Shown: positions 1-64,000 of the stretch, piece by piece | Numbering within the stretch: the stretch's first letter is position 1 | Layout of the letters: each line of letters starts with the position of its first letter | From: Jiella pacifica | Lineage (GTDB): Bacteria; Pseudomonadota; Alphaproteobacteria; Rhizobiales; Rhizobiaceae | DNA length: 64,000 nucleotides | NCBI RefSeq assembly: GCF_010500815.1 | Contig: NZ_JAAAMG010000006.1 | Span: 186,001-250,000, forward strand | Reading direction: 5' to 3' | Position numbers and translations under genes: made by a program | The notes under the pieces: generated by a model | The model's input: the letters and a program-made list of their open reading frames with translations, nothing else | What the model was told of the DNA's origin: nothing | Databases searched by the model: none

Positions 1-291
1 TTCATTGACCTGATCGGCAAGCCCCATGGCGCCAGCCCTTTCGTTGCAGAAATTCTTGAAGCGAACCTGTCGGAATCGTCTCGGAAAAAACGGTTCAGTC
101 CGCTCTCAACTGAAGAGCCATGGTGGTCTTTTCAAGACTTGGACTGCATCCGGCCGCCCGCCGGCCCGCCTTTGCGCACGGTTCAGACCGACAGCGTCAG
201 ACCCGTGCTGGCGACGTACGCTCCGGAAAACACGGCTCTCATCTCGGCCTCCAGCTTCTCCAGCCAGTCGTCGGTACGCGAGACGTCGTGA
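1..291 (+). CDS. 3' end of an unidentified protein (partial, cut by window edge)
   Basis: The first reading frame is open from base 1 to a TGA at 289-291. The part before base 180 reads like real protein, with a hydrophobic start (FIDLIGKPHGASPF) and a charged, Trp-containing tail (EEPWWSFQDLD). I do not recognise the family. The last 109 bases lie antisense to the 3' end of the convergent MBL hydrolase gene, so either the two genes truly overlap tail to tail or this frame is fortuitous beyond base 180. No start is visible because the window begins inside it. Treat it as a hypothetical partial gene. Confidence 0.33.
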   Translation, partial: FIDLIGKPHGASPFVAEILEANLSESSRKKRFSPLSTEEPWWSFQDLDCIRPPAGPPLRTVQTDSVRPVLATYAPENTALISASSFSSQSSVRETS

Positions 292-1010
292 TGGAAGGCG
301 ACGAACCGCTCCACGCCGGCGGCCCGGCAGAGGCGAACGCCCTGCTGCCACGTCGAGTGGCCGAAGCCGACATAGCGCTCGAAGTCCTCGTCCGTGTAGG
401 TCGAATCGTAGATCATCATCTCTGCACCGGCGATGAACTCGACCAGCGCGGCGTCGATCGTCCCGGCCTCGTGCTCGGTGTCGGTGATGTAGCAAAGCGC
501 CCGGCCCTCGAACTCGACCCGGTAGCCGACCGCCCCGTTCGGATGATTCAGCCGGAAGGTTTTCACGAGGATGCCGTCGCCAAGACCGATCTCGTCCGGC
601 GGCTGGAAGTTGCGATAGTCGATCCTGGCGGCAAACTGCTTCGGCGTCACCGGGAAATAGGGCGGGCACATGAACCGGGCGACCATGTGCCGGCAGGTGG
701 TGCCGTCCTGGAGATGGCCGGCGAAGATCCGCGCCGAGACATGGTCCTTGTAGAGCGGGATCAGGAAGGGCAGGCCCATCACGTGATCGAAGTGGCAATG
801 GGTGAGAAGGACGTCGAAATCGTTGACGATCTTCTCCTCGTAGAGCTTGCGGCCGGCGGCGACGATGCCCGTGCCGGCATCCAGGAAGATCACCCTTTCG
901 CCGCAGCGCAGCTCGATGCAGCTCGTGTCACTGCCATAACGGGTGTTGGGGGCGGCCGGCGCAGGGATCGAGCCGCGGGCGCCCCAGATGGTGAGCTCGA
1001 AACGGCTCAT
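183..1010 (-). CDS. MBL-fold metallo-hydrolase, possible cyclic-phosphodiester hydrolase
   Basis: This 275-residue protein has the metallo-beta-lactamase fold signature. It shows the metal motif HCHFDH at residues 71-76, His156 in HPNG, Asp177 in ITDTEH, and late histidines in GHSTW (218) and FHHD (240-241). The N-terminal WGARGSIPAP and NTRYGSDTSC segments are typical of the PhnP/RNase Z-like branch, which cleaves phosphodiesters, and class II cyclic-nucleotide phosphodiesterases also belong to this fold. No signal peptide is seen, so it is probably cytoplasmic. Its start overlaps the stop of the cyclic-nucleotide-binding gene by four bases (ATGA), so the two are co-translated. A role in degrading the nucleotide sensed by that neighbour is inference; the hydrolase class itself is secure. 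Confidence 0.88.
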   Translation of the reverse strand: MSRFELTIWGARGSIPAPAAPNTRYGSDTSCIELRCGERVIFLDAGTGIVAAGRKLYEEKIVNDFDVLLTHCHFDHVMGLPFLIPLYKDHVSARIFAGHLQDGTTCRHMVARFMCPPYFPVTPKQFAARIDYRNFQPPDEIGLGDGILVKTFRLNHPNGAVGYRVEFEGRALCYITDTEHEAGTIDAALVEFIAGAEMMIYDSTYTDEDFERYVGFGHSTWQQGVRLCRAAGVERFVAFHHDVSRTDDWLEKLEAEMRAVFSGAYVASTGLTLSV

Positions 1011-1477
1011 CGACCCCCGCCCTGGCCGGCGGCGAGATTGCGGGCGCGGACCAGCTCGGCATTGGTGTGGCTCAGCCGCTCGGCGAGCCCGCGCATCACT
1101 TCGGCCGCGACCTCCGGGAACTGCCGCACCAGCTGTAGGAACGCCTCCTTGCGGACCCTGAGCGCCGAGACGGGCGTCTTGGCGGTCACCGTCGCGGTGC
1201 GCGGCACGTCGCAGAGGATCGCGATCTCGCCGACGACGTCGCCGGTCTTCAGGCTGGCGACGACGAAATCGCCGGTCTCGGCCGCGATCGAGACGTCCGC
1301 CTCCCCCTCCATCAGGACGAAGGCGGCATCTCCCTGCTCGCCCTGCCGGCAGAGAACCTGGCCTTGGCGATACATCACCGTCTCGGCGGTGTAGGCGATC
1401 AGCTTCAGCCGGCTGGGTTCGATGCCGGCGAACAGCGGCACGGCCCTCAACAGGTCGATCTCGGATTTCAGAAGCAT
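1007..1477 (-). CDS. Stand-alone cyclic nucleotide-binding domain protein
   Basis: This 156-residue protein is a single cNMP-binding (Crp-type) beta-barrel domain with no helix-turn-helix or other effector domain. The phosphate-binding cassette is intact: GEIAIL begins at residue 83, with Glu84 and then PRTATV with Arg93, the residues that contact ribose and cyclic phosphate in CAP and PKA. The C-terminal third is helical and charged. It is therefore a sensor or docking subunit rather than a DNA-binding regulator. It lies downstream of the degenerate ABC gene after a 226-base gap and overlaps the MBL hydrolase by four bases. With a nucleotidyl cyclase gene at 10.5 kb, cAMP is the most plausible ligand, though only by inference. 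Confidence 0.88.
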   Translation of the reverse strand: MLLKSEIDLLRAVPLFAGIEPSRLKLIAYTAETVMYRQGQVLCRQGEQGDAAFVLMEGEADVSIAAETGDFVVASLKTGDVVGEIAILCDVPRTATVTAKTPVSALRVRKEAFLQLVRQFPEVAAEVMRGLAERLSHTNAELVRARNLAAGQGGGR

Positions 1478-1703
1478 CGTCTTCGATCCTTGCGCAACGA
1501 CGACGGCAGTGCGGACGATCCGTTCGCGATTTCAGCCTGCATGCCGGCAGTGTTCACGACACAAACACCACGAGTATCAAACGTCCGGGCATGCACCGGC
1601 AGGGCTGCGACATTTTTGCCCCGCGAACTTTGCACGGCGGCGGATGCCGCATCAATAGCACGGCCCCCGGGCTTTCTTTGGCATAGCAGCGTCACCGAGG
1701 CGG

Positions 1704-4406
1704 TCACGACACCTCCATCGGCGGGACGGCCTGGCTTTCCGGGTCCTGCATGCGCCCCTCCCGGAAGGTGATCCGCCGGTCGAAGAGATCGGCATGTTCC
1801 GCATGGGCGAGCACCCAGACGATCGTCTGACGATCGACGCCGAGTTCCTGGCGCGACTTCAGGACGGCGGCGGTGATGCGCCGCTGGCTCTCGCCGTCGA
1901 GGGCGGAAAGCGGCCGGTTGAGGACGAGGAGATCGGGCCGCTTCAACAAGGCCCGGGCGAGCGTCAGCTTCTGCTGCTGGCCGGCGGCGAGCCGCTTGGC
2001 GCCGCTGCCGATGTCGAAGGACAGGCCGAGATCGAAGACGACGTCGTAAAGGCCGCTCTCGCGCAGGGTTTCGGCCAGCACGGTGTTGATCCGCCCCTGC
2101 GCCTCGGCGTAGCGGGTGACGATGCGCCCGAACAGGATGTTGTCCTGCAGGCTCGCGGCGCGGTTCACCCCGGCCGGATCGTGAAGGGACACCGCCCCGG
2201 CGAGATCCGGGCCGAGGCCATCGGCAAAGTGATCGCGCGCCGCGACGATTGCCTGCTTGAGGCCGGCATCGAGCAGCCCCAGCCGATGGCGCGGCTCGAC
2301 ATAGCCGAAGGCGAGACGCTGGAAGGCACGCCGGTCCTTGTCCTCGCGCTTGCCATCCCCGTCGCTGCGGCGCAGGGCCGCCCGGTAGCGCTCGACGTCC
2401 TCGGGGGACATCAGGTCGATGTCGTCGAGCAACGGATTGTCGGCCGACAGGTCTCCGAAGATCTCGACCAGCGTCTCGGCGATCTGCCGTCCCATGACGA
2501 ACAGCTTGTCGTCGAGGCCGCTCGCCACGAGCGCCGCCTTGACCGACGGCCGGTCGGCCAGCGGCTGGTCGGCATCGGCATCCGGATCGGCGGTGCCGAA
2601 GACGAGGTTTTCGAAGACGGAGGCGTAGTCGGAGTAGCGGCTCCTGTCGAAGCTCTCGAAATAGTCTTCGTCGCCGCCCTCGATCAGCCGCTGGCGGAAA
2701 CGCGCGCGGGCGCTGAGGATCTGGTCGGACACGCCGTCTGTGAGGATCTCCGGCAGCTTGCCGCGCAAGCCGAAGCGGGCGATCTCGGACCTGAGTTCGA
2801 CGATCGCCAGCACCTCGGCGAGCCGGGCGGGAAGGGTTTCCGGCCCGCTCACGCCGGCCGCCTCGTAATCGATCCAGTCGTCGCGGATGTCGAGGTCGAG
2901 ATTGCCGGAGAGTCGCGCTTCCTCGAGCCGTGACGCCTCGTCCCGGCCGCTGCGCTCCTGCCGGCGCATCGGCACGTGCTTGAGCCCGTAGGTCAGGGCG
3001 TCCCGGACGCTCATCTGCGGCAGGAACAGGCCCGACGCCGAATAGCCGAGGCGGCGGCCGGGAATGTAGTCCGGCATGGAATCGAGCGTCGTGCCGGCAA
3101 AGGCGACGCGCCCGCCGGACGGCTGGACGAGCCGCACCAGGGCTTCGGCGAGATATTCGCCGCCCCCGCCCGGCGGGCCGACCAGCGCCACCGCCTCGCC
3201 CGGCGCCAGCTTCATCGTCGTCGGAAAGAGCAGCTCGTTGCCGGCGTCGTCGCTGACCTTCAGGCCCGACACCATCACCTCGCCGTCGAGCCGCGGCGGG
3301 GCGTCGAAGCTGACCCTCTGGGTGTTCGCCGGGACGAGATCCGACATGACGAACTGCTCGCGGATCTGGGCATATTTGGACTGGACGTCGACCCGGCCCT
3401 GATCCCAGGCGATCAGTTCCTTCAAGGGCGCCGGCAGGTCCTTGTAGGCGGCGATGACGGCGACCAGCTGGCCGATGTCGAGCTTTCCCTGAATGACCAG
3501 ATAGCCGCCGCCGAGATAGAAGATGAACGGCGTCATCTGGGCGATCAGATTGTTGAGGAAATTCACGAAGAACTTCCACTGGTAGAAATCGTAGCGGATC
3601 GCCAGGATCTTGCCGAGCCGGCTACCGAGTTCCGCCCGTTCCCAGTTCGACGTGTCGTTGGTGCGGATCGAGGCGATCCCCTCGACCACCTCGCCGATGC
3701 GGCCGGACAGGATGCGGGCGGTCAGCTGGCGATTGCGCGCAAGCACCACCAGCCGGCGACGCATGCGCGGGATCAACAGGATCTGGACCAGAACGATGCC
3801 GCCGGCGACCATGCCGAGCCAGAAGTTCTGCAGGACGATGAAGAACAGCGCCGTCAGCGCCTGGCTCAGGAGGAGCGCCGGGTCGGCAAAGGCGCTGCCG
3901 CCGAAGCCGCCGACCGGCTCGGTCTCGTCCTTGATCATCGAGGCGATCTCGGAGCCGCGCACCTGCTTGAAACGGCCCGAGGGAAACCGCAGCACCCGGT
4001 CGACCAGCTGGAAGCGGAGACGGCGCAGCAGCCGCTCGCCGAGCTTGCCCTTGTAGGTGGACAGGTAGAACTTGAAGAGCCCGTTGACGATGACGAAGAA
4101 CAGGAAGGTGAAGGATAAAGCGACGAGCACCCCGAACCGGTCGAGTTCCATCCCCTCGAAGACGTGCCATTGCCCCCCGCCGAGGAAATCCGGCAGGGGT
4201 ATGAAGAAGCTGAACAGGGTCTGGGTCTGCCCGGGCTGCCAATCGCCCGAGATCGGCCCGTTGACGATGCGCTTCGGCAGATCGAGCGTCAGGTAATAGA
4301 GCGGCAGCGACAAGGCCAGGACGCCGAACAGCCAGAGCTGCTGGCCCTTGGTATAGCGCCAGACGTAGCGGAAGACGCTCTCGTCGAGTTCGTCGGCCGG
4401 CTTCAT
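1704..4406 (-). CDS. ABC exporter-like half transporter with degenerate, expanded nucleotide-binding domain
   Basis: The protein has 900 residues, against about 600 for a usual half exporter. Residues 20-330 are an exporter-type membrane domain with hydrophobic segments near 27-46, 92-116, 180-215 and 280-320. The nucleotide-binding region follows from about 370. The P-loop reads GPPGGGGEY at 410-418, so the essential Lys is missing. Walker B reads LLVLNRP, with Asn830 and Arg831 in place of Asp-Glu. The signature is LAAGQ (806-810), while the H-loop His868 is kept. About 330 extra residues separate the P-loop from the signature and repeat the xxENxxFG helix motif. It is probably unable to hydrolyse ATP alone. 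Its start overlaps the upstream ABC ATPase stop by four bases (ATGA), which fixes the start. The substrate is unknown; a surface glycan or precursor fits the neighbours. Confidence 0.85.
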   Translation of the reverse strand: MKPADELDESVFRYVWRYTKGQQLWLFGVLALSLPLYYLTLDLPKRIVNGPISGDWQPGQTQTLFSFFIPLPDFLGGGQWHVFEGMELDRFGVLVALSFTFLFFVIVNGLFKFYLSTYKGKLGERLLRRLRFQLVDRVLRFPSGRFKQVRGSEIASMIKDETEPVGGFGGSAFADPALLLSQALTALFFIVLQNFWLGMVAGGIVLVQILLIPRMRRRLVVLARNRQLTARILSGRIGEVVEGIASIRTNDTSNWERAELGSRLGKILAIRYDFYQWKFFVNFLNNLIAQMTPFIFYLGGGYLVIQGKLDIGQLVAVIAAYKDLPAPLKELIAWDQGRVDVQSKYAQIREQFVMSDLVPANTQRVSFDAPPRLDGEVMVSGLKVSDDAGNELLFPTTMKLAPGEAVALVGPPGGGGEYLAEALVRLVQPSGGRVAFAGTTLDSMPDYIPGRRLGYSASGLFLPQMSVRDALTYGLKHVPMRRQERSGRDEASRLEEARLSGNLDLDIRDDWIDYEAAGVSGPETLPARLAEVLAIVELRSEIARFGLRGKLPEILTDGVSDQILSARARFRQRLIEGGDEDYFESFDRSRYSDYASVFENLVFGTADPDADADQPLADRPSVKAALVASGLDDKLFVMGRQIAETLVEIFGDLSADNPLLDDIDLMSPEDVERYRAALRRSDGDGKREDKDRRAFQRLAFGYVEPRHRLGLLDAGLKQAIVAARDHFADGLGPDLAGAVSLHDPAGVNRAASLQDNILFGRIVTRYAEAQGRINTVLAETLRESGLYDVVFDLGLSFDIGSGAKRLAAGQQQKLTLARALLKRPDLLVLNRPLSALDGESQRRITAAVLKSRQELGVDRQTIVWVLAHAEHADLFDRRITFREGRMQDPESQAVPPMEVS

Positions 4407-6406
4407 GCCGGGGTCTCCAGGGCCGCCACGGCGGCGGCGACGGCCTCGGCGACGCCCTTGCGCTCGCCCCCCTCGTCGAGGAAGCGGAGGTCGGCGGCGC
4501 GCACGAAATGGCCGGGCCTTGCCTCGAGAAGCGGCGGCAGCGGCTGGTCGGCGGCGACCGTGAACGGCGCCGGCCAATCCCGGCGCCCGATCAGCCCGGC
4601 TTCCGGCAGGTGCGAGAAATCGAGCGGTCGGGCGAGATCGGCGTGGGGCACCGCCTCGATCAGAAGCTTGGTATAGGGATGCAGCGGCCGGCGGAACAAT
4701 TCGGCCCGCGGCGCCAGCTCGACGACCGCCCCGTCGCACATCACGACGATCCGGTCGGCGATGTGGTTCACCACCGCGAGATTGTGGGTGATGAACACGT
4801 AGGTCAGCCCCGACAGGCGCTGCAGATCCTTCAAAAGATTGAGGATCTGCGCCTGGACCGAGACGTCGAGCGCGGCCACCGGCTCGTCGCAGATGAGGAT
4901 TTCCGGTTCGAGGGCGAGAGCCCGCGCAATGCCGATCCGTTGGCGCTGGCCGCCGGAGAAGCTGTGCGGATAGCGCCCGGCAAAGCTCGGATCGAGCCCG
5001 ACGGCGGAAAGCAGCCGCGCGACCTTCTCGCGCCGCTCGGCCGGCTTGCAGAGATCATGGATCTCCAACGGTTCCGACAGGATCGCTCCGACTGTCATCC
5101 GCGGGTCGAGGGAGGAGAACGGGTCCTGGAAGATGTACTGCATCCGCTTGCGGACCTTGAACATCGTCTCGCGATCGGCGGAAACGAGATCGACCGATCC
5201 GCCGCCGCCATCCCCGCCATGCAGCACGATCGAGCCGGCATCGACGGGCACGGCCCGCATCAGCGCCCGCGCCAGCGTCGTCTTGCCGGAGCCCGATTCG
5301 CCGACGAGCCCGAGGCACTCGCCGCGCTTCACCGTCAGCGAGACGTCGGCGAGCGCCCGGATCACCCGCGCCGGTGCCCGGCCGACGAGACGACGGTCGC
5401 CGCGCAGCGAAAAGCTCTTCTGCAGCCCCCGCGCCTCGACCAGCGGCTCGCCCTTCGGCCCGCTCGCCTTCGGCTTGACCAGCGCGTCGGCATCGATCCT
5501 GATCTCGCGGATCGGCGTCAGCCGGCGGCGCTCGGTATCGGAAAAATCCGGCACCGCCTTCATCAGCGAGACGAGATAGGGATGGCTGGGCGCCGAAAAG
5601 ATCGTCTCGGCGGGACCCGATTCGACGATCCTGCCGTGATGCATGACGACGACCTCCTCCGCCAGATTGGCGACGACGCCGAGATCGTGGGTGATCAACA
5701 ACACCGCCATGTCGAGTTCGGCCTGGAGGTCCTTCAGGAGCTTGAGGATCTGCGCCTGCAGCGTCACGTCGAGGGCGGTCGTCGGCTCGTCGGCGATCAA
5801 GAGCGGCGGCCGGCACATCAGCGCCATGGCGATCATCGCGCGCTGGCGCAGCCCGCCGGAGAGCTCGAACGGATACATCCGCACCGCCCGCTCGGGCTCG
5901 GGAAAGCGGACGAGCCGCAAGGTCTCGGCCGTCAGCTCGCGGATCTCGGCCTTCGACGCCTTGCGGTGGATCGCCGCCATCTCGCCGATCTGATCGCCGA
6001 GCGTGTGGAGCGGCGAAAACGCCGTCATCGGCTCCTGGAAGACCATGGCGATGGAGCGGCCGCGGATCGAGCGCAATTTCGGCGACGCGCGCGGGATCGC
6101 GGCGAGATCCAAAAGGCCGAGATCGCCGTCGCGAAACAGGATCTTGCCCGAGGTGATCACGCCGTTCTTCGGCAGGAGCCCGAGGATCGCCTGGGACGTC
6201 ACCGACTTGCCGGAGCCGGATTCCCCGACGAGCGCGACGGTGCGCCCCGGGGCGATCGTCATCGAGAACCCCGACACCGCCTTGGTGACGCCGGCCATGG
6301 AGCGAAATTCGACGGACAGATCCTCGACCGACAGAAGCGCCGTTTCGGCGCGGTCGCTACGGATCGAAGGCGATGCCAGGGACGATAGCATCGCAGCATC
6401 ACTCAT
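4403..6406 (-). CDS. Dipeptide/oligopeptide-type ABC transporter ATPase, two fused domains (YejF/DppDF-like)
   Basis: This 667-residue protein carries two complete ABC domains. The first has GESGSGKS (61-68), signature LSGGLRQR and Walker B LLIADEPTTALD. The second has another GESGSGKT, signature FSGGQRQR and ILICDEPVAALD. The Dpp/Opp family marker HPYxxxLMxAVP follows domain 1, and HPYTKLLIEAVP follows domain 2. This is the YejF architecture of peptide and microcin C importers. The ATG at 6406 was chosen because GAGGGA lies about nine bases upstream, while an earlier start at 6484 has no such site. No permease or binding-protein genes adjoin it, which is odd; it is coupled instead to the ATPase-dead exporter downstream, and glycosyltransferase genes lie upstream. 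Confidence 0.9.
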   Translation of the reverse strand: MSDAAMLSSLASPSIRSDRAETALLSVEDLSVEFRSMAGVTKAVSGFSMTIAPGRTVALVGESGSGKSVTSQAILGLLPKNGVITSGKILFRDGDLGLLDLAAIPRASPKLRSIRGRSIAMVFQEPMTAFSPLHTLGDQIGEMAAIHRKASKAEIRELTAETLRLVRFPEPERAVRMYPFELSGGLRQRAMIAMALMCRPPLLIADEPTTALDVTLQAQILKLLKDLQAELDMAVLLITHDLGVVANLAEEVVVMHHGRIVESGPAETIFSAPSHPYLVSLMKAVPDFSDTERRRLTPIREIRIDADALVKPKASGPKGEPLVEARGLQKSFSLRGDRRLVGRAPARVIRALADVSLTVKRGECLGLVGESGSGKTTLARALMRAVPVDAGSIVLHGGDGGGGSVDLVSADRETMFKVRKRMQYIFQDPFSSLDPRMTVGAILSEPLEIHDLCKPAERREKVARLLSAVGLDPSFAGRYPHSFSGGQRQRIGIARALALEPEILICDEPVAALDVSVQAQILNLLKDLQRLSGLTYVFITHNLAVVNHIADRIVVMCDGAVVELAPRAELFRRPLHPYTKLLIEAVPHADLARPLDFSHLPEAGLIGRRDWPAPFTVAADQPLPPLLEARPGHFVRAADLRFLDEGGERKGVAEAVAAAVAALETPA

Positions 6407-6538
6407 CGACACGTATCCCTCTTTGCGCCGCCGGGCGGCCAGACGCTTCGCTGCCTTCTGGCAAAGCTTTGACGTCATTATCACGACAGTTGCGGCCGTT
6501 CGCCAGAAGAATCGCAGGCGGACGCAGCGGCAAGATGC

Positions 6539-7678
6539 TCACGCCCCGATCAGCCGCGCGATCGCCGCGGCGGTGGCGTCGGCGCCTTCGAGGTCGATCG
6601 TCGGCACCGGCCGGTCCCGCCGCCCATCGGCCCTGACGATCGCCGAGGCGAGGCGTTCGGGCGAGAGATCCGCGGTTTCCACCACGTCGAGGAGCCCGAG
6701 CTTTTCCATGCGCGCCGAGCGAAACACCTGCTCGGTCTCTTCGCCGTCGTCATAGGGCACGACCACCGCCGGGATCTTCGCCCGCATCAGGTTCATCACC
6801 GTGTTGTAACCGGCCTGGGAGATCGACAGGGACGCGCCGTCGAGCAGTGCCTGGAAGCGCGGCGTGAAGCGCTCGACGACGGTGCGCGCGCCGGCCATCG
6901 CCTCGAGCTCGGCGTAGTCGGCCTCGCCCGCCCGCGGCCCGGCGAGGAAATGCCAGACCTTGTCCCGGATCGTCGGCGGACACAGCGCCCGCGCCTCGAT
7001 CGCCGTGCGCAACAGATTGCCGGCCGCCGCGCCGCCGCCGGCCGAAACGACCACCCGGTCGTTCCTCTCGATCGGCCCGCGCTCGGCCGCCTCGGTGACA
7101 TAGCCGGTATAAGAGACGAGATCGGCGATCTCGCCCGCATGGGGATAGGTCTCGGCGAAGGTGAAGAGCTTCGGGTCGGAATGGACCAGCACGGCGGCAA
7201 GATGCCGGCGCGCCAGCTCGGCGGCGAATGTCGACCGCTCGGGATGCTTGGTCGCGACCAGGATGTCACGCACCGAGGTGACGCATTTCACCCGGGGCGC
7301 GTCCTTCGTCGCCCGCTCCATCAAAGGCACCAGCTCGAAGCGAAAGCGCCAGCGGCCGAAGGGAAACATCTCCATCAGGACGACGTCGGGACGCACGCTT
7401 TCATAGAGGTCGAGCAGCGCCTCGGTGCGCCGCGCTTTCCATGCCGCGTCGATCGGAGCGCCCGTCTCGTCGTAGAGGGTCTTGAAGTCCGCCCCCTTGA
7501 TCGACACCGGCGGCAGCTGGACGACATGCGCCTCCCTGAACGGCATCTCCGGCATCGGATGGCCGCCGAGGGCGACGGTGACGTTTATGCCCCGCGCGGC
7601 CATGGCCCGGGTGATCAGCTCGCCGCGCCGCAGATGACCGACGCCGAGAAGATGCTGCACGTGAAACAGAACCCGCAT
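6539..7678 (-). CDS. Glycosyltransferase, GT-B fold (MurG/GT28-like, COG4671 type)
   Basis: The 379-residue protein starts MRVLFHVQHLLGVGHLRRG, the N-terminal nucleotide-fold signature of predicted GT-B transferases related to MurG. The C-terminal half has SAGGGAAAGN, a segment LDGASLSISQAGYNTVMNLM and PAVVVPYDDGEETEQ, matching the donor-binding region of this family, where an AGYNT turn and a late Glu contact the sugar nucleotide. It has no membrane segments and is probably cytoplasmic or membrane-associated. Its start shares one base with the stop of the preceding GT4 gene (TGATG). It resembles the first gene of the trio (8850-10112), suggesting an old duplication. Donor and acceptor are unknown. 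Confidence 0.85.
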   Translation of the reverse strand: MRVLFHVQHLLGVGHLRRGELITRAMAARGINVTVALGGHPMPEMPFREAHVVQLPPVSIKGADFKTLYDETGAPIDAAWKARRTEALLDLYESVRPDVVLMEMFPFGRWRFRFELVPLMERATKDAPRVKCVTSVRDILVATKHPERSTFAAELARRHLAAVLVHSDPKLFTFAETYPHAGEIADLVSYTGYVTEAAERGPIERNDRVVVSAGGGAAAGNLLRTAIEARALCPPTIRDKVWHFLAGPRAGEADYAELEAMAGARTVVERFTPRFQALLDGASLSISQAGYNTVMNLMRAKIPAVVVPYDDGEETEQVFRSARMEKLGLLDVVETADLSPERLASAIVRADGRRDRPVPTIDLEGADATAAAIARLIGA

Positions 7679-8853
7679 CACACGGCCCTTTGCATTGTGG
7701 AAGGCATGAAAGCTGCGGCACCGAAACGGCGACGCGTCTCGACGAGCATCGTGTCGAGCCGCTCGGCGGCCGCGGCGACGTCGTGCCTCGCCATCGCCCG
7801 GCGGCGCGCGGCCTCGCCGAAGGATGCGCGCCGCTCGTGATCGAGCATGAGACGGATCGCATCGGCAAAGGCCGCCGCGTCCCCCTGCGGCACGAGGAGG
7901 CCGGTTTCGCCGTCGGCAACGACGCCGGCGACGCCGGGGCTCGTTCCCGCCACGACCGGAAGGCCCGCCGCGCCGGCCTCGATCAGCGCCATGCCGAAGG
8001 CCTCCTTGACGGCCGGCCAGACAAGGACGTCGGCGGCAGAGAACAGCGCCGGCATCGCCTCGGACGCAACAGCGCCGAGGAAGGCCGCCTTCACGCCCCT
8101 TTCGGAAAAGGCAGCGCGTATCTCGCGCTCGGCCGGGCCGGTTCCGGCGATCAGAACTTCGAAGGCGTCCGGGACGACGAGAGACAGCGCCTCGGCGAGC
8201 AGCCGGTAGGAGTCGAGCTTCTGGTCGGCCCGCATCATCGCCGCCGTCACCAGCCATGGCTTTTCGGCATCGAGACCGTGCCTTGCGGCGATGTCCCGGC
8301 GGCTCCGTTCGCGGCCCGCATGGGCCGCCAGGAAAGGCCCGGCATCGATGAAAGGGGAGAGCGCCTCCATCGGCGCGCCGGGCTTGAGATGCGGCACGAC
8401 GCCCGCCGCATCGTTGGGGTTCAGCGTCACGACGAGATCGGCGCGGGCAAGCGCTTTCAGGCTCGCTTGGTAGCCGGCATCGAAGCGGCCGCCCAGCTGC
8501 TTGTTCGCCACCGAGGCCTCGGCGACGACATAGGGAATGCCGAGGGCCGTCGAGACGGCCGGCCCGAGATGGTCCGGCGCCTTGTGATAGAGGTGATAGG
8601 TGAACCAGAGATCCGGCCGCAGCGCCGGATTTTCGAGGCGCCGCACGAGCCGCGCCGCGAGCCGGGCTCCGATGCCGGCCAGTCGCTCCTGCCGTTCCGG
8701 ATCGCCGCGGTCGTAGCTCCTGAAACGTGAGGCGAGCCCCACCTCGTGGCCGGCCACCCGCAGCGCCGCCATCAGGTTGCGGGCGAGGAGCCGGTCGCCG
8801 GAGGGAACCGGGTCGTCCGGCGCCTTCATCGGCGCGTAGAAGGCGATCCTCAT
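7678..8853 (-). CDS. Glycosyltransferase family 4 (GT-B)
   Basis: This is a 391-residue GT4-type enzyme. The N-terminal domain begins MRIAFYAPMKAPDDPVPSGD, with the conserved PSGD loop near residue 18. The C-terminal Rossmann domain has LIAGTGPAE and then KEAFGMALIEAGAAGLPVV, the retaining E-x7-E motif that binds the nucleotide-sugar donor. It would transfer a hexose or derivative from NDP- or GDP-sugar onto a glycan or lipid-linked acceptor. The start overlaps the upstream gene by four bases and its stop overlaps the downstream glycosyltransferase by one, so all three transferases are one translationally coupled unit. Family assignment is firm; the linkage made cannot be read from sequence. 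Confidence 0.9.
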   Translation of the reverse strand: MRIAFYAPMKAPDDPVPSGDRLLARNLMAALRVAGHEVGLASRFRSYDRGDPERQERLAGIGARLAARLVRRLENPALRPDLWFTYHLYHKAPDHLGPAVSTALGIPYVVAEASVANKQLGGRFDAGYQASLKALARADLVVTLNPNDAAGVVPHLKPGAPMEALSPFIDAGPFLAAHAGRERSRRDIAARHGLDAEKPWLVTAAMMRADQKLDSYRLLAEALSLVVPDAFEVLIAGTGPAEREIRAAFSERGVKAAFLGAVASEAMPALFSAADVLVWPAVKEAFGMALIEAGAAGLPVVAGTSPGVAGVVADGETGLLVPQGDAAAFADAIRLMLDHERRASFGEAARRRAMARHDVAAAAERLDTMLVETRRRFGAAAFMPSTMQRAV

Positions 8854-10112
8854 GGCCGGGCGAAGCGCTGAACCTGCAGCGGCGCCTCGGGGAAAGCCGC
8901 GTCGACGGCGGGGTTCCGCCCCCCCACCGGCCGGCCTTCGGCGACGATCGCGTCGACCAGCCGGCGGATGGTATCGACGCCGCCGAGAAGCTTGGGAATT
9001 GCCGCCGCCTGGGGCCGGCTCTGGGTCGGCAGCCCCCGAATCGCGTCCGCCATGATCGCGGCGTTCTCGACCTCGTCGTCGAGCAGCATGCGGGCAAGGC
9101 CGAGATCCTCGGCGCGCGAGGCCCGGATGAACTGTTCCAGCCGCGGATGCCGGCGCGGCACGATGACGGCCGGCTTGTCGAAGGAAAGGATCTCGCAGAA
9201 GGTGTTGTAGCCGCCCATGGCGACGAGACCCTCGGCCCGCTCGATCAAAGGTTCGATCGAGGCGGCGAAGGTGATGAGGTCGACGCTGTCGAGCTGTCTT
9301 CCCCGCGCCTGGAAATCCGCCGCGAAGGATGATTCCATGAAAGGACCGAGCACGATCTTCGCCCGCACCCCAATCGTCTCGTCGCTCTCATAGGCTCTCA
9401 GCACCCAGTCGACGAGCCGCGCGCCGTCGCCGCCCCCGCCGGTGGTCACCAGCACATAGGGCCGCTCGCCGATGCGGATCCGCTCCGGCAGTGCGCCGGA
9501 GGGCTCGTCCGCGCGGGGCAGGTAGCCGGTGAACACCGCGTGCTCGCGGACCCTGTTCGAGACGCCGATCCCCTCCAGCGGGTCGCAGATCTCCGGAAGA
9601 CCGTAGATCCAGACGTCATCATAGAGCTCTTCCACCGCCGCGAAGGCCCCCTTGCGATGCCATTCGTCGGCGAGCCGGGAAGGCTCGTCCATGATGTCGC
9701 GCAGGCCGAGGACGAGCCGGCAGCCGGTGGACTTGAGGAAGGCGAGGCTTTCACCGACCTCGCCGCGCATGCCGAGCGGCTCCTTGTCGACGAGGAAGAT
9801 GTCGGGATCGAAGATTTCGGCGGTCTTGGTGATGATCGCCGAGCGGATCTCGGTCAGATCCTCGATCGAAAGACCGGGGTTGGAGGGCGCATAGCTGTCG
9901 GCACCGAGCTTGACGACGCCGGGAACCCGGATGAAATCCACCTGCGGCGGGAAGCTGAAGGAGCCGACGACGGGCGATCCGGCGATGATCAGGATCGAGG
10001 TATCCGGCCGGTGGTCGACCAGCGCCTGGGCGATCACCCGCGACCGTCTCAGATGACCGAGCCCGAAAGTGTCGTGGCTGTAGATCAGGATGCGTGGAGA
10101 CCGAGACTGCAT
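8850..10112 (-). CDS. Glycosyltransferase, GT-B fold (COG4671 type)
   Basis: This 420-residue protein opens ILIYSHDTFGLGHLRRS after a short leader, the same GLGHLRR signature as the gene at 6539. Later motifs are VTTGGGGDGA and AMGGYNTFCEILSFDKPAVIVPR, the donor-binding half of MurG-like enzymes. The ATG at 10112 was chosen because AGGAG lies six bases upstream; a start eight codons earlier (10136) has no good ribosome-binding site. It is the first gene of the overlapping glycosyltransferase trio and is transcribed divergently from the nucleotidyl cyclase. It probably makes part of a surface polysaccharide or glycolipid together with the deacetylase and acetyltransferase genes at 13-14.7 kb. 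Confidence 0.86.
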   Translation of the reverse strand: MQSRSPRILIYSHDTFGLGHLRRSRVIAQALVDHRPDTSILIIAGSPVVGSFSFPPQVDFIRVPGVVKLGADSYAPSNPGLSIEDLTEIRSAIITKTAEIFDPDIFLVDKEPLGMRGEVGESLAFLKSTGCRLVLGLRDIMDEPSRLADEWHRKGAFAAVEELYDDVWIYGLPEICDPLEGIGVSNRVREHAVFTGYLPRADEPSGALPERIRIGERPYVLVTTGGGGDGARLVDWVLRAYESDETIGVRAKIVLGPFMESSFAADFQARGRQLDSVDLITFAASIEPLIERAEGLVAMGGYNTFCEILSFDKPAVIVPRRHPRLEQFIRASRAEDLGLARMLLDDEVENAAIMADAIRGLPTQSRPQAAAIPKLLGGVDTIRRLVDAIVAEGRPVGGRNPAVDAAFPEAPLQVQRFARP

Positions 10113-10466
10113 GGCGACTCCTGACGCAGCCTTCATTCAAGTCCATCGCCGACGCGGCGAGCTTGACTTCCCACCCACGCCGACGCGAAGCGCTCGCCTT
10201 CGAATGCCGCATCGGGATCTTCCCGGCGCATTTCGGCCAAACCCGCTCCGATCGCCTTACTATTGCGTCACCCTTCGGCGATCAAGCGAGGCGTGCGCAA
10301 TAGCGGCGAGTTTGACGGAGGCCGGCCAGGATGGCGGGTGCAACGTCGTGCGAGTGTTTCCGAAGCGTCACACACAGTTGACTTCGCCGAGCCGTTGCGC
10401 GGCTGTCGAATTCGACGAAAAGCCATCGGCACCTGCCTATCGAGCCGGTGGAGTCAGGAAGGCAAA
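10113..10466. promoter_or_regulatory. Divergent promoter region between glycosyltransferases and cyclase
   Basis: This 354-base non-coding stretch separates two divergent genes and must hold both promoters. I found no confident sigma-70 boxes, CRP-type palindrome or terminator in it. Short open frames cross it, but they lack ribosome-binding sites and convincing composition. Confidence 0.5.
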
Positions 10467-11795
10467 ATGCTGAACGGTCTCTTCGTGCCGCGCCCAACCG
10501 GCGCCATGCCGCCGCGCATCCTCGCCGATATCGTGCGCTTCGACGCGGACAGCGAAAGGCTGACCGGCTGGGTGCAGTTCGCCGTCGCCGCCTTCATTCT
10601 CGGCCTCTATCTGGTCGCCCCGAGGCCGGTCGATTCCATGTCGCACAGCCTCGTGCCGCTCGGCCTCGGCATCTATCTCGGCCTGACGCTGCTGCGCCTC
10701 TACCTCTCCTATCGCGCCTCGCTGCCGAAGCTCTTCCTGTTCGCCTCGCTTCTGGCCGACGTGGCGCTGCTCTATGCCCTGATCTGGTCGTTCCATCTGC
10801 AATACGAGCAATCGCAAGCCTTCTCCCTGAAAGCACCGACAGTCCTCTACGTCTTCATTTTCATCGCGCTGAGGGCGCTGCGCTTCGATCCGATCTGGGT
10901 GCTTCTCACCGGCCTTGTCGCGGCGCTCGGCTGGGTTCTGCTGGTCATTCACGCCATCGCCGAGGATGGGACCGACGCGATCACCCGCAGCTTCGTCGAC
11001 TATATCGACGGCACGCGGATCCTGATCGGCGCCGAGGTCGACAAGATCGTCGTCATGGTGGCGGTCTCGGCGATCCTCGCCATCGCCGTCGCGAGAGCCC
11101 AGAAGCTCGTCCTCCGGACGGCGCGCGAACAGGTCGAGCGGGCCGAGATCCGCCGCTTCCTGCCGGCGCCGGTCGAGGCGGCGATCACGAGCTCTGAGGA
11201 CGCCATCGTCGCCGGCGAGGGCATCGAGCGCAGCGCCGCGATCATCGTCCTCGACATCCGCGGCTTCTCCGCCTTCGCCGCCGGGCGCGATCCGAAGGCG
11301 GTGGTGGCGACGCTGGTCTCCCTCCACGCCATCGTCGTCCCGATCGTCGAGAAGCATGGCGGCATGATCGACAAATATCTCGGCGACGGCATGCTGGCGA
11401 CTTTCGGCGCGGCGCATGAAAGCGAGACGCCGGCCGCAGATGCGCTGGCCGCGCTCTGCGAGATCGTCGAGGCGACGAAGGGCTGGAGCGAGGACAATGC
11501 CGATGGATCCGGCCTCAGCCTGGCGCTCAACGGCGCGGCGACCGCCGGCCGGGTCATCTTCGCCGCCCTCGGCGATGCCGCGCGGCTCGAATATACGGTG
11601 ATCGGCGAGGCGGTGAACCTCGCCGCCAAGCTGGAAAAGCACAACAAGGCCGAGGGGACGATGGCCCTGACCACGGCGCGGACGCTCGAGGCCGCCATCA
11701 TCCAAGGCTACCGCCCCCCGCGGTCGTTTGCCCACCTGACCGACCGGCGGGTGGCCGGTGCCGGCGAACCGCTGGGGCTGGTGGTGGTGGCGTGA
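10467..11795 (+). CDS. Membrane-bound class III adenylate/guanylate cyclase
   Basis: The protein has 442 residues. The N-terminal half holds about six hydrophobic segments (roughly residues 33-50, 55-80, 83-102, 113-133, 140-160 and 190-212). The C-terminal half is a class III cyclase domain making cAMP or cGMP from the NTP. Metal-binding aspartates are D263 (VLDIRGF) and D307 (LGDGML). Lys303 and Thr377 occupy the purine-specifying positions, a pair typical of class IIIb adenylate cyclases, so ATP is the likelier substrate. The transition-state Asn384 is present, but the Arg usually four residues on is Lys388. The start was chosen for AGGAAGG eight bases upstream. It is divergent from the glycan genes and probably serves the cNMP-binding protein encoded at 1007-1477. 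Confidence 0.87.
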   Translation: MLNGLFVPRPTGAMPPRILADIVRFDADSERLTGWVQFAVAAFILGLYLVAPRPVDSMSHSLVPLGLGIYLGLTLLRLYLSYRASLPKLFLFASLLADVALLYALIWSFHLQYEQSQAFSLKAPTVLYVFIFIALRALRFDPIWVLLTGLVAALGWVLLVIHAIAEDGTDAITRSFVDYIDGTRILIGAEVDKIVVMVAVSAILAIAVARAQKLVLRTAREQVERAEIRRFLPAPVEAAITSSEDAIVAGEGIERSAAIIVLDIRGFSAFAAGRDPKAVVATLVSLHAIVVPIVEKHGGMIDKYLGDGMLATFGAAHESETPAADALAALCEIVEATKGWSEDNADGSGLSLALNGAATAGRVIFAALGDAARLEYTVIGEAVNLAAKLEKHNKAEGTMALTTARTLEAAIIQGYRPPRSFAHLTDRRVAGAGEPLGLVVVA

Positions 11796-13063
11796 GGAGC
11801 AGCCATTCTGGCTTAAACTGGTGATACGCTTTATCGTTGCGATGAATTGCTTTTTGCAAGCCGGGAATCTAACTCCGAAGATAGCTAGAGACTTAATGTT
11901 TTTAATTGAACATAGGCTGCACCCTGTATGACAGTTGAATACGGGTACGTTGCGTACATTGACGAAGCGGGCGACGACGGCCTTCGAGCCGTCAAGCCTC
12001 GTACGGTTCCGGGGTCGAGCGAATGGCTTATTCTGAGCGCCACCGTGATCCGCGCCACCAATCAGGCACATACCAAAGATTGGATTGAAAATCTTCGCGG
12101 AAGATTGCGCGTTCGGCAGGCAAAAACAATACATTTTCACAAACTTCGCGCTGATAAAAAACTCTTAGCATGTGAATATCTCGCAAAATTGCCCGCAAGA
12201 TATTTTATCGTAGCCTCCAATAAAAAGAATATTGAAGGTTATACAAATCCAGATGCTTCTAAAATTCCTTCGCAGTGCTGGTTTTATTGCTGGATGACAC
12301 GTGTACTTTTGGAGCGCGTGACTCATTATGTTGCGGCGCGCTCGCTTGTTGATTTTGGTGAATCAAAATTTCTGCGATTGGAATACAGCGAAAGAGGGGG
12401 ACTACGATACTCCCAGATGCACGCGTACTATGAGTGGCTTAAAATGAAGCGAAGCAGGCCGTTCCTGCCATGGGGCCAGATTGACTGGAGCGTTATGCAT
12501 CGGGACTTGTTTTTCGTGTATCCTCACTGGGATCGCGAAGGGCTGCAATTAGCAGATGTTGTAGCAAGTGCGTTCTTTAAGTCATGTGACAAGCACGATA
12601 CTGGCTCTTGTGACCCAACTTTCGCGAAAGCGCTCCTACCTCGCATGGCCAAAGATAGGTCACGCAGCCAAATATCGGGATATGGAGTGAAATTATTACC
12701 GAGCCTATCAAAAGCGTCGCTCGATCAAGATCAACAAGCCATTTTTCGCTTCTACGGATATCCCGAACAGTGGTGGGACCCAGCGGCGTTTTCCAAATGA
12801 GCGAATAGCTCAGCACTCTTGCCAAGCGTCTCATCTGGCGAGGCAGGGTTCATCTCTACCCACCCCTACCAACTGGCGTCACCACCAAACGCACCATAGC
12901 ATGAGACCTGGAAAAACGAAAGAGATTCAATGACATGTTCAACCCATTGAAACGACTCTTCAATCAGACATTCTGTCAAATTTTGCCGTTTATCTCCTTG
13001 CTAGTGTGACGCAAAATCATCGCAGCGAACGGAAAGGCTACTGGAGATCGGAGCTTCTGAACC
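11796..13063. other. Low-G+C inserted segment (likely horizontally acquired)
   Basis: Composition drops abruptly after the cyclase stop and recovers at the GNAT gene. For example, 12121-12180 has 19 G+C in 60 bases, whereas flanking genes are visibly GC-rich at third positions. The only substantial gene is the DUF3800 protein at 11928-12800. The flanks (132 bases before, 263 after) are also AT-rich and show no integrase, insertion sequence, tRNA or obvious direct repeats. The segment separates the deacetylase/GNAT pair from the glycosyltransferase operon, consistent with insertion into a once-continuous locus. Confidence 0.6.
11928..12800 (+). CDS. DUF3800 domain-containing protein
   Basis: This 290-residue protein begins VAYIDEAGDDG, the N-terminal acidic signature of DUF3800 (canonical YIDESGD), a predicted RNase H-like nuclease fold. 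It continues with a conserved-looking IHFHKLRADKK near residue 64 and ends with LQLADVVASAFFK, whose late Asp is characteristic of the family. The biochemical role of DUF3800 is not established; members often occur in mobile or defence-associated contexts. Codon use is AT-rich (many AAA, ATT, TTA) and unlike all neighbours, indicating transfer. The ATG at 11928 has no strong Shine-Dalgarno sequence. No partner gene is visible, so if it acts in defence it does so alone or with genes elsewhere. Confidence 0.8.
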   Translation: MTVEYGYVAYIDEAGDDGLRAVKPRTVPGSSEWLILSATVIRATNQAHTKDWIENLRGRLRVRQAKTIHFHKLRADKKLLACEYLAKLPARYFIVASNKKNIEGYTNPDASKIPSQCWFYCWMTRVLLERVTHYVAARSLVDFGESKFLRLEYSERGGLRYSQMHAYYEWLKMKRSRPFLPWGQIDWSVMHRDLFFVYPHWDREGLQLADVVASAFFKSCDKHDTGSCDPTFAKALLPRMAKDRSRSQISGYGVKLLPSLSKASLDQDQQAIFRFYGYPEQWWDPAAFSK

Positions 13064-13924
13064 TCAAGGCAGCTTCTGATCGAGCAGCAGCACCTCCGAA
13101 TAGAGATGCCCGACATCCCGCGCCGCGACGTCGATGGAGCGGTACCAGCGTGGCAGCGGGATCGTTTCGACCGTGCCAGGATCGTCGCCCGCGTTCATCA
13201 TCCGCCGGTCGATGGAAAGCACCGCCGTCTCGCCGACGCAGACGAGAGAGGCGATCGCCGCCGCATGCGCCGAAAGAAAGTCGTAGGCGGAGGCATGCAG
13301 CACGTCGTGATAGGCGACGCCCGCGCCCTTCAGCTTGCGCTGCCAGACCAACCAGGTGCCCTGCCCGGTGCCGCTTTCGACAAAGGCGTGGTGGATGTCG
13401 AGGCCGTGATGGTCGTCGAGCATCCGGCGCTCCTCCGCCGTCAGCCGCTCGCGGATCTCGGCCGGATCGCGGATCGGCCGCAATCCCTCCTCCGTCTCGC
13501 CCGGCCGGAACAGGCTGCGGGCGTCGTCGAGGATGGCAAAGCCCAATGCCCGGATCTTGCGCCCCGTCGCCCGCCGCGCCGTCATCGTCTGATAGGTGAC
13601 GCCGGGCTTCGCCATGCCTGACCGGAGCAGTTCGTCGCCGATCCCCGTGCCGCGATAGGCCGCCGCCAGATACCAGGAGGAGAGGTCGCAGAAGCGGCGG
13701 GGCCCGAGCGACGTCGGGCGGTCCGAATAGATCGTCCCCATGAAGCCGACGACCGCGCCTTCGTCCTCCACCAGCCAGCCGCGCTCGACCTCGGGCGGCC
13801 GGAAGGGATAGTCGAGGAGGATGCGCCACGTGTCGGCCGGGATGCGGGCGTTCATCCGCTGGTGCAGGAAGGCTGCGACGGCGCCGACATCCGCCTCTCC
13901 GGCCGGCCGCACCCGCGCCGTCAT
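13064..13924 (-). CDS. GNAT-family N-acetyltransferase
   Basis: This 286-residue protein starts MTARVRPAGEADVGAVAAFL, a GNAT beta1-alpha1 start. It carries the acetyl-CoA pyrophosphate loop AYRGTGIGDELL near residues 94-105, matching (R/Q)xxGxG/A. The remaining 170 residues form a second domain I do not recognise. It probably transfers an acyl group from acyl-CoA to an amine, and in this setting an amino sugar is a natural guess. Only one base separates it from the preceding polysaccharide deacetylase gene, so the pair is co-transcribed; N-deacetylation followed by re-acylation of a glycan would be consistent. The gene ends next to the low-G+C segment. Confidence 0.82.
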   Translation of the reverse strand: MTARVRPAGEADVGAVAAFLHQRMNARIPADTWRILLDYPFRPPEVERGWLVEDEGAVVGFMGTIYSDRPTSLGPRRFCDLSSWYLAAAYRGTGIGDELLRSGMAKPGVTYQTMTARRATGRKIRALGFAILDDARSLFRPGETEEGLRPIRDPAEIRERLTAEERRMLDDHHGLDIHHAFVESGTGQGTWLVWQRKLKGAGVAYHDVLHASAYDFLSAHAAAIASLVCVGETAVLSIDRRMMNAGDDPGTVETIPLPRWYRSIDVAARDVGHLYSEVLLLDQKLP

Positions 13925-13925
13925 C

Positions 13926-14750
13926 TCAGCGGACCGGCGTTTCGGCGAGGAGCGTCGTGATCGGCAGGAAGCGGATCGCCGGATGCGAGCCGAGCCGGCC
14001 GAGCAGTCGCTCGAGGAACGACCACGTCGCCTCGTCGTGGGCGAGATGGTGGGTGAGGATGCCGAAGGGCTCGGCCGGATCGGTGCGGCCGAGCCGCCGG
14101 TCCTCCAGCCGTTCGGCGAACAGCCGGATCAGCTTCTCCGCGCCCGCAAAGGCCGGCCCCTCTTTCCAGGTCAGAAGGTCGAGATGGGCGTTGATGACGG
14201 CGCAGCGCGGCGGCAGGACGAGCGGCGCGTCTTCCGTCGAGCCCTCGCCGCCCTTGCCCCCATCCCCCTGGCCCTCGAAGTGCCGCGGGCCAAAGCTCGA
14301 CAGGCCGAAATAGCCCTGCTGCTGCAGACCGGCGGCGACCGCCGGGTCGATCCGGTTCCACGGCGGAACGAGGATCGGCAAAAAGCTCGCGCCGAACTCG
14401 CGCATCAGCATGCGCATGCCCTCGCCGAGTTCGGCCAGCACCGCCTTCGCCGGCCTGTCGCCGCCGCATTCGACGGCTCGCTTGCCGGCGCCCGCGTGGT
14501 TCACATGGGCAAAGCCGTGCTGCAGCACGGTGACGCCGGGTGCCGACAGGGCGCCGACGAGGCCGGGCTCCATCCTCGCCGGTACGGCGGCGATCGCCAG
14601 CGGCAGGCGGTGGCGCCGCGCCATGGCGACGAGCCGCGTCAGTTCCGGCGTCGCCGTCGCCGCGTCGTCGTCCCGCCACCACAGCGGCACGGCGCGGCCC
14701 TCGGCCGTCCATCGATCCAGTTCCTGGTCGAGTTGGTCGAATGTCTGCAT
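13926..14750 (-). CDS. Polysaccharide deacetylase family protein (NodB-like)
   Basis: The 274-residue protein has LWWRDDDAA at residues 23-31, where the Asp pair corresponds to the catalytic base and metal ligand of NodB/CE4 enzymes. Late in the protein ILTHHLAHDE supplies the His motif, and VPPWNRIDP resembles the motif that lines the active site. It should remove N-acetyl (or O-acetyl) groups from a polysaccharide or lipid-linked sugar. No convincing signal peptide is present, so a cytoplasmic or precursor-level substrate is possible. It is the first gene of a two-gene unit with the GNAT transferase and probably belongs functionally with the glycosyltransferase genes at 6.5-10.1 kb. Confidence 0.83.
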   Translation of the reverse strand: MQTFDQLDQELDRWTAEGRAVPLWWRDDDAATATPELTRLVAMARRHRLPLAIAAVPARMEPGLVGALSAPGVTVLQHGFAHVNHAGAGKRAVECGGDRPAKAVLAELGEGMRMLMREFGASFLPILVPPWNRIDPAVAAGLQQQGYFGLSSFGPRHFEGQGDGGKGGEGSTEDAPLVLPPRCAVINAHLDLLTWKEGPAFAGAEKLIRLFAERLEDRRLGRTDPAEPFGILTHHLAHDEATWSFLERLLGRLGSHPAIRFLPITTLLAETPVR

Positions 14751-15613
14751 CGTCCCGATCCCGTCGCCTCAAAAACCGCGCCGAAGGTTCCAGCTCCCGG
14801 TCCATCCCGTTCGCGGCTCCTCGCGCCGCGCGAATCGCTCAGGCGCTTCCATTAGCAGACCATCCGATGCCGCAGGTCGACGCGAAAGCCAACCGAGGTC
14901 GCCGACGGCACGTTCCAGCGAGATCTCCAAGGCGTCCCGCCCTGGCGGCGCCTCGGCGATCTCGTTTCGCAAGCTCTCACGATCCTGGATGTCGTCATGG
15001 AATCGCTCAGCCCATCCTTTTCCGCGCTCTCGGCGGCCCGTCCGGCAGAGCCGGCCCCGCGCCGTCGCGACGGTCGCCTGTCGCGGTTGTCCGGCCTCGT
15101 CGACCTCGCCCGCCGGGCGACACGTGCCCGGCTGCAGCCGGCCGAGACGATGAGCACCCGGCTTCGCGCCGATCTCGGCCTCGGTCCGACGCTCGAATTC
15201 GAGCGGCCGACGCGCACGGCCGAGCATGAACGGCAGCAGGCCGCCATGGCAAGCCGTTTTGCGTCCCGCCGCTCATAGGACATCTGCGTGCATCCTGCGG
15301 TCCCTCGGCAAGTATCTGATCTGCCGAGACTTTCGGATTTGAAGTCGGCTTCTGAGCGGATCTGGCGAAAGTCGAGTTCTATCCTGACGGGTCGCTTGCC
15401 GCCGACTGTCGCCGCGCCGCGGGGCCTGAAGGGTGGTGGACGTTCCCCTGCGTTCGTGGACGGAACCCTTGCCGGAAGATCACGCCGAATTTCCCGTTCG
15501 CATTTGCTGGCTCAGTATCTTACCCTCGGGTATGATAGTCAGACGACGATGCTTTGCCGGCCAACGACCCGTTGCCTACGACGCCGTGAACGCTCAAGAC
15601 GATCGACGAAGCC
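14751..15613. other. Long region between divergent deacetylase and sensor hybrid genes
   Basis: These 863 bases separate two divergent genes. Part of it (about 14856-15278) has coding-like composition on both strands and is listed separately as a doubtful gene. The last 330 bases, ending at the hybrid sensor start, are less GC-rich and presumably contain its promoter. No terminator or repeat was identified. Confidence 0.5.
14997..15278 (+). CDS. Hypothetical small protein (strand uncertain)
   Basis: This is a 93-codon frame rich in Arg and Ala, with about 80% G+C at third positions and a charged C-terminus (HERQQAAMASRFASRRS). The same frame stays open upstream to a TAG at 14853, reading plausibly as protein (LGDLVSQALTILDVV) but without a standard start, so the true start may lie upstream of 14997. 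An overlapping minus-strand frame (14769-15227) has similar statistics, so the coding strand cannot be settled by eye. No family is recognised and there is no clear ribosome-binding site. Confidence 0.28.
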   Translation: MESLSPSFSALSAARPAEPAPRRRDGRLSRLSGLVDLARRATRARLQPAETMSTRLRADLGLGPTLEFERPTRTAEHERQQAAMASRFASRRS

Positions 15614-17335
15614 ATGCCGAGTGATTTTCTGGAATTTGCCGAACCCGAGGCGGATCGCGCCGAACCGGGCCACAAGACCGGCTGGAAACTCGCGGTGATC
15701 GACGACGACGAGGCCGTGCACGAGGGGACGCGGTTCGCGCTGCGCCACTTCGCCATCAACGGCTACGGTCTCGAACTGATCGGCGCCCATTCCGCCGCGG
15801 ACGGGCTCGAACTCCTGAGAGCCAATCCCGACACTGCCGTCGTTCTTCTCGACGTCGTCATGGAGACCGAGGACGCCGGGCTGAAGCTCGCCAAGGCGAT
15901 CCGCGAGGAGCTGAACAACGAGCTCATCCGCATCATCCTGAGAACCGGCCAGCCGGGCCAGGCGCCCGAGCGCCAGGTCGTCGTCGACTACGACATCAAC
16001 GACTACAAGGCCAAGACCGAGCTGACCGCCGACAAGCTGTTCACCACTCTGACGGCGGCGTTCCGCAGCTACGACCATCTGAAGCGCCTCGACGACACCC
16101 GGATCGGCCTCGAGATGATCGTCGGCGCCTCCGCGTCGCTGTTCGACGACCGCTCGCTGAAGACGCTGGCCCAGGGGGTCCTGATCCAGATCTCCGCGCT
16201 TCTGGAGATCGAGACCGACGGCATCCTGATCATGCGTGAGACGAACGGCGCCAATCCGCTGGTACTGGCCGGTCTCGGCAAGTTCGAAGCCGACGGCGAG
16301 AACGGCATCGACCGGAGCGGATTGTTCGCGACGGCCGCCGCTGCCGGCCGGCCGGTGCGCAGCGACGGGCTGGTCTGCCTGTTCGTCAAGACCGGCAGCG
16401 GGGCGGAGATCCTGGTGGCGCTGGCGACGGAGGACGATCTCACCGAGACCCAGGCCTCCCTCGTCTCGGTGTTTTCCGCCAAGCTCGCCATCGCCTTCGA
16501 CAATGCCCGGCTCTACGACGAACTGCGCCTCGCCAACGAGGAGCTGGAGGAACGGGTCGCGCGGCGGACGCAGGAGCTCGCCGGCGCCAACGAGCGGCTG
16601 GAGGCGCAAGGGGCGCTGTTGAAGCGCGTCAACGCCTTCAAGAACGAGATCCTCGGCACCATCGCCCACGACCTGAAGAACCCGATCGCGGTCATTCTCG
16701 GACGCAGCGAGATGATGGCGACCCTCACTGAAAGCCTCGAGGAGCCGCTCCGCGAGCGCTTCGCCAAGCAGGTCGGCCACATCCGCGCCTCCGCCGAGCG
16801 GATGACCCGGATCGTCGACATGTCGATCGCCGACGCCCTCGCCGACGCCCTCGACATCTCGGTGGAGCGGCGCCCCGTCGATCTCGCGGCGATCGTCGCG
16901 GCCACCGCCGAACTCAGCCGCATGCTCGCCGAAAGGAAGGAGCAGCGGCTCGCCGTCTTCGCCGACGGTCCCCTCGACGTCGAGGGCGATCCGGACCGGC
17001 TGGCCGAAGCGATCGACAATCTCGTCAGCAACGCCCTGAAGTACACGCCCCTCGGCGGCGAGATCAGGATCGAGGCGGCGCGCCTCGATGGTCAGGCGCG
17101 GGTGACGGTTTCCGACTCCGGCCCCGGCCTAAACGCCCAGGATACGGCTCGCCTGTTCGGGCGTTTTCAGCGGCTTTCGGCCCAGCCGACGGCCGGCGAA
17201 AGCTCGACCGGCCTCGGGCTGTCGATCGTTGCGAAGATCGTCGAGCTGCACCAGGGCGAAATCGTCGTCGAGGAGAAGGGTCCGCTCGGAGGCGCTTCCT
17301 TCTCGATCCTGATCCCGCTGTTGGAGACGCGCTAG
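15614..17335 (+). CDS. Hybrid signalling protein: receiver, DUF3369/GAF-like sensor, histidine kinase
   Basis: The protein has 573 residues. It opens with a receiver domain (acidic pair IDDDE near 33, phospho-acceptor Asp80 in VLLDVVMETE, Lys pocket DYKAKTE). A DUF3369-type sensory domain follows at about 170-300, then a coiled coil (ANEELEERVARRTQELAGANERL is its core, near 310-335). Next come a dimerisation helix with His352 in IAHDLKNPI and an HATPase domain with N-box DNLVSNALKYTP, G1 DSGPGL and G2 STGLGLSI. No membrane segments are seen, so it is cytoplasmic. With the receiver first, its kinase is probably controlled by phosphorylation from another histidine kinase. The OmpR-type regulator starts five bases after its stop and is the likely target. 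Confidence 0.92.
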   Translation: MPSDFLEFAEPEADRAEPGHKTGWKLAVIDDDEAVHEGTRFALRHFAINGYGLELIGAHSAADGLELLRANPDTAVVLLDVVMETEDAGLKLAKAIREELNNELIRIILRTGQPGQAPERQVVVDYDINDYKAKTELTADKLFTTLTAAFRSYDHLKRLDDTRIGLEMIVGASASLFDDRSLKTLAQGVLIQISALLEIETDGILIMRETNGANPLVLAGLGKFEADGENGIDRSGLFATAAAAGRPVRSDGLVCLFVKTGSGAEILVALATEDDLTETQASLVSVFSAKLAIAFDNARLYDELRLANEELEERVARRTQELAGANERLEAQGALLKRVNAFKNEILGTIAHDLKNPIAVILGRSEMMATLTESLEEPLRERFAKQVGHIRASAERMTRIVDMSIADALADALDISVERRPVDLAAIVAATAELSRMLAERKEQRLAVFADGPLDVEGDPDRLAEAIDNLVSNALKYTPLGGEIRIEAARLDGQARVTVSDSGPGLNAQDTARLFGRFQRLSAQPTAGESSTGLGLSIVAKIVELHQGEIVVEEKGPLGGASFSILIPLLETR

Positions 17336-17339
17336 AGTG

Positions 17340-18053
17340 ATGGTCGAACCACGGATTTTCGTCGTCGACGACGAGCCGGAAACGCGCGAACTGATCGGCG
17401 ACTACCTGGCCATGAACGGCTACTGCGTCCGGCTGCTCGACGGCGGCGCGTCGATGCGCAAGCAGATGGAGACGGAACGGCCCGATCTGATCGTCCTCGA
17501 TCTCAACATGCCGGGCGAGGACGGGTTGTCGATCGTTCGCAGCCTGAAGAGCAGCACCGACATACCGGTGATCATGCTGACCGCGACGGCAAGCCTCGTC
17601 GACCGCGTCGTCGGGCTGGAGCTCGGCGCCGACGACTACCTCGCCAAGCCCTGCGAACTGCGCGAGCTTCTGGCCCGCATCCGCTCGGTCATGCGGCGGG
17701 CTCTGGCGCAGGCGGCCGCCCGCGCACCTGAACCGGCGCAGCCGCGCCGCGAGGTGCGCATCGGCACCAAGTGGCTCGATCTCGACGCCCAGTCGCTGCG
17801 GGGCGAGGATGGCGAGGAACAGCCACTGGTCCACAGCGAATTCTCGCTTCTGAAGGCCTTCGTCGAAAACCCCCGCCGCGTCCTGTCGCGCGAGCGGCTC
17901 CTCGATCTCGCCAGCGCGAGGGACTCCGAGCCCTTCGACCGGGCCGTCGACGTCAGGATCACCCGCATCCGCAAGAAGATCGAGCCGGATCCCGCACGGC
18001 CGACGGTGATCCGCACGGTGCGCGGCGTCGGCTACATGTTCTCGCCCGACTGA
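17340..18053 (+). CDS. OmpR-family response regulator
   Basis: This 237-residue regulator has an N-terminal receiver (acidic VVDDEPE at about 8-14, phospho-acceptor Asp54 in LIVLDLNMPG, TATAS switch region, Lys in YLAKPCE). It ends with a winged-helix DNA-binding domain (HSEFSLLKAF, RVLSRERLLDLA, DVRITRIRKKIE, RTVRGVGYMF). The ATG at 17340 is preceded directly by an in-frame GTG at 17337, and either could be used; GGAGA lies about 13 bases upstream. It is co-transcribed with the hybrid kinase just before it, which should phosphorylate it. No target site can be assigned from this window. Confidence 0.93.
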   Translation: MVEPRIFVVDDEPETRELIGDYLAMNGYCVRLLDGGASMRKQMETERPDLIVLDLNMPGEDGLSIVRSLKSSTDIPVIMLTATASLVDRVVGLELGADDYLAKPCELRELLARIRSVMRRALAQAAARAPEPAQPRREVRIGTKWLDLDAQSLRGEDGEEQPLVHSEFSLLKAFVENPRRVLSRERLLDLASARDSEPFDRAVDVRITRIRKKIEPDPARPTVIRTVRGVGYMFSPD

Positions 18054-18274
18054 CCGCCTATGCGCGGCAACCGCCACCTTGCCGCCACGAGCCGACAAAC
18101 CGACGAAATGCGCGCGAAACACAGATGACATAAGAGCCCGAAAGGCGTTCGGGGCTGATGCGATCGGCCGGCCTTGGCGTCGTTCGGGTTTGAAGGTCAC
18201 GGCGTATTCGGTAGGATGAAGCGGTATCGTTTTCACGCGGAACGGCGGATGACGTCGGCGGGTTCGGCGCCCCG

Positions 18275-20751
<2,477 letters not shown>

Positions 20752-20755
<4 letters not shown>

Positions 20756-22344
20756 CCGCCCTCTTTTTGCGCGCCTTCGCCCTCGTCGTCGCCGTCCTGG
20801 CGGCTGCCCCTTCCGCCGGGGCCAAGACGCTGGTGTTCTGTTCGGAAGGCAAGCCCGAAACGCTCTCGCCGTCCCATGCGGCGTCGAGCGTCGCGATGGA
20901 CGCGATCAGGCCGGTCTTCGACACCCTCGTCGCCTTCGCCCCCGGAACGACCGACGTCGTGCCCGCCTTGGCCGAAAGCTGGACCATCTCCCCGGACGGA
21001 CGCGACTATACGTTTCGCCTGCGCCCGGGCGTGGCGTTCCATTCCAACAAGGATTTCGCACCGACCCGGCCGATGAATGCCGAGGACGTCGTCTTCAGCT
21101 TCGAACGCCAGCTTCCCGGTTCCGCGGCAGCCGGAAAGTTCGGTGGCGCCGATTACGCCGAGTTCCGCGGCATTCGGCTGACGCAGATCGTCGAGCGCGT
21201 GGAAGCGATCGACGAACGGACGGTGAGGTTCCGGCTGAAGCGGCCGGACGCGCCGTTCCTCGCCGACCTCGCCATGCCGATCAACGCGGTCCAGTCGTTC
21301 GAATACGCCTTCCGGATGCGCCAGCAGGGCACGCCCGAACGCTTCGACCGCCGGCCGGTCGGCACCGGGCCGTTCCGGCTGGCCGATCACGGCGACATCG
21401 CCATCCGCTACCAGGCCTTCGACGGCCATTGGCGCGGCCGGCCGAAGATCGACACGCTGGTGTTCTCGTTCACGCCGACGGCGTCCTCGCGGCTGCAGAA
21501 GCTGAAAAGCGGGGAATGCCATGTCGCCGCCTCGCCAGATCCGGTCGACGCGGCGGCGATCGAGACAGATCCCCGGCTGAGGCTCTCGGCGACGCCCGGG
21601 CTGACCATCGGCTATCTCGCCGTCAACACGAACCGCAAGCCCTTCGACGACGTCCGCGTCCGCCGCGCCATCAACATGGCGATCGACCGCGAGGCGATCC
21701 TGTCGGCCATCTATCCCGGCACGGCAAGCCTTGCCGCTGGTCCCCTGCCGGCAACCTCATGGGCGAGCGACGGCACGATCGAACCCTATCGCTACGACCC
21801 GCCGGAAGCGCGCCGACTGCTGCTCGAGGCCGGCGTGACCTCCGGGCTGAAGATCGATCTGTGGTATCCGCCGGACAGCCGGACCTACAATCCCGACGCC
21901 AAGCGGATGGCCCACATGATCGCCGTCGATCTCGAACCGCTCGGGATCATGGTGGAGGAGAATTCCGCCCCTTGGCAAAGCTACTGGCGAAAGCTGATGG
22001 ACGGCGAGACGACGCTCGCCCTCGCCGGATGGATCGGCGACAACGGCGATCCGGACGATTTCATGGAGACGCTGCTGTCCTGCTCAGCGGCCGAACGCGG
22101 CACCAACATCGCCCGCTGGTGCGACCAGCGCTATGACAGGCTGGTCGGCGAGGCCAGCCGGACGACCGACCGAAAGCGCCGCGCGGCGCTCTATGCCGAG
22201 GCTCAGAGGATCTTCCACGACGCCGCCCCCTGGGTGCCGATCGCCAGCGCAAAGATGCTCTCCGCCACCCGGGCCGAAGTGAAGAACTTCGTCACCAGCC
22301 CGCTCGGCTTCCACGACTTCGCGGCGGTCGACCTCGCCGAGTGA
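20752..22344 (+). CDS. Periplasmic substrate-binding protein, family 5 (DppA/OppA-like)
   Basis: The 530-residue protein starts with a signal peptide (hydrophobic FALVVAVLAAAP, cleavage near SAGA-K at 24). The SBP_bac_5 pattern follows: LVFCSEGKPETLSP, then RPVFDTLVAFAPGTTDVVPALAESW, DGRDYTFRLRPGVAFH, and GTGPFRL with the late AAPWVPIASA. Family members bind peptides, heme, glutathione or nickel. LVFCSEG close to the mature N-terminus is typical of the DppA subgroup. Translation starts at a GTG overlapping the kinase stop (GTGA). No permease or ATPase genes adjoin it; the nearest peptide-type ATPase lies 14 kb away on the other strand. It may act as a sensory partner of the kinase rather than in transport. 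Confidence 0.9.
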
Positions 22345-22377
22345 CGCCAGGGCCGGAACATCCTTCGCCCCCACCGA

Positions 22378-22399
22378 GCGCCGAAGCGGCGTTCGGCGC
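22378..22399. terminator. Convergent hairpin between binding protein and tadC
   Basis: An 8-base perfect inverted repeat, GCGCCGAA / TTCGGCGC, with a six-base loop sits in the 59-base gap between convergent genes. There is no clear T-tract on either side, so it is a likely bidirectional hairpin terminator of modest strength or a Rho-assisted one. Confidence 0.5.
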
Positions 22400-22403
22400 C
22401 CGA

Positions 22404-23390
22404 TCAGTCGAGGCCGAGGAGGCGGATCACCGCAGGGCCGAGGATGACGACGAAGAGAACCGGCAGGAAGAAGACGATCATCGGCACGGTCAGCTTGGGC
22501 GGCAGCGCGGCGGCCTTCTTCTCCGCATTGTTCATCCGCAGGTCGCGATTTTCCTGGGACATGACGCGCAAGGCCTGGCCGAGCGGCGTGCCGTATCGCT
22601 CCGCCTGGATCAGTGCCGTGGCGACAGACTTGACGCCTTCCAGACCGGTTCGCGCCACGAGGTTCTCATAGGCGGTTCTGCGATCCGGCAGGAAGGAAAG
22701 TTCGGCGGTCAGGAGGATGAGTTCCTCGGCAAGCGGGATCGACTGGATGCCGATTTCCTCGGCCACCCGGCGAAAGGCCGCTTCGATCGAATTGCCGGAC
22801 TCGACGCAGATGAGCAGGAGATCGAGCGCGTCCGGCCAAGCCCGCCCGATCGACTGGCGGCGCTTGGTCGCGGTGTTCTTGACGAGGATCACCGGGATGT
22901 AGAAGCCGAAATAGGCGGCGATCAGGACGACGAGGATGCGAGCCGCCATCGGCCAGTCCTCGAGAAACCCCAGCCCGAAGATGTAGAAGGCGGCGACGGC
23001 CAGGAAGACCAGCGGCAGCGCCACCCGCGCGAACAGGAACAGCGTCAGCGGCCGCTGGCCGCGATAACCCGCCGCCCGCAAGGTGCCGACCGTCTTGTCG
23101 TCGACGAGGGCCTTGCGCAGATTGAGCCGCTCGACCACCACGCCGGCGATGCCGCGGTTGTCGACCTGGCGTAGGCCGCGGCCGCGCTCCTTTTCCGAGG
23201 CGAGTCGCGCCCGTTCCCGGGCCCGGATCTGGTCGCGCTCGAGCGCCACGGCCTTCATCCGGCCCTTCAGCTTGTTGCCGCTCATCGCCGGGAGCGCGAC
23301 GGCCAGGAAGGAGGTGAAGACGCCGATCGCGACGATGGCGGCGAGGACGATCTGCGTCGACAGGCCGACGGTTTGAAATATCTCATCCAT
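22404..23390 (-). CDS. tadC: Flp pilus assembly inner-membrane protein TadC
   Basis: This is a 328-residue type II secretion GspF-like protein. Hydrophobic segments lie near residues 13-33, 120-138, 146-168 and 300-325. The central GspF domain has AWPDALDLLLICVESGNSIEAAFRRVAEEI, followed by ELSFLPDRRTAYENL, and ends LPPKLTVPMIVFFLPVLFVVILGPAV, a standard TadC tail. It forms the platform with TadB that couples the CpaF ATPase to pilin extrusion. It is the last gene of the cpa/tad cluster, 167 bases downstream of tadB, an unusually wide gap that contains a hairpin. Confidence 0.92.
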   Translation of the reverse strand: MDEIFQTVGLSTQIVLAAIVAIGVFTSFLAVALPAMSGNKLKGRMKAVALERDQIRARERARLASEKERGRGLRQVDNRGIAGVVVERLNLRKALVDDKTVGTLRAAGYRGQRPLTLFLFARVALPLVFLAVAAFYIFGLGFLEDWPMAARILVVLIAAYFGFYIPVILVKNTATKRRQSIGRAWPDALDLLLICVESGNSIEAAFRRVAEEIGIQSIPLAEELILLTAELSFLPDRRTAYENLVARTGLEGVKSVATALIQAERYGTPLGQALRVMSQENRDLRMNNAEKKAAALPPKLTVPMIVFFLPVLFVVILGPAVIRLLGLD

Positions 23391-23522
23391 GGTGGGCCAA
23401 CCCTTTGAACGGCCTTCCGGCGAATGGTCGCAGTCTGATCGCGAAGGCTCCGCTCATCGGGTCGTGCGGTCGAAGCGACCGGACACCGCATGCGCGCCCG
23501 CGCGGCCATCGCGCGTCTCGAA

Positions 23523-23551
23523 GTCCGGCATGGCGAAGGGACCTGCCGGAC
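23523..23551. repeat. Inverted repeat in the tadB-tadC gap
   Basis: GTCCGGCA and TGCCGGAC form an 8-base perfect stem around a 13-base loop, placed just after the tadB stop on the minus strand. It could stabilise the upstream message or lower tadC expression relative to tadB. There is no T-tract, so it is not a classic terminator. Confidence 0.35.
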
Positions 23552-23557
23552 GTCGTA

Positions 23558-24565
23558 TCAGAAGTCGAAATTGATCATCTTCTTCATCACCAGAACGCCC
23601 AGCAGCATCCAGAACGCGCTGATACCCATCAGGATCTGACCCCAGATGTTGGTGTAGAGCAGGCTGATATATTCGGGATTGGTCAGCGTCACGAGGACGA
23701 AGACGAGCACCGGCAGCGAGCCGATGATGCCGGCGGAGGCCTTGGCTTCCATCGACACCGCCTGGATCTTGTCGCGCATCTTCTTGCGCTCGCGCAGCAC
23801 CCGCGACAGGTTGCCGAGCGCCTCGGACAGATTGCCACCGGCCTGGGCCTGAATGCCGATGACGATGGCGAAGAAGTTCGATTCGGAGGTCGGGATGTTG
23901 CGATAGAGCCGTTCGACGGCGTCGCCGATCGACATGCCCATCTGCTGGCTCTCGACGATGCGGCGAAATTCCGAGCGGACCGGCTCCGAGGTTTCGGAGG
24001 AGACCATCCGCAAGGTGTCGTTCAGCGGCAGGCCGGACTTGACGCCGCGCACGATCAGGTCGATCGCGTTCGGAAATTCCTGGGTGAAAGCGGCGAAGCG
24101 CTTCCTGCGGGCCCGCGACAGCAGGTAGCGCGGCACGCCCAGCCCGGCGATGACCATCACGCCGAGGACGACGAAGAGCGGCGATCCGAGGATGAGGCAG
24201 ACGAGGGCCGCGAACAGCCCGAAGCCCGCCCCGATCATCCAGAACTGGCCGACGCTCATCGACCATCCGGCCTGTTCGAGCCGCCGCTTCAGCGGCACCT
24301 TGGTCACGTGCTTGTCGTGCTCGCGCTGGCGGACCTCGAGGTCCTTCAGCGAGCTCTGGATGGTCTTGCGGCGCTTGACCTGCTCCTGCAGCCGGTCGCG
24401 ATGGGCCTTGTGGTTCTGCCGGTCGCTTTCGCTGCGCGCGAAGGTGCTGCGCCGCTGCTCGATCTTCTTCTCACGGGCAAGCGTCGGCTGGACGATGGCG
24501 AAGGCGATGCCGCCGGCCGCCACCGCCGACAAGAGCACGAAGAGGATGAGCATGCCGGTGTTCAT
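23558..24565 (-). CDS. tadB: Flp pilus assembly inner-membrane protein TadB
   Basis: This 335-residue GspF-domain protein has an N-terminal membrane segment (residues 4-24) followed by a highly charged helix. Paired hydrophobic segments lie near 128-160, and C-terminal ones near 270-290 and 302-325. The GspF core reads FPNAIDLIVRGVKSGLPLNDTLRMV, then EFRRIVESQQMGMSIGDAVERL and AGGNLSEALGNLSRVLRER, the standard TadB motifs. It pairs with TadC as the inner-membrane platform of the Flp (type IVc) pilus. It begins three bases after the cpaF stop, so it is co-transcribed and probably translationally linked. Confidence 0.93.
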   Translation of the reverse strand: MNTGMLILFVLLSAVAAGGIAFAIVQPTLAREKKIEQRRSTFARSESDRQNHKAHRDRLQEQVKRRKTIQSSLKDLEVRQREHDKHVTKVPLKRRLEQAGWSMSVGQFWMIGAGFGLFAALVCLILGSPLFVVLGVMVIAGLGVPRYLLSRARRKRFAAFTQEFPNAIDLIVRGVKSGLPLNDTLRMVSSETSEPVRSEFRRIVESQQMGMSIGDAVERLYRNIPTSESNFFAIVIGIQAQAGGNLSEALGNLSRVLRERKKMRDKIQAVSMEAKASAGIIGSLPVLVFVLVTLTNPEYISLLYTNIWGQILMGISAFWMLLGVLVMKKMINFDF

Positions 24566-24568
24566 GGC

Positions 24569-26044
24569 TCAGTTGCCCGCGTCCAGATTGTCGACGGAAC
24601 TGGCGTCGAGCGCCCGGGCGAGCCGCTGCTCCTCGCCGAAATAGCGCGCCCGGTCCCAGAAGGCGGGCCGGCCGATGCCGGTCGAGCGATGCCGGCCGAT
24701 GAGCTTGCCGTTGGCGTCCTCGCCGATGATGTCGTAGACGAAGAGATCCTGGGTGGTGATGACGTCGCCCTCCATGCCGATCACCTCGGTGATGTGGGTG
24801 ATGCGGCGCGAACCGTCGCGCAGGCGCGCCGCCTGGACGATGACGTCGACCGAGCCGGTGATGATCTCCTTCACCGTGCGCGAGGGCAGCGAATAGCCGC
24901 CCATGGCGATCATCGATTCCATGCGGTTCAGGCACTCGCGCGGCGAGTTGGAGTGGATGGTGCCCATCGAGCCGTCATGGCCGGTGTTCATCGCCTGGAG
25001 GAGATCGAAGACTTCCGGGCCGCGAACCTCGCCCACGATGATCCGCTCGGGGCGCATGCGCAGGCAGTTCTTGACGAGGTCGCGCATGGTGATCTCGCCC
25101 TCGCCCTCGATGTTGGGCGGCCGGGTCTCGAGCCGGACGACGTGCGGCTGCTGCAGCTGCAGCTCGGCCGAGTCCTCGCAGGTGATGATGCGCTCGTCGG
25201 AGTCGATGTAGCGGGTGAGACAGTTGAGCAGCGTCGTCTTGCCCGAGCCGGTGCCGCCGGAGATGACGATGTTGCACCTGACGCGGCCGATGATCTGCAG
25301 GATCTCGGCGCCGGCCGGCGTGATCGAGCCGTATTGGACGAGCTGGTCGAGGGTCAGCTTGTCCTTCTTGAACTTTCGGATGGTCAGCGCGGCTCCGTCG
25401 ATGGCGAGCGGCGGCGCGATGACGTTGACGCGTGAGCCGTCGGGAAGGCGCGCGTCGCAGATCGGCGAGGTCTCGTCGACGCGCCGGCCGACCTGGCTGA
25501 CGATGCGCTGGCAGATGTTGAGGAGCTGCTGGTTGTCACGGAAGCGGATCGAGGTCTCCTGCACCTTGCCGGCGACCTCAATGAAGGTCTGCTGCATGCC
25601 GTTGACCATGATGTCGGCGATGTCGTCGCGGGCGAGCAGCGGCTCCAGCGGGCCATAGCCGAGGACGTCGTTGCAGATGTCGGAGAGCAGGTCCTCCTGC
25701 TCGGCGATCGACATCGCGAAGTTCTTGATCGCGATGATGTCGTTGACGATGTCGCGGATTTCCTCGCGGGCCGCCTCCTGCTCCATGCCGGCGAGCTGCG
25801 ACAGGTCGATCGTGTCGATCAGCGCCGCGAAGACCTGGCTCTTGCGCTCGTAATATTCCGGCGAGCGGTCGCCGGCGCCGCGCTGAGGGGTCGGCGCGGG
25901 GGCAGCCGGCCGCGGCGGCGGCGGCGCGGCGGCGGGGCGGGGTGCGGCCGCCGCGGGCTGCGGACCGGACGGGGTCGTCGCCGGCCGCGGCATGGTCGCG
26001 ACGTCGCGAATGGGCGCCTTCTCGTTTCCGCGTTTGCCGAACAT
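24569..26044 (-). CDS. cpaF: CpaF/TadA secretion ATPase of the Flp pilus
   Basis: This 491-residue hexameric motor ATPase has a Pro/Ala-rich disordered N-terminus (residues 18-60). An N-terminal domain contains [21 protein letters not shown], the classic CpaF signature. The P-loop [11 protein letters not shown] lies at 263-273, followed by the Asp box (TCEDSAEL), Walker B ([16 protein letters not shown]) and His box ([12 protein letters not shown]). It powers pilin polymerisation, and probably retraction, through TadB/TadC. It lies 19 bases downstream of cpaE within the cpaBCDEF-tadBC run. Confidence 0.95.
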
Positions 26045-26063
26045 GTGGGAACTCCCGAGCGCC

Positions 26064-27347
26064 TTACGATTTCATTCGCAGCCGGCCCAGAAGGCTCGGC
26101 TTCTTTGCCTTCTTCGCCTCGCCCCGCCCGGTCAGGACGTGGGCGACGTGGTTGAAGACCGGAACCGAGGCGTGCTTGACGTCGGTCTCGGCGATCATCC
26201 GGCCGCTGTTTGCGGCATTGCCGAAGATGGCGGGGTCGAACTGGATTTCCCCGAGCGGTTCGAGGCCGAGCGGCTCGGAGAATTCGGCGGCGGAAATCTC
26301 CGGCCGTTTCGGCATCGCCAGCTGGTTGAGGATCAGATACGGCGGCGCATCGTTCGGCCGCATCTTCGCCAGCGTGTCGACGAGGTTCTTGGCGTTGCGC
26401 AGATTGGCGAGATCGGGCACCGCCGTGATCACCACCTGATCGGCCCGCGCCAGGACGGTGCGCGTCCATTCGTTCCAAAGATGCGGCACGTCGAGGAGCA
26501 CCGCCGGCGCGCCGCGCTGCGCCGTCTCGATCAAGGCGTTGAAGGCGTCGCCCTCGAAGTCGTAGGTGCGGTCGAGGACGGAGGGGGCGGCGAGCAGCGA
26601 CAGATGCTCGGCGCATTGGGCGAGCAGGCGGTCGAGATAGACGTCGTCGATCCGTTCGGCCGATTGCAACGCCTCGGCCATGCCTTGCGTCGGATCCTGG
26701 TCGAAATTGATGTTGGCGGTGCCGAAGGCGAGGTCGAGATCGGCGAGCACGACGTCGGTCGAGAACAGCTTGGAGATCGACCAGGCGACGTTGTGGGCGA
26801 TGGTCGAGGAGCCGACGCCGCCCTTGGCGCCGACGAAGGCGATGGAGCGGCCGAGGGGCTCGACACCTTCGCTGGCGAAGAGTTCGCCGATCACCGTCAT
26901 CACGTCGCCGACCGACACCGGCGCGACGAGATATTCGGAAATTCCTCGATGCATCAGGTCGCGGTAGAGCGGCACGTCGTTGTAGTGGCCGATGATCACG
27001 ACCTTCGAGCCCGGATCGCAGACATCGGCCAGGAGTTCGAGTTCGGTCAGGAGATCGAGCGGCGAAAGCCGCGATTCGAGGATCACCAGATTGGGCGTCG
27101 GCGCCGACTGGAAATGCTCGCTCGCCGCCTTGATTCCCCCCATCTGGACCTTCAGATGGGCCTTCGACATGCGCCGGTCGGAGCCGACCCGCTCGATCGG
27201 CTTGGCCACCGCCTCGGTCTCGCAGAAGGCCTGGATCGAAATGCGCGGGATCGGCCGGACCTTTTCGATCTGCTGGCGATCTTCCGGCCCGAGCGGGCCG
27301 GTTTCGGCAGTGAGGGTGCTTTCCATCGACATCGTCCCCATCACCAT
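26064..27347 (-). CDS. cpaE: Pilus localisation protein CpaE (receiver-like plus MinD/ParA-like ATPase)
   Basis: The protein has 427 residues. An N-terminal pseudo-receiver domain (about 75-160) is followed by a MinD-type ATPase domain starting IAFVGAKGGVGSSTIAHNVA, where the second Lys of the deviant Walker A is Ser, as is usual for CpaE/TadZ. VVLADLDLAFGT and LLDVPHLWNEW supply the switch regions. CpaE/TadZ positions the pilus machine, often at a pole. Several in-frame ATGs lie within the first 24 bases; the first overlaps the end of cpaD, so the exact start is uncertain by up to eight codons. It ends 19 bases before cpaF. Confidence 0.92.
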   Translation of the reverse strand: MVMGTMSMESTLTAETGPLGPEDRQQIEKVRPIPRISIQAFCETEAVAKPIERVGSDRRMSKAHLKVQMGGIKAASEHFQSAPTPNLVILESRLSPLDLLTELELLADVCDPGSKVVIIGHYNDVPLYRDLMHRGISEYLVAPVSVGDVMTVIGELFASEGVEPLGRSIAFVGAKGGVGSSTIAHNVAWSISKLFSTDVVLADLDLAFGTANINFDQDPTQGMAEALQSAERIDDVYLDRLLAQCAEHLSLLAAPSVLDRTYDFEGDAFNALIETAQRGAPAVLLDVPHLWNEWTRTVLARADQVVITAVPDLANLRNAKNLVDTLAKMRPNDAPPYLILNQLAMPKRPEISAAEFSEPLGLEPLGEIQFDPAIFGNAANSGRMIAETDVKHASVPVFNHVAHVLTGRGEAKKAKKPSLLGRLRMKS

Positions 27348-28078
27348 TCGTAGTCCGACTCGGCTTTCATCGCCTCGGAGGCGGTCGCCTTGCCATTACG
27401 ATAGTTGTCGATCACCGTCGTCCGGCGCTGGGCGTCGGAGGGATCCATGCCGCGGGGCCCGAGAAGGTCGCGCGGGTCGGCGATCTGGGCGGCGAGGTTC
27501 TGTTGGCTGGCACAGCCGAAATTGTAGTAGTTCTTGTTCTCGCTCGTCTCCGAGAGATCCTCCGGCCAGCGCCCGCAGGGTCCGGTCTGTGCGACGAGGG
27601 TCGAATAGGCGAGCCGGACCGGGGTCGGGCCGGTGTCGCCGACCGCCGAATAGGGCGCGACCAGGATCTGGCTGCGGCCGATCCGGTGCTGCTGCAGCAC
27701 CCGGACGACGTCCCGCGAGACCATCTCGGCCGCTCTCTCGTTGGTCGATCCATAGGGCACGAGCACCCGGATCGAATCGACCTTGTCGGAGCGGAACCTG
27801 CTCGCAAATTCCTCGACTCGGCCGCGGCTGGACAAAGTCAGCTTGGACTCGGACGAGCTGACGGGGATGTCGATCGCCGTCTCGGCCTGGGTGACGACGA
27901 TCGGATGGCGGGTCCGGTAGTCGTCGGGAACCGCGCCGACCTCGACGTGATGGACGTTGGCGCAGCCGGCGAAGAGGGTGAGGGCGGCGAGGGCCAGACC
28001 GCGGCTGCCGAGTGCCGGGCGGCGAACTTTGCCGGGCCCTTCCAAAGCTCGACGCGAAAGGAGAGGATGCTGTGTCAC
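27341..28078 (-). CDS. cpaD: CpaD-family pilus assembly lipoprotein
   Basis: This 245-residue lipoprotein has a signal with lipobox LFAGC at about residues 36-40 and mature N-terminus Cys40. The mature part matches CpaD: DYRTRHPIVVTQAE near 53, then IRVLVPYGSTNERA, YSTLVAQTGPCGRWPEDL, NYYNFGCASQQNLAAQIADPRDLLGPRGMDP in consecutive blocks, and a C-terminal TTVIDNYRNGKAT. It is an outer-membrane-associated factor that helps the CpaC secretin. The start is GTG at 28078, with GAGGGA about 11 bases upstream. Its 3' end overlaps the start of cpaE. Confidence 0.92.
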   Translation of the reverse strand: MTQHPLLSRRALEGPGKVRRPALGSRGLALAALTLFAGCANVHHVEVGAVPDDYRTRHPIVVTQAETAIDIPVSSSESKLTLSSRGRVEEFASRFRSDKVDSIRVLVPYGSTNERAAEMVSRDVVRVLQQHRIGRSQILVAPYSAVGDTGPTPVRLAYSTLVAQTGPCGRWPEDLSETSENKNYYNFGCASQQNLAAQIADPRDLLGPRGMDPSDAQRRTTVIDNYRNGKATASEAMKAESDYEW

Positions 28079-28100
28079 GGTCGTACGATCCCTCGAGCGC

Positions 28101-29708
28101 TCACTTGTAGATGAAACCGACGGCGCCGTAGTAGCGGCCGGGCGGAAGCTGCGTGTCCATGTGGCCGTAGACCCTGTTCAGCCGGCCGAGGAAATTCGCC
28201 GAGCCGTCGCTCGACAGGGCGAAGCCGTCGTCGGGCCGGGCCAGAGCCTGCCGGGCCACCGGCCGCACGAGATAGGGCGTGACGATCACCACCAGTTCGG
28301 TCTCGTAGCGCTGGAAGTCGCGGCTGCGGAACAAGGAGCCGAGGACCGGGATCTTGGCGAGGCCGGGAAGACCCGAGACCACCTGGCGCACCTCGTCGCG
28401 GACGAGGCCGGCGATCACCAGCGAACCGCCGGACGGCATCTCGACGGTGGTGTCGGCGAGCCGCTTCCTGAGACCGATGGTGTTGACGCCGGGGGCGACG
28501 CCGCGCGGAATGTTGAACGGGCTCTCGAAGGTCGGCTCGGAGACGCTGGTGCGGATCTTCAGATTGATCCGGCCGGCCGACAGCACCACCGGGGTGAAGT
28601 CGAGGCCGATACCGTAGTCGATGTCCTTCTGATTGTAGGTGACCGTCGCCGGTTCGACGTCGTATCCGACGATCTGGCCGGCGGCATTGAGGATCGGCGT
28701 GCTCTTCTCCGACTGCTCCGACTTGCCGTCGGAGACGGTGAAGCTGCCGCCGACCTTGAAGCTCGCCTTTTCACCGGAGATCGCCGTCAGGCTCGGCTCG
28801 GCGAGGGTGCGCATCACCCCGGCCTGCTCGAGGGCGGAGATCTCCGAATCGATCGACGTCGTGCCGATCGTGCCTTTGATGAGACCGCCGCTGCCCGACA
28901 GCGCCTTGCCGAGGCCGAAGGGATTGTCGCTGACGAGGCCGAAGCTCATGCCGTCGATGGCCGAGGACAGCGTGCCGTTGAGGCCGAGTTGCTTGACGAT
29001 CGAGCGCTGCACTTCGGCGACGGTGACCTTCAGCGTCACCTGATCCTCGCCGGCGATCTGCAGGAGATTGACGATCTGGCTCTGGCGGCGGTTTTCCTGG
29101 GCGAAGGCGACGTCGGCGCCGCTGCCCTCGCCGGAGCCCGTCGCGGAGGCCGACTGGATGTACTGGCCGGTGGTGCCCTCGCCGCCGGTGACGAAGAGGT
29201 TGGCGAGGCGCTCGACCCTGGCGGCGTCCTGGGGGGTGGAGACCTGACCCGTCAGGACGACGTTGTCGTTGATCATCTCGACGGTGACGTTGGAATCCGG
29301 CACATATTTGCGGATCGAGGCTTCCAGACCGGTGATATCGCGCTCGATCTGCAGGTTAATATCTGCAATCGGCCGGGTCCCGTCCTTGCCGAATACGACG
29401 ATGTTGGTCTGACCGATCTGCTTGCCGAAGATGTAGATCCGCCTGGCGTCACGCGTGACGGCATCTGCGACGGCCGGATTGGCGACGAGGATATCGTGCG
29501 CCTCACCGCCATCTATGACGATCACCTTCGACTTGTTGAGCCCGAGCTTGATCGTCTGCTGAGCCCGGCTGACATTGACCACGGCATCCTGGGCAGCGGC
29601 CGGGGTGACTGGAAACACCGGGACGAGGCCGGTCGATGCGGCGGCAAGGCCGAGGACGGCGTTGCGAAGCGCGGCCTTGAGGGTGCTGGATCTGAAAAGG
29701 GTCGGCAT
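28101..29708 (-). CDS. cpaC: CpaC/RcpA outer-membrane secretin of the Flp pilus
   Basis: The 535-residue protein has a signal peptide ending VTPAAAQ near residue 40. A BON/pilus-type N-terminal domain follows (GLNKSKVIVIDGGEAHDILVA in two blocks, LTGQVSTPQDAARVERLA). The C-terminal secretin domain has QEVTLKVTVAEVQR-like and EPSLTAISGEKASFKVGG blocks, then the FTPVVLSAGRINLKIRTSVSEP and VEMPSGGSLVIAGLVRDE secretin signatures. It forms the pilus exit pore. The start at 29708 follows cpaB by 11 bases and gives a normal signal peptide; the much longer upstream frame is antisense-like noise. Confidence 0.93.
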   Translation of the reverse strand: MPTLFRSSTLKAALRNAVLGLAAASTGLVPVFPVTPAAAQDAVVNVSRAQQTIKLGLNKSKVIVIDGGEAHDILVANPAVADAVTRDARRIYIFGKQIGQTNIVVFGKDGTRPIADINLQIERDITGLEASIRKYVPDSNVTVEMINDNVVLTGQVSTPQDAARVERLANLFVTGGEGTTGQYIQSASATGSGEGSGADVAFAQENRRQSQIVNLLQIAGEDQVTLKVTVAEVQRSIVKQLGLNGTLSSAIDGMSFGLVSDNPFGLGKALSGSGGLIKGTIGTTSIDSEISALEQAGVMRTLAEPSLTAISGEKASFKVGGSFTVSDGKSEQSEKSTPILNAAGQIVGYDVEPATVTYNQKDIDYGIGLDFTPVVLSAGRINLKIRTSVSEPTFESPFNIPRGVAPGVNTIGLRKRLADTTVEMPSGGSLVIAGLVRDEVRQVVSGLPGLAKIPVLGSLFRSRDFQRYETELVVIVTPYLVRPVARQALARPDDGFALSSDGSANFLGRLNRVYGHMDTQLPPGRYYGAVGFIYK

Positions 29709-29719
29709 CTGTCTCACCC

Positions 29720-30541
29720 TCACTGCGTCGTGGTGACGTCGTCGATGCGGCCATAGCGCACGACGCGGATCTTGTTGCGTTGGGCCTTCTCCTGCTCGAG
29801 CAGGAAGCGGGCATAGCCGGGTGAGCCCGGAACCGAGTCGGCCAGCGAGCGCAGCGACAGCACCAGACGGTCGGCGATCTGCTGGGCGGCCGTCAGGGCC
29901 TCGGCCTGGGAGGGATCGACTTCGAGCGTCGCAGTTTGCCCGACGACGACCTTCTGCCCGTCCTGTTCCTGCACCGACTGGTCGATGGCGAGGACACGCA
30001 GGTTGCGCAGCACCGTCTCGGTGGAGATCCGCTGGTTCTGGCCGCCGCCGTCGTCGGCGCGGCGGGTCATGATGACGTCGACGTGGTCGTTCGGCAGGAT
30101 GAAGCCGCCGGCGGCGGTTTCGGCCGAAATGCGCACCGCCACCGCCCGCTTGCCTTCGTCGAGAATGGCCGACAGGAAGCCGCGATCGGCCTGGATGAGC
30201 TTGGACTCGCGCACCGGCTCGCCGGCGAAGAAGGACTGGCGGGCGATCGCCCCGTTGAGGTCGTTGACCGCGTTGGGCTTTGCCGATTTCAGGATCAGGT
30301 CGGGGCCGATTCCGTCCTCCGGCCATTTCTGCCAGCCGAGCGTTCCGGTGACGGCGGAGCCCATCGGCACCCCGTCCTTGGTGACCAGGACGTCGACGAG
30401 CCGGATCGGCGGCTGAGCCGGAGCCGCGGAAATGATGACCGGCTCCTGTGGTTCCGTCTGGGAGAGGCTCATTGCCAGCAGACCGGCGCCGATGGCGGCG
30501 ACCGTCGCCACACCTATCACCGCGATACGTGCAAGGCTCAT
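29720..30541 (-). CDS. cpaB: CpaB/RcpC Flp pilus assembly protein
   Basis: This 273-residue protein has an N-terminal anchor (residues 5-25) followed by a periplasmic SAF-type domain. Recognisable blocks are LVDVLVTKDGVPMGSAVTG, SFFAGEPVRESKLI, LDEGKRAVAVRISAETAAGGFILPN in pieces, and DHVDVIMTRR, the family marker. CpaB is thought to bind peptidoglycan and stabilise the secretin. The ATG at 30541 was chosen because GGGAG lies eight bases upstream; a start 60 bases earlier lacks a site. It heads the cpaBCDEF-tadBC operon. A CtrA-like half-site lies about 75 bases upstream. Confidence 0.92.
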   Translation of the reverse strand: MSLARIAVIGVATVAAIGAGLLAMSLSQTEPQEPVIISAAPAQPPIRLVDVLVTKDGVPMGSAVTGTLGWQKWPEDGIGPDLILKSAKPNAVNDLNGAIARQSFFAGEPVRESKLIQADRGFLSAILDEGKRAVAVRISAETAAGGFILPNDHVDVIMTRRADDGGGQNQRISTETVLRNLRVLAIDQSVQEQDGQKVVVGQTATLEVDPSQAEALTAAQQIADRLVLSLRSLADSVPGSPGYARFLLEQEKAQRNKIRVVRYGRIDDVTTTQ

Positions 30542-30892
30542 CCGATAACTCCCGTGAAACCCATCGGCAATTCGACCGTTCACGTTTGTTATCGATCGCA
30601 AACCCTCAATGTATGGTTAACGAAACCTATCTTGGTTGAAGAAATCGTAAAAGATTGTCCGTAGGACAGGTTTCTCGCCTGACCAGTGCCGTCGGCTCCC
30701 GGGCTTTGACCGGCGCAAAAGGGCGAAGGCTCAACCGACGCGCAGGCTCGATACAAGAATGCCGCCGGCGGCCGCCCGGCGCATCAGCGATCGGGGTGGC
30801 CGTCAGGCGGCATTTTTTGGACGGACGAACGCCGAACGGGGTGCGCGCGCAGGCTTCCGCAGCGTCGTCCTGTTCCGGACGACGGCGATCTG
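30542..30892. promoter_or_regulatory. Leader/promoter region of the pilus operon, downstream of the P-II gene
   Basis: This is a 351-base gap with no convincing gene. Its cpaB-proximal 120 bases are AT-rich and promoter-like, including the CtrA-like half-site. A perfect 7-base hairpin (GTCGTCC / GGACGAC, 30862-30881) follows the P-II stop by 11 bases and may mark the 3' end of that transcript, though it has no T-tract. Confidence 0.5.
30613..30620 (-). promoter_or_regulatory. CtrA-like half-site TTAACCAT upstream of cpaB
   Basis: On the minus strand the sequence reads TTAACCAT, the half-site form of CtrA boxes in many alphaproteobacteria. It lies about 72-79 bases before the cpaB start. In Caulobacter CtrA controls the pilus genes, so the position makes sense. 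An 8-mer is a short match, and no second half-site at the classic spacing is present. Confidence 0.4.
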
Positions 30893-31477
<585 letters not shown>

Positions 31478-31549
31478 TCACGGCTCCAGCCTAGCGCCCG
31501 CCGGGCCGAGATGCCGCCTGCCCGCTTCTCGGCTGCCGTCCCGGCACGC

Positions 31550-32476
31550 TCAGTCGAGAAACTCGGCCACCGCCCTGCGCAGATCCCTCGCGGCATCGAT
31601 CCAGCCATCCATCTGCAGGAAGCCGTGGATCATCCCGTCGAAGCGGCGAGAGGTCACCGCAACGCCCGCCTCGCCGAGCCTTGCAACGAATGCCTCGCCC
31701 TCGTCGCGCAACGGGTCGTGCTCGCAGGTGACGAGAAGCGTCGGCGGCAGGCCCGACAGGTCCGGCGACAGCAGCGGCGAGACGATCGGGTCGGCACGAT
31801 CTTCCGGCTCCGGCACGAACAGCGCGTTCTCGTAGGCGAGCGAGGCCTCGGTCATGACATGGCCCGCCTCCGTCTGCAGCGAGGCGAAGGGGCGGTCCGG
31901 GCGAAGGTCGGTGTTGGGATAGAGCATCACCAGTCTAGCTGGCATCGGCGCGCCGGCATCCCGCAGCGCCAGCGCCACCACCGCCGAGAACAGCCCGCCG
32001 ATGGAATCGCCGCCGATGGCGATCCGCGCCGGATCGCAGCCAAGCTCGCCCGCCCGCGCCATCAAGGCCTTCGTCGCGGCGATGCAATCCTCCTGCGGCG
32101 CCGGCGAGACGTTTTCGGGCGCCAGCCGATAGCCGACCGAGGCGACGAGCCGGCCGGTGGCCGCGCAGAGCTGCCGCAGCGCGACGTCGTGGCTGTCGAG
32201 CGAGCCCGCCATCGCCCCGCCGCCGTGATACCAGATCAGCATCGCCCGCGCGCTCCCGCCCGGCCGGTAAAAGCGCACCGGGATCGGTCCCGCCGGCCCC
32301 TTGACCGCGGCGTCCTCGCTCGCGACCCCCGCCGGCGCCGCGCCGGAATAGTCCGTCAGCGAGCCCGTCATCGCCCGCGCCTGGGCGAGCTTCTGCGCCT
32401 CGTCACGCGGCTCTGTCTGCACCGCCTGCTTGCGGGCGAGATTGGCGAGGACGGCCTTGGCATCCCTGGCGAGCAT
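31550..32476 (-). CDS. Alpha/beta hydrolase, hormone-sensitive-lipase-like esterase
   Basis: This 308-residue protein is of the HSL/acetyl-esterase family. It has the oxyanion motif WYHGGG near residues 82-87, the nucleophile elbow GGDSIGG (Ser near 158), a late acid in CEHDPLRDEG and the catalytic His in MIHGFLQM. It should hydrolyse short-chain esters or amides in the cytoplasm; no signal peptide is visible. It lies three bases downstream of corA on the same strand and is probably co-transcribed with it. The natural substrate cannot be inferred. Confidence 0.9.
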   Translation of the reverse strand: MLARDAKAVLANLARKQAVQTEPRDEAQKLAQARAMTGSLTDYSGAAPAGVASEDAAVKGPAGPIPVRFYRPGGSARAMLIWYHGGGAMAGSLDSHDVALRQLCAATGRLVASVGYRLAPENVSPAPQEDCIAATKALMARAGELGCDPARIAIGGDSIGGLFSAVVALALRDAGAPMPARLVMLYPNTDLRPDRPFASLQTEAGHVMTEASLAYENALFVPEPEDRADPIVSPLLSPDLSGLPPTLLVTCEHDPLRDEGEAFVARLGEAGVAVTSRRFDGMIHGFLQMDGWIDAARDLRRAVAEFLD

Positions 32477-32479
32477 GGT

Positions 32480-33571
32480 TCAGATCCAGCGTTTCTTGCG
32501 GAAGACCAGGAGAAGTCCGCCGGCGATCGCCGCCATGATGGCGATCGCGACGGGATAGCCGTAGGGCGACTGGGTAAGCGGCATGTTCCAGTCGGAAATC
32601 TCGGGATTGAAGTTCATCCCCCAGAGCCCGGCGAGAAAGCCGAGCGGGATGAAGATGGTCGAGACGATGGTGAGGAGATTGATCACCTCGTTGGTCCTGG
32701 CGGCCGACAGGGTCATGTGCAGATCGATCATGCCGCCGGCGGTTTCCCGGTAGGTGTCGTTGAGATCGACGAGCTGGTCGCAGTGGTCCTGGACGTCGGC
32801 GAAATAGAGCCGCGTCTCCTCGGACAGGAACGGCCGCTCCAGCCGCAGAATGACGCCGAGGGCGTCGCGGGTTGGCCGAAGATAGCGGCGCATGGTGAAG
32901 AGCTCGCGGCGCATGGCGTGAAGCTCCGGCACCTGCACCGCGTCGACATCCTCGAAGATCGCCTCCTCGATCGCATCGAGGCGCGCCCCGTGCTGGTCGA
33001 CGACCGGGAAATAGGCGTCGACGACGGCATCGATCAGCGCATAGGCGAGATAGTCCGCCCCGCCCGCATGAAGCCGCGGCGCGCCCCTGTCGATCCGCCG
33101 CCGCACCGGATCGAAGGCGTCGCCCGGCCGCTCCTGAAAGGTGACGACGAAGCCTTCGCCGAAGAACAGCGACAGCTGCTCGCTGTCCTCGCCCGACAGC
33201 ATGCGCAGGACGACGAAGGCATAGGCCTCGTAGGCCTCGCATTTCGGCCGCTGGTCGGTGTTGACGACGTCTTCGAGCGTCAGCGGATGCAGGCCGAAGG
33301 CCTCGCCGATGCGGCGGACGAGATCGACGTCCGCAAGGCCGGTGCAGTCCAGCCAGAGCTTCGCACGGCGCTGGCGCAGCGCCAGCGCCTCCTCCAGCGT
33401 ACAGCCCTCGAGCCGCTCGGCCTCGCCGCCGCCGAGACCAATGGCGGTCAGTCGCGACTTTGACGCCTCCGGATCGGCGACGAGTTCACCGGGCGGCGCG
33501 CCGACGGCCGAGCGTTTGGCCCGTTCGGCGCGCTTGCGCTTGCGTTTCCTGTGCCCGGTCAGATCGATCAT
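32480..33571 (-). CDS. corA: CorA-family magnesium/divalent cation channel
   Basis: The protein has 363 residues. The cytoplasmic N-terminal domain begins with a very basic tail (HRKRKRKRAERAKR). Two C-terminal membrane helices flank the diagnostic GMN at 318-320 (LWGMNFNPEIS), followed by the loop with acidic residues and a basic end (FRKKRWI). The long helix before TM1 holds the TNEVINLLTIVSTIF segment of the family. It should form a pentameric channel for Mg2+ and possibly Co2+ or Zn2+. It is followed after three bases by the esterase gene. Upstream, 112 bases separate it from truB. Confidence 0.92.
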   Translation of the reverse strand: MIDLTGHRKRKRKRAERAKRSAVGAPPGELVADPEASKSRLTAIGLGGGEAERLEGCTLEEALALRQRRAKLWLDCTGLADVDLVRRIGEAFGLHPLTLEDVVNTDQRPKCEAYEAYAFVVLRMLSGEDSEQLSLFFGEGFVVTFQERPGDAFDPVRRRIDRGAPRLHAGGADYLAYALIDAVVDAYFPVVDQHGARLDAIEEAIFEDVDAVQVPELHAMRRELFTMRRYLRPTRDALGVILRLERPFLSEETRLYFADVQDHCDQLVDLNDTYRETAGGMIDLHMTLSAARTNEVINLLTIVSTIFIPLGFLAGLWGMNFNPEISDWNMPLTQSPYGYPVAIAIMAAIAGGLLLVFRKKRWI

Positions 33572-33683
33572 CAGCGCCCTACGCCCGTTCCTTCAGCTCC
33601 GGGCGCCCTGCACCCGAGGTTGGAAAGGAAGAAGGCGCGAAGACGTTCCCGATACCGCGACAGGCCGCGGCGATCCGCAGCGA

Positions 33684-34670
33684 TCAGCCCTTGCCGCCGA
33701 ACACCCGCTTGGGCTTGAAGGCGCCCTCCTCGACGGCGCCGAGTGCGATCAGCCGGCCGTGGCCGGTGGCGAACGCCTCCTCGCAGAACACCGGCGCATC
33801 GCGGCCCCGCAGGATCACCGGATTGCCGGCGAGGACGCGGCTCGCCTGCTCGTCGGTCAGCATCACCTCGTAAAGGTCGGCGAGCGCCGCTTCCGGGGCG
33901 ATGATGTATTCGTCGAGCGGCTTGAAATCGACGACGCGGGCCTTGGCGCCGGATTCGATCGCCGCTTCGTCGAGCACTTCGAGGCCCTCTTCGGCCGCCT
34001 CCAGAAGCTCGTCCAGCGGCACCATGTCGTCCTCGCCGAAGGCGCCGACCGAGGTGCGGCGTAGCTCGGTCACATGGCCGAAGCAGCCGAGATCGCGGCC
34101 GAGATCGCGGGCGATGGCGCGCACATAGGTGCCCTTGCCGCATTCGGCCTCGAACACGGTCGTGTCCGCATCCGGCTGATCGACGATCTCGAGCCGCAGG
34201 ACCTCGACCGTGCGCGGCGCGATTTCGACGACCTCGCCTTCGCGGGCCAGGTCATAGGCGCGCTCGCCGGCGATCTTCACCGCCGAGAAGTTCGGCGGCA
34301 CCTGGGTGATCTCGCCGATATAGTTCGGCAGAAGGGCCTCGATCGCCTCGCGGCTCGGCCGGTCCTCGGACGACTTCGTCACCGGCCCTTCGGTGTCGTC
34401 GGTGGTCGTCTCGGCGCCCCAGCGCACGGAAAAGCGATAGACCTTGCGCCCGTCCATGACGAAGGGGACGGTCTTGGTCGCATCGCCCAGCGCGATCGGC
34501 AGCATGCCCGAGGCGAGCGGATCGAGCGTGCCGGCATGGCCGGCCTTCTGGGCGAAGAACAGCCATTTCAGCTTGCCCACCGCATCGGTCGAGCCCATGC
34601 CCTTCGGCTTGTCGAGGACGATCCAGCCGTTGATCGGCCGTCCCTTCGGCTTCTTGCCGCGCCGCGCCAT
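33684..34670 (-). CDS. truB: tRNA pseudouridine(55) synthase TruB
   Basis: The 328-residue enzyme has [13 protein letters not shown] at 15-27, the catalytic motif [12 protein letters not shown] with Asp50, the middle motif [16 protein letters not shown], and [12 protein letters not shown]. It isomerises U55 to pseudouridine in the T-loop of tRNAs. The acidic linker ([16 protein letters not shown]) and PUA-like C-terminal end are usual for rhizobial TruB. It begins one base inside the rbfA stop, the standard rbfA-truB coupling. Neither rpsO nor pnp follows, unlike the common order. Confidence 0.96.
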
Positions 34671-35104
34671 CAGTTCTTCTCTCCGTTCACGTCGTCGCCC
34701 GGTGCCTTTTCCTCGTCGTGATCGAGGTCGCGCTGGACCTCGGGTGACTTCAGGATGGCGTCGATCCGGGCAAAATTGTCGAAGGAGGTGTCGGTGCGAA
34801 ACCGCACCTCCGGCATGTATTTCATCTGCTTCAGCGCCGGTGCGAGGCGGCCCCGGATGAACTTGGCGTTCTTGTTGAGCGCCTCGACGAAGGGTTTGGT
34901 GTCCTCCTGGCCGAGCACGGTCACATAAGCCGTCGCGATCTTCAGATCCGGCGACATGCGCACCTCCGAGACCGAGACCAACGCCTTCTCGAGCAGGGGA
35001 TCGAGGATCTCGCCCCGCTGGAAGACCTCGGTCAGCGCGTGGCGGACCTTCTCGCCGACGGAGAGCATGCGCTGGGAGGGGGATGACGATGATGAGCGGG
35101 CCAT
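34670..35104 (-). CDS. rbfA: 30S ribosome-binding factor RbfA
   Basis: The protein has 144 residues. It contains the RbfA KH-fold signature [17 protein letters not shown], then [23 protein letters not shown] and [19 protein letters not shown] in separate blocks. A Ser-rich start (ARSSSSSPS) and acidic tail ([11 protein letters not shown]) are common in this order. It helps 30S maturation and cold adaptation. The ATG at 35104 is preferred over one 12 codons upstream because it gives normal family length. It overlaps truB by one base. The usual upstream infB is absent from this window. Confidence 0.95.
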
Positions 35105-35608
35105 GATGGAACCCCGTTGCTTTCTCGTTTCGACGCCCACGGCGCCGAGACCGGCGACGGGCGTCAGATCACAGGATGACGCGGGCCTTGCCGAGGCGGA
35201 GCCTCGCAGACCCGAAGGCAGCTGCCGCCGTCCCGCCGACGGAAGAAGCGGCGAGCGCGCGGCGATCGATCGCTGCAGCGGTGGTCGGACCGCGCGTCAT
35301 GACGTTCGTTTCAAAATTTCGACGCCGGCCGGTCTCGAACCGGAAGGCGCCGGTGCCCGGCAGTGCCGGGCCTGTCTCGCCATGGCGGTCGCGACCGGAA
35401 CCTCGACGAGGGCATCCGGCAAGACCGACGGCAAAAGCTCCTTGGATGGGCTGCCCTGTTAGTCGGGAAAGGCGGCAAAGACAAGGCCCAACGGCCGCCT
35501 GCCCACCCGCTACGCGAATTTGCGACGCACCGGCAAGTCGCCGAGACGGCCCACCGCCCGCTGCAGCGATCCGACCGAGGGATGGAAACAGCCGGATCGA
35601 CCCGGGAT
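35105..35608. other. Non-coding gap upstream of rbfA
   Basis: These 504 bases lie between the rbfA start and the DUF1178 stop. No gene is supported; open frames here are antisense or unsupported. A GC-rich inverted repeat near 35327-35344 (ACCGG/CCGGT type) superficially resembles a tRNA T-arm, but no cloverleaf could be built. The rbfA promoter should lie in the rbfA-proximal part. Confidence 0.5.
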
Positions 35609-36154
35609 CTACTGCCCGTCTTCGGGCAGCGGCATCAGCATGAGGGCGGTGATGCCTTCTTCCTGCAGGCCCTCGACGTCCTTCTTCGAGGCCTCGCCGT
35701 AGATCTGCCGGGCCTCGCTCTCGCCGTAATGGATCCGCCGCGCTTCCTCAGCGAATTTCGTGCCGACATAATCGGCCTCGGCCCGGACCTTGCGCGAGAT
35801 CTCCTGCAGGGCGGCGAAGGCCTTCGCCACCTCCGGGTGGGCGGCCGAAAGGTTGGCCAGCGTCTGTGGCGCCTGCGGGGCTGCCGCAGGAGCGACGGGT
35901 GCAGAGCCGGCCGAAGCGCCTCCCCGCTCTCCCGCCGTTTCGGCCAGAGCTTCCGCACGCGCGGCGCCGGCGTGGCGCTCCGGGCTTCCCGTCGCGATCG
36001 CCGGCCGCATCAGTGCCTTGGCGACGTCGCTGGTGCCGCAGACCGGGCATTCGACGAGGCCGGCCGCGGCCTGGCGGTCGAAATCGTTGTTGGAGCGAAA
36101 CCAGCCGTCGAAGTCGTGGCCGGTGGGGCGACAGCGCAGGGCGAAATGGATCAT
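35609..36154 (-). CDS. DUF1178 family protein
   Basis: This 181-residue protein has the DUF1178 N-terminus: IHFALRC, GHDFDGWFRSN, then VECPVCGTSDV, giving Cys residues for a likely zinc knuckle (Cys8, CPVC near 37-40). The middle is an Ala/Pro linker (about 70-105), and the C-terminal helical part (VRAEADYVGTKFAEEARRIHYGE in two blocks) is conserved in the family. Its function is unknown. It shares one base with the nitrilase stop (TAATG), and the pairing with that amidohydrolase and glutaredoxin is common in rhizobia. Confidence 0.9.
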   Translation of the reverse strand: MIHFALRCRPTGHDFDGWFRSNNDFDRQAAAGLVECPVCGTSDVAKALMRPAIATGSPERHAGAARAEALAETAGERGGASAGSAPVAPAAAPQAPQTLANLSAAHPEVAKAFAALQEISRKVRAEADYVGTKFAEEARRIHYGESEARQIYGEASKKDVEGLQEEGITALMLMPLPEDGQ

Positions 36155-37038
36155 TATTCGGCCGCCACGGCGCCGGTGACGCGCACCACCGCGCCGCTCT
36201 GCTCCCCGACGGAAAACGGCCGGGCATTCTGCAGATTGGGGATTTTCGCGCGGGCGGCGGAAACGGCGGACGTGTCGATCTCGGCGATGGCGATCCCCGG
36301 CTCGTCGCCGTCGACCTCGGCGATCACCCGGCCCCAGGGATCGACGATCAGCGAATGCCCGTATGTCTCGCGGCCGTCCTCGTGCAGGCCGCCCTGCGCC
36401 GCGGCAACGACGAAGGCGCCGTTCTCGATCGCCCGGGCGCGCAGGAGGACATGCCAATGCGCCTCCCCGGTCTGCCGGGTGAAGGCCGCCGGCGCGGTGA
36501 GGATCTCGGCGCCGGCCAGCGCCTCTTCCCGGAAGAGATGGGGAAAGCGCATGTCGTAGCAGACGGCGAAGCCGAGCTTGGCGTGTCCGCTCTCGAACGC
36601 GACATCGGCCACCGTGGCCGTCTCGCCGGGCCGATAGGTGCGCGATTCCCGCCAGCTCTCGCCATTGTCGAGATCGACGTCGAACATGTGGATCTTGTCG
36701 TAGGTGGCGATCTTTCCGCCGTCCGGGCCGAACAGGAAGGCGCGGTTTCCCACCCGCCCGTCACCCAGCGGCACCGCCGTCGAGCCGACATGGACGTGGA
36801 TCCGGTGATAGGCCGCAAGCCGAGCCGCCTCGGCCAGCAGGGGATCTTCGCTCTCCGGCCGCAGCCGCTCCATCAGCGTCGCCCGGTCGCGGCAGACCAT
36901 GCCGGTCATTTCCGGCGACTGGACATAGTCCGCCCCCGCCGCAACGGCCTCTTCCACGAGGGCCGAAAACGCCGCAACGTTCTCCTCCGGCCGGGTGGAC
37001 GAACGCATCTGCAGGACGGCGGCGCGAAAGAGGGTCAA
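36154..37038 (-). CDS. Carbon-nitrogen hydrolase (Nit2/omega-amidase-like)
   Basis: The 294-residue nitrilase-superfamily enzyme shows the catalytic triad Glu43 (SPEMTG), Lys115 (YDKIHMFD) and Cys160 (FAVCYDMRFP). YDKIHMFDVDL and CYDMRFPHLF are the hallmarks of the Nit1/Nit2 branch, which hydrolyses omega-amides such as 2-oxoglutaramate or deaminated glutathione. It is cytoplasmic. It lies 42 bases after the glutaredoxin gene and overlaps DUF1178 by one base, suggesting one operon. The link to glutaredoxin fits a glutathione-repair role, by inference. Confidence 0.93.
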   Translation of the reverse strand: MTLFRAAVLQMRSSTRPEENVAAFSALVEEAVAAGADYVQSPEMTGMVCRDRATLMERLRPESEDPLLAEAARLAAYHRIHVHVGSTAVPLGDGRVGNRAFLFGPDGGKIATYDKIHMFDVDLDNGESWRESRTYRPGETATVADVAFESGHAKLGFAVCYDMRFPHLFREEALAGAEILTAPAAFTRQTGEAHWHVLLRARAIENGAFVVAAAQGGLHEDGRETYGHSLIVDPWGRVIAEVDGDEPGIAIAEIDTSAVSAARAKIPNLQNARPFSVGEQSGAVVRVTGAVAAE

Positions 37039-37080
37039 TGTCTCGTCTCCAAAAGTCGTCGGGCCATGCGAGTGCCGGCG

Positions 37081-37338
37081 TCAGGCCGCCAGCAACGGAT
37101 CGAGCTTGCCGGCCCGGTCGAGGGCATAGAGTTCGTCACAGCCGCCGACATGGGTGTCGCCGACGAAGATCTGCGGGAAGGTCGAGCCGCCATTCGCCCG
37201 CTGGCGCATCTCGGCGCGCAGATCCGGCGACGACGTCGCATCCTTCTCTTCGTAATCGACGCCCTTCGTTTCGAGAAGCTGTTTCGCCCGCGTGCAAAAG
37301 CCGCAGAACTGCCGCGTGTAGATCGTCACCTCGGCCAT
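37081..37338 (-). CDS. grxC: Glutaredoxin 3
   Basis: This 85-residue dithiol glutaredoxin has the redox motif C12-G-F-C15 (FCGFCTRAK), the cis-Pro segment TFPQIFVGD and the glutathione-binding VGGCDEL. The active site is CGFC rather than the common CPYC. This variant is widespread in alphaproteobacteria and should still support dithiol chemistry. It reduces protein disulfides and ribonucleotide reductase using glutathione. It lies between comF (45 bases upstream) and the nitrilase. Confidence 0.94.
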   Translation of the reverse strand: MAEVTIYTRQFCGFCTRAKQLLETKGVDYEEKDATSSPDLRAEMRQRANGGSTFPQIFVGDTHVGGCDELYALDRAGKLDPLLAA

Positions 37339-37383
37339 GAACCCATTCCTGTCATCTCAAAAAACCGTCCGGAGGATATGGCC

Positions 37384-38157
37384 TCAGGCGGTTCCACTCG
37401 CAAGTGCGGAGGAAAGGCCGGGTCCCACCCGGGCGAAGACCAGAATATCGACGTCCCGGGCGCCCGCCCGCTTGAGGGCTCTCGTTGCGCTCGCCGCCGT
37501 CGCGCCGGTCGTATAGACGTCGTCGATCAGAAGCACCCGCCGCCCCTCGATCTCGAAGCGACGCGGATCGGCGACGCGAAAGGCGCCGCGGACGTTCTCC
37601 TGGCGCTGCTTCTGGCCGAGGCCCACCTGGCTACGCGTCGCCTTCACCCGCTTCAGCGCCAGCGGCGCGAAGGCGACACCGGAATGCTTGGCAACGTGCC
37701 GGCCGAGTTCTGCCGACTGGTTGAAGCGCCGCCGCCACAAGCGCCCGGCATGCAGCGGCACCGGCACGACGACGTCGGCCTCGGTGAGAAGCTCCGACCC
37801 GGCCCGGCGCATCCAGCCGGCCATCAGCGGCACGAGGTCGGTGCGATCGCCATATTTCAGCGCGGTGACGAGATGGGAGGCGAGGTCCTGATAGAGGACG
37901 GCGGCCCTTAGCCGGGCGAAGGGCGGCGGCTCGGCGATCGCCTCGGCGGAGAGGAAGCCCTTGCCGAGGTCGTAGGAGAACGGGAGGCCGAGCACCTCGC
38001 AATAGGGCCGCTCGATGAAGCGCAGCTTCGCCCAGCATTCCGGGCAGACGCTGCCCGCCCGCGTCACGGCGCTCTGGCAGCCGGCGCAGACCGCCGGAAA
38101 CAGCAGCCGCCCGAGGGAGCTGCTGATCGCCGCCCTTCCACGCTTGAAAAGGTGCAT
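37384..38157 (-). CDS. ComF family phosphoribosyltransferase-like protein
   Basis: The 257-residue protein begins with a Cys cluster (CAGC...CPEC near residues 23-41, zinc-ribbon type) and ends in a PRTase fold with the PRPP-binding motif RRVLLIDDVYTTGATAASA. VVPVPLHAGRLWRRRFNQSAELGR, read in two blocks, is the ComF marker. In competent bacteria ComF supports DNA uptake; here its role is unproven. The ATG at 38157 was chosen because the Cys cluster then starts at a normal position; longer starts (38226 or a GTG at 38256) add basic, unsupported sequence. It is divergent from the methyltransferase gene. Confidence 0.9.
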   Translation of the reverse strand: MHLFKRGRAAISSSLGRLLFPAVCAGCQSAVTRAGSVCPECWAKLRFIERPYCEVLGLPFSYDLGKGFLSAEAIAEPPPFARLRAAVLYQDLASHLVTALKYGDRTDLVPLMAGWMRRAGSELLTEADVVVPVPLHAGRLWRRRFNQSAELGRHVAKHSGVAFAPLALKRVKATRSQVGLGQKQRQENVRGAFRVADPRRFEIEGRRVLLIDDVYTTGATAASATRALKRAGARDVDILVFARVGPGLSSALASGTA

Positions 38158-38311
38158 CGTCTTCGATCCACTGGCACGACGGCCGCTTTTCGCCACCGCC
38201 CGGCGTGGCCACCGGTCGCCACGCATCCTCCATGCCTTGCCTTGACGCCATTCCACCTGCAGACAGCTATCGCCGTCAAGACGGCATCAGCGACGAGCGA
38301 AACGTAACGTC

Positions 38312-39211
38312 ATGTCACAATCCCCACAGCCGATCCCTTTCGACCGTGCGCTTCTCGACCGAAGGCGGCAACGCTGGCTGGAGAAAAATCGTCAGCCAGG
38401 CGTCGACTTCCTCATCAAGGCCGCCGCCGACGAGCTCTCCGACCGGCTCGCCATCGTCGAACGACGCTTTCAAGTCGCCGTCGATCTCGGTGGCACCTTC
38501 GGCGAGATGGCCGAGCGGATGCAGGCCGGCGGGCGCTGCGACAGCGTCATTCGGATCGAGCGCCTCGGCTTTCTCCTCGGCGACGACCCGCTCGCCGTCG
38601 TCGGCGACGAGGAATTCCTGCCGCTCGGACCCGAAAGCGTCGATCTCGTCGCCTCCTGCCTGTCGATGCAGTTCGTCAACGACGTGCCGGGAATGCTGGC
38701 GCAGATCCGCCGGGCGCTGCGGCCGGACGGGCTGTTTACCGCCGCGCTCCTTGGCGGGGAGACCTTGCACGAGTTGCGCGCGTCCCTGCTTCAGGCGGAG
38801 AGCGAGGTGTTCGGCGGCGTTTCGCCGCGGGTGCTGCCCTTCGCCGAGGTGCGCGAGGCGGGGGCGCTGCTGCAGCGCGCCGGCTTTGCCCTTCCGGTTG
38901 CAGACATCGAGCGGCTGACGGTGCGCTACGATACCCTGTTCGACCTGGCGAGGGACCTTCGCGCCATGGGCGCGGCCAACGTCCTGAGAGAGCGCTCGCG
39001 CCGGCCGGCCAGCCGCCGGTTCTTCGTGCGGGCGGCCGAGATCTACGCCGAACGCTACGCCGATCCGGACGGGCGCATCCGCGCCAGCTTCGACGTGCTC
39101 TATCTGTCAGGATGGGCGCCGCATGAAAGCCAGCAGAAGCCGCTGCGCCCCGGAAGCGCCAAGGCGAGCCTCGCGGCGGCGCTGAAGGACCGCTCGTCGG
39201 ATCTCTCCTGA
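38312..39211 (+). CDS. SAM-dependent methyltransferase-like protein (NDUFAF5/BioC type)
   Basis: The 299-residue protein has FDRALLDRRRQRW at the N-terminus, VAVDLGGTFGEMAERM as the SAM-binding glycine loop (usual DLGCGxG is here DLGGTFG), and the post-motif VDLVASCLSMQFVNDVPGMLAQIRRALRPDG in two blocks. This pattern matches mitochondrial NDUFAF5 and its bacterial relatives, placed among BioC-like class I methyltransferases. NDUFAF5 hydroxylates an arginine of complex I, so hydroxylation or methylation are both possible. It is divergent from comF with a 154-base gap. Confidence 0.85.
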   Translation: MSQSPQPIPFDRALLDRRRQRWLEKNRQPGVDFLIKAAADELSDRLAIVERRFQVAVDLGGTFGEMAERMQAGGRCDSVIRIERLGFLLGDDPLAVVGDEEFLPLGPESVDLVASCLSMQFVNDVPGMLAQIRRALRPDGLFTAALLGGETLHELRASLLQAESEVFGGVSPRVLPFAEVREAGALLQRAGFALPVADIERLTVRYDTLFDLARDLRAMGAANVLRERSRRPASRRFFVRAAEIYAERYADPDGRIRASFDVLYLSGWAPHESQQKPLRPGSAKASLAAALKDRSSDLS

Positions 39212-39286
39212 TGATTGCCGACAGGCATGGATTTCACCCGCCGTCGCTTCACTCGATCGAAGACCGGGAAAGCCCGAAGCGGGCCC

Positions 39287-39484
39287 TCACTTGCTCATCG
39301 AATCGCCGATGAAGGTGGCAACTGTTTCCAGCGGTTCCTTGAGCAGTGGGAAGGCGGCGAGAATGCCGATCGCCATGACGACGCCGATGATGCTGTATTC
39401 GATCGCCGTCGCGCCGCTCTCGCTGGCGCCGAAGCGGCGCAGACTCGCCATCGCCCGGGGCGAAACCGCGATGTGCGGGCCCAT
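39287..39484 (-). CDS. Flp-family type IVb pilin
   Basis: This small prepilin has the Flp signature SGATAIEYSIIGVVMAIGI. The leader ends at Gly, cleavage would give mature ATAIEY, and a single hydrophobic helix follows. A short tail (KEPLETVATFIGDSMSK) completes it. Start at 39484 gives 65 residues, has AGGGA eight bases upstream and overlaps the stop of the preceding gene (TGATG). An internal ATG at 39451 gives a more usual 13-residue leader (54 residues) but no ribosome-binding site. It should be the substrate of the cpa/tad machine encoded 9 kb away. Confidence 0.9.
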   Translation of the reverse strand: MGPHIAVSPRAMASLRRFGASESGATAIEYSIIGVVMAIGILAAFPLLKEPLETVATFIGDSMSK

Positions 39485-39810
39485 CAGCACGATCCCTGGC
39501 GACTGCTGTCGGCGAACAGGATGCACGGGGCGCTGCCCGGCGCCTGCAGGACGCTGCGATGGATGGTGTATTGACGCGGCGCGGCCGTGATCGAGCCGGT
39601 GGTCATCATGTCGAGGTCGGGGGCGCCCGCAGCCAAACGCGTCGCCGTCCCGCGATCGGCGATGGGCACGATGATCAGCGCCAGCGCCACGAAAACCCCT
39701 GCAAACAGCAGCGTGGCCCGCACGAGCAGCGAGCCGGAGGACGGCGACAGGCGATCCGGCAAGCCGCCGTCATAGACGTCTGCCTCTCGAAGAGGTTCAC
39801 CCACGGTCAT
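39484..39810 (-). CDS. Small membrane protein upstream of Flp pilin
   Basis: This 108-residue protein has one membrane helix (about residues 30-50, LLFAGVFVALALIIVPIAD) and a C-terminal domain DLDMMTTGSITAAPRQYTIHRSVLQ ending CILFADSSRQGSC, with two Cys that might form a disulfide. I have no family name, but short proteins of this layout commonly sit beside Flp pilin genes in rhizobia. The stop overlaps the pilin start, so the two are translationally coupled. A role in pilin secretion or regulation is inferred from position only. Confidence 0.72.
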   Translation of the reverse strand: MTVGEPLREADVYDGGLPDRLSPSSGSLLVRATLLFAGVFVALALIIVPIADRGTATRLAAGAPDLDMMTTGSITAAPRQYTIHRSVLQAPGSAPCILFADSSRQGSC

Positions 39811-40057
39811 TCCATCACCTCAGGACCTTTGTCCCAGGACTCTGGCAAGGAAGGCTGAACAACTGCTTAAGCCGACCCCTCGGGGTTAAGGCCATCGCAA
39901 CGCATTCTTTCCCCAAGGTAAATACTTGCTTCACCTCTCGCCCGAAGGCGGCGGCACGATGATGCCGATGGCCGCAAATGCGGGAGGACAAAATTGCGGC
40001 CGCGCCGGGGAGCCCCGACCTGCGACGACGCTGGTCATCGCACAGGGAATGATCGCC

Positions 40058-40501
40058 TCAGCGGCCCGGCTCGACGAGGTCGATCAGGTGGGCGATCAGC
40101 GGCGCGTCGGCCGGCGGCATCGGATAGTCCCGCAAGGCTTTCGGCCGAGCCCATTTCAGCGCCTGGCCCTCACGGGCAGCCGGGATTCCCTCGTACCGCC
40201 GGCAGACGAACAGCGGCATGACGAGATGAAAGTCCTCATAGGCATGGCTGGCGAAGGTCAGCGGCGCCAGACAGCTTTCCCACGTGACGATGCCGAGTTC
40301 CTCGGCAAGCTCGCGGATCAACGCCGCCTCGGGCGATTCACCCGCCTCCACCTTGCCGCCGGGAAACTCCCACAGCCCGGCAAGCGACTTGCCCTCGGGC
40401 CGCTGGGCGATGAGGACGCGGCCGTCGGCATCGAGAAGCGCGCAGGCGACGACGAGGAGGAGACGCCGGCCCGGCGCCTGACCGCTCGCCTCGCCGCTCA
40501 C
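40058..40501 (-). CDS. mutT: Nudix hydrolase, MutT-type 8-oxo-dGTP diphosphatase
   Basis: The 147-residue protein has a complete Nudix box GGKVEAGESPEAALIRELAEELGI (about residues 48-71, GX5EX7REUXEEXGU). It is preceded by VVACALLDADGRVLIAQRPEGKSLAGLWEFP in blocks typical of MutT. It would cleave 8-oxo-dGTP to the monophosphate, limiting mutation. The start overlaps the GNAT stop by four bases. The order argJ-GNAT-mutT is a conserved rhizobial block. Confidence 0.93.
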   Translation of the reverse strand: MSGEASGQAPGRRLLLVVACALLDADGRVLIAQRPEGKSLAGLWEFPGGKVEAGESPEAALIRELAEELGIVTWESCLAPLTFASHAYEDFHLVMPLFVCRRYEGIPAAREGQALKWARPKALRDYPMPPADAPLIAHLIDLVEPGR

Positions 40502-41286
40502 GGCCGTTCTCCCGGCGGCGCCCGGTAGACGTAGCGATAGGCCTCCTTGAAGCCGAGCCTGCCGTAAAGGGCGAGGCCCGCCTCGTTGTCCGCCTCGACC
40601 TGCACCCAGCCGGTCTTGGCGCCCTTGTGCATGGAAAAGCGCAGGGCCGTGCGCACCAGATCGAGGCCGATCCCCCGGCGCTGGTGGTCCGGGGCGACGG
40701 CGACGTCGAGCAGGCCGCAGAGGTCGTTGTCCTGGATGGCCAGCGCCACGGCGATCGGCCGGCCCTCGCCGCTTTCGCAGACGAACATGCCGCAGGGCGG
40801 GCGGATGGCCGCGAGGATCTCGGCGAGCCCGGAGCGCAGCGAGGCCGGGCGGCCGTGGACGGCCAGACTCGCCTCGAGATAGCGGGTGCTGTCGCGGATC
40901 GGGATCCGCTCGTGCGACCCCTCGAGATCGATCGTCGCCATGTCGGCGGTCATGACGATCGATTCGCCGAAACGCTGCCAGCCCTCGGCGTCGAGATGAT
41001 CGACGAGTTCGCGCGGCGCCAGCGGCGACTGGCGCACGATCACCGTCCGCCCCGCCTCGGCAAAGGTTTTTCTCGCCCGGGCGAGGCGTTCGGGGATGTC
41101 GGTGGTGTCGGAGGGATCGAGCGGGTTGATCGAGTTCAGCCGCTTGGCCGGAAACGACCGGGTCAGCCGCACCGCCCAGGTGCCGTCGAAGGCGGTCCGC
41201 GTCGCCGGCCAGGCCCGGAAGCCGGCCGCCTCGAGGCGTCGGACGACCGCGAACTGCCGCATCTTGTCAGCTTCGGTAATCGCCAT
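40498..41286 (-). CDS. GNAT-family N-acetyltransferase
   Basis: The protein has about 262 residues, with the acetyltransferase core in the last third: [27 protein letters not shown] holds the acetyl-CoA loop QRRGIG, followed by [23 protein letters not shown]. The N-terminal 120 residues form a second, degenerate GNAT-like domain ([20 protein letters not shown]). The substrate is unknown. The start lies inside the end of argJ; ATG 41286 was taken, but ATG 41262 is also possible. It overlaps mutT by four bases. Confidence 0.88.
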
Positions 41287-42508
41287 TGATCGCGACATAC
41301 TCCTTGGTGAGGTCGCAGCCATAGACCGTCCAGCGGCCGCTGCCGAGCCCGAGTTCCACCTTGATGGGGATTTCGGCCCGCTGCATGACGGCGGAGGCGG
41401 CCTGTTCGGAATAGTCCGGGTCGCGCTCCCCGTCGACGGCGACGCGCACTTCGCCGAAATGGATCGCCAGACGATCGCGGTCGGCCTCCTCGCCGGCCTT
41501 GCCGACGGCCATCACCACCCGGCCCCAATTGGCGTCCTCGCCGGCGACTGCCGTCTTGACCAGCGGCGAATTGGCGATCGACAGGGCGATCCGCTTGGCC
41601 GCCGCATCGCTCGCCGCGCCCTCGACGGTGACGATGATCTCCTTGCGCGCCCCCTCGCCGTCCCGCGCCACCTGCCGGGCGAGATCGAGGAGAAGCGCGC
41701 CGAGCGCCGCGCGGAAGGCTTCGAGGCGCGGATCGGCCGCGTCGGAGATTTCCGGGCAGCCGCGATCGCGCGCATCCCCCGTGGCGAAGAACAGAAGCGT
41801 GTCGGAGGTCGAGGTGTCGCTGTCGACAGTGACGGAATTGAAGCTCGGCTCGACCGCCTCCCGCAGCATCGCCTGCAGCGCCGGCGCGGCGATCGCAGCG
41901 TCGGTGGCAAGGAAGGACAGCATCGTCGCCATGTCCGGCGCGATCATCCCGGCGCCCTTGGCGATGCCGTTGATCGTCACGTCGACGCCGTCGATCGCCG
42001 CCGTCGCGGTCGCCACCTTGGGATAGGTGTCGGTCGTCATGATCGCTTCGGCCGCCGCCCGCCAGCGGTCTTCCTCGGCGGAGCCGGCAAGGCCCGAAAG
42101 GAGATGGGCGAAGCGGCCTGCATCGAGCGGCTCGCCGATGACACCGGTGGAGGCGAGGAACACCTCGGAAGGCTCGCAGCACGCCGCCTTGGCCGCCGCC
42201 TCGGCGGTCGCCCTGGTCGATTCACGCCCGCGCTTGCCGGTGAAGGCGTTGGCGTTGCCGGAATTGACGACAAGGGCCCGGGCCGTGCCGCCGGCAAGAT
42301 TCGTCCGGCAGAGGTCGACGGGCGCGGAAGGACATTTCGACCGGGTGAAGACGCCGGCGACGCTCGCCGGCCGGTCGAACACCATCATCAGGAGGTCGGT
42401 GCGGTTCTTGTACTTGATGCCGGCCTCGGCGGTGGCGATGCGAAGGCCGGGGATCGCCGGAAGGGCGGCAAAGGCCGCCGGCGCGAGCGGGGAGACGGTG
42501 TGGGTCAT
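41267..42508 (-). CDS. argJ: Bifunctional glutamate N-acetyltransferase / ornithine acetyltransferase ArgJ
   Basis: The 413-residue proenzyme cleaves itself between Ala194 and Thr195 in [16 protein letters not shown], making the N-terminal Thr nucleophile. Other family blocks are [26 protein letters not shown] and [14 protein letters not shown]. It transfers acetyl from N-acetylornithine to glutamate in the cyclic arginine pathway. The ATG at 42508 was chosen for AGGAAA eight bases upstream; a TTG six codons earlier is less likely. The downstream GNAT gene overlaps its end. Confidence 0.96.
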
Positions 42509-42629
42509 CGCGAGATTTCCTGACAACGGGCACGAGGTCTGCGGGCGCCCGGCAGCCGGAGGGCAACCGAGGCGCTCGTCTCGAAGGTGCGGGCGGGGAC
42601 GGGTGGAGCGCCGGCCCCGCCCTCGCCGA

Positions 42630-43517
42630 TCAGTTCGCCGAGCCCGTGCCGCCGGCTGCGGGCTCGCCGCCCTCGATTTCCTTCTCGATCGCGTCGACCT
42701 GGGCCTTGATCTTCGGATCGACGTATTCGACGCCGAGCTGTTGGCGGGCCTTGCCGACCATCGTCATGTATTTCTCGCGCAGCACGAGCTGGCGCAGCTG
42801 GTCCTTGACCTGGTCGAACTCCGGCGCCGGCGCGTCGCGGGTTTCCTCGACCTCGATCACGTGCCAGCCGAACTGCGTCTCGACCGGCTCCTTGGTGTAT
42901 TCGCCGGGCTTCAGGGCGAAGGCGGCTTTCTCGAAGGCCGGCACCATCTGGCCGGGTCCGAAGAAGCCGAGGTCGCCGCCGTCGGGACCGGACGGGCCGG
43001 TCGACTTCTCCTTGGCGACGGTCTCGAAGGCGGCGCCGCCCTCGAGCTCCTTGATGACCGCTTCGGCCTCTTCCTTGGTCTTCAGGAGGATGTGCCGCGC
43101 ATGCACCTCCTTGCGCGGCGGCATCGCGGCGATTTCCCTGTCGTAGCGGGCCTTCAGCTCGTCCTCGGCAACGTTCGCGACGCCGTTCTTGGCGAAATAG
43201 GCGTTGTGCAGCGTGCGGTCGCGCTCGAACTGAAGCTGTGCGGAAACGGCCGGGTCGTCGCCGATCTTGGCCTTCTCGGCCTCGGCGGCGAGGGCCTTGA
43301 TGTCGATCAGCGCGGACAGGACGGCGAAGCGCCGGCGCTCCTCCGGCATCGACTGGAACTGCGGGCCGAGCTCGGCCTCGGCGGCCTTCAGCTCGGCCTC
43401 GGTGACCTCGTTCTTGCCGATCTTGGCGATCACGTCGGCGTCGGCAGCCCCCGCGACCTGGCCGGCAGCGAGCATGATCACGCCTGCCGAAAGCAGGGCG
43501 GCGAGTTGTCTTACCAT
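42630..43517 (-). CDS. Periplasmic PpiC/parvulin-type peptidyl-prolyl isomerase
   Basis: The 295-residue precursor has a signal peptide ([20 protein letters not shown], cleavage near 24). A SurA-like N-terminal helical domain follows, then the parvulin domain with [40 protein letters not shown] in blocks, and [12 protein letters not shown]. The C-terminal helix returns to the chaperone part and ends with an Ala/Gly tail. It assists folding of exported proteins. It is divergent from secA, a conserved rhizobial arrangement that links it to secretion. The start at 43517 was chosen for GGAAGGAA about ten bases upstream. Confidence 0.93.
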
Positions 43518-43799
43518 CGAGAGCGTTCCTTCCAGGGACATGAGATGAAACGGATCGAACCGGCCTTCGGCATGCCGCACTCTTCGGGCCCTCAGCCGGC
43601 CACCAACCCGCCACGTCGGCATCGGCCGGCGTTGACATCGGATTTTCCCCCTCTTATCTCTCGCGCCAACTGAAAGTCCAGCCGCCTTCCGCTGAGATTG
43701 CAGGCTCCCGACATCGCCAGGATCGAACGGGATGGCGGCCGCGGCCGGCGTTCGAGCGGTGCCGCCGCCTCTCATAGAATTACTCGGAAGGACCCTTTC

Positions 43800-46520
<2,721 letters not shown>

Positions 46521-46583
46521 CGAGGGTCCACGCCTCGTGCGGCCCCTGCTCGGCCCGGCTCGAAGACGCTTCGGGGCTGGAGG

Positions 46584-46609
46584 ATACGAAACCGTATAGA
46601 AGCGGCAAT
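46584..46609 (+). promoter_or_regulatory. Duplicated 26-base promoter/operator motif, copy A
   Basis: The element starts ATACGAAACCGTATAG, whose core TACG-N4-CGTA is an inverted repeat, and ends GCGGCAAT after two variable bases. It lies 60 bases before the phosphatase start codon. Copy B at 49827-49852 matches at 22 of 26 positions and sits at the same distance from its gene. It may be a binding site for the response regulator encoded just downstream or an alternative-sigma promoter. Confidence 0.55.
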
Positions 46610-46625
46610 CTGCCGGCATGAGAAC

Positions 46626-46668
46626 GGCGCTAGCCCGGAGAGAACGATCCTCTCGACGGGCCAGCGCC
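46626..46668 (+). repeat. Long hairpin abutting the phosphatase start codon
   Basis: GGCGCT-GCCCG-GAGA on the left pairs with TCTC-CGGGC-AGCGCC on the right, a 15-pair interrupted stem around a seven-base loop, ending one base before the ATG at 46670. It would occlude the ribosome-binding region in mRNA, so it may control translation of the phosphatase. It has no T-tract and is not a normal terminator. Confidence 0.5.
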
Positions 46669-46669
46669 G

Positions 46670-47266
46670 ATGCCTCCCCTTCCCCAGATCCTCCGCCGCG
46701 GCCTTCTCGCCCTCGCGATCCTCGTGGCACCGGCCGCCGGCTATGCCGGCTACCTGCGAGCCACCGGCAACGTCCACACCGTCGAACCCGACCGCGTCTA
46801 TCGCTCGGGGCAGTTGGGGCCGGCGGCGCTGCAGCGCCTGATCGACGACAGGCACATCCGCTCCATCATCAACCTCAGAGGCGTGAACCCCGACGAGCAA
46901 TGGTATCGCGACGAGGTGCTGGTGGCGGATGAGAACGGGGTGAAGGAAATCAACATCGGCATCTCGGCGCGCCGGCAGCCGAGCCTTTCCACCTTGCGGC
47001 GGATCGAGGCCGCGATGCGCGACGCACCGAAGCCGCTGCTGATCCACTGCATGGGCGGCGCGGATCGCTCGGGGCTCGCCAGCGCGATCTACGACTATGC
47101 CATCGCCGGCCGGCCGGCCGACGTGGCACGCGGCCAGCTGTCCTTCGCCTACGGCCATTTTCCCTGGCTGCTCAGCGAAACTGCGGCTATGGATCGAGCC
47201 TTCGACGATTTCGTGCAACAGATGGACGCGTCGAAGCATCCCGCCGGGGGAGAGAACAGCGAATGA
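46670..47266 (+). CDS. Membrane-anchored dual-specificity/tyrosine phosphatase-like protein
   Basis: The 198-residue protein has an N-terminal signal anchor (about residues 9-28) and a DSP/PTP domain. The P-loop is HCMGGADRSG with Cys127 and Arg133 (HCX5R), and the upstream VYRSGQLGPAALQRLI and IRSIINLRG are typical of bacterial and plant DSP-like enzymes. The domain should face the periplasm, so its substrate may be a phosphorylated lipid, sugar or protein outside the membrane. Its last codon region overlaps the response-regulator start by four bases (ATGA). A duplicated upstream motif and a hairpin against the ATG suggest tight control; no clear Shine-Dalgarno sequence is visible. Confidence 0.87.
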   Translation: MPPLPQILRRGLLALAILVAPAAGYAGYLRATGNVHTVEPDRVYRSGQLGPAALQRLIDDRHIRSIINLRGVNPDEQWYRDEVLVADENGVKEINIGISARRQPSLSTLRRIEAAMRDAPKPLLIHCMGGADRSGLASAIYDYAIAGRPADVARGQLSFAYGHFPWLLSETAAMDRAFDDFVQQMDASKHPAGGENSE

Positions 47267-47940
47267 AGGTTCTCGTCATCGAGGACGACGCCTCCACCGC
47301 CGACTACGTCGTCCTCGGCCTGAAGGAAGAGGGCCACGATCCCGATCACGCCGCCTCCGGGCCCATCGGCCTGGAGCTCGCCTGCACGCGCGACTACGAC
47401 GCCGTCGTCGTCGACCGGATGCTGCCCGCCCTCGACGGCCTGTCGATCGTCAGGGCCCTGCGCTCCTCGGGCCGGGACACGCCGGTGATCTTCCTGACCT
47501 CGGTGTCCGGCCTCGACGACCGGGTCGAGGGTCTGGAGGCGGGCGCCGACGACTATCTGGTGAAGCCCTTCGCCTTTTCCGAATTGATGGCGCGGCTGAA
47601 TGCCCTGGCCCGCCGCTCGCCGCTCAGGCGCGAGGAGACCGTCCTCAAGGTCGGCGATCTCGAGATGAACCTCATCGCCCGCACGGTGAAGCGCGACGGC
47701 CGGGATATCGAGTTGCAGCCGCGCGAGTTCCGGCTCCTGGAATACATGATGCGCAACCGCGGCCGGGTGCTCACCCGCACGATGCTGCTCGAGCGGGTCT
47801 GGGATTTTCACTTCGACCCGAAGACCAACGTCGTCGAGACCCATGTCAGCCGCCTGCGCTCCAAGCTCGACAAGCCTTTCACCGGCGAGATGATCCGCAC
47901 CGTCCGCGGTTCGGGCTACGTCCTGAACGTGCCGGCCTGA
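47263..47940 (+). CDS. OmpR/QseB-family response regulator
   Basis: This 225-residue regulator has a receiver with IEDDAS at 6-11, phospho-acceptor Asp51 in VVVDRMLPALDG, a T/S switch FLTSVSG and Lys in LVKPFAF. The winged-helix output domain shows QPREFRLLEYMMRNRGRVLT and NVVETHVSRLRSKLDKPF in two blocks, with RTVRGSGYVL. It overlaps the phosphatase by four bases and is immediately followed by its kinase, so the three form one operon. The TACG-N4-CGTA motif upstream of the operon and of the cytochrome b561 gene could be its site. Confidence 0.95.
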   Translation: MKVLVIEDDASTADYVVLGLKEEGHDPDHAASGPIGLELACTRDYDAVVVDRMLPALDGLSIVRALRSSGRDTPVIFLTSVSGLDDRVEGLEAGADDYLVKPFAFSELMARLNALARRSPLRREETVLKVGDLEMNLIARTVKRDGRDIELQPREFRLLEYMMRNRGRVLTRTMLLERVWDFHFDPKTNVVETHVSRLRSKLDKPFTGEMIRTVRGSGYVLNVPA

Positions 47941-49341
47941 ATGATCTGGCCGCAAGAGCTGCGCTCGATCTCGTTTCGCGTCGCGCTGATCTATACCGGC
48001 TTCTTCGTCGTCTCCGTCCTGGCGATCCTCGGCACGACCTATGTGATCGCCTCGGGCGAGTTGGCGAGCACCCTGCGCGCGCAGATCCTCGAGGACATGG
48101 AGCGCCTGGAGCGGACGAATGCGGCGGGGGGCGTCGAAGCCCTGCAGGAGGACCTCGGCGAACTCGCCGAGGCGGCCTCCGAGGACCGTTTCTTCCTCGT
48201 TCTGGACGGCGCCGGCGCAAGGCTCTTCGGCAACGTGCCGCCCGGGCTCTGGCGGCCCGGCTGGCAGGACGGCAGGCTGGCCCGCACGACGCTCGCATCC
48301 TCGCCGGACCTTGCGGCGGCCGCTTCCCACAATGACGACCACGAGGTGATCTTTCTCGCGCTCGGCGAAGAGATCGGCCCCTACCGGGTGATGCTCGGGC
48401 GCAATTCCCACATCCTCGACGAGACCCAGGAGATCATCCTCTCGGCCATGTGGATCGGCGGCCTCGTCACCGCCGCCCTCGCCCTTCTCGGCGGCTTCCT
48501 GGTGTCGCGCGGGCCGACCCGCCGGGTCGACGCGATCGCTCTGACCACCCGGCAGATCGTCGAGGGCCGGTTCGACCTTCGCCTGCCGGTGTCGCGGCGC
48601 GGCGACGAGCTCGACCGGCTGGCCGCCGACATCAATGCCATGCTGGCGCGCATCGAGATGCTGCTCGACAGCCTCAAGCAGGTCTCGACGGACATCGCCC
48701 ACGACCTTCGCACGCCGCTCGCGCGGCTGCGCCAGCGCCTCGACGCGGTGCGCCGCAAGCCGCGCGCGGCGGAGGAATACGAGGCGGCGATCGACGCCGC
48801 CATCGAGGAGAGCGACGCGGCCATCGCCACCTTCCACGCCTTGCTGCGGATCGCCCAGATCGAGGCCGGCACCCGCCGCTCGCGCTTTCGCCCGATCGAC
48901 CTCGCGGCGCTCGTCGAGCGGACCGCCGAGGTCTACGAGGATGTCGCCGCGGACGCCGGCCACCACCTGGTCGCCCGCGAACTCGACCAAGTCAGCGTCG
49001 AAGGCGATGAGGAACTGCTGACCCAGCTTCTCGCCAATCTGATCGAGAATGCCATCAACCACGTGCCGGCCCCGGGCCGCATCGAAATCACGCTGCGGCG
49101 GGTCGGGGGCCGCATCCATCTCGACGTCGCGGACGACGGGCCGGGCGTGCCGGAGGCCGAGCGGGCGAAGATCTTCCGCCGGCTCTACCGGCTCGACCAG
49201 AGCCGCACGACGCCCGGCAGCGGTCTCGGCCTCGCCCTCGTCGCCGCCATCGCGGAGCTGCACGGTGGCACGGCGATGGCTCTCGACAACCGGCCGGGCC
49301 TGCGCATACGAACCGAGATGCCGATTGCGGCGAGCGGGTGA
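47941..49341 (+). CDS. Sensor histidine kinase (HAMP, QseC-like)
   Basis: The 466-residue kinase has TM1 at about 14-36, a periplasmic sensor domain of about 125 residues, TM2 at about 162-186 and a HAMP domain (GPTRRVDAIALTTRQIVEG). The DHp helix has His254 in DIAHDLRTPLARLRQRL. The HATPase domain has N-box LLANLIENAINHVP, DDGPGVP and GSGLGLALVAAI. It starts directly after the regulator stop and should phosphorylate it. The periplasmic domain has no family I recognise, so the stimulus is unknown; the co-encoded exported phosphatase hints at an envelope signal. Confidence 0.95.
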   Translation: MIWPQELRSISFRVALIYTGFFVVSVLAILGTTYVIASGELASTLRAQILEDMERLERTNAAGGVEALQEDLGELAEAASEDRFFLVLDGAGARLFGNVPPGLWRPGWQDGRLARTTLASSPDLAAAASHNDDHEVIFLALGEEIGPYRVMLGRNSHILDETQEIILSAMWIGGLVTAALALLGGFLVSRGPTRRVDAIALTTRQIVEGRFDLRLPVSRRGDELDRLAADINAMLARIEMLLDSLKQVSTDIAHDLRTPLARLRQRLDAVRRKPRAAEEYEAAIDAAIEESDAAIATFHALLRIAQIEAGTRRSRFRPIDLAALVERTAEVYEDVAADAGHHLVARELDQVSVEGDEELLTQLLANLIENAINHVPAPGRIEITLRRVGGRIHLDVADDGPGVPEAERAKIFRRLYRLDQSRTTPGSGLGLALVAAIAELHGGTAMALDNRPGLRIRTEMPIAASG

Positions 49342-49373
49342 ATCGAAGCGACTGAAATCCAGAGGGTCGAGCG

Positions 49374-49811
49374 ATGTCTGCGACCATCATCGGCGCCTGG
49401 CAGTTCTGGGCGCTGCTTGCCGCCGTCTTCGCCGCGCTGACGGCGATCCTCGCCAAGGTCGGCGTGTCGGACGTCCCGTCCGATCTCGCAACGCTGCTGC
49501 GCACCTTCGTCGTGGTGGCGCTCCTCGCGGCGATCGTCGCCGTCACGAAGCAATGGCGCTCGCCGGCCTCGCTGCCCGGCCGCTCGCTGGTCTTCCTCGC
49601 TCTCTCCGGCCTTGCGACCGGAGCCTCGTGGCTGTGCTATTTCCGAGCGCTCAAGCTCGGCGACGCCGCCCGCGTCGCGCCGATCGACAAGCTCTCGATC
49701 GTCCTCGTCGCCATCTTCGGCGTGGTTTTTCTCGGCGAGAAGCTGGCGCCCGTGAACTGGGCCGGCATCGCCCTCATCGCGCTCGGCGCCTGGCTCGTCA
49801 CCCTGCGCTGA
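49374..49811 (+). CDS. Half-size EamA-type (DMT superfamily) membrane protein
   Basis: This 145-residue protein has four to five hydrophobic helices (about 8-27, 44-63, 71-91, 96-117 and 122-142). It has the EamA features LATGASWLCYFRALKLGDAARVAPIDKLS in blocks and a late VFLGEKLAPVNWAGIALIALGAWL. It is half the length of ordinary ten-helix DMT exporters and would act as a dimer. Substrates in this group range from amino acids to metabolites and cannot be predicted. It lies 32 bases after the kinase gene and probably belongs to the same transcript. Confidence 0.88.
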   Translation: MSATIIGAWQFWALLAAVFAALTAILAKVGVSDVPSDLATLLRTFVVVALLAAIVAVTKQWRSPASLPGRSLVFLALSGLATGASWLCYFRALKLGDAARVAPIDKLSIVLVAIFGVVFLGEKLAPVNWAGIALIALGAWLVTLR

Positions 49812-49826
49812 AAGCGCGAGCCGCAA

Positions 49827-49852
49827 TTACGCAACCGTATAGTCGCGGCAAT
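49827..49852 (+). promoter_or_regulatory. Duplicated 26-base promoter/operator motif, copy B
   Basis: The element starts TTACGCAACCGTATAG and ends GCGGCAAT after two variable bases, identical to copy A (46584-46609) except at four positions. It ends 58 bases before the cytochrome b561 start; copy A ends 60 bases before its gene. CCGGC follows at similar distance in both. This marks a separate promoter for the cytochrome gene under shared control. Confidence 0.55.
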
Positions 49853-49910
49853 GCTCCGGCACAGGAAACCGGCGCACACCGGTGAAAATCCATCTCGCCT
49901 GGAGCTCGCC

Positions 49911-50426
49911 ATGTCCGCATCCGCCCGTCCCGCCGCATGGAGCCGGCTCAACGTCTTCCTCCACTGGTCCATCGTCGTCCTGATCGTTTGCCAGTGGATC
50001 CAGGGTGAGTTCATGGCCGAGTTCTGGGACGCCACCCTGGAAGGCGAGGCCGTCAATCAGACGACCACCGTGCTCGGCTACAGCCACATCGTCATCGGAA
50101 CGCTCATCCTCGTCGCCGCGGCCATGCGGCTCATCGACCGCTTCACCCACGGCCGCCCGCCCCTCGACGCCGACGAGGCGCAATGGGCCGTGATGCTCGC
50201 CAAGGTGACGCACTTCCTGCTCTACGCCCTCCTCTTCCTCATGCCGGTCCTCGGGCTCGTCGCCTGGTTCACCGGCAATGACGACATCGCCGGCTATCAC
50301 GCCTTTCTCTGGAACCCGTTGCTGGCCGTCATCGGTCTTCACGTCGTCGGCGCTCTTGCCCAGCATTTCTGGTTCCGTTCGCCAGCGTTGAAACGCATGA
50401 TCCCCGGCATCCGCCACTCCACCTGA
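49911..50426 (+). CDS. Cytochrome b561-family membrane protein
   Basis: The 171-residue four-helix protein has haem-ligand candidates FLHWSIVVL (His about 18), YSHIVIGTL (His about 60), VTHFLLYALLFLMP (His about 102) and GLHVVGALAQHFWF (His about 149). They are arranged as in bacterial b561 proteins such as CybB, two histidines per haem. It moves electrons across or within the inner membrane, for instance from quinol. The ATG at 49911 has GGAG eight bases upstream; an earlier ATG 20 codons up lacks a site and would place the motif B region inside the gene. An intrinsic terminator follows 52 bases after the stop. Confidence 0.9.
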   Translation: MSASARPAAWSRLNVFLHWSIVVLIVCQWIQGEFMAEFWDATLEGEAVNQTTTVLGYSHIVIGTLILVAAAMRLIDRFTHGRPPLDADEAQWAVMLAKVTHFLLYALLFLMPVLGLVAWFTGNDDIAGYHAFLWNPLLAVIGLHVVGALAQHFWFRSPALKRMIPGIRHST

Positions 50427-50477
50427 CGCATCACGGCCCGTCACGGCAGCGGCCTCGCCAATGCCCGATTCCAAGCG

Positions 50478-50501
50478 ACGCCGGCCTCAGGCCGGCGTTT
50501 T
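50478..50501 (+). terminator. Intrinsic terminator after cytochrome b561 gene
   Basis: ACGCCGGCC and GGCCGGCGT form a nine-base perfect stem around a three-base loop, followed by TTTTCG. This is a good Rho-independent terminator placed between the cytochrome gene and gntK. Confidence 0.75.
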
Positions 50502-50646
50502 CGCATCGCCAGCGGACGAAGAATTCCTCGCCACGTCGGCATACGGACAGGGCTGCGCGACGTTCAGCCTCGACTGCATTTCCATTCGGCATCATGCTCT
50601 TATATTCACCGCCACTGAGATCGGCCCGCAGGCCGACGCGTGAGCG

Positions 50647-51180
50647 ATGGAGATGCCGATGGACGATGCCGCGAGACCGACGGCCCTGGTCATCATGGGA
50701 CCATCCGGCGTCGGCAAGTCGACGACGGCGGAGCTGATCGCCGCCCGGCTGGGCTGGCCCTTCGCCGAGGCGGACGAGTTCCATCCCAAGGCCAACATCG
50801 AAAAGATGACCAATGGCGTGCCTCTCAACGACGAGGACCGCGCGCCCTGGCTGGAAGCGATCCGCGACTGGATCAGCCGCGAGGCGAAGAGCGGCGCCTC
50901 GACGGTGTTGACCTGTTCGGCCCTGAAGCGCAGCTACCGCGACGTCCTGCGCCAGGCCGATGCCCGGGTGCGCTGCGTCGCGCTCGAAGCCGATCCCGAT
51001 CTGGTCGCCACCCGGCTCGACAAGCGCAAGGGCCACTACATGCCGAAGTCGCTGCTCCAATCGCAATTTGCCGATTTCCAGCCGCTGCAGCCCGATGAAG
51101 ACGGCATCACCGTGCCCGTCGTGGCGCCGCCCGACGAGGTCGTGCGCACCATCCTCTCCAAGCTCGGCCTCGACGCCTGA
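50647..51180 (+). CDS. gntK: Gluconokinase
   Basis: The 177-residue P-loop kinase has GPSGVGKST at 18-26. The gluconokinase signature AEADEFHPKANIEKM-TNGVPLNDEDRAPWL follows, then TCSALKRSYRDVLR and the lid RKGHYMPKSLLQSQF. It phosphorylates D-gluconate to 6-phosphogluconate for the Entner-Doudoroff or pentose-phosphate route. A start four codons in (the second ATG) is also possible. The gluconate permease follows after 72 bases, confirming the role. Confidence 0.95.
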   Translation: MEMPMDDAARPTALVIMGPSGVGKSTTAELIAARLGWPFAEADEFHPKANIEKMTNGVPLNDEDRAPWLEAIRDWISREAKSGASTVLTCSALKRSYRDVLRQADARVRCVALEADPDLVATRLDKRKGHYMPKSLLQSQFADFQPLQPDEDGITVPVVAPPDEVVRTILSKLGLDA

Positions 51181-51252
51181 CGAAACGCCTTGCGCCGCCG
51201 TCCGGCGACGTCGTTCGAACAGCCCGATCCCCAATCGAATGGAGTAAGCCGC

Positions 51253-52641
51253 GTGCCGGAGGGATTTCAACAGACGCTGGGCGCCGGGACGCTCCTGGCG
51301 ATCGCCGCCGGAGCCATCGTGCTCCTCCTCGTTCTCATCATCCAGTTCCGCGTCCACGCCTTCATCGCGCTGGTGGTGGTCAGCCTGATCACCGCCTTCG
51401 TCGCCGGGCTGCCATCGGGCGCCGTGCTCGACGTCCTGACCGACGGCTTCGGCTCGACGCTCGCCTCGGTCGCGCTGCTCGTCGGCTTCGGAGCGATGCT
51501 CGGCCGACTGGTCGAGGTCTCCGGCGGCGCCCAGACGCTGTCCGACGCGATGATCGCGAAATTCGGCGAAGAGCGGGCGCCGCTCGCCCTCGGCATCGCC
51601 GCGCTGATCTTCGGCTTCCCGATCTTCTTCGACGCCGGCCTCGTCGTCATGCTGCCGATCGTCTTTTCGGTGGCGCGCCGGCTCGGCGGCGGCGTCCTGC
51701 GCTACGGCCTGCCGGTCGCCGGCGCGTTTTCCTGCATGCACGCCTTCGTGCCGCCCCATCCCGGCCCCGTCGCCAGCGCCGAACTGCTCGGCGCCGACAT
51801 CGGCATCCTGACCATCGTCGGGCTGATCGTCGCCATTCCGACCTGGTTCCTCGCCGGCTATCTCTACGGCATCTGGTCGGGGTCGAAATTCGTCCTCAAG
51901 GTGCCGGACTTCCTCTCCGGCGGCGAACGCGAAGAGGACATGGCCGAGCCGCCGAAGCCTTCGACCGTCATCCTGCTGCTCCTGCTGCCGCTTGCCATCA
52001 TCTTCGTCAACACCGGCCTCGATGCGGCGCGGGCCGCCGGCGCCGTCGACGGGGAGGCCGGCTGGTTCCAGTTCCTGCGCGCCATCTGCGCGACGCCGAT
52101 CGCCCTTCTCATCGCGGTCCTCGTTGCAAGCTACGTCCTCGGCGTGCGCCGCGGCCTCGACAAGCTGCGGGTGGAGAGCCTGCTCGATTCGGCCCTCGCC
52201 CCGGTCTGCGCGATCATCCTGATCACCGGCGCCGGCGGCATGTTCGGCGGCGTCCTCAAGGCGACCGGCATCGGCGACGCCCTGGCCGACACCCTGGCGG
52301 GCGTCGGCCTGCCGCTGATCGTCTCCGGCTTCGTCATCGCCCTCGCCTTGCGGGTGGCCCAGGGCTCGGCCACCGTGGCGCTGATCACCGCCGCCGGGCT
52401 GATCCAGCCGGCAATCCAGGCCGAAGGGATCACCGGCTTTCCCCTCGCCGCCATCGTCGTGGCGCTCGCCTCGGGATCGCTCGCGCTCAGCCACGTCAAC
52501 GATTCCGGCTTCTGGCTGGTCGGCCGCTTCATGGACATGGACGTTAAGACGACGCTGAAGACCTGGACGGTGATGGAGACGCTGATCGGCGTGATCGGCT
52601 TCGCGTTTGCCTGCCTGCTCTACGTCGCCTTCGGCGGCTGA
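51253..52641 (+). CDS. Gluconate:H+ symporter, GntP/GntT family
   Basis: This 462-residue permease has about 12-14 hydrophobic helices. Family blocks seen are GFGAMLGRLVEVSGGAQTLSD, FGFPIFFDAGLVVMLPIVF, the FVPPHPGPVASA loop, and SGSLALSHVNDSGFWLV, the GntP hallmark. It imports gluconate or a related sugar acid with protons. The start is a GTG at 51253 with GGAG eight bases upstream; the ATG-less extension to 51190 is hydrophilic and unsupported. It is coupled with gntK as a compact gluconate utilisation unit. Confidence 0.94.
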   Translation: MPEGFQQTLGAGTLLAIAAGAIVLLLVLIIQFRVHAFIALVVVSLITAFVAGLPSGAVLDVLTDGFGSTLASVALLVGFGAMLGRLVEVSGGAQTLSDAMIAKFGEERAPLALGIAALIFGFPIFFDAGLVVMLPIVFSVARRLGGGVLRYGLPVAGAFSCMHAFVPPHPGPVASAELLGADIGILTIVGLIVAIPTWFLAGYLYGIWSGSKFVLKVPDFLSGGEREEDMAEPPKPSTVILLLLLPLAIIFVNTGLDAARAAGAVDGEAGWFQFLRAICATPIALLIAVLVASYVLGVRRGLDKLRVESLLDSALAPVCAIILITGAGGMFGGVLKATGIGDALADTLAGVGLPLIVSGFVIALALRVAQGSATVALITAAGLIQPAIQAEGITGFPLAAIVVALASGSLALSHVNDSGFWLVGRFMDMDVKTTLKTWTVMETLIGVIGFAFACLLYVAFGG

Positions 52642-52662
52642 AGGCCGTCGCGCGGTCTCGAC

Positions 52663-52680
52663 GGCGCCGGTTCCGGCGCC
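52663..52680. repeat. Perfect GC hairpin after the gluconate permease gene
   Basis: GGCGCCGG-TT-CCGGCGCC is an 18-base perfect inverted repeat 21 bases after the permease stop. It has no T-tract, so it is a possible Rho-dependent 3' end or mRNA-stabilising structure. A further GGCGGCAA/TTGCCGCC hairpin follows near 52711-52730 in the rho leader. Confidence 0.4.
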
Positions 52681-52931
52681 GGGACGTCCGGTGGCATAGT
52701 GGAGTTTTGGGGGCGGCAACCGCTTGCCGCCTCGAACCCTCTTGCGCCGTCCCCGCCGTGGGGCTATATCTCGGCGAAAGCTAGTGCCTTTCCCAAGGCC
52801 GAGGGTCGATCATTCATCGGCACCCTCATTCGCCGGATTTCACTTTTCGGCTGCAGCGTTTTCCTTTCCCACCCGACCTGCCCCGTCCGATCCCAGGCAT
52901 CGGACCGACAGCCAAAGAGCATCAGCCCCGA

Positions 52932-54191
<1,260 letters not shown>

Positions 54192-54223
54192 GGCGTACAA
54201 GCGCCGACCTGCGGTCCAGCCAG

Positions 54224-54255
54224 AAAGGCCGGCTCCTCCGCGAGTCGGCCTTTTT
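54224..54255 (+). terminator. Intrinsic terminator after rho
   Basis: AAAGGCCGGCTC pairs with GAGTCGGCCTTT, twelve pairs with one G-U, around a six-base loop and followed by a run of T. It lies 32 bases after the rho stop. With A-rich and T-rich ends it may work on both strands, also ending the tetR transcript. Confidence 0.85.
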
Positions 54256-54315
54256 CGTTTCCCTTCGTCGAAGCGGCAGGCGGGTGAGTTCGCGCGGCGC
54301 TGAAGCGCCGCGTCC

Positions 54316-54879
54316 TCATGCCTTGATCAGCAGTCGCGCGCTCTCGCCGGCGGCCTCCGCATAGCTCGGATCGCGGTGGATGAGCATGGCCGAGAACGCC
54401 CCCTCCATCAGGAGGGCGACACTTCTTGCGAGCGCTTCGGGCCGCTCGAGACCGGCCTCGGCGTAGCGGCCCGACAGCCAGGCCTCGAACTTCTTCTTGT
54501 GGGCCGCGCCGATCGCGACGGCCGGGTGCCCCGGCATGGCGGCGAGTTCGGCGACGGTGCGCAAAAACCCGCAGCCCTTCCACTCCGGATGACGGGCGTT
54601 GCGCGCCAGCTTCTGGAAGATCGCCGCCGTGCGGTCGGCCGGGCCGCCCTCGGCGGTTTCGTACCAGCGCGCGAACAGAGCGAGGTTCGGCTGGTCGCGG
54701 GCCTCCAGATAGGCGGCGATCAGATCGTCCTTGCTGCGGAAGTGATAGTAGAGCGTCTTCTTGGTGATCCCCGCCCCGTCCGCCACCGCGTCCACGCTCA
54801 CCGCCCGCACCCCTTCGGCGTAGAACAGCCGGTTCGCGGCATCGAGGATCTTCTCCCGCGTCGTGGTCGCCTCGCTCAC
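54316..54879 (-). CDS. TetR/AcrR-family transcriptional regulator
   Basis: The 187-residue repressor has an N-terminal helix-turn-helix (REKILDAANRLFYAEG, VDAVADGAGITKKTLYYHFRSKDDLI in blocks, residues about 9-55) and a helical ligand domain with the Cys-Gly-Phe segment KGCGFLRTVAELA. The start is a GTG at 54879 with a perfect AAGGAGG six bases upstream. It is divergent from the enoyl-CoA hydratase gene, and a 14-base perfect palindrome lies 17 bases from its start codon, so autoregulation and control of the hydratase are likely. Ligands may be acyl-CoA or aromatic compounds, by inference. Confidence 0.93.
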   Translation of the reverse strand: MSEATTTREKILDAANRLFYAEGVRAVSVDAVADGAGITKKTLYYHFRSKDDLIAAYLEARDQPNLALFARWYETAEGGPADRTAAIFQKLARNARHPEWKGCGFLRTVAELAAMPGHPAVAIGAAHKKKFEAWLSGRYAEAGLERPEALARSVALLMEGAFSAMLIHRDPSYAEAAGESARLLIKA

Positions 54880-54896
54880 CGCCGGCCTCCTTGTAT

Positions 54897-54910
54897 ACTC
54901 ACTAGTGAGT
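54897..54910. promoter_or_regulatory. TetR-type operator palindrome
   Basis: ACTCACTAGTGAGT is a perfect 14-base palindrome in the region between the divergent tetR and hydratase genes, adjoining an AT-rich TATAC-like -10 segment. Its symmetry, length and location fit a TetR dimer site that would block both promoters. Confidence 0.7.
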
Positions 54911-55005
54911 TTACGCCGATCATCGGCGGCCCCTAGCCTCTCGTCAATGACGGCTCGCCCGCCGGGATCGGCCCGGGCGCAGCGGCCGTCGTTTTGGAGA
55001 GAGCC

Positions 55006-55788
55006 ATGACAGACCCCGTTCTGATGACCCTGCGCGAAAAGATCGCCGTCCTCACCCTCAACCGGCCGGACAAGCTCAATGCGCTGAGCTACGAGACGAA
55101 CGACCGGATCTGCGCCCTGCTCGACCGCATCGAGGCCGACGACGGTCTCAGGGCGGTGGTCATCACCGGCGCCGGCGACCGGGCGTTTTCGGCCGGGGCG
55201 GACATCCCGCAGTTCGCCGCGAGCGTGGCTGAGGGCCCCGACGCGGCGATGCGCGACTTCGTGCGGCGCGGCCAGGCGATGACCCGCCGCCTCGAAACCT
55301 TCCCAAAGCCGGTCGTCGTGGCCGTCAACGGCCTCGCCTATGGCGGCGGTTGCGAGATCGTCGAGGCCGTCCACCTCGCCGTGGCGAGCAGCCATGCGCG
55401 CTTTGCCAAGCCGGAAGTCGCCATCGGCATGCCGCCGACCTTCGGCGGCACCCAGCGCCTGCCACGGCTCGTCGGGCGCAAGCGAGCCCTGGAACATCTT
55501 TTGACCGGAATGCCGTTCGATGCCGAAACGGCCTGTCGGATCGGTCTCGTCAATCACGTCGTCGAACCTTCGCAGCTGATGGAAGCGACCTTTGCGATGG
55601 TGGATCAGGTTCTCGCCCATTCCTCGCCGGCGCTCGCGGGCATCCTCTCGGCAGTCACCCGCGGGCTCGACCAGACGATGGAGGAGGGTCTGCGGATCGA
55701 AGCCGGAGAGTTCGCACGGTTCGCCGCGACGCCGGGCTTGGCTTCTCGCCTGTCGGCCTGGACCGAGAGGCGCGGTCCCCGGCCATGA
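55006..55788 (+). CDS. Enoyl-CoA hydratase/isomerase family protein
   Basis: This 260-residue crotonase-fold protein has the oxyanion-hole segments AFSAGADIPQF (about 58-68) and NGLAYGGGCEIVEAV (about 108-122). The catalytic Glu positions are present (GGGCE and KPEVAIGMPP), and FGGTQRLPRLVGRKRALE follows as in short-chain hydratases. It probably hydrates enoyl-CoA in fatty-acid or aromatic beta-oxidation. ATG 55006 was chosen for GGAGAGAG just upstream, rather than ATG 54994. It is controlled by the divergent TetR gene on the evidence of the operator. Confidence 0.92.
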   Translation: MTDPVLMTLREKIAVLTLNRPDKLNALSYETNDRICALLDRIEADDGLRAVVITGAGDRAFSAGADIPQFAASVAEGPDAAMRDFVRRGQAMTRRLETFPKPVVVAVNGLAYGGGCEIVEAVHLAVASSHARFAKPEVAIGMPPTFGGTQRLPRLVGRKRALEHLLTGMPFDAETACRIGLVNHVVEPSQLMEATFAMVDQVLAHSSPALAGILSAVTRGLDQTMEEGLRIEAGEFARFAATPGLASRLSAWTERRGPRP

Positions 55789-55921
55789 ATTGCTGCCTGC
55801 AGCGTTCGAGGCGAAGCCTGTCGGCCACCGCCGTTCAAGGTGAACCCATTTGCGCCCGCCATATCGTTTCGCTGGTGGTCGTTTCGCGGTAGACGTCGCC
55901 CAAAAGCCAAGGAGACCAGAC

Positions 55922-56404
55922 ATGGCAACAGAACCCCATCCCCCCGCCGTTCAACGGGTCGCCGACGCTGCCGCAGCCAAGGGCCTGAAGGTCAAGATCG
56001 TCAGGACGGAAAAATCCGCCCGCTCGGCCGAAGAGGCGGCCGAGGCCGTCGGCGCGCAGGTCGGCCAGATCGTCAAGTCGCTGGTGTTTCGCGGCAAGGA
56101 CAGCGGCAAGCCCCATCTCCTCCTCGTCTCCGGCGCCAACCGGGTCGAGGAATCAACGATGATGGAGGCGCTCGGCGAAGCGCTGGAGCGGCCGGATGCG
56201 GCCTATGTGCGGGAGGTCACCGGCTTTGCCATCGGCGGCGTCGCGCCGTTGGGGGCGACCTCGCAGATCGCCGTCTACATGGACGAGGATCTCTTCCAGT
56301 TCGCCACCGTCTGGGCGGCCGCCGGCTCGCCGAACCACGTCTTCGAGGTGGTGCCCCTGCAGCTTCGATCCGCAACCGGCGCCACACTCGGCCCCGTGCG
56401 CTGA
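55922..56404 (+). CDS. YbaK/ProX-type aminoacyl-tRNA deacylase
   Basis: The 160-residue protein has the YbaK fold signature: SAEEAAEAVGAQVGQIVKSLVFRG in blocks with the conserved Lys in IVKSL, then LLLVSGANRVE and TGFAIGGVAPLG, the substrate-loop GGxxP motif. Members hydrolyse mischarged tRNA (such as Cys- or Ala-tRNA-Pro) or related aminoacyl esters. ATG 55922 has AAGGAGA eight bases upstream; a start 24 codons earlier lacks a site. It is followed by a bidirectional terminator shared with the convergent DUF1127 gene. Confidence 0.92.
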   Translation: MATEPHPPAVQRVADAAAAKGLKVKIVRTEKSARSAEEAAEAVGAQVGQIVKSLVFRGKDSGKPHLLLVSGANRVEESTMMEALGEALERPDAAYVREVTGFAIGGVAPLGATSQIAVYMDEDLFQFATVWAAAGSPNHVFEVVPLQLRSATGATLGPVR

Positions 56405-56447
56405 GGGAATCGACCGTGCGGAAACGGCGGATATGTGGGAGCAGACG

Positions 56448-56484
56448 AAAAAAGCGCCCGTTCCTCCAGGGAACGAGCGCTTTT
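56448..56484. terminator. Bidirectional intrinsic terminator
   Basis: An A-run then AGCGC, CGTTCC, loop TCCA, GGAACG, GCGCT and a T-run form a long, nearly perfect stem between two convergent genes. A-rich and T-rich ends make it active in both directions. Confidence 0.85.
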
Positions 56485-56551
56485 GGGCGAATGCCCGAAA
56501 CGGCACTCTACTACTCTCCGGCGGGCGCGCGGCCTGCCGGGGCCGATCCGC

Positions 56552-56701
56552 TCAGCGGCGGCCGAAACGAACGGCACGCTCGATGTCGGCGCGCATGACG
56601 CCGATGTCGGCCAGTTCACGGTCGCCCATCATCTGCAGCTGACGGATGTCGCTGCGGGTGCTGCGGAGGGATTTGATGCGGTCTGCGAAATTGCGGAACA
56701 T
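56552..56701 (-). CDS. DUF1127 small protein
   Basis: The 49-residue protein MFRNFADRIKSLRSTRSDIRQLQ continues with MMGDRELADIGVMRADIERAV, the DUF1127 hallmark of an Arg-rich helix followed by a D(R/Y)ELADIGVxRxDI motif. Small DUF1127 proteins in alphaproteobacteria bind RNA and affect phosphate, carbon and sRNA turnover, and are often strongly expressed under stress. The ATG has AGGAGA about eight bases upstream. A 505-base region upstream contains no other gene. Confidence 0.9.
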   Translation of the reverse strand: MFRNFADRIKSLRSTRSDIRQLQMMGDRELADIGVMRADIERAVRFGRR

Positions 56702-57206
56702 GGGGTGTCTCCTCGACGCCAGGAAGCACGGCGCGCTCTGTGGCGCGCTGCTCGCCCTGGAAATTCTGCGGTTTTTAACGGTGCGCAGGTCGGGGCATGG
56801 CCGCCTCGGCGGGGATGTCTCAACCTCGTGACGCTCATATATTCGGCAGAAGTGCACAAAACTAGAGCAGTGAATCGCACATCAGACGTGCACACTTTGC
56901 ATGGCATCGTCACGAAGATTTAACCGACGTCGTCTCCCTTGTGTGGCGCTGAGAAAGCAGGCCTCGAAGCGGCGCCGGTTGGGGCTGCCGCGCCAGCGCA
57001 AAGCCGGACCAGATGGCGAGGCTCGATCCGCAATTCCGCAGATCCAGCGCATCAGATCCTAGCGACGCCACCTGACGACGCCGTGGAGCGCCGGGATCGG
57101 CCCCCCGCTCGACCGCGCGCCCAAGCGGAACCCAAGCGCTTCCCACGTCTTGCCGGAAGCTCCGACCTCGTATCCGCAAACCGCCAGCAGGGGCCGGCTT
57201 TCGCTT
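56702..57206. other. Non-coding region between DUF1127 and kinase genes
   Basis: These 505 bases lie upstream of the DUF1127 gene and downstream of the kinase stop. The part at 56760-56930 is relatively AT-rich and should contain the DUF1127 promoter. I see no terminator with a T-tract, RNA gene or repeat, and no supported frame. A small RNA cannot be excluded by eye. Confidence 0.45.
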
Positions 57207-57800
57207 CTATTCGGTGATAGGATCTGAAGATGCGCTGGCCGTCGGGACATACCCGTCCTGCTCGAGAAGCTCGCGGACGCGCGCCGTGATGCCGGGTTGC
57301 CAGGGACGTTCCGTATCGATCTCGACCACCGGCCCGAGCGCCATCGGGCGGGCGCGTTTCGTCAGCTCGAAGAGCTCGTCCGCATAGGCTGCCGGCAAAT
57401 GCCCGGCATGTCGGGTCCCGGTGCGGGCGCGATAGCGGCCCGCGGCGGTCTCGGGCGAAACCGCACACCAGATCTCCACCACGCGTTCGATCCCGGACCG
57501 CGCGAGATGGTCCTTCAGGACGCTCTGGGGCTGGAAACCGTGCCAGGCATCGATGACCGGAAGCAGCTCGGACGAGAAGCCGGCGATGGTGTCGAAGATC
57601 GCCCGATAGCTGGCCCGACCGAGCATCCTGTTGTGCTCGCGGTCGCCGATGCCGACCTCGACGAACAGGGCTTCCTTGACGACGTCGAGACCGAGCGGCA
57701 CGGCTGCAAGGCCTGCATCGAGAAGCGCCCGCGTCAGATGGGCACCGACCGTCGACTTGCCGCTGGCCGGAACGCCGTTGACGATGATCGCCTGCTTCAT
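57207..57800 (-). CDS. P-loop kinase-like protein (AAA/zeta-toxin-like fold)
   Basis: The 197-residue P-loop protein begins MKQAIIVNGVPASGKST, a Walker A at 9-17, and later has EIWCAVSPETAAGRYRARTGTRHAGHLP, typical of nucleoside/sugar/gluconate-like kinases with an Arg-rich lid. The substrate is unknown. It is the last gene of an operon with a ROK kinase and a LacD-type aldolase, so a sugar or sugar phosphate is likely. ATG 57800 has AGGAG eight bases upstream. It has no antitoxin-like partner, which argues against a zeta toxin. Confidence 0.75.
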   Translation of the reverse strand: MKQAIIVNGVPASGKSTVGAHLTRALLDAGLAAVPLGLDVVKEALFVEVGIGDREHNRMLGRASYRAIFDTIAGFSSELLPVIDAWHGFQPQSVLKDHLARSGIERVVEIWCAVSPETAAGRYRARTGTRHAGHLPAAYADELFELTKRARPMALGPVVEIDTERPWQPGITARVRELLEQDGYVPTASASSDPITE

Positions 57801-57877
57801 GTCTGGCTCCTCGTCGGACCGGCGAATTCGATGTCGGGACATCCGGCTTCGCAATGGCGGCGGCGAAACCCGGGCAT

Positions 57878-58771
57878 CTATTCCGGCGCCGGCAAAGCGA
57901 GCGCCCGAAGCCCGGCGCCGATCACGCCGGCGTCGTCGCCGAGGCGGGCGGCCTCGACCGGCATGGCGAACCAGCGGCCGCGTTTCGGCAGGCGCTCCAG
58001 CGCCCGCACCATCTCGCCGCCGAGCCCTCCCCCGACGATGACGAGCTGCGGATCGGCGACCGCGACGAGCGTTTCGATCGCCCGCTGCAAAGGCCGAGCC
58101 CAGCGCGCCAAGAGGTCGCTGCACGCGGTCTCACCGTTTTCGGCCCGGACCAACAGATCTTCGGCTTTCGTCTGCGCGTCCAGTCCAGCCTCGGCGATGA
58201 GGCGACCCAACGCGGTACCGGAACTGAAGGTTTCGACGCAGCCGGTGCGTCCGCAATTGCAGCTCGGTCCGGCCTCGGCAACGACGATGTGGCCGAACTG
58301 GCCGGATATGCCACCGCCGTACCAGGGAGCGCCGCCATCGATCGCGGCACCGCCGATCCCGGTGCCGACGGTCACCATGAAGGTGAGGCCGCTCGTATCG
58401 CCACGACGGGCGTTCGCCTCGGCCAGAAGTGCCATCGTCGCATCGTTTTCTATCCGCGCGGGCAAGCCGGTCTCGGCGGCGATCAGCGCGGGCAGGTCGA
58501 GCCCGGCGATGTCGAGATAGCCGGCCGATACGATCTCGCCCCGATGGCCGAGGACGCGGCCGGGAATGCCGATCCCGACCGCGACGTCGCCGTCGGTGCG
58601 AAACCCGCCGACGAGCCGCGACAACTGCGCGACGAAGCCGCTGCGATCCGGCTGCACGGGCTCGATGACGCGTGCCGTCAGATCACCGGAGGCGTCGATG
58701 CGGGCGACCCGGATGCGGGTTCCCCCGACATCGATGCCGATCGCCGTCTCAGGCAGCGGGCGCGTGCGCAT
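57878..58771 (-). CDS. ROK-family sugar kinase
   Basis: The 297-residue protein has the ATP-binding IGIDVGGTRIRVARID at about 11-26, GIPG, and the catalytic IENDATMALLAEA. The ROK zinc signature CNCGRTGCVE lies near residues 186-195, followed by ETFSSG. It lacks a DNA-binding N-terminus, so it is a kinase rather than an Xyl repressor. It probably phosphorylates a hexose or N-acetylhexosamine at C6. Its start overlaps the end of the aldolase gene by 23 bases, and the small kinase follows after 77 bases. Confidence 0.92.
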   Translation of the reverse strand: MRTRPLPETAIGIDVGGTRIRVARIDASGDLTARVIEPVQPDRSGFVAQLSRLVGGFRTDGDVAVGIGIPGRVLGHRGEIVSAGYLDIAGLDLPALIAAETGLPARIENDATMALLAEANARRGDTSGLTFMVTVGTGIGGAAIDGGAPWYGGGISGQFGHIVVAEAGPSCNCGRTGCVETFSSGTALGRLIAEAGLDAQTKAEDLLVRAENGETACSDLLARWARPLQRAIETLVAVADPQLVIVGGGLGGEMVRALERLPKRGRWFAMPVEAARLGDDAGVIGAGLRALALPAPE

Positions 58772-59654
58772 CCAGAACGTCCTGAATCTGCCGCAGCCGC
58801 TTGCTGGCGATTTCCTCGAGGCGGGTCTTGCAGACTTCGGCATCGAGGGAGATGCAGTCCTTCCACAAGGCCCGGCCCGCGATCACGCCCGACGCACCGT
58901 TTTCCATCGCCGTGGCGACCTGGCCGATGAATGTCTCGTGGTCGACGCCCGCCGACAGGACCGCCCAGGGAACGCCCTGGCAAAGCTCGGTGATGCGGCG
59001 GCACGCATCGGCGGTGCCCGGGAACGGCAGCTTCAAGACCTTCGATCCGAGCTCGAGCGAAATACGGGCGCTTTCGACGATGAGCTCGGGAAAGGCGGCC
59101 GCATAGGCCTCGTCCGATTCCCCGTCGAGCTGATAGGTCAGGATCTCGACCACCAGCAGCAGGTCCTCGCGGGCGAAATCGGCGATGCAATCGCGGATGA
59201 TGCCGATATTGACGTCGTTGGCCTCCGGACGGTCGGGCCTGAGATAGACCATCAGCTTGGCGCCGGTGCCGCCGAGTTCGCGGCAGCGGCGGGCATCGAT
59301 GCCTGGTACGAGCTTGGAGATGCGATAGCCGTTGGCGTCCGTGTCCCAGCCGGAGGCGTCGAGGCCGACGAGAAGGCCAGTGTCGCGCGACAGGACGCCC
59401 TCGTCGACGACATGGGGCACCGCACAGACCGCATCGAGGAGGACGCAGGACGCCTTGTTGGCAAGATGCCGGACGATGCCGGCCTTGACGGTGCCGAGCA
59501 TGGCCTCGTCGATCGCGGCCTGTTCCTCCGGCGTCTTCGCCAGCACCTTGCGCATGCCGCCGCGCTGATCACAGGCGACGACCATCATCAGGCCGTTGTC
59601 GCCGCAGATCTGCTGATAGCCGCGGCGTTCCGCCGTCGTCATCTTCGTGGTCAT
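58749..59654 (-). CDS. LacD-type tagatose-1,6-bisphosphate aldolase family protein
   Basis: The 301-residue class I aldolase-like TIM barrel has MMVVACDQRGGMRKVL near the N-terminus, GLLVGLDASGWDTDANG, GTGAKLMVYLRPD with a Lys candidate for the Schiff base, SKVLKLPFPG, and the terminal phosphate-loop GVIAGRALWKD. LacD and YihT (sulfofructose-1-phosphate aldolase) belong to this family, so the true ketose phosphate is open. ATG 59654 has GGAGG about ten bases upstream; ATG 59642 is an alternative. It heads an operon with ROK and P-loop kinases, with the SorC regulator upstream. Confidence 0.82.
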   Translation of the reverse strand: MTTKMTTAERRGYQQICGDNGLMMVVACDQRGGMRKVLAKTPEEQAAIDEAMLGTVKAGIVRHLANKASCVLLDAVCAVPHVVDEGVLSRDTGLLVGLDASGWDTDANGYRISKLVPGIDARRCRELGGTGAKLMVYLRPDRPEANDVNIGIIRDCIADFAREDLLLVVEILTYQLDGESDEAYAAAFPELIVESARISLELGSKVLKLPFPGTADACRRITELCQGVPWAVLSAGVDHETFIGQVATAMENGASGVIAGRALWKDCISLDAEVCKTRLEEIASKRLRQIQDVLDAHAPAA

Positions 59655-59918
59655 TCGCGATGATCCTCCGTCTTGCGAACATGTCTCATAGGCGAGCCGG
59701 GGCACCGCGATCGGAGCGCGCCGCCATCGTTCGAAGCCCGAGCAATCGTTGGCGTCCTGCCGCGACCCGGATGCCCGCATCTGCAGGTGTCGGGGCCACG
59801 TCCGGACCTGCCGTCATGACTGTCGTTCTTCCTCGCCGCGGGATGCGTTCGTTCCCGCGCCTCCCAATTCGCGAAAATCTCTAGCTTTGAGAGCTGCAGA
59901 AAACAACAATTATTTGCA

Positions 59919-59930
59919 GAAATATATTTC
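59919..59930. promoter_or_regulatory. Predicted SorC operator, copy 1
   Basis: GAAATATATTTC is a perfect 12-base palindrome at the sorC-like gene's 3' end, in an AT-rich stretch 265 bases upstream of the aldolase start. A nearly identical site is at 60919-60930. It probably controls the aldolase/kinase operon. Confidence 0.55.
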
Positions 59931-60903
59931 AGTCAGAGGCGGGCGGGGATTCCTCCGAGCCGCTGTTGGACGACGGTTGCTCTAGGACCTCGAGCATCCC
60001 GCGGGCGAGGCGCGTGTCGGTGACGAGGGCGTTGATCATCCCCGACCGCGCCGCGCCGATCGCCGCACGGACCTTCTGCTTGCCGATGGCAACCCCGATG
60101 CTGAGCGGGATCCGGCGCAGCTGGTCGCGGCTGATCGACATCAGGTTCTCCTGGCCCTTCCAGTGAACCTCCTCGCCGTCCTCGTCGAAGTAATGGCGCA
60201 CGACGTCCCCGACGACGCGGTCCGTGCCGAGGTCCTCGAACGCGAAATCGCGATGGCTGGTGGCGAACTGGAAGTCGCCGATGCCGAGGATCGCCGCATC
60301 GACCCGCGACCAGTGGCGCAGGATCTGCGACGTATCCCGGTCCCGCGAAAGGACCTTGCGCAACTCCGGCGAGACGATCGACGGTGCATAGAGAAAGCAC
60401 GCATCGCCCTGCATCTGCTCGGCGGCCGTGCGGGCGAATTCGTTGATCTGGAAGTGCGAGGCCGTCTCGTGCATGCCGCCCGTCGTCGGCACGACGACGA
60501 CGCCGGGGATCTTCGGCAGTCCGGCGGCGATGACGCTCTGCACGGTGCGTCCCCAGCCGATGGCGATGGTCGCGCCGGCGGGAAGCTCGGCGCCGCTGAG
60601 AAGCCCGCAGACCTTCGACGACAAGGCCGCCGCCTTGCCGCTTTCAAGAACGTGGACCGCGCGCAGTTTCAGATGCCGGCAGAGCGTGTCGCCGATCTGG
60701 TCGGTCTCCTCCAGGTCGGCGACCTGGATGCGCACGATCCCTTCCTCGCGGGCGAGCGCCAAAAGCCGCGAGACCGTCGCCGTCGAGACCTGCATCCGGC
60801 GCGCCACTTCCAGCTGCGACATGCCGTCGAGATAGTGCAGCCTTGCGGCCGCATGCATCATGCTGCGGTTCAGCAGGCTGGCACCATGAGGGCGTCTGGT
60901 CAT
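59929..60903 (-). CDS. SorC/DeoR-type (SorC family) sugar-responsive transcriptional regulator
   Basis: The 324-residue regulator has an N-terminal helix-turn-helix LHYLDGMSQLEVARRMQVSTATVSRLLALARE in blocks (about residues 22-55). The SorC effector domain follows, with IAIGWGRTVQSVIAAG (sugar-phosphate-binding GWGRT), VVVVPTTGG and VDAAILGIGDF. Such regulators sense phosphorylated sugars. ATG 60903 has GGAAAG about nine bases upstream. It lies between the aldolase operon and the divergent ABC importer genes, and 12-base palindromes flank both sides, so it should control all of them. Confidence 0.93.
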   Translation of the reverse strand: MTRRPHGASLLNRSMMHAAARLHYLDGMSQLEVARRMQVSTATVSRLLALAREEGIVRIQVADLEETDQIGDTLCRHLKLRAVHVLESGKAAALSSKVCGLLSGAELPAGATIAIGWGRTVQSVIAAGLPKIPGVVVVPTTGGMHETASHFQINEFARTAAEQMQGDACFLYAPSIVSPELRKVLSRDRDTSQILRHWSRVDAAILGIGDFQFATSHRDFAFEDLGTDRVVGDVVRHYFDEDGEEVHWKGQENLMSISRDQLRRIPLSIGVAIGKQKVRAAIGAARSGMINALVTDTRLARGMLEVLEQPSSNSGSEESPPASD

Positions 60904-60918
60904 CGTTCGATCTTTCCA

Positions 60919-60930
60919 GAAATAAATTTC
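60919..60930. promoter_or_regulatory. Predicted SorC operator, copy 2
   Basis: GAAATAAATTTC differs from copy 1 (59919-59930) at one base. It lies 15 bases before the SorC start codon, in the divergent region shared with the ABC importer promoter. AT-rich flanking ATTTTC repeats may extend the site. Confidence 0.55.
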
Positions 60931-61077
60931 CGTTATTTTCTTCTTGCCGAACCTCCGTCGGTTAGGCAACATCGCCCCCGTCGAATTCGTCTCCGCGCGG
61001 CATGGGCAATCGCCTGCGGCTACAGGGACGGAGGGGATGGCTCGTGGAGGAGCCGAGTTTCAACGGGAGGAAAATCG

Positions 61078-62070
61078 ATGAAGAATCTGCTCAAGTCCGC
61101 GGCGCTCGCCGCGGCATTGCTTGGCGCCGTGGCCAGCGCCCCGGTCCACGCCCAGGACGGCGCGAAGAAGGACTTCAAGATCACCCTGGTGCCGGGCCTG
61201 ACCACCGACGCCTTCTACATCACCATGAATCGCGGCGCCCAGGCCGCCGCCAAGGCGCTCGGCATCACCGTCGACTTCCAAGGCGCCGAAGAGTTCGATC
61301 CCGTTCTGCAGACGCCTGTGCTCGATGCCGTGATCGCCCGGGGACCGGACGCCATCCTGATCGCCCCGACCGACGCCACCCAGATGATCGAGCCGCTGCG
61401 CCGCGCCAACGAAGCCGGCATTCCGGTCGTCACCGTGGATACCTTCATCGACGACGGCAAATATCAGGACGGCAGCGGCGACGGCGACTTCCCGGTTTCC
61501 TCGATCTCGTCCGACAATGTCCTGGGCGGCCGGATGGCGGCCCGTGCCATGGCCGAAGACATGGGCGGCAAGGGCAAGGTCTATATCTCCAACGTGCGGC
61601 CGGGCATCTCGACGACGGATCAGCGCGAAGAAGGCTTCAAGGCCGAGATGACGGGTAAATTCCCCGACATCGAGGTGTTGGACACCCAGTATAACGAGAA
61701 CGACGCCTCGCTCGCGGCATCGCAGTTCCAGGCCGTCCTGGCACGCAATCCCGACATCGCCGGCGTCTTCGGCGCCAACCTGTTCTCGGCCATCGGCGCC
61801 GGCAACGGCGTGGCGGGCGCCAACAAGTCGGAGGACGTGACCGTCATCGCCTTCGACGCGCCGCCCAGCATCGTCGACAACATCAAGTCCGGCGTGGTCG
61901 ATGCTGCGATCGCCCAGCATCCCGCGGAGATCGGCTATTACGGCGTCATGACCGCCTATGCCGTCCTGACCGGCCAATCCGTTCCGACCACGATCGGAAC
62001 CGGCTTCACGGTCATCGACGCCGACAATGTCGACGACGAAGCCATCGCCAAGTTCATCTATTCCGAGTGA
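61078..62070 (+). CDS. Periplasmic sugar-binding protein of an ABC importer (RbsB/FrcB-like)
   Basis: The 330-residue precursor has a signal peptide (residues 1-26, hydrophobic ALAAALLGAVASA, cleavage near VHA-Q). The mature RbsB-type fold contains ITLVPGLTTDAFYITMNRGAQAAAKALG and DAILIAPTDATQMIEPLRRANEAGIPVVTVDT in blocks, then GRMAARAM and VIAFDAPPSIVDNI. It binds a pyranose or related sugar and delivers it to the permease. GGGAGGA lies eight bases before the ATG. The order binding protein, permease, ATPase is that of the fructose system FrcBCA. Confidence 0.94.
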   Translation: MKNLLKSAALAAALLGAVASAPVHAQDGAKKDFKITLVPGLTTDAFYITMNRGAQAAAKALGITVDFQGAEEFDPVLQTPVLDAVIARGPDAILIAPTDATQMIEPLRRANEAGIPVVTVDTFIDDGKYQDGSGDGDFPVSSISSDNVLGGRMAARAMAEDMGGKGKVYISNVRPGISTTDQREEGFKAEMTGKFPDIEVLDTQYNENDASLAASQFQAVLARNPDIAGVFGANLFSAIGAGNGVAGANKSEDVTVIAFDAPPSIVDNIKSGVVDAAIAQHPAEIGYYGVMTAYAVLTGQSVPTTIGTGFTVIDADNVDDEAIAKFIYSE

Positions 62071-63080
62071 CCTCCACCGTGACTACGAACTCAAAGGGGG
62101 CTTCATTCGTGAAGTCCCTCCTCAACGCATGGTCGTGGCTGTTCCTCGTCCTCATCCTGGGCTTCTTCGAGATCTACGCCCGGATGGAGACGGGACAGAC
62201 ATTCCTGTTCCGCATCTACAACATCCAGTCGATCTCGGTGGCGGCCTCGCAGATCCTGCTTCTGTCGCTCGGGCTGACGCTGGTCGTGGTGGCGGGCCAC
62301 ATCGATCTGTCGATCGCCTTTTCCACCGGACTGGCCGCGGTCGTGATGGCGCTGGTCATCCGGATCATCGGCCCCGAGAGCGGCTGGCTCGTGGTCATCC
62401 TGGCGATGGGGGCGGGGCTTCTGTCGGCCGTCCTCGTCGGTCTCGTCAATGGGTGGCTCGTCGCGCAGCTCAACGTGCCGAGCTTCATCGGGACGCTCGG
62501 AACCTTCGGTATCGCGCGGGGCGTGGCTCTGATCGTTGCGGGCGGGGCGACGGTGTCGATCCGCAGCGAGGAGGCGCGGAGCTTCGGCAATGGCGAGATT
62601 CTCGGCATTCCCGTCCCGGTGCTGCTGGCGCTGGTGCTCGCCGCCGCATGCCATTTCCTTCTGACCTACACGAAGTTCGGCGTCCACACCTATGCGCTCG
62701 GGGCCAACCGGGCCTCGGTCGAGCGCGCGGGCGTCGACGTGAAGAAGCATCTGGTCATGCTCTTCGTCATCTCCGCGATCACCGCCGGCATCGGCGGGCT
62801 GGTCTACACGGGACGGTTCTCTGCAGGGGCTGCCAATGCCGGCGAGCCGATCCTGCTCTATGCGGTGGCGGCGGTGTTCATTGGTGGTGCCTCTTTGACA
62901 GGCGGCCAGGGAACCGTGATCGGCACGGTGATCGGCGCCTTCATCATCGCGGTGATCCAGTTCGGACTGGTCTTCTCGGGCCTGCCTCCCTACTGGCAGT
63001 TCGTCGCCGTCGGCCTCGTCATCATCGTGGCGGTGCTCGTCGACCAGTCGAGGGACAAGCTGACGGGGAAGCTGTCATGA
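62067..63080 (+). CDS. Sugar ABC transporter permease (RbsC/FrcC-like)
   Basis: The 337-residue membrane protein has about nine to ten helices. Blocks typical of ribose-class permeases are GHIDLSIAFSTGLAA (the GxDLSxG motif), NVPSFIGTLGTFGIARG, ALGANRASVERAGVDV and FIGGASLTGGQGTVIGTVIGAF in parts. It forms the channel with the adjacent ATPase. The GTG at 62067 overlaps the binding-protein stop by four bases; GTGs at 62079 and 62109 (the latter with AAAGGGGG upstream) are alternative starts. Its stop overlaps the ATPase start by four bases. Confidence 0.93.
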   Translation: MTSTVTTNSKGASFVKSLLNAWSWLFLVLILGFFEIYARMETGQTFLFRIYNIQSISVAASQILLLSLGLTLVVVAGHIDLSIAFSTGLAAVVMALVIRIIGPESGWLVVILAMGAGLLSAVLVGLVNGWLVAQLNVPSFIGTLGTFGIARGVALIVAGGATVSIRSEEARSFGNGEILGIPVPVLLALVLAAACHFLLTYTKFGVHTYALGANRASVERAGVDVKKHLVMLFVISAITAGIGGLVYTGRFSAGAANAGEPILLYAVAAVFIGGASLTGGQGTVIGTVIGAFIIAVIQFGLVFSGLPPYWQFVAVGLVIIVAVLVDQSRDKLTGKLS

Positions 63081-63817
63081 CTGCAATTCTCACCGCCACC
63101 GGCCTGAAGAAGCGCTTCGGCGGGATCGAAGCCGTCAAGGACGTGAACTTCGAGGTCCATCCCGGCGAATGCGTGGTGCTTGCCGGCGACAACGGCGCCG
63201 GCAAGTCGACGATCATCAAGATGATCTCGGGTGTCTATCAGCCGACCGAGGGGACAGTCACCTTCGACGGCGAAAAGCTCACCGGCAAGAGCCCCGAAGC
63301 CGTTCGCCGGGCAGGGATCGAGACGATCTATCAGGATCTCGCACTGGCGGACAATCTCGACGCCGGCCTCAATCTCTATCTCGGCCGCGAGAAGACGACG
63401 CGGGTTCTAGGCATCCCCGTTCTCGATCGAAAGTCGATGCGCAATGCCGCCGTCGAGGTTCTCAAGAGCCTCGGGATCGTCGTGCCCGATCCGACCGCTC
63501 CCGTCCGCGACATGTCCGGCGGCCAGCGCCAGGCGATCGCCATCGCGCGGGCGATCCACTGGCAGGCCAAGCTCGTCATCCTGGACGAGCCGACGGCCGC
63601 GCTCGGGGTTCCCGAGCAGCGCGAGGTGATGGCGCTCATAGAGCGGCTGAAGAAGAAGGGTGTCGCCATCATCCTGATCTCCCACAACCTGCCCGACATC
63701 TTCGCCGCGGCGGATCGGATCATCGTCCTGGCGCGCGGCGTCATCGGCGGCGAAAGACGGCCGTCCGAGACCAATGACGAAGAGATCGTCCGCCTGATGA
63801 TGGGCGCCACCCTGTAA
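63077..63817 (+). CDS. Sugar ABC transporter ATPase, single domain (FrcA-like)
   Basis: This 246-residue ABC domain has Walker A GDNGAGKST (about residues 38-46), Q-loop TIYQDLALADNL, signature DMSGGQRQAIAIARAI, Walker B LVILDEPTAALG and H-loop LISHNLPDI. Unlike two-domain RbsA/MglA proteins it has one domain, as FrcA does, so it acts as a homodimer. It overlaps the permease by four bases (ATGA). It is the last gene seen; the final 183 bases of the window hold no supported gene. Confidence 0.94.
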   Translation: MTAILTATGLKKRFGGIEAVKDVNFEVHPGECVVLAGDNGAGKSTIIKMISGVYQPTEGTVTFDGEKLTGKSPEAVRRAGIETIYQDLALADNLDAGLNLYLGREKTTRVLGIPVLDRKSMRNAAVEVLKSLGIVVPDPTAPVRDMSGGQRQAIAIARAIHWQAKLVILDEPTAALGVPEQREVMALIERLKKKGVAIILISHNLPDIFAAADRIIVLARGVIGGERRPSETNDEEIVRLMMGATL

Positions 63818-64000
63818 CTCTGCGGACCCGTGAAAGCTTCCCGGCCGGCCACCGGCGTTCCGCGGCCGGGGCAAGATCAATCGCGTTCGACGCCATTCGT
63901 TTCGACGGGAAAGTCACGAAACGGTAGCCTTTCGAGGCTGCGCAGGTCGCGACCGGCGCATAGCGTCGGTGGCGACGCAGCGGGTGCGATCTCCCAGGCG

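Follow-up and report, generated by a model that had tools for sequence, protein, structure and literature searches.

In the window analysed here (the whole stretch of 64,000 nucleotides), we identified a glycan locus containing an exporter-shaped ABC protein with degenerate ATPase motifs next to a free cyclic-nucleotide-binding domain (CNBD) protein, and we proposed that this pair forms an ABC-fold membrane device that is controlled by a cyclic nucleotide, may work without ATP and serves an envelope glycan, a reading to which we assign a probability of about one half. The proposal builds on observed gene content, synteny, gene fusion, motif loss, repeat structure and purifying selection. Every gene named in the initial annotation was present where it had been placed, and its MBL, CNBD, ABC, cyclase, glycosyltransferase (GT) and GNAT labels were backed by Pfam matches.

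The 900-residue ABC protein (1704..4406, minus strand) matched both ABC_membrane (PF00664) and ABC_tran (PF00005) in Pfam and combines an exporter-type transmembrane domain with an enlarged, degenerate nucleotide-binding domain (NBD); we therefore call it pseudo-ABC. Its Walker A motif reads GPPGGGGEY (3153..3179, minus strand), without the Lys and without Ser/Thr, its signature reads LAAGQ, and its Walker B reads LLVLNR, with Asn-Arg where Asp-Glu is canonical. Among 128 rows of relatives (with the window counted as two rows here, and likewise in the CNBD and cyclase tables), Walker A GxxxxGK[ST] was intact in two (L104 and L155), the Walker A Lys was kept in 37 and the Walker B Asp-Glu was present in five; the signature positions were partly conserved (Leu, 124/128; Gln, 115/128). 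With hhalign, a helical segment of the NBD was found to be repeated three times on the minus strand, at residues 446-570 (2697..3071), 572-720 (2247..2693) and 733-835 (1902..2210), the last of which carries the signature and Walker B. Repeat 1 matched repeats 2 and 3 at 91% and 95% probability, and repeat 2 matched repeat 3 at 98% (E 8e-15), compared with at most 5.3% across 15 control comparisons. The predicted model (pLDDT 81) was matched by ABC exporters in Foldseek, with low query-normalised TM-scores (0.26-0.41) against solved exporters. Pseudo-ABC thus has the transmembrane and NBD folds of an ABC exporter and lacks the intact Walker A and the Walker B Asp-Glu. The ABC gene is under purifying selection, with dN/dS of 0.15-0.25 against four relatives (0.08-0.26 for the NBD part alone); with these values, and with most genome matches free of internal stops, we rejected the idea of a decaying gene.

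As judged from its motifs, pseudo-ABC is not an ordinary exporter, because nearly every member of the family has degenerate ATPase motifs, and the seeming loss of the ATP-burning motifs suggests that a small signalling molecule, not ATP, may govern this exporter-shaped protein. Less probably, the protein is instead an ordinary ATP-driven exporter of glycan or glycolipid, which would use a non-canonical site or a canonical half-exporter partner encoded elsewhere and would be modulated by the CNBD. The exporter-type fold, the retained signature residues and the Walker A Lys of 37 rows are consistent with such an exporter, and pairs of a degenerate and a canonical site are common in exporters according to an excerpt of PMC7756269. 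The same excerpt describes degenerate nucleotide sites of ABCC7 that are still able to bind ATP; thus, motif loss is no proof of ATP independence. However, a homodimer of pseudo-ABC would have both sites degenerate, the other nearby ABC-type matches at the named and order loci were of the Opp type, and at four loci we observed transmembrane-domain-only relatives with no NBD match within 15-19.5 kb, all of which argue against an ATP-driven exporter.

The second component, a free CNBD protein of 156 residues (1007..1477, minus strand), matched cNMP_binding (PF00027) at 75.9 bits, with no second domain in Pfam. Its cassette reads GEIAIL...PRTAT, and the phosphate-binding Glu and Arg, correctly named as E84 and R93 in the initial annotation, were each conserved in 81/83 rows of the named and order loci. 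Thr94, found in 72 of these 83 rows, hints at cGMP by the Thr rule for CNBDs, and in the PDB cGMP-dependent protein kinases gave the best matches, ahead of cAMP-dependent ones; a statement on cGMP selectivity was sought in PMC10127613 and not found there. The ligand may be a cyclic nucleotide, cAMP or cGMP. A CNBD lay beside or was fused to the ABC protein at 126/128 loci, a count for which two loci were added on inspection to the 124 found by script (L131, where the ABC frame is split in the record, and L172, where the CNBD starts 18 bases past the ABC frame); no CNBD gene was found at the remaining two (L122 and L139). At 13/128 loci, the two proteins formed a single polypeptide with the CNBD at the C-terminus.

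Relatives of the ABC protein occurred in 95/297 genomes of the window's order and in 98/289 genomes of the class, some of the matches being partial (G117, for example, covers residues 521-879 only). For the order, 54 of the 95 genomes with a match supplied 60 neighbourhood stretches; for the class, neighbourhoods came from 40 of the 98 genomes with a match. Because they were hand-picked for diversity, the fractions given here are not random-sample estimates, and because contig ends fall within stretches, gene counts are lower bounds. Six weak loci (L034-L039), which were generic ABC matches to 48-121 query residues, were left out, and the order tallies do not include L116-L118, relatives that consist of the transmembrane domain alone.

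The initial annotation had placed the maker, sensor and possible eraser of a cyclic nucleotide together in one module. The maker in the window, the class III nucleotidyl cyclase P0008 (10467..11795, plus strand, with ATG at 10467), matched Guanylate_cyc (PF00211) at 31.9 bits, has hydrophobic N-terminal segments as judged by eye, and carries in its catalytic domain two metal Asp residues, the Lys before GDG and the Asn, with Lys at the position of the usual transition-state Arg. We also noticed a second cyclase absent from that annotation, P0012 (409 residues), which lies 3' of the MBL gene, immediately beyond the left edge of the window, and lacks the substrate Lys and the Asn, the residue roles in both cyclases being those usual for class III enzymes. 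A cyclase was present at 34/57 order loci versus 4/40 class loci. Since 24 genomes totalling about 123 Mb contain 276 Guanylate_cyc matches, a 19.5-kb stretch would be expected to contain a cyclase in about 4% of cases; the linkage at order loci is thus beyond chance, in a comparison that is approximate since our own profile was used for the loci and Pfam for the base rate, and for which only genus counts were used in the taxon breakdown. The class set was not enriched (4/40; tail probability 0.09). Three N-terminal types of cyclase occurred at the locus, as defined by single-linkage clusters.

The putative eraser, an MBL-fold metallo-hydrolase of 275 residues (183..1010, minus strand), matched PF12706 at 67.7 bits, and its HxHxDH motif and other putative metal ligands were invariant in 47/47 rows. 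Its predicted model (pLDDT 86) was matched in Foldseek by RNase Z, YhfI, PhnP and Apyc1. It is accordingly an MBL-fold protein with HxHxDH and further ligands; however, the model for MBL cyclic-nucleotide phosphodiesterases (NF041851), which covered residues 5-264, scored 54.5 bits against a cut-off of 400 and was outscored by RNase Z models (70.6 bits). From its sequence, the MBL protein may be regarded as a candidate eraser of the cyclic nucleotide. The gene set does recur in relatives; however, the cyclase and the MBL protein are mainly additions within the window's order and are rare at class loci, so that the conserved core comprises the ABC and CNBD proteins. Thus, we rejected a universal module of maker, sensor and eraser, and the earlier joint interpretation is supported in part.

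These two proteins bear on the suggestion that the locus is an ordinary polysaccharide cluster in which cyclase, CNBD and MBL protein have no joint role. The lack of cyclase enrichment in the class set and the resemblance of the MBL protein to RNase Z would fit such a cluster, but the pairing of CNBD and ABC protein at 126/128 loci, with 13 fusions, and the three cyclase types at one locus make it improbable. A Pycsar-type defence system based on cyclic nucleotides was rejected as extremely improbable: the two cyclases were matched by PADLOC PycC models (81.1 and 62.7 bits) and the CNBD by PycTIR/effector models (64.4 bits), but the matches were confined to the domains held in common (cyclase and CNBD), neither a TIR nor another effector domain was detected in the proteins scanned, and across the class the linkage is to glycan genes.

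Three glycosyltransferase genes on the minus strand lie upstream of the ABC gene, namely GT28a (6539..7678) and GT28b (8850..10112), each with a GT28 C-terminal domain (PF04101), and between them a GT4-type gene (7678..8853; PF00534 and PF13692). They overlap as first described, adjacent reading frames sharing 1 to 4 bases. A joint profile of GT28a and GT28b matched MurG structures; since our script could not separate the two (all were best with the GT28b profile), they were counted together as GT28-type. One or more GT genes of the GT28 or GT4 type were found at 99/128 loci, and in most class loci the GT closest to the ABC gene was GT28-type; the other 29 loci had no GT gene within the stretch examined, and only 3 of the 13 ABC-CNBD fusions had one nearby. 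One Ruegeria fusion lies near accD and a folC-type gene. Between the GT genes and the ABC gene, and absent from the list of the initial annotation, is a gene for an Opp-type fused ATPase of 667 residues (4403..6406, minus strand; two PF00005 domains and oligo_HPY), whose end overlaps the ABC gene start by 4 bases. Its score exceeded the threshold for PRK11308, a dipeptide-transporter subfamily, and fell under those for GsiA and YejF; it was linked to the ABC gene at 53/128 loci, and its neighbours at other loci include Opp permeases and an SBP_bac_5 protein.

Further out, a divergent NodB/polysaccharide-deacetylase-like protein (13926..14750, minus strand) belongs to a family found at 67/128 loci. 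Its label is weak: the window protein had no Pfam match above cut-off (only Autoind_bind, E 0.006), and neither the single sequence nor the profile matched anything significantly in PDB. At E <= 1, 6/22 family members matched Polysacc_deac_1 (PF01522; best 0.0012) and 8/22 matched DUF2334 (best 0.00086). The family has the invariant motifs W.RDDD, HG..H, PPWNR and HH (residues D27, D28, H78, H82, P129, P130, H234 and H235), which fit a polysaccharide deacetylase by motif only. A peripheral GNAT acetyltransferase-like gene (13064..13924, minus strand; PF00583, 27.2 bits) was present at 13/25 named loci and 0/103 elsewhere, and a DUF3800 gene (11928-12800), inside a low-GC stretch, interrupts the gene set.

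The linkage to GTs (99/128) and to the Opp-type ATPase (53/128), together with motifs lost while the fold was retained, would also be expected of a regulatory or scaffold device without transport, which would sense lipid-linked glycan or the membrane state and, with the cyclic nucleotide, control the GTs or the Opp importer, much as SUR is an ABC protein acting as a regulator. We considered this unlikely, since the partner of such a device is hypothetical and since fusions and NBD-less forms also occur away from GTs.

Under the preferred reading of a cyclic-nucleotide-controlled device for envelope glycan, the core would be a two-part inner-membrane assembly of the exporter-shaped protein and its dedicated CNBD, either adjacent or C-terminally fused. 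By analogy, pseudo-ABC would be a homodimer, whose pseudo-NBDs appear to have lost the canonical ATPase motifs and gained the tripled helical segment. Binding of cGMP or cAMP by the CNBD would set the pseudo-NBD conformation, which in turn would open, close or orient the transmembrane part. The usual client may be a glycan or glycolipid of the envelope, which the GT28/GT4 enzymes encoded nearby would make and the NodB-like protein would trim. Within the window's order, the window included, one or two class III cyclases would often supply the messenger locally, and the MBL protein, as a phosphodiesterase, may remove it. A more specific version, in which the transmembrane part is class-wide a cyclic-nucleotide-gated glycolipid conduit or flippase, taken off ATP and switched by the CNBD through the pseudo-NBDs, with NBD-less sisters, is tentative and rather doubtful.

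In bacteria, most of what is known about cyclic nucleotides concerns transcription factors of the Crp type. If the proposal is true, the pair would represent a conserved non-transcriptional cyclic-nucleotide effector linked to genes for envelope glycan in roughly one-third of the alphaproteobacterial genomes sampled (98/289) and a direct target for some of the many rhizobial cyclases, and the degenerate family with its NBD-less relatives would indicate that the ABC fold can be converted into a ligand-gated device. No description of a cluster with the pseudo-ABC/CNBD pair was found in the titles and abstract openings among the open-access matches listed, and the guessed SMb2080/2081 tags yielded nothing in the open-access literature. 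The Clr regulon was rejected as an explanation, since the part of PMC5498481 consulted concerns other pSymB polysaccharide genes.

Among known systems, rhizobial polysaccharide loci carry a form of the locus: relatives of the ABC protein occur in Rhizobium and Sinorhizobium, and the locus form lies near a nucleotide-sugar dehydrogenase on pRL11 of Rhizobium johnstonii 3841 and on pSymB of Sinorhizobium meliloti, where it is accessible to standard genetics. The locus cyclases share the PF00211 domain and metal-binding Asp residues with class III nucleotidyl cyclases, but sit in a glycan locus and lack some of the usual active-site residues. Similarly, the window MBL protein shares its fold and HxHxDH with the cyclic-nucleotide phosphodiesterases Rv1339, YhfI and Apyc1, but falls far under the NF041851 cut-off and scores higher with RNase Z models. 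Exporter-type ABC transporters (P-glycoprotein, TmrAB, MsbA, PCAT1 and the cyclic glucan transporter), which were among the top Foldseek matches, have the same order of transmembrane domain then NBD, whereas pseudo-ABC has degenerate Walker A and B motifs, a tripled helical segment and a CNBD partner. According to an excerpt of PMC10986499, HetC of Nostoc is an ABC exporter carrying a CNBD, a precedent for the present pairing; its CNBD bound ppGpp and not cAMP, so cyclic-nucleotide recognition does not follow from the presence of a CNBD. HetC carries its CNBD at the N-terminus, together with a C39 peptidase domain and an ATPase residue that it requires, whereas the CNBD of pseudo-ABC is separate or C-terminal, no peptidase domain was detected with Pfam, and the ATPase motifs are degenerate.

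The window corresponds to G000:C56:186001-250000 of a 5.77-Mb genome, and the 900-aa ABC protein that it encodes (P0003) is 92% identical to the counterpart in Jiella avicenniae (Aurantimonadaceae, Hyphomicrobiales), the nearest of the named relatives. The gene list of the initial annotation was borne out by reading frames and Pfam matches. On the minus strand, in order of transcription, the locus comprises the glycosyltransferase genes GT28b, GT4, and GT28a, followed by the genes for an Opp-type ATPase, the 900-aa ABC protein, the cyclic-nucleotide-binding domain (CNBD) protein, and the metallo-hydrolase (MBL); the cyclase gene is oriented divergently from GT28b. The GNAT and NodB-like genes lie on the far side of a DUF3800 gene (11928-12800), which occupies a low-GC stretch between the cyclase and GNAT genes. 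This DUF3800 gene was absent from all other named and order-level (Rhizobiales) neighbourhoods inspected, and looks like a recent insertion. A second class III cyclase gene (P0012, 409 aa; 16798-18027 of L009, the sequence flanking the window on its left) stands downstream of the MBL gene; thus, the set had been cut short by the coordinates first assigned to it. By eye, one of two frames adjoining the locus (15614-18053) resembles a receiver/histidine-kinase protein and the other a response regulator.

Relatives of P0003 were detected in 95 of 297 order genomes, representing 56 of 123 genera (E <= 1e-40), and the family profile matched in 98 of 289 class genomes (73/224 genera; E <= 1e-60) and in 26 of 299 genomes drawn from the phylum, some of these matches being partial. 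By assigned kinship, one of the 26 came from a non-member of the class, and it covered part of the transmembrane domain only. Relatives of P0003 were also present in plasmid records of Rhizobium (144), Sinorhizobium (80), Azospirillum (7), Ruegeria (6), and others.

We compared 128 loci: 25 named (including that of the window), 57 from the order, 6 plasmid-borne, and 40 from the class outside the order. After inspection, the CNBD was fused to or adjoined the ABC gene in 126 loci, 13 of which encoded both as one polypeptide with a C-terminal CNBD. One or more genes of GT28 or GT4 type were observed in 18/25 named, 44/57 order, 5/6 plasmid-borne, and 32/40 class loci; for the cyclase gene, the corresponding counts were 18/25, 34/57, 4/6, and 4/40, and for the MBL gene 17/25, 29/57, 0/6, and 1/40. 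When the order set was counted by genus, the CNBD was found in 42 of 43 genera, GT28-type genes in 33, the cyclase in 26, and the MBL in 22. Compared with an expectation of about 4% of 19.5-kb stretches (276 Pfam matches, 24 genomes), the cyclase was strongly enriched in the order loci, and no such enrichment was found in the class loci (4/40, tail 0.09). The initial annotation had proposed a module uniting maker, sensor, and possible eraser of a cyclic nucleotide with glycan makers and an exporter; this comparison of neighbourhoods indicated that the module is real in this lineage, but that its conserved core, judged from gene content, is the pseudo-ABC/CNBD pair, with cyclase and MBL genes rare in class loci. 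In one class-level locus, a histidine phosphatase gene by Pfam (L160 3851-4438) lies within the glycosyltransferase block, and counterparts were assigned by eye at L163 3745-4371 and L166 4132-4707; a Methyltransf_17 (PF12692) gene is located immediately 3' of the CNBD gene at L163 11362-11871.

The unexpected element of the locus is the ABC protein itself. Its AlphaFold2 model (mean pLDDT 81, from 19 sequences) best matched ABC exporters in Foldseek, with low query-normalised TM-scores (0.26-0.41), which would follow if a portion of the model lacked a counterpart. The motifs of the protein are unlike those of an ATPase. Among the 128 aligned rows, position 416, that of the Walker A Lys, was R in 42, K in 37, A in 22, and G in 20, and position 417, normally Ser/Thr, was Glu or Asp in 88; GxxxxGK[ST] was retained in L104 and L155 only, and the Walker B Asp-Glu in five rows. 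The 37 Lys-bearing rows comprised 30 class loci, six named loci of other groups, and one order locus (L104). A separate alignment of named and order loci held Lys in 7 of 83 rows. The fused ABC-CNBD protein of L104 (7584-10721), with its intact Walker A, is possibly an ATP-competent relative. In four comparisons, dN/dS of the ABC gene was 0.15-0.25, and 0.08-0.26 for the nucleotide-binding domain (NBD) part, which indicates purifying selection. The distance from Walker A to the signature is about 390 residues, the usual spacing being about 100; a [DE][AN][LI]x[FY]G element occurs in three copies, and segments 446-570, 572-720, and 733-835 were mutually related by profile comparison (probabilities of 91.3%, 94.8%, and 98.4%; at most 5.3% in 15 control comparisons with other protein parts).

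The transmembrane domain alone was encoded in three genomes and one Pseudosulfitobacter plasmid (frames of 434-471 aa, 34-38% identity), at L116 8392-9807, L117 8034-9377, L118 8594-9898, and L176 8788-10092. No NBD was detected near these genes by tblastn in the four loci (15-19.5 kb each), the transmembrane frame was the sole match to ABC and Opp profiles in L116-L118, and no ABC ATPase was annotated around the plasmid-borne gene; the scanned neighbours were catabolic or copper-related. These genes show that this transmembrane fold can be maintained with no NBD attached to it, and an NBD encoded elsewhere may act in trans. Frames of 863-1016 aa from one genus (G117:C1:870894-872015, G174, G196, and G272) matched the profile over approximately positions 516-892 only, the pseudo-NBD part, and their N-terminus appears different or very divergent from the pseudo-ABC profile.

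In the CNBD sensor, the phosphate-binding Glu and Arg were each kept in 81 of 83 rows. Most rows carried R-T-A-T or a near variant, in which the Thr would favour cGMP, and the best PDB matches were cGMP-dependent kinases, followed by cAMP-dependent ones. The putative metal ligands of the MBL protein were kept in 47/47 rows, and its fold matches were RNase Z, YhfI, PhnP, and Apyc1. YhfI is described as preferring cAMP/cGMP over cCMP/cUMP, and Apyc1 as cleaving every cNMP tested (PMC9117128); Rv1339 is described as a cyclic-nucleotide phosphodiesterase of the same fold (PMC9293780). Because RNase Z models and structures matched the MBL protein by sequence at least as well as cyclic-nucleotide phosphodiesterases, it is a candidate eraser only.

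Three main types of cyclase were distinguished by their N-termini, with 32, 31, and 13 members; the window is counted twice in the first two. The position 3' of the MBL gene was taken by type 0 in some loci and by type 1 in others, and most type 2 genes directly followed the CNBD gene; from these types, grouped by single linkage, and their placements, we read the cyclases as probable repeated recruits to the locus. The single type 2 cyclase scanned, which adjoins the CNBD gene (L119 11722-13392), carries a 2Fe-2S ferredoxin domain (PF00111), which hints that it may receive a redox signal. In the window cyclase (P0008), the Asp residues that bind metal are present, as is the purine-position Lys, but the usual transition-state Arg is replaced by Lys. 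P0012 departs further, lacking what we take to be the purine-specifying Lys and the transition-state Asn, and may be inactive, of different specificity, or a sensor.

Two of the glycosyltransferases share a GT28 C-terminal domain with MurG, and the third resembles GT4 enzymes. The locus of Rhizobium johnstonii 3841 and that of one Sinorhizobium meliloti strain lie near a nucleotide-sugar dehydrogenase gene and an ABC importer gene set, with a polysaccharide lyase also nearby in the latter. pRL110056 is described as an O-antigen enzyme important for root colonisation (PMC11103875); from locus-tag spacing, in steps of five from repA, we infer that it is the dehydrogenase RL_RS30040 at the locus edge. 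A surface glycan is the likeliest client. A glycosyltransferase gene was absent from the stretch examined in 10 of the 13 ABC-CNBD fusions, for example in Ruegeria; therefore, the device can probably also serve elsewhere.

Taken together, the initial idea of local second-messenger signalling is reasonable, and there is a minority chance that the ABC protein is an ATP-independent, cyclic-nucleotide-gated ABC device. The pair at this locus belongs to the CNBD-coupled ABC proteins, of which HetC is the nearest described example that we found.
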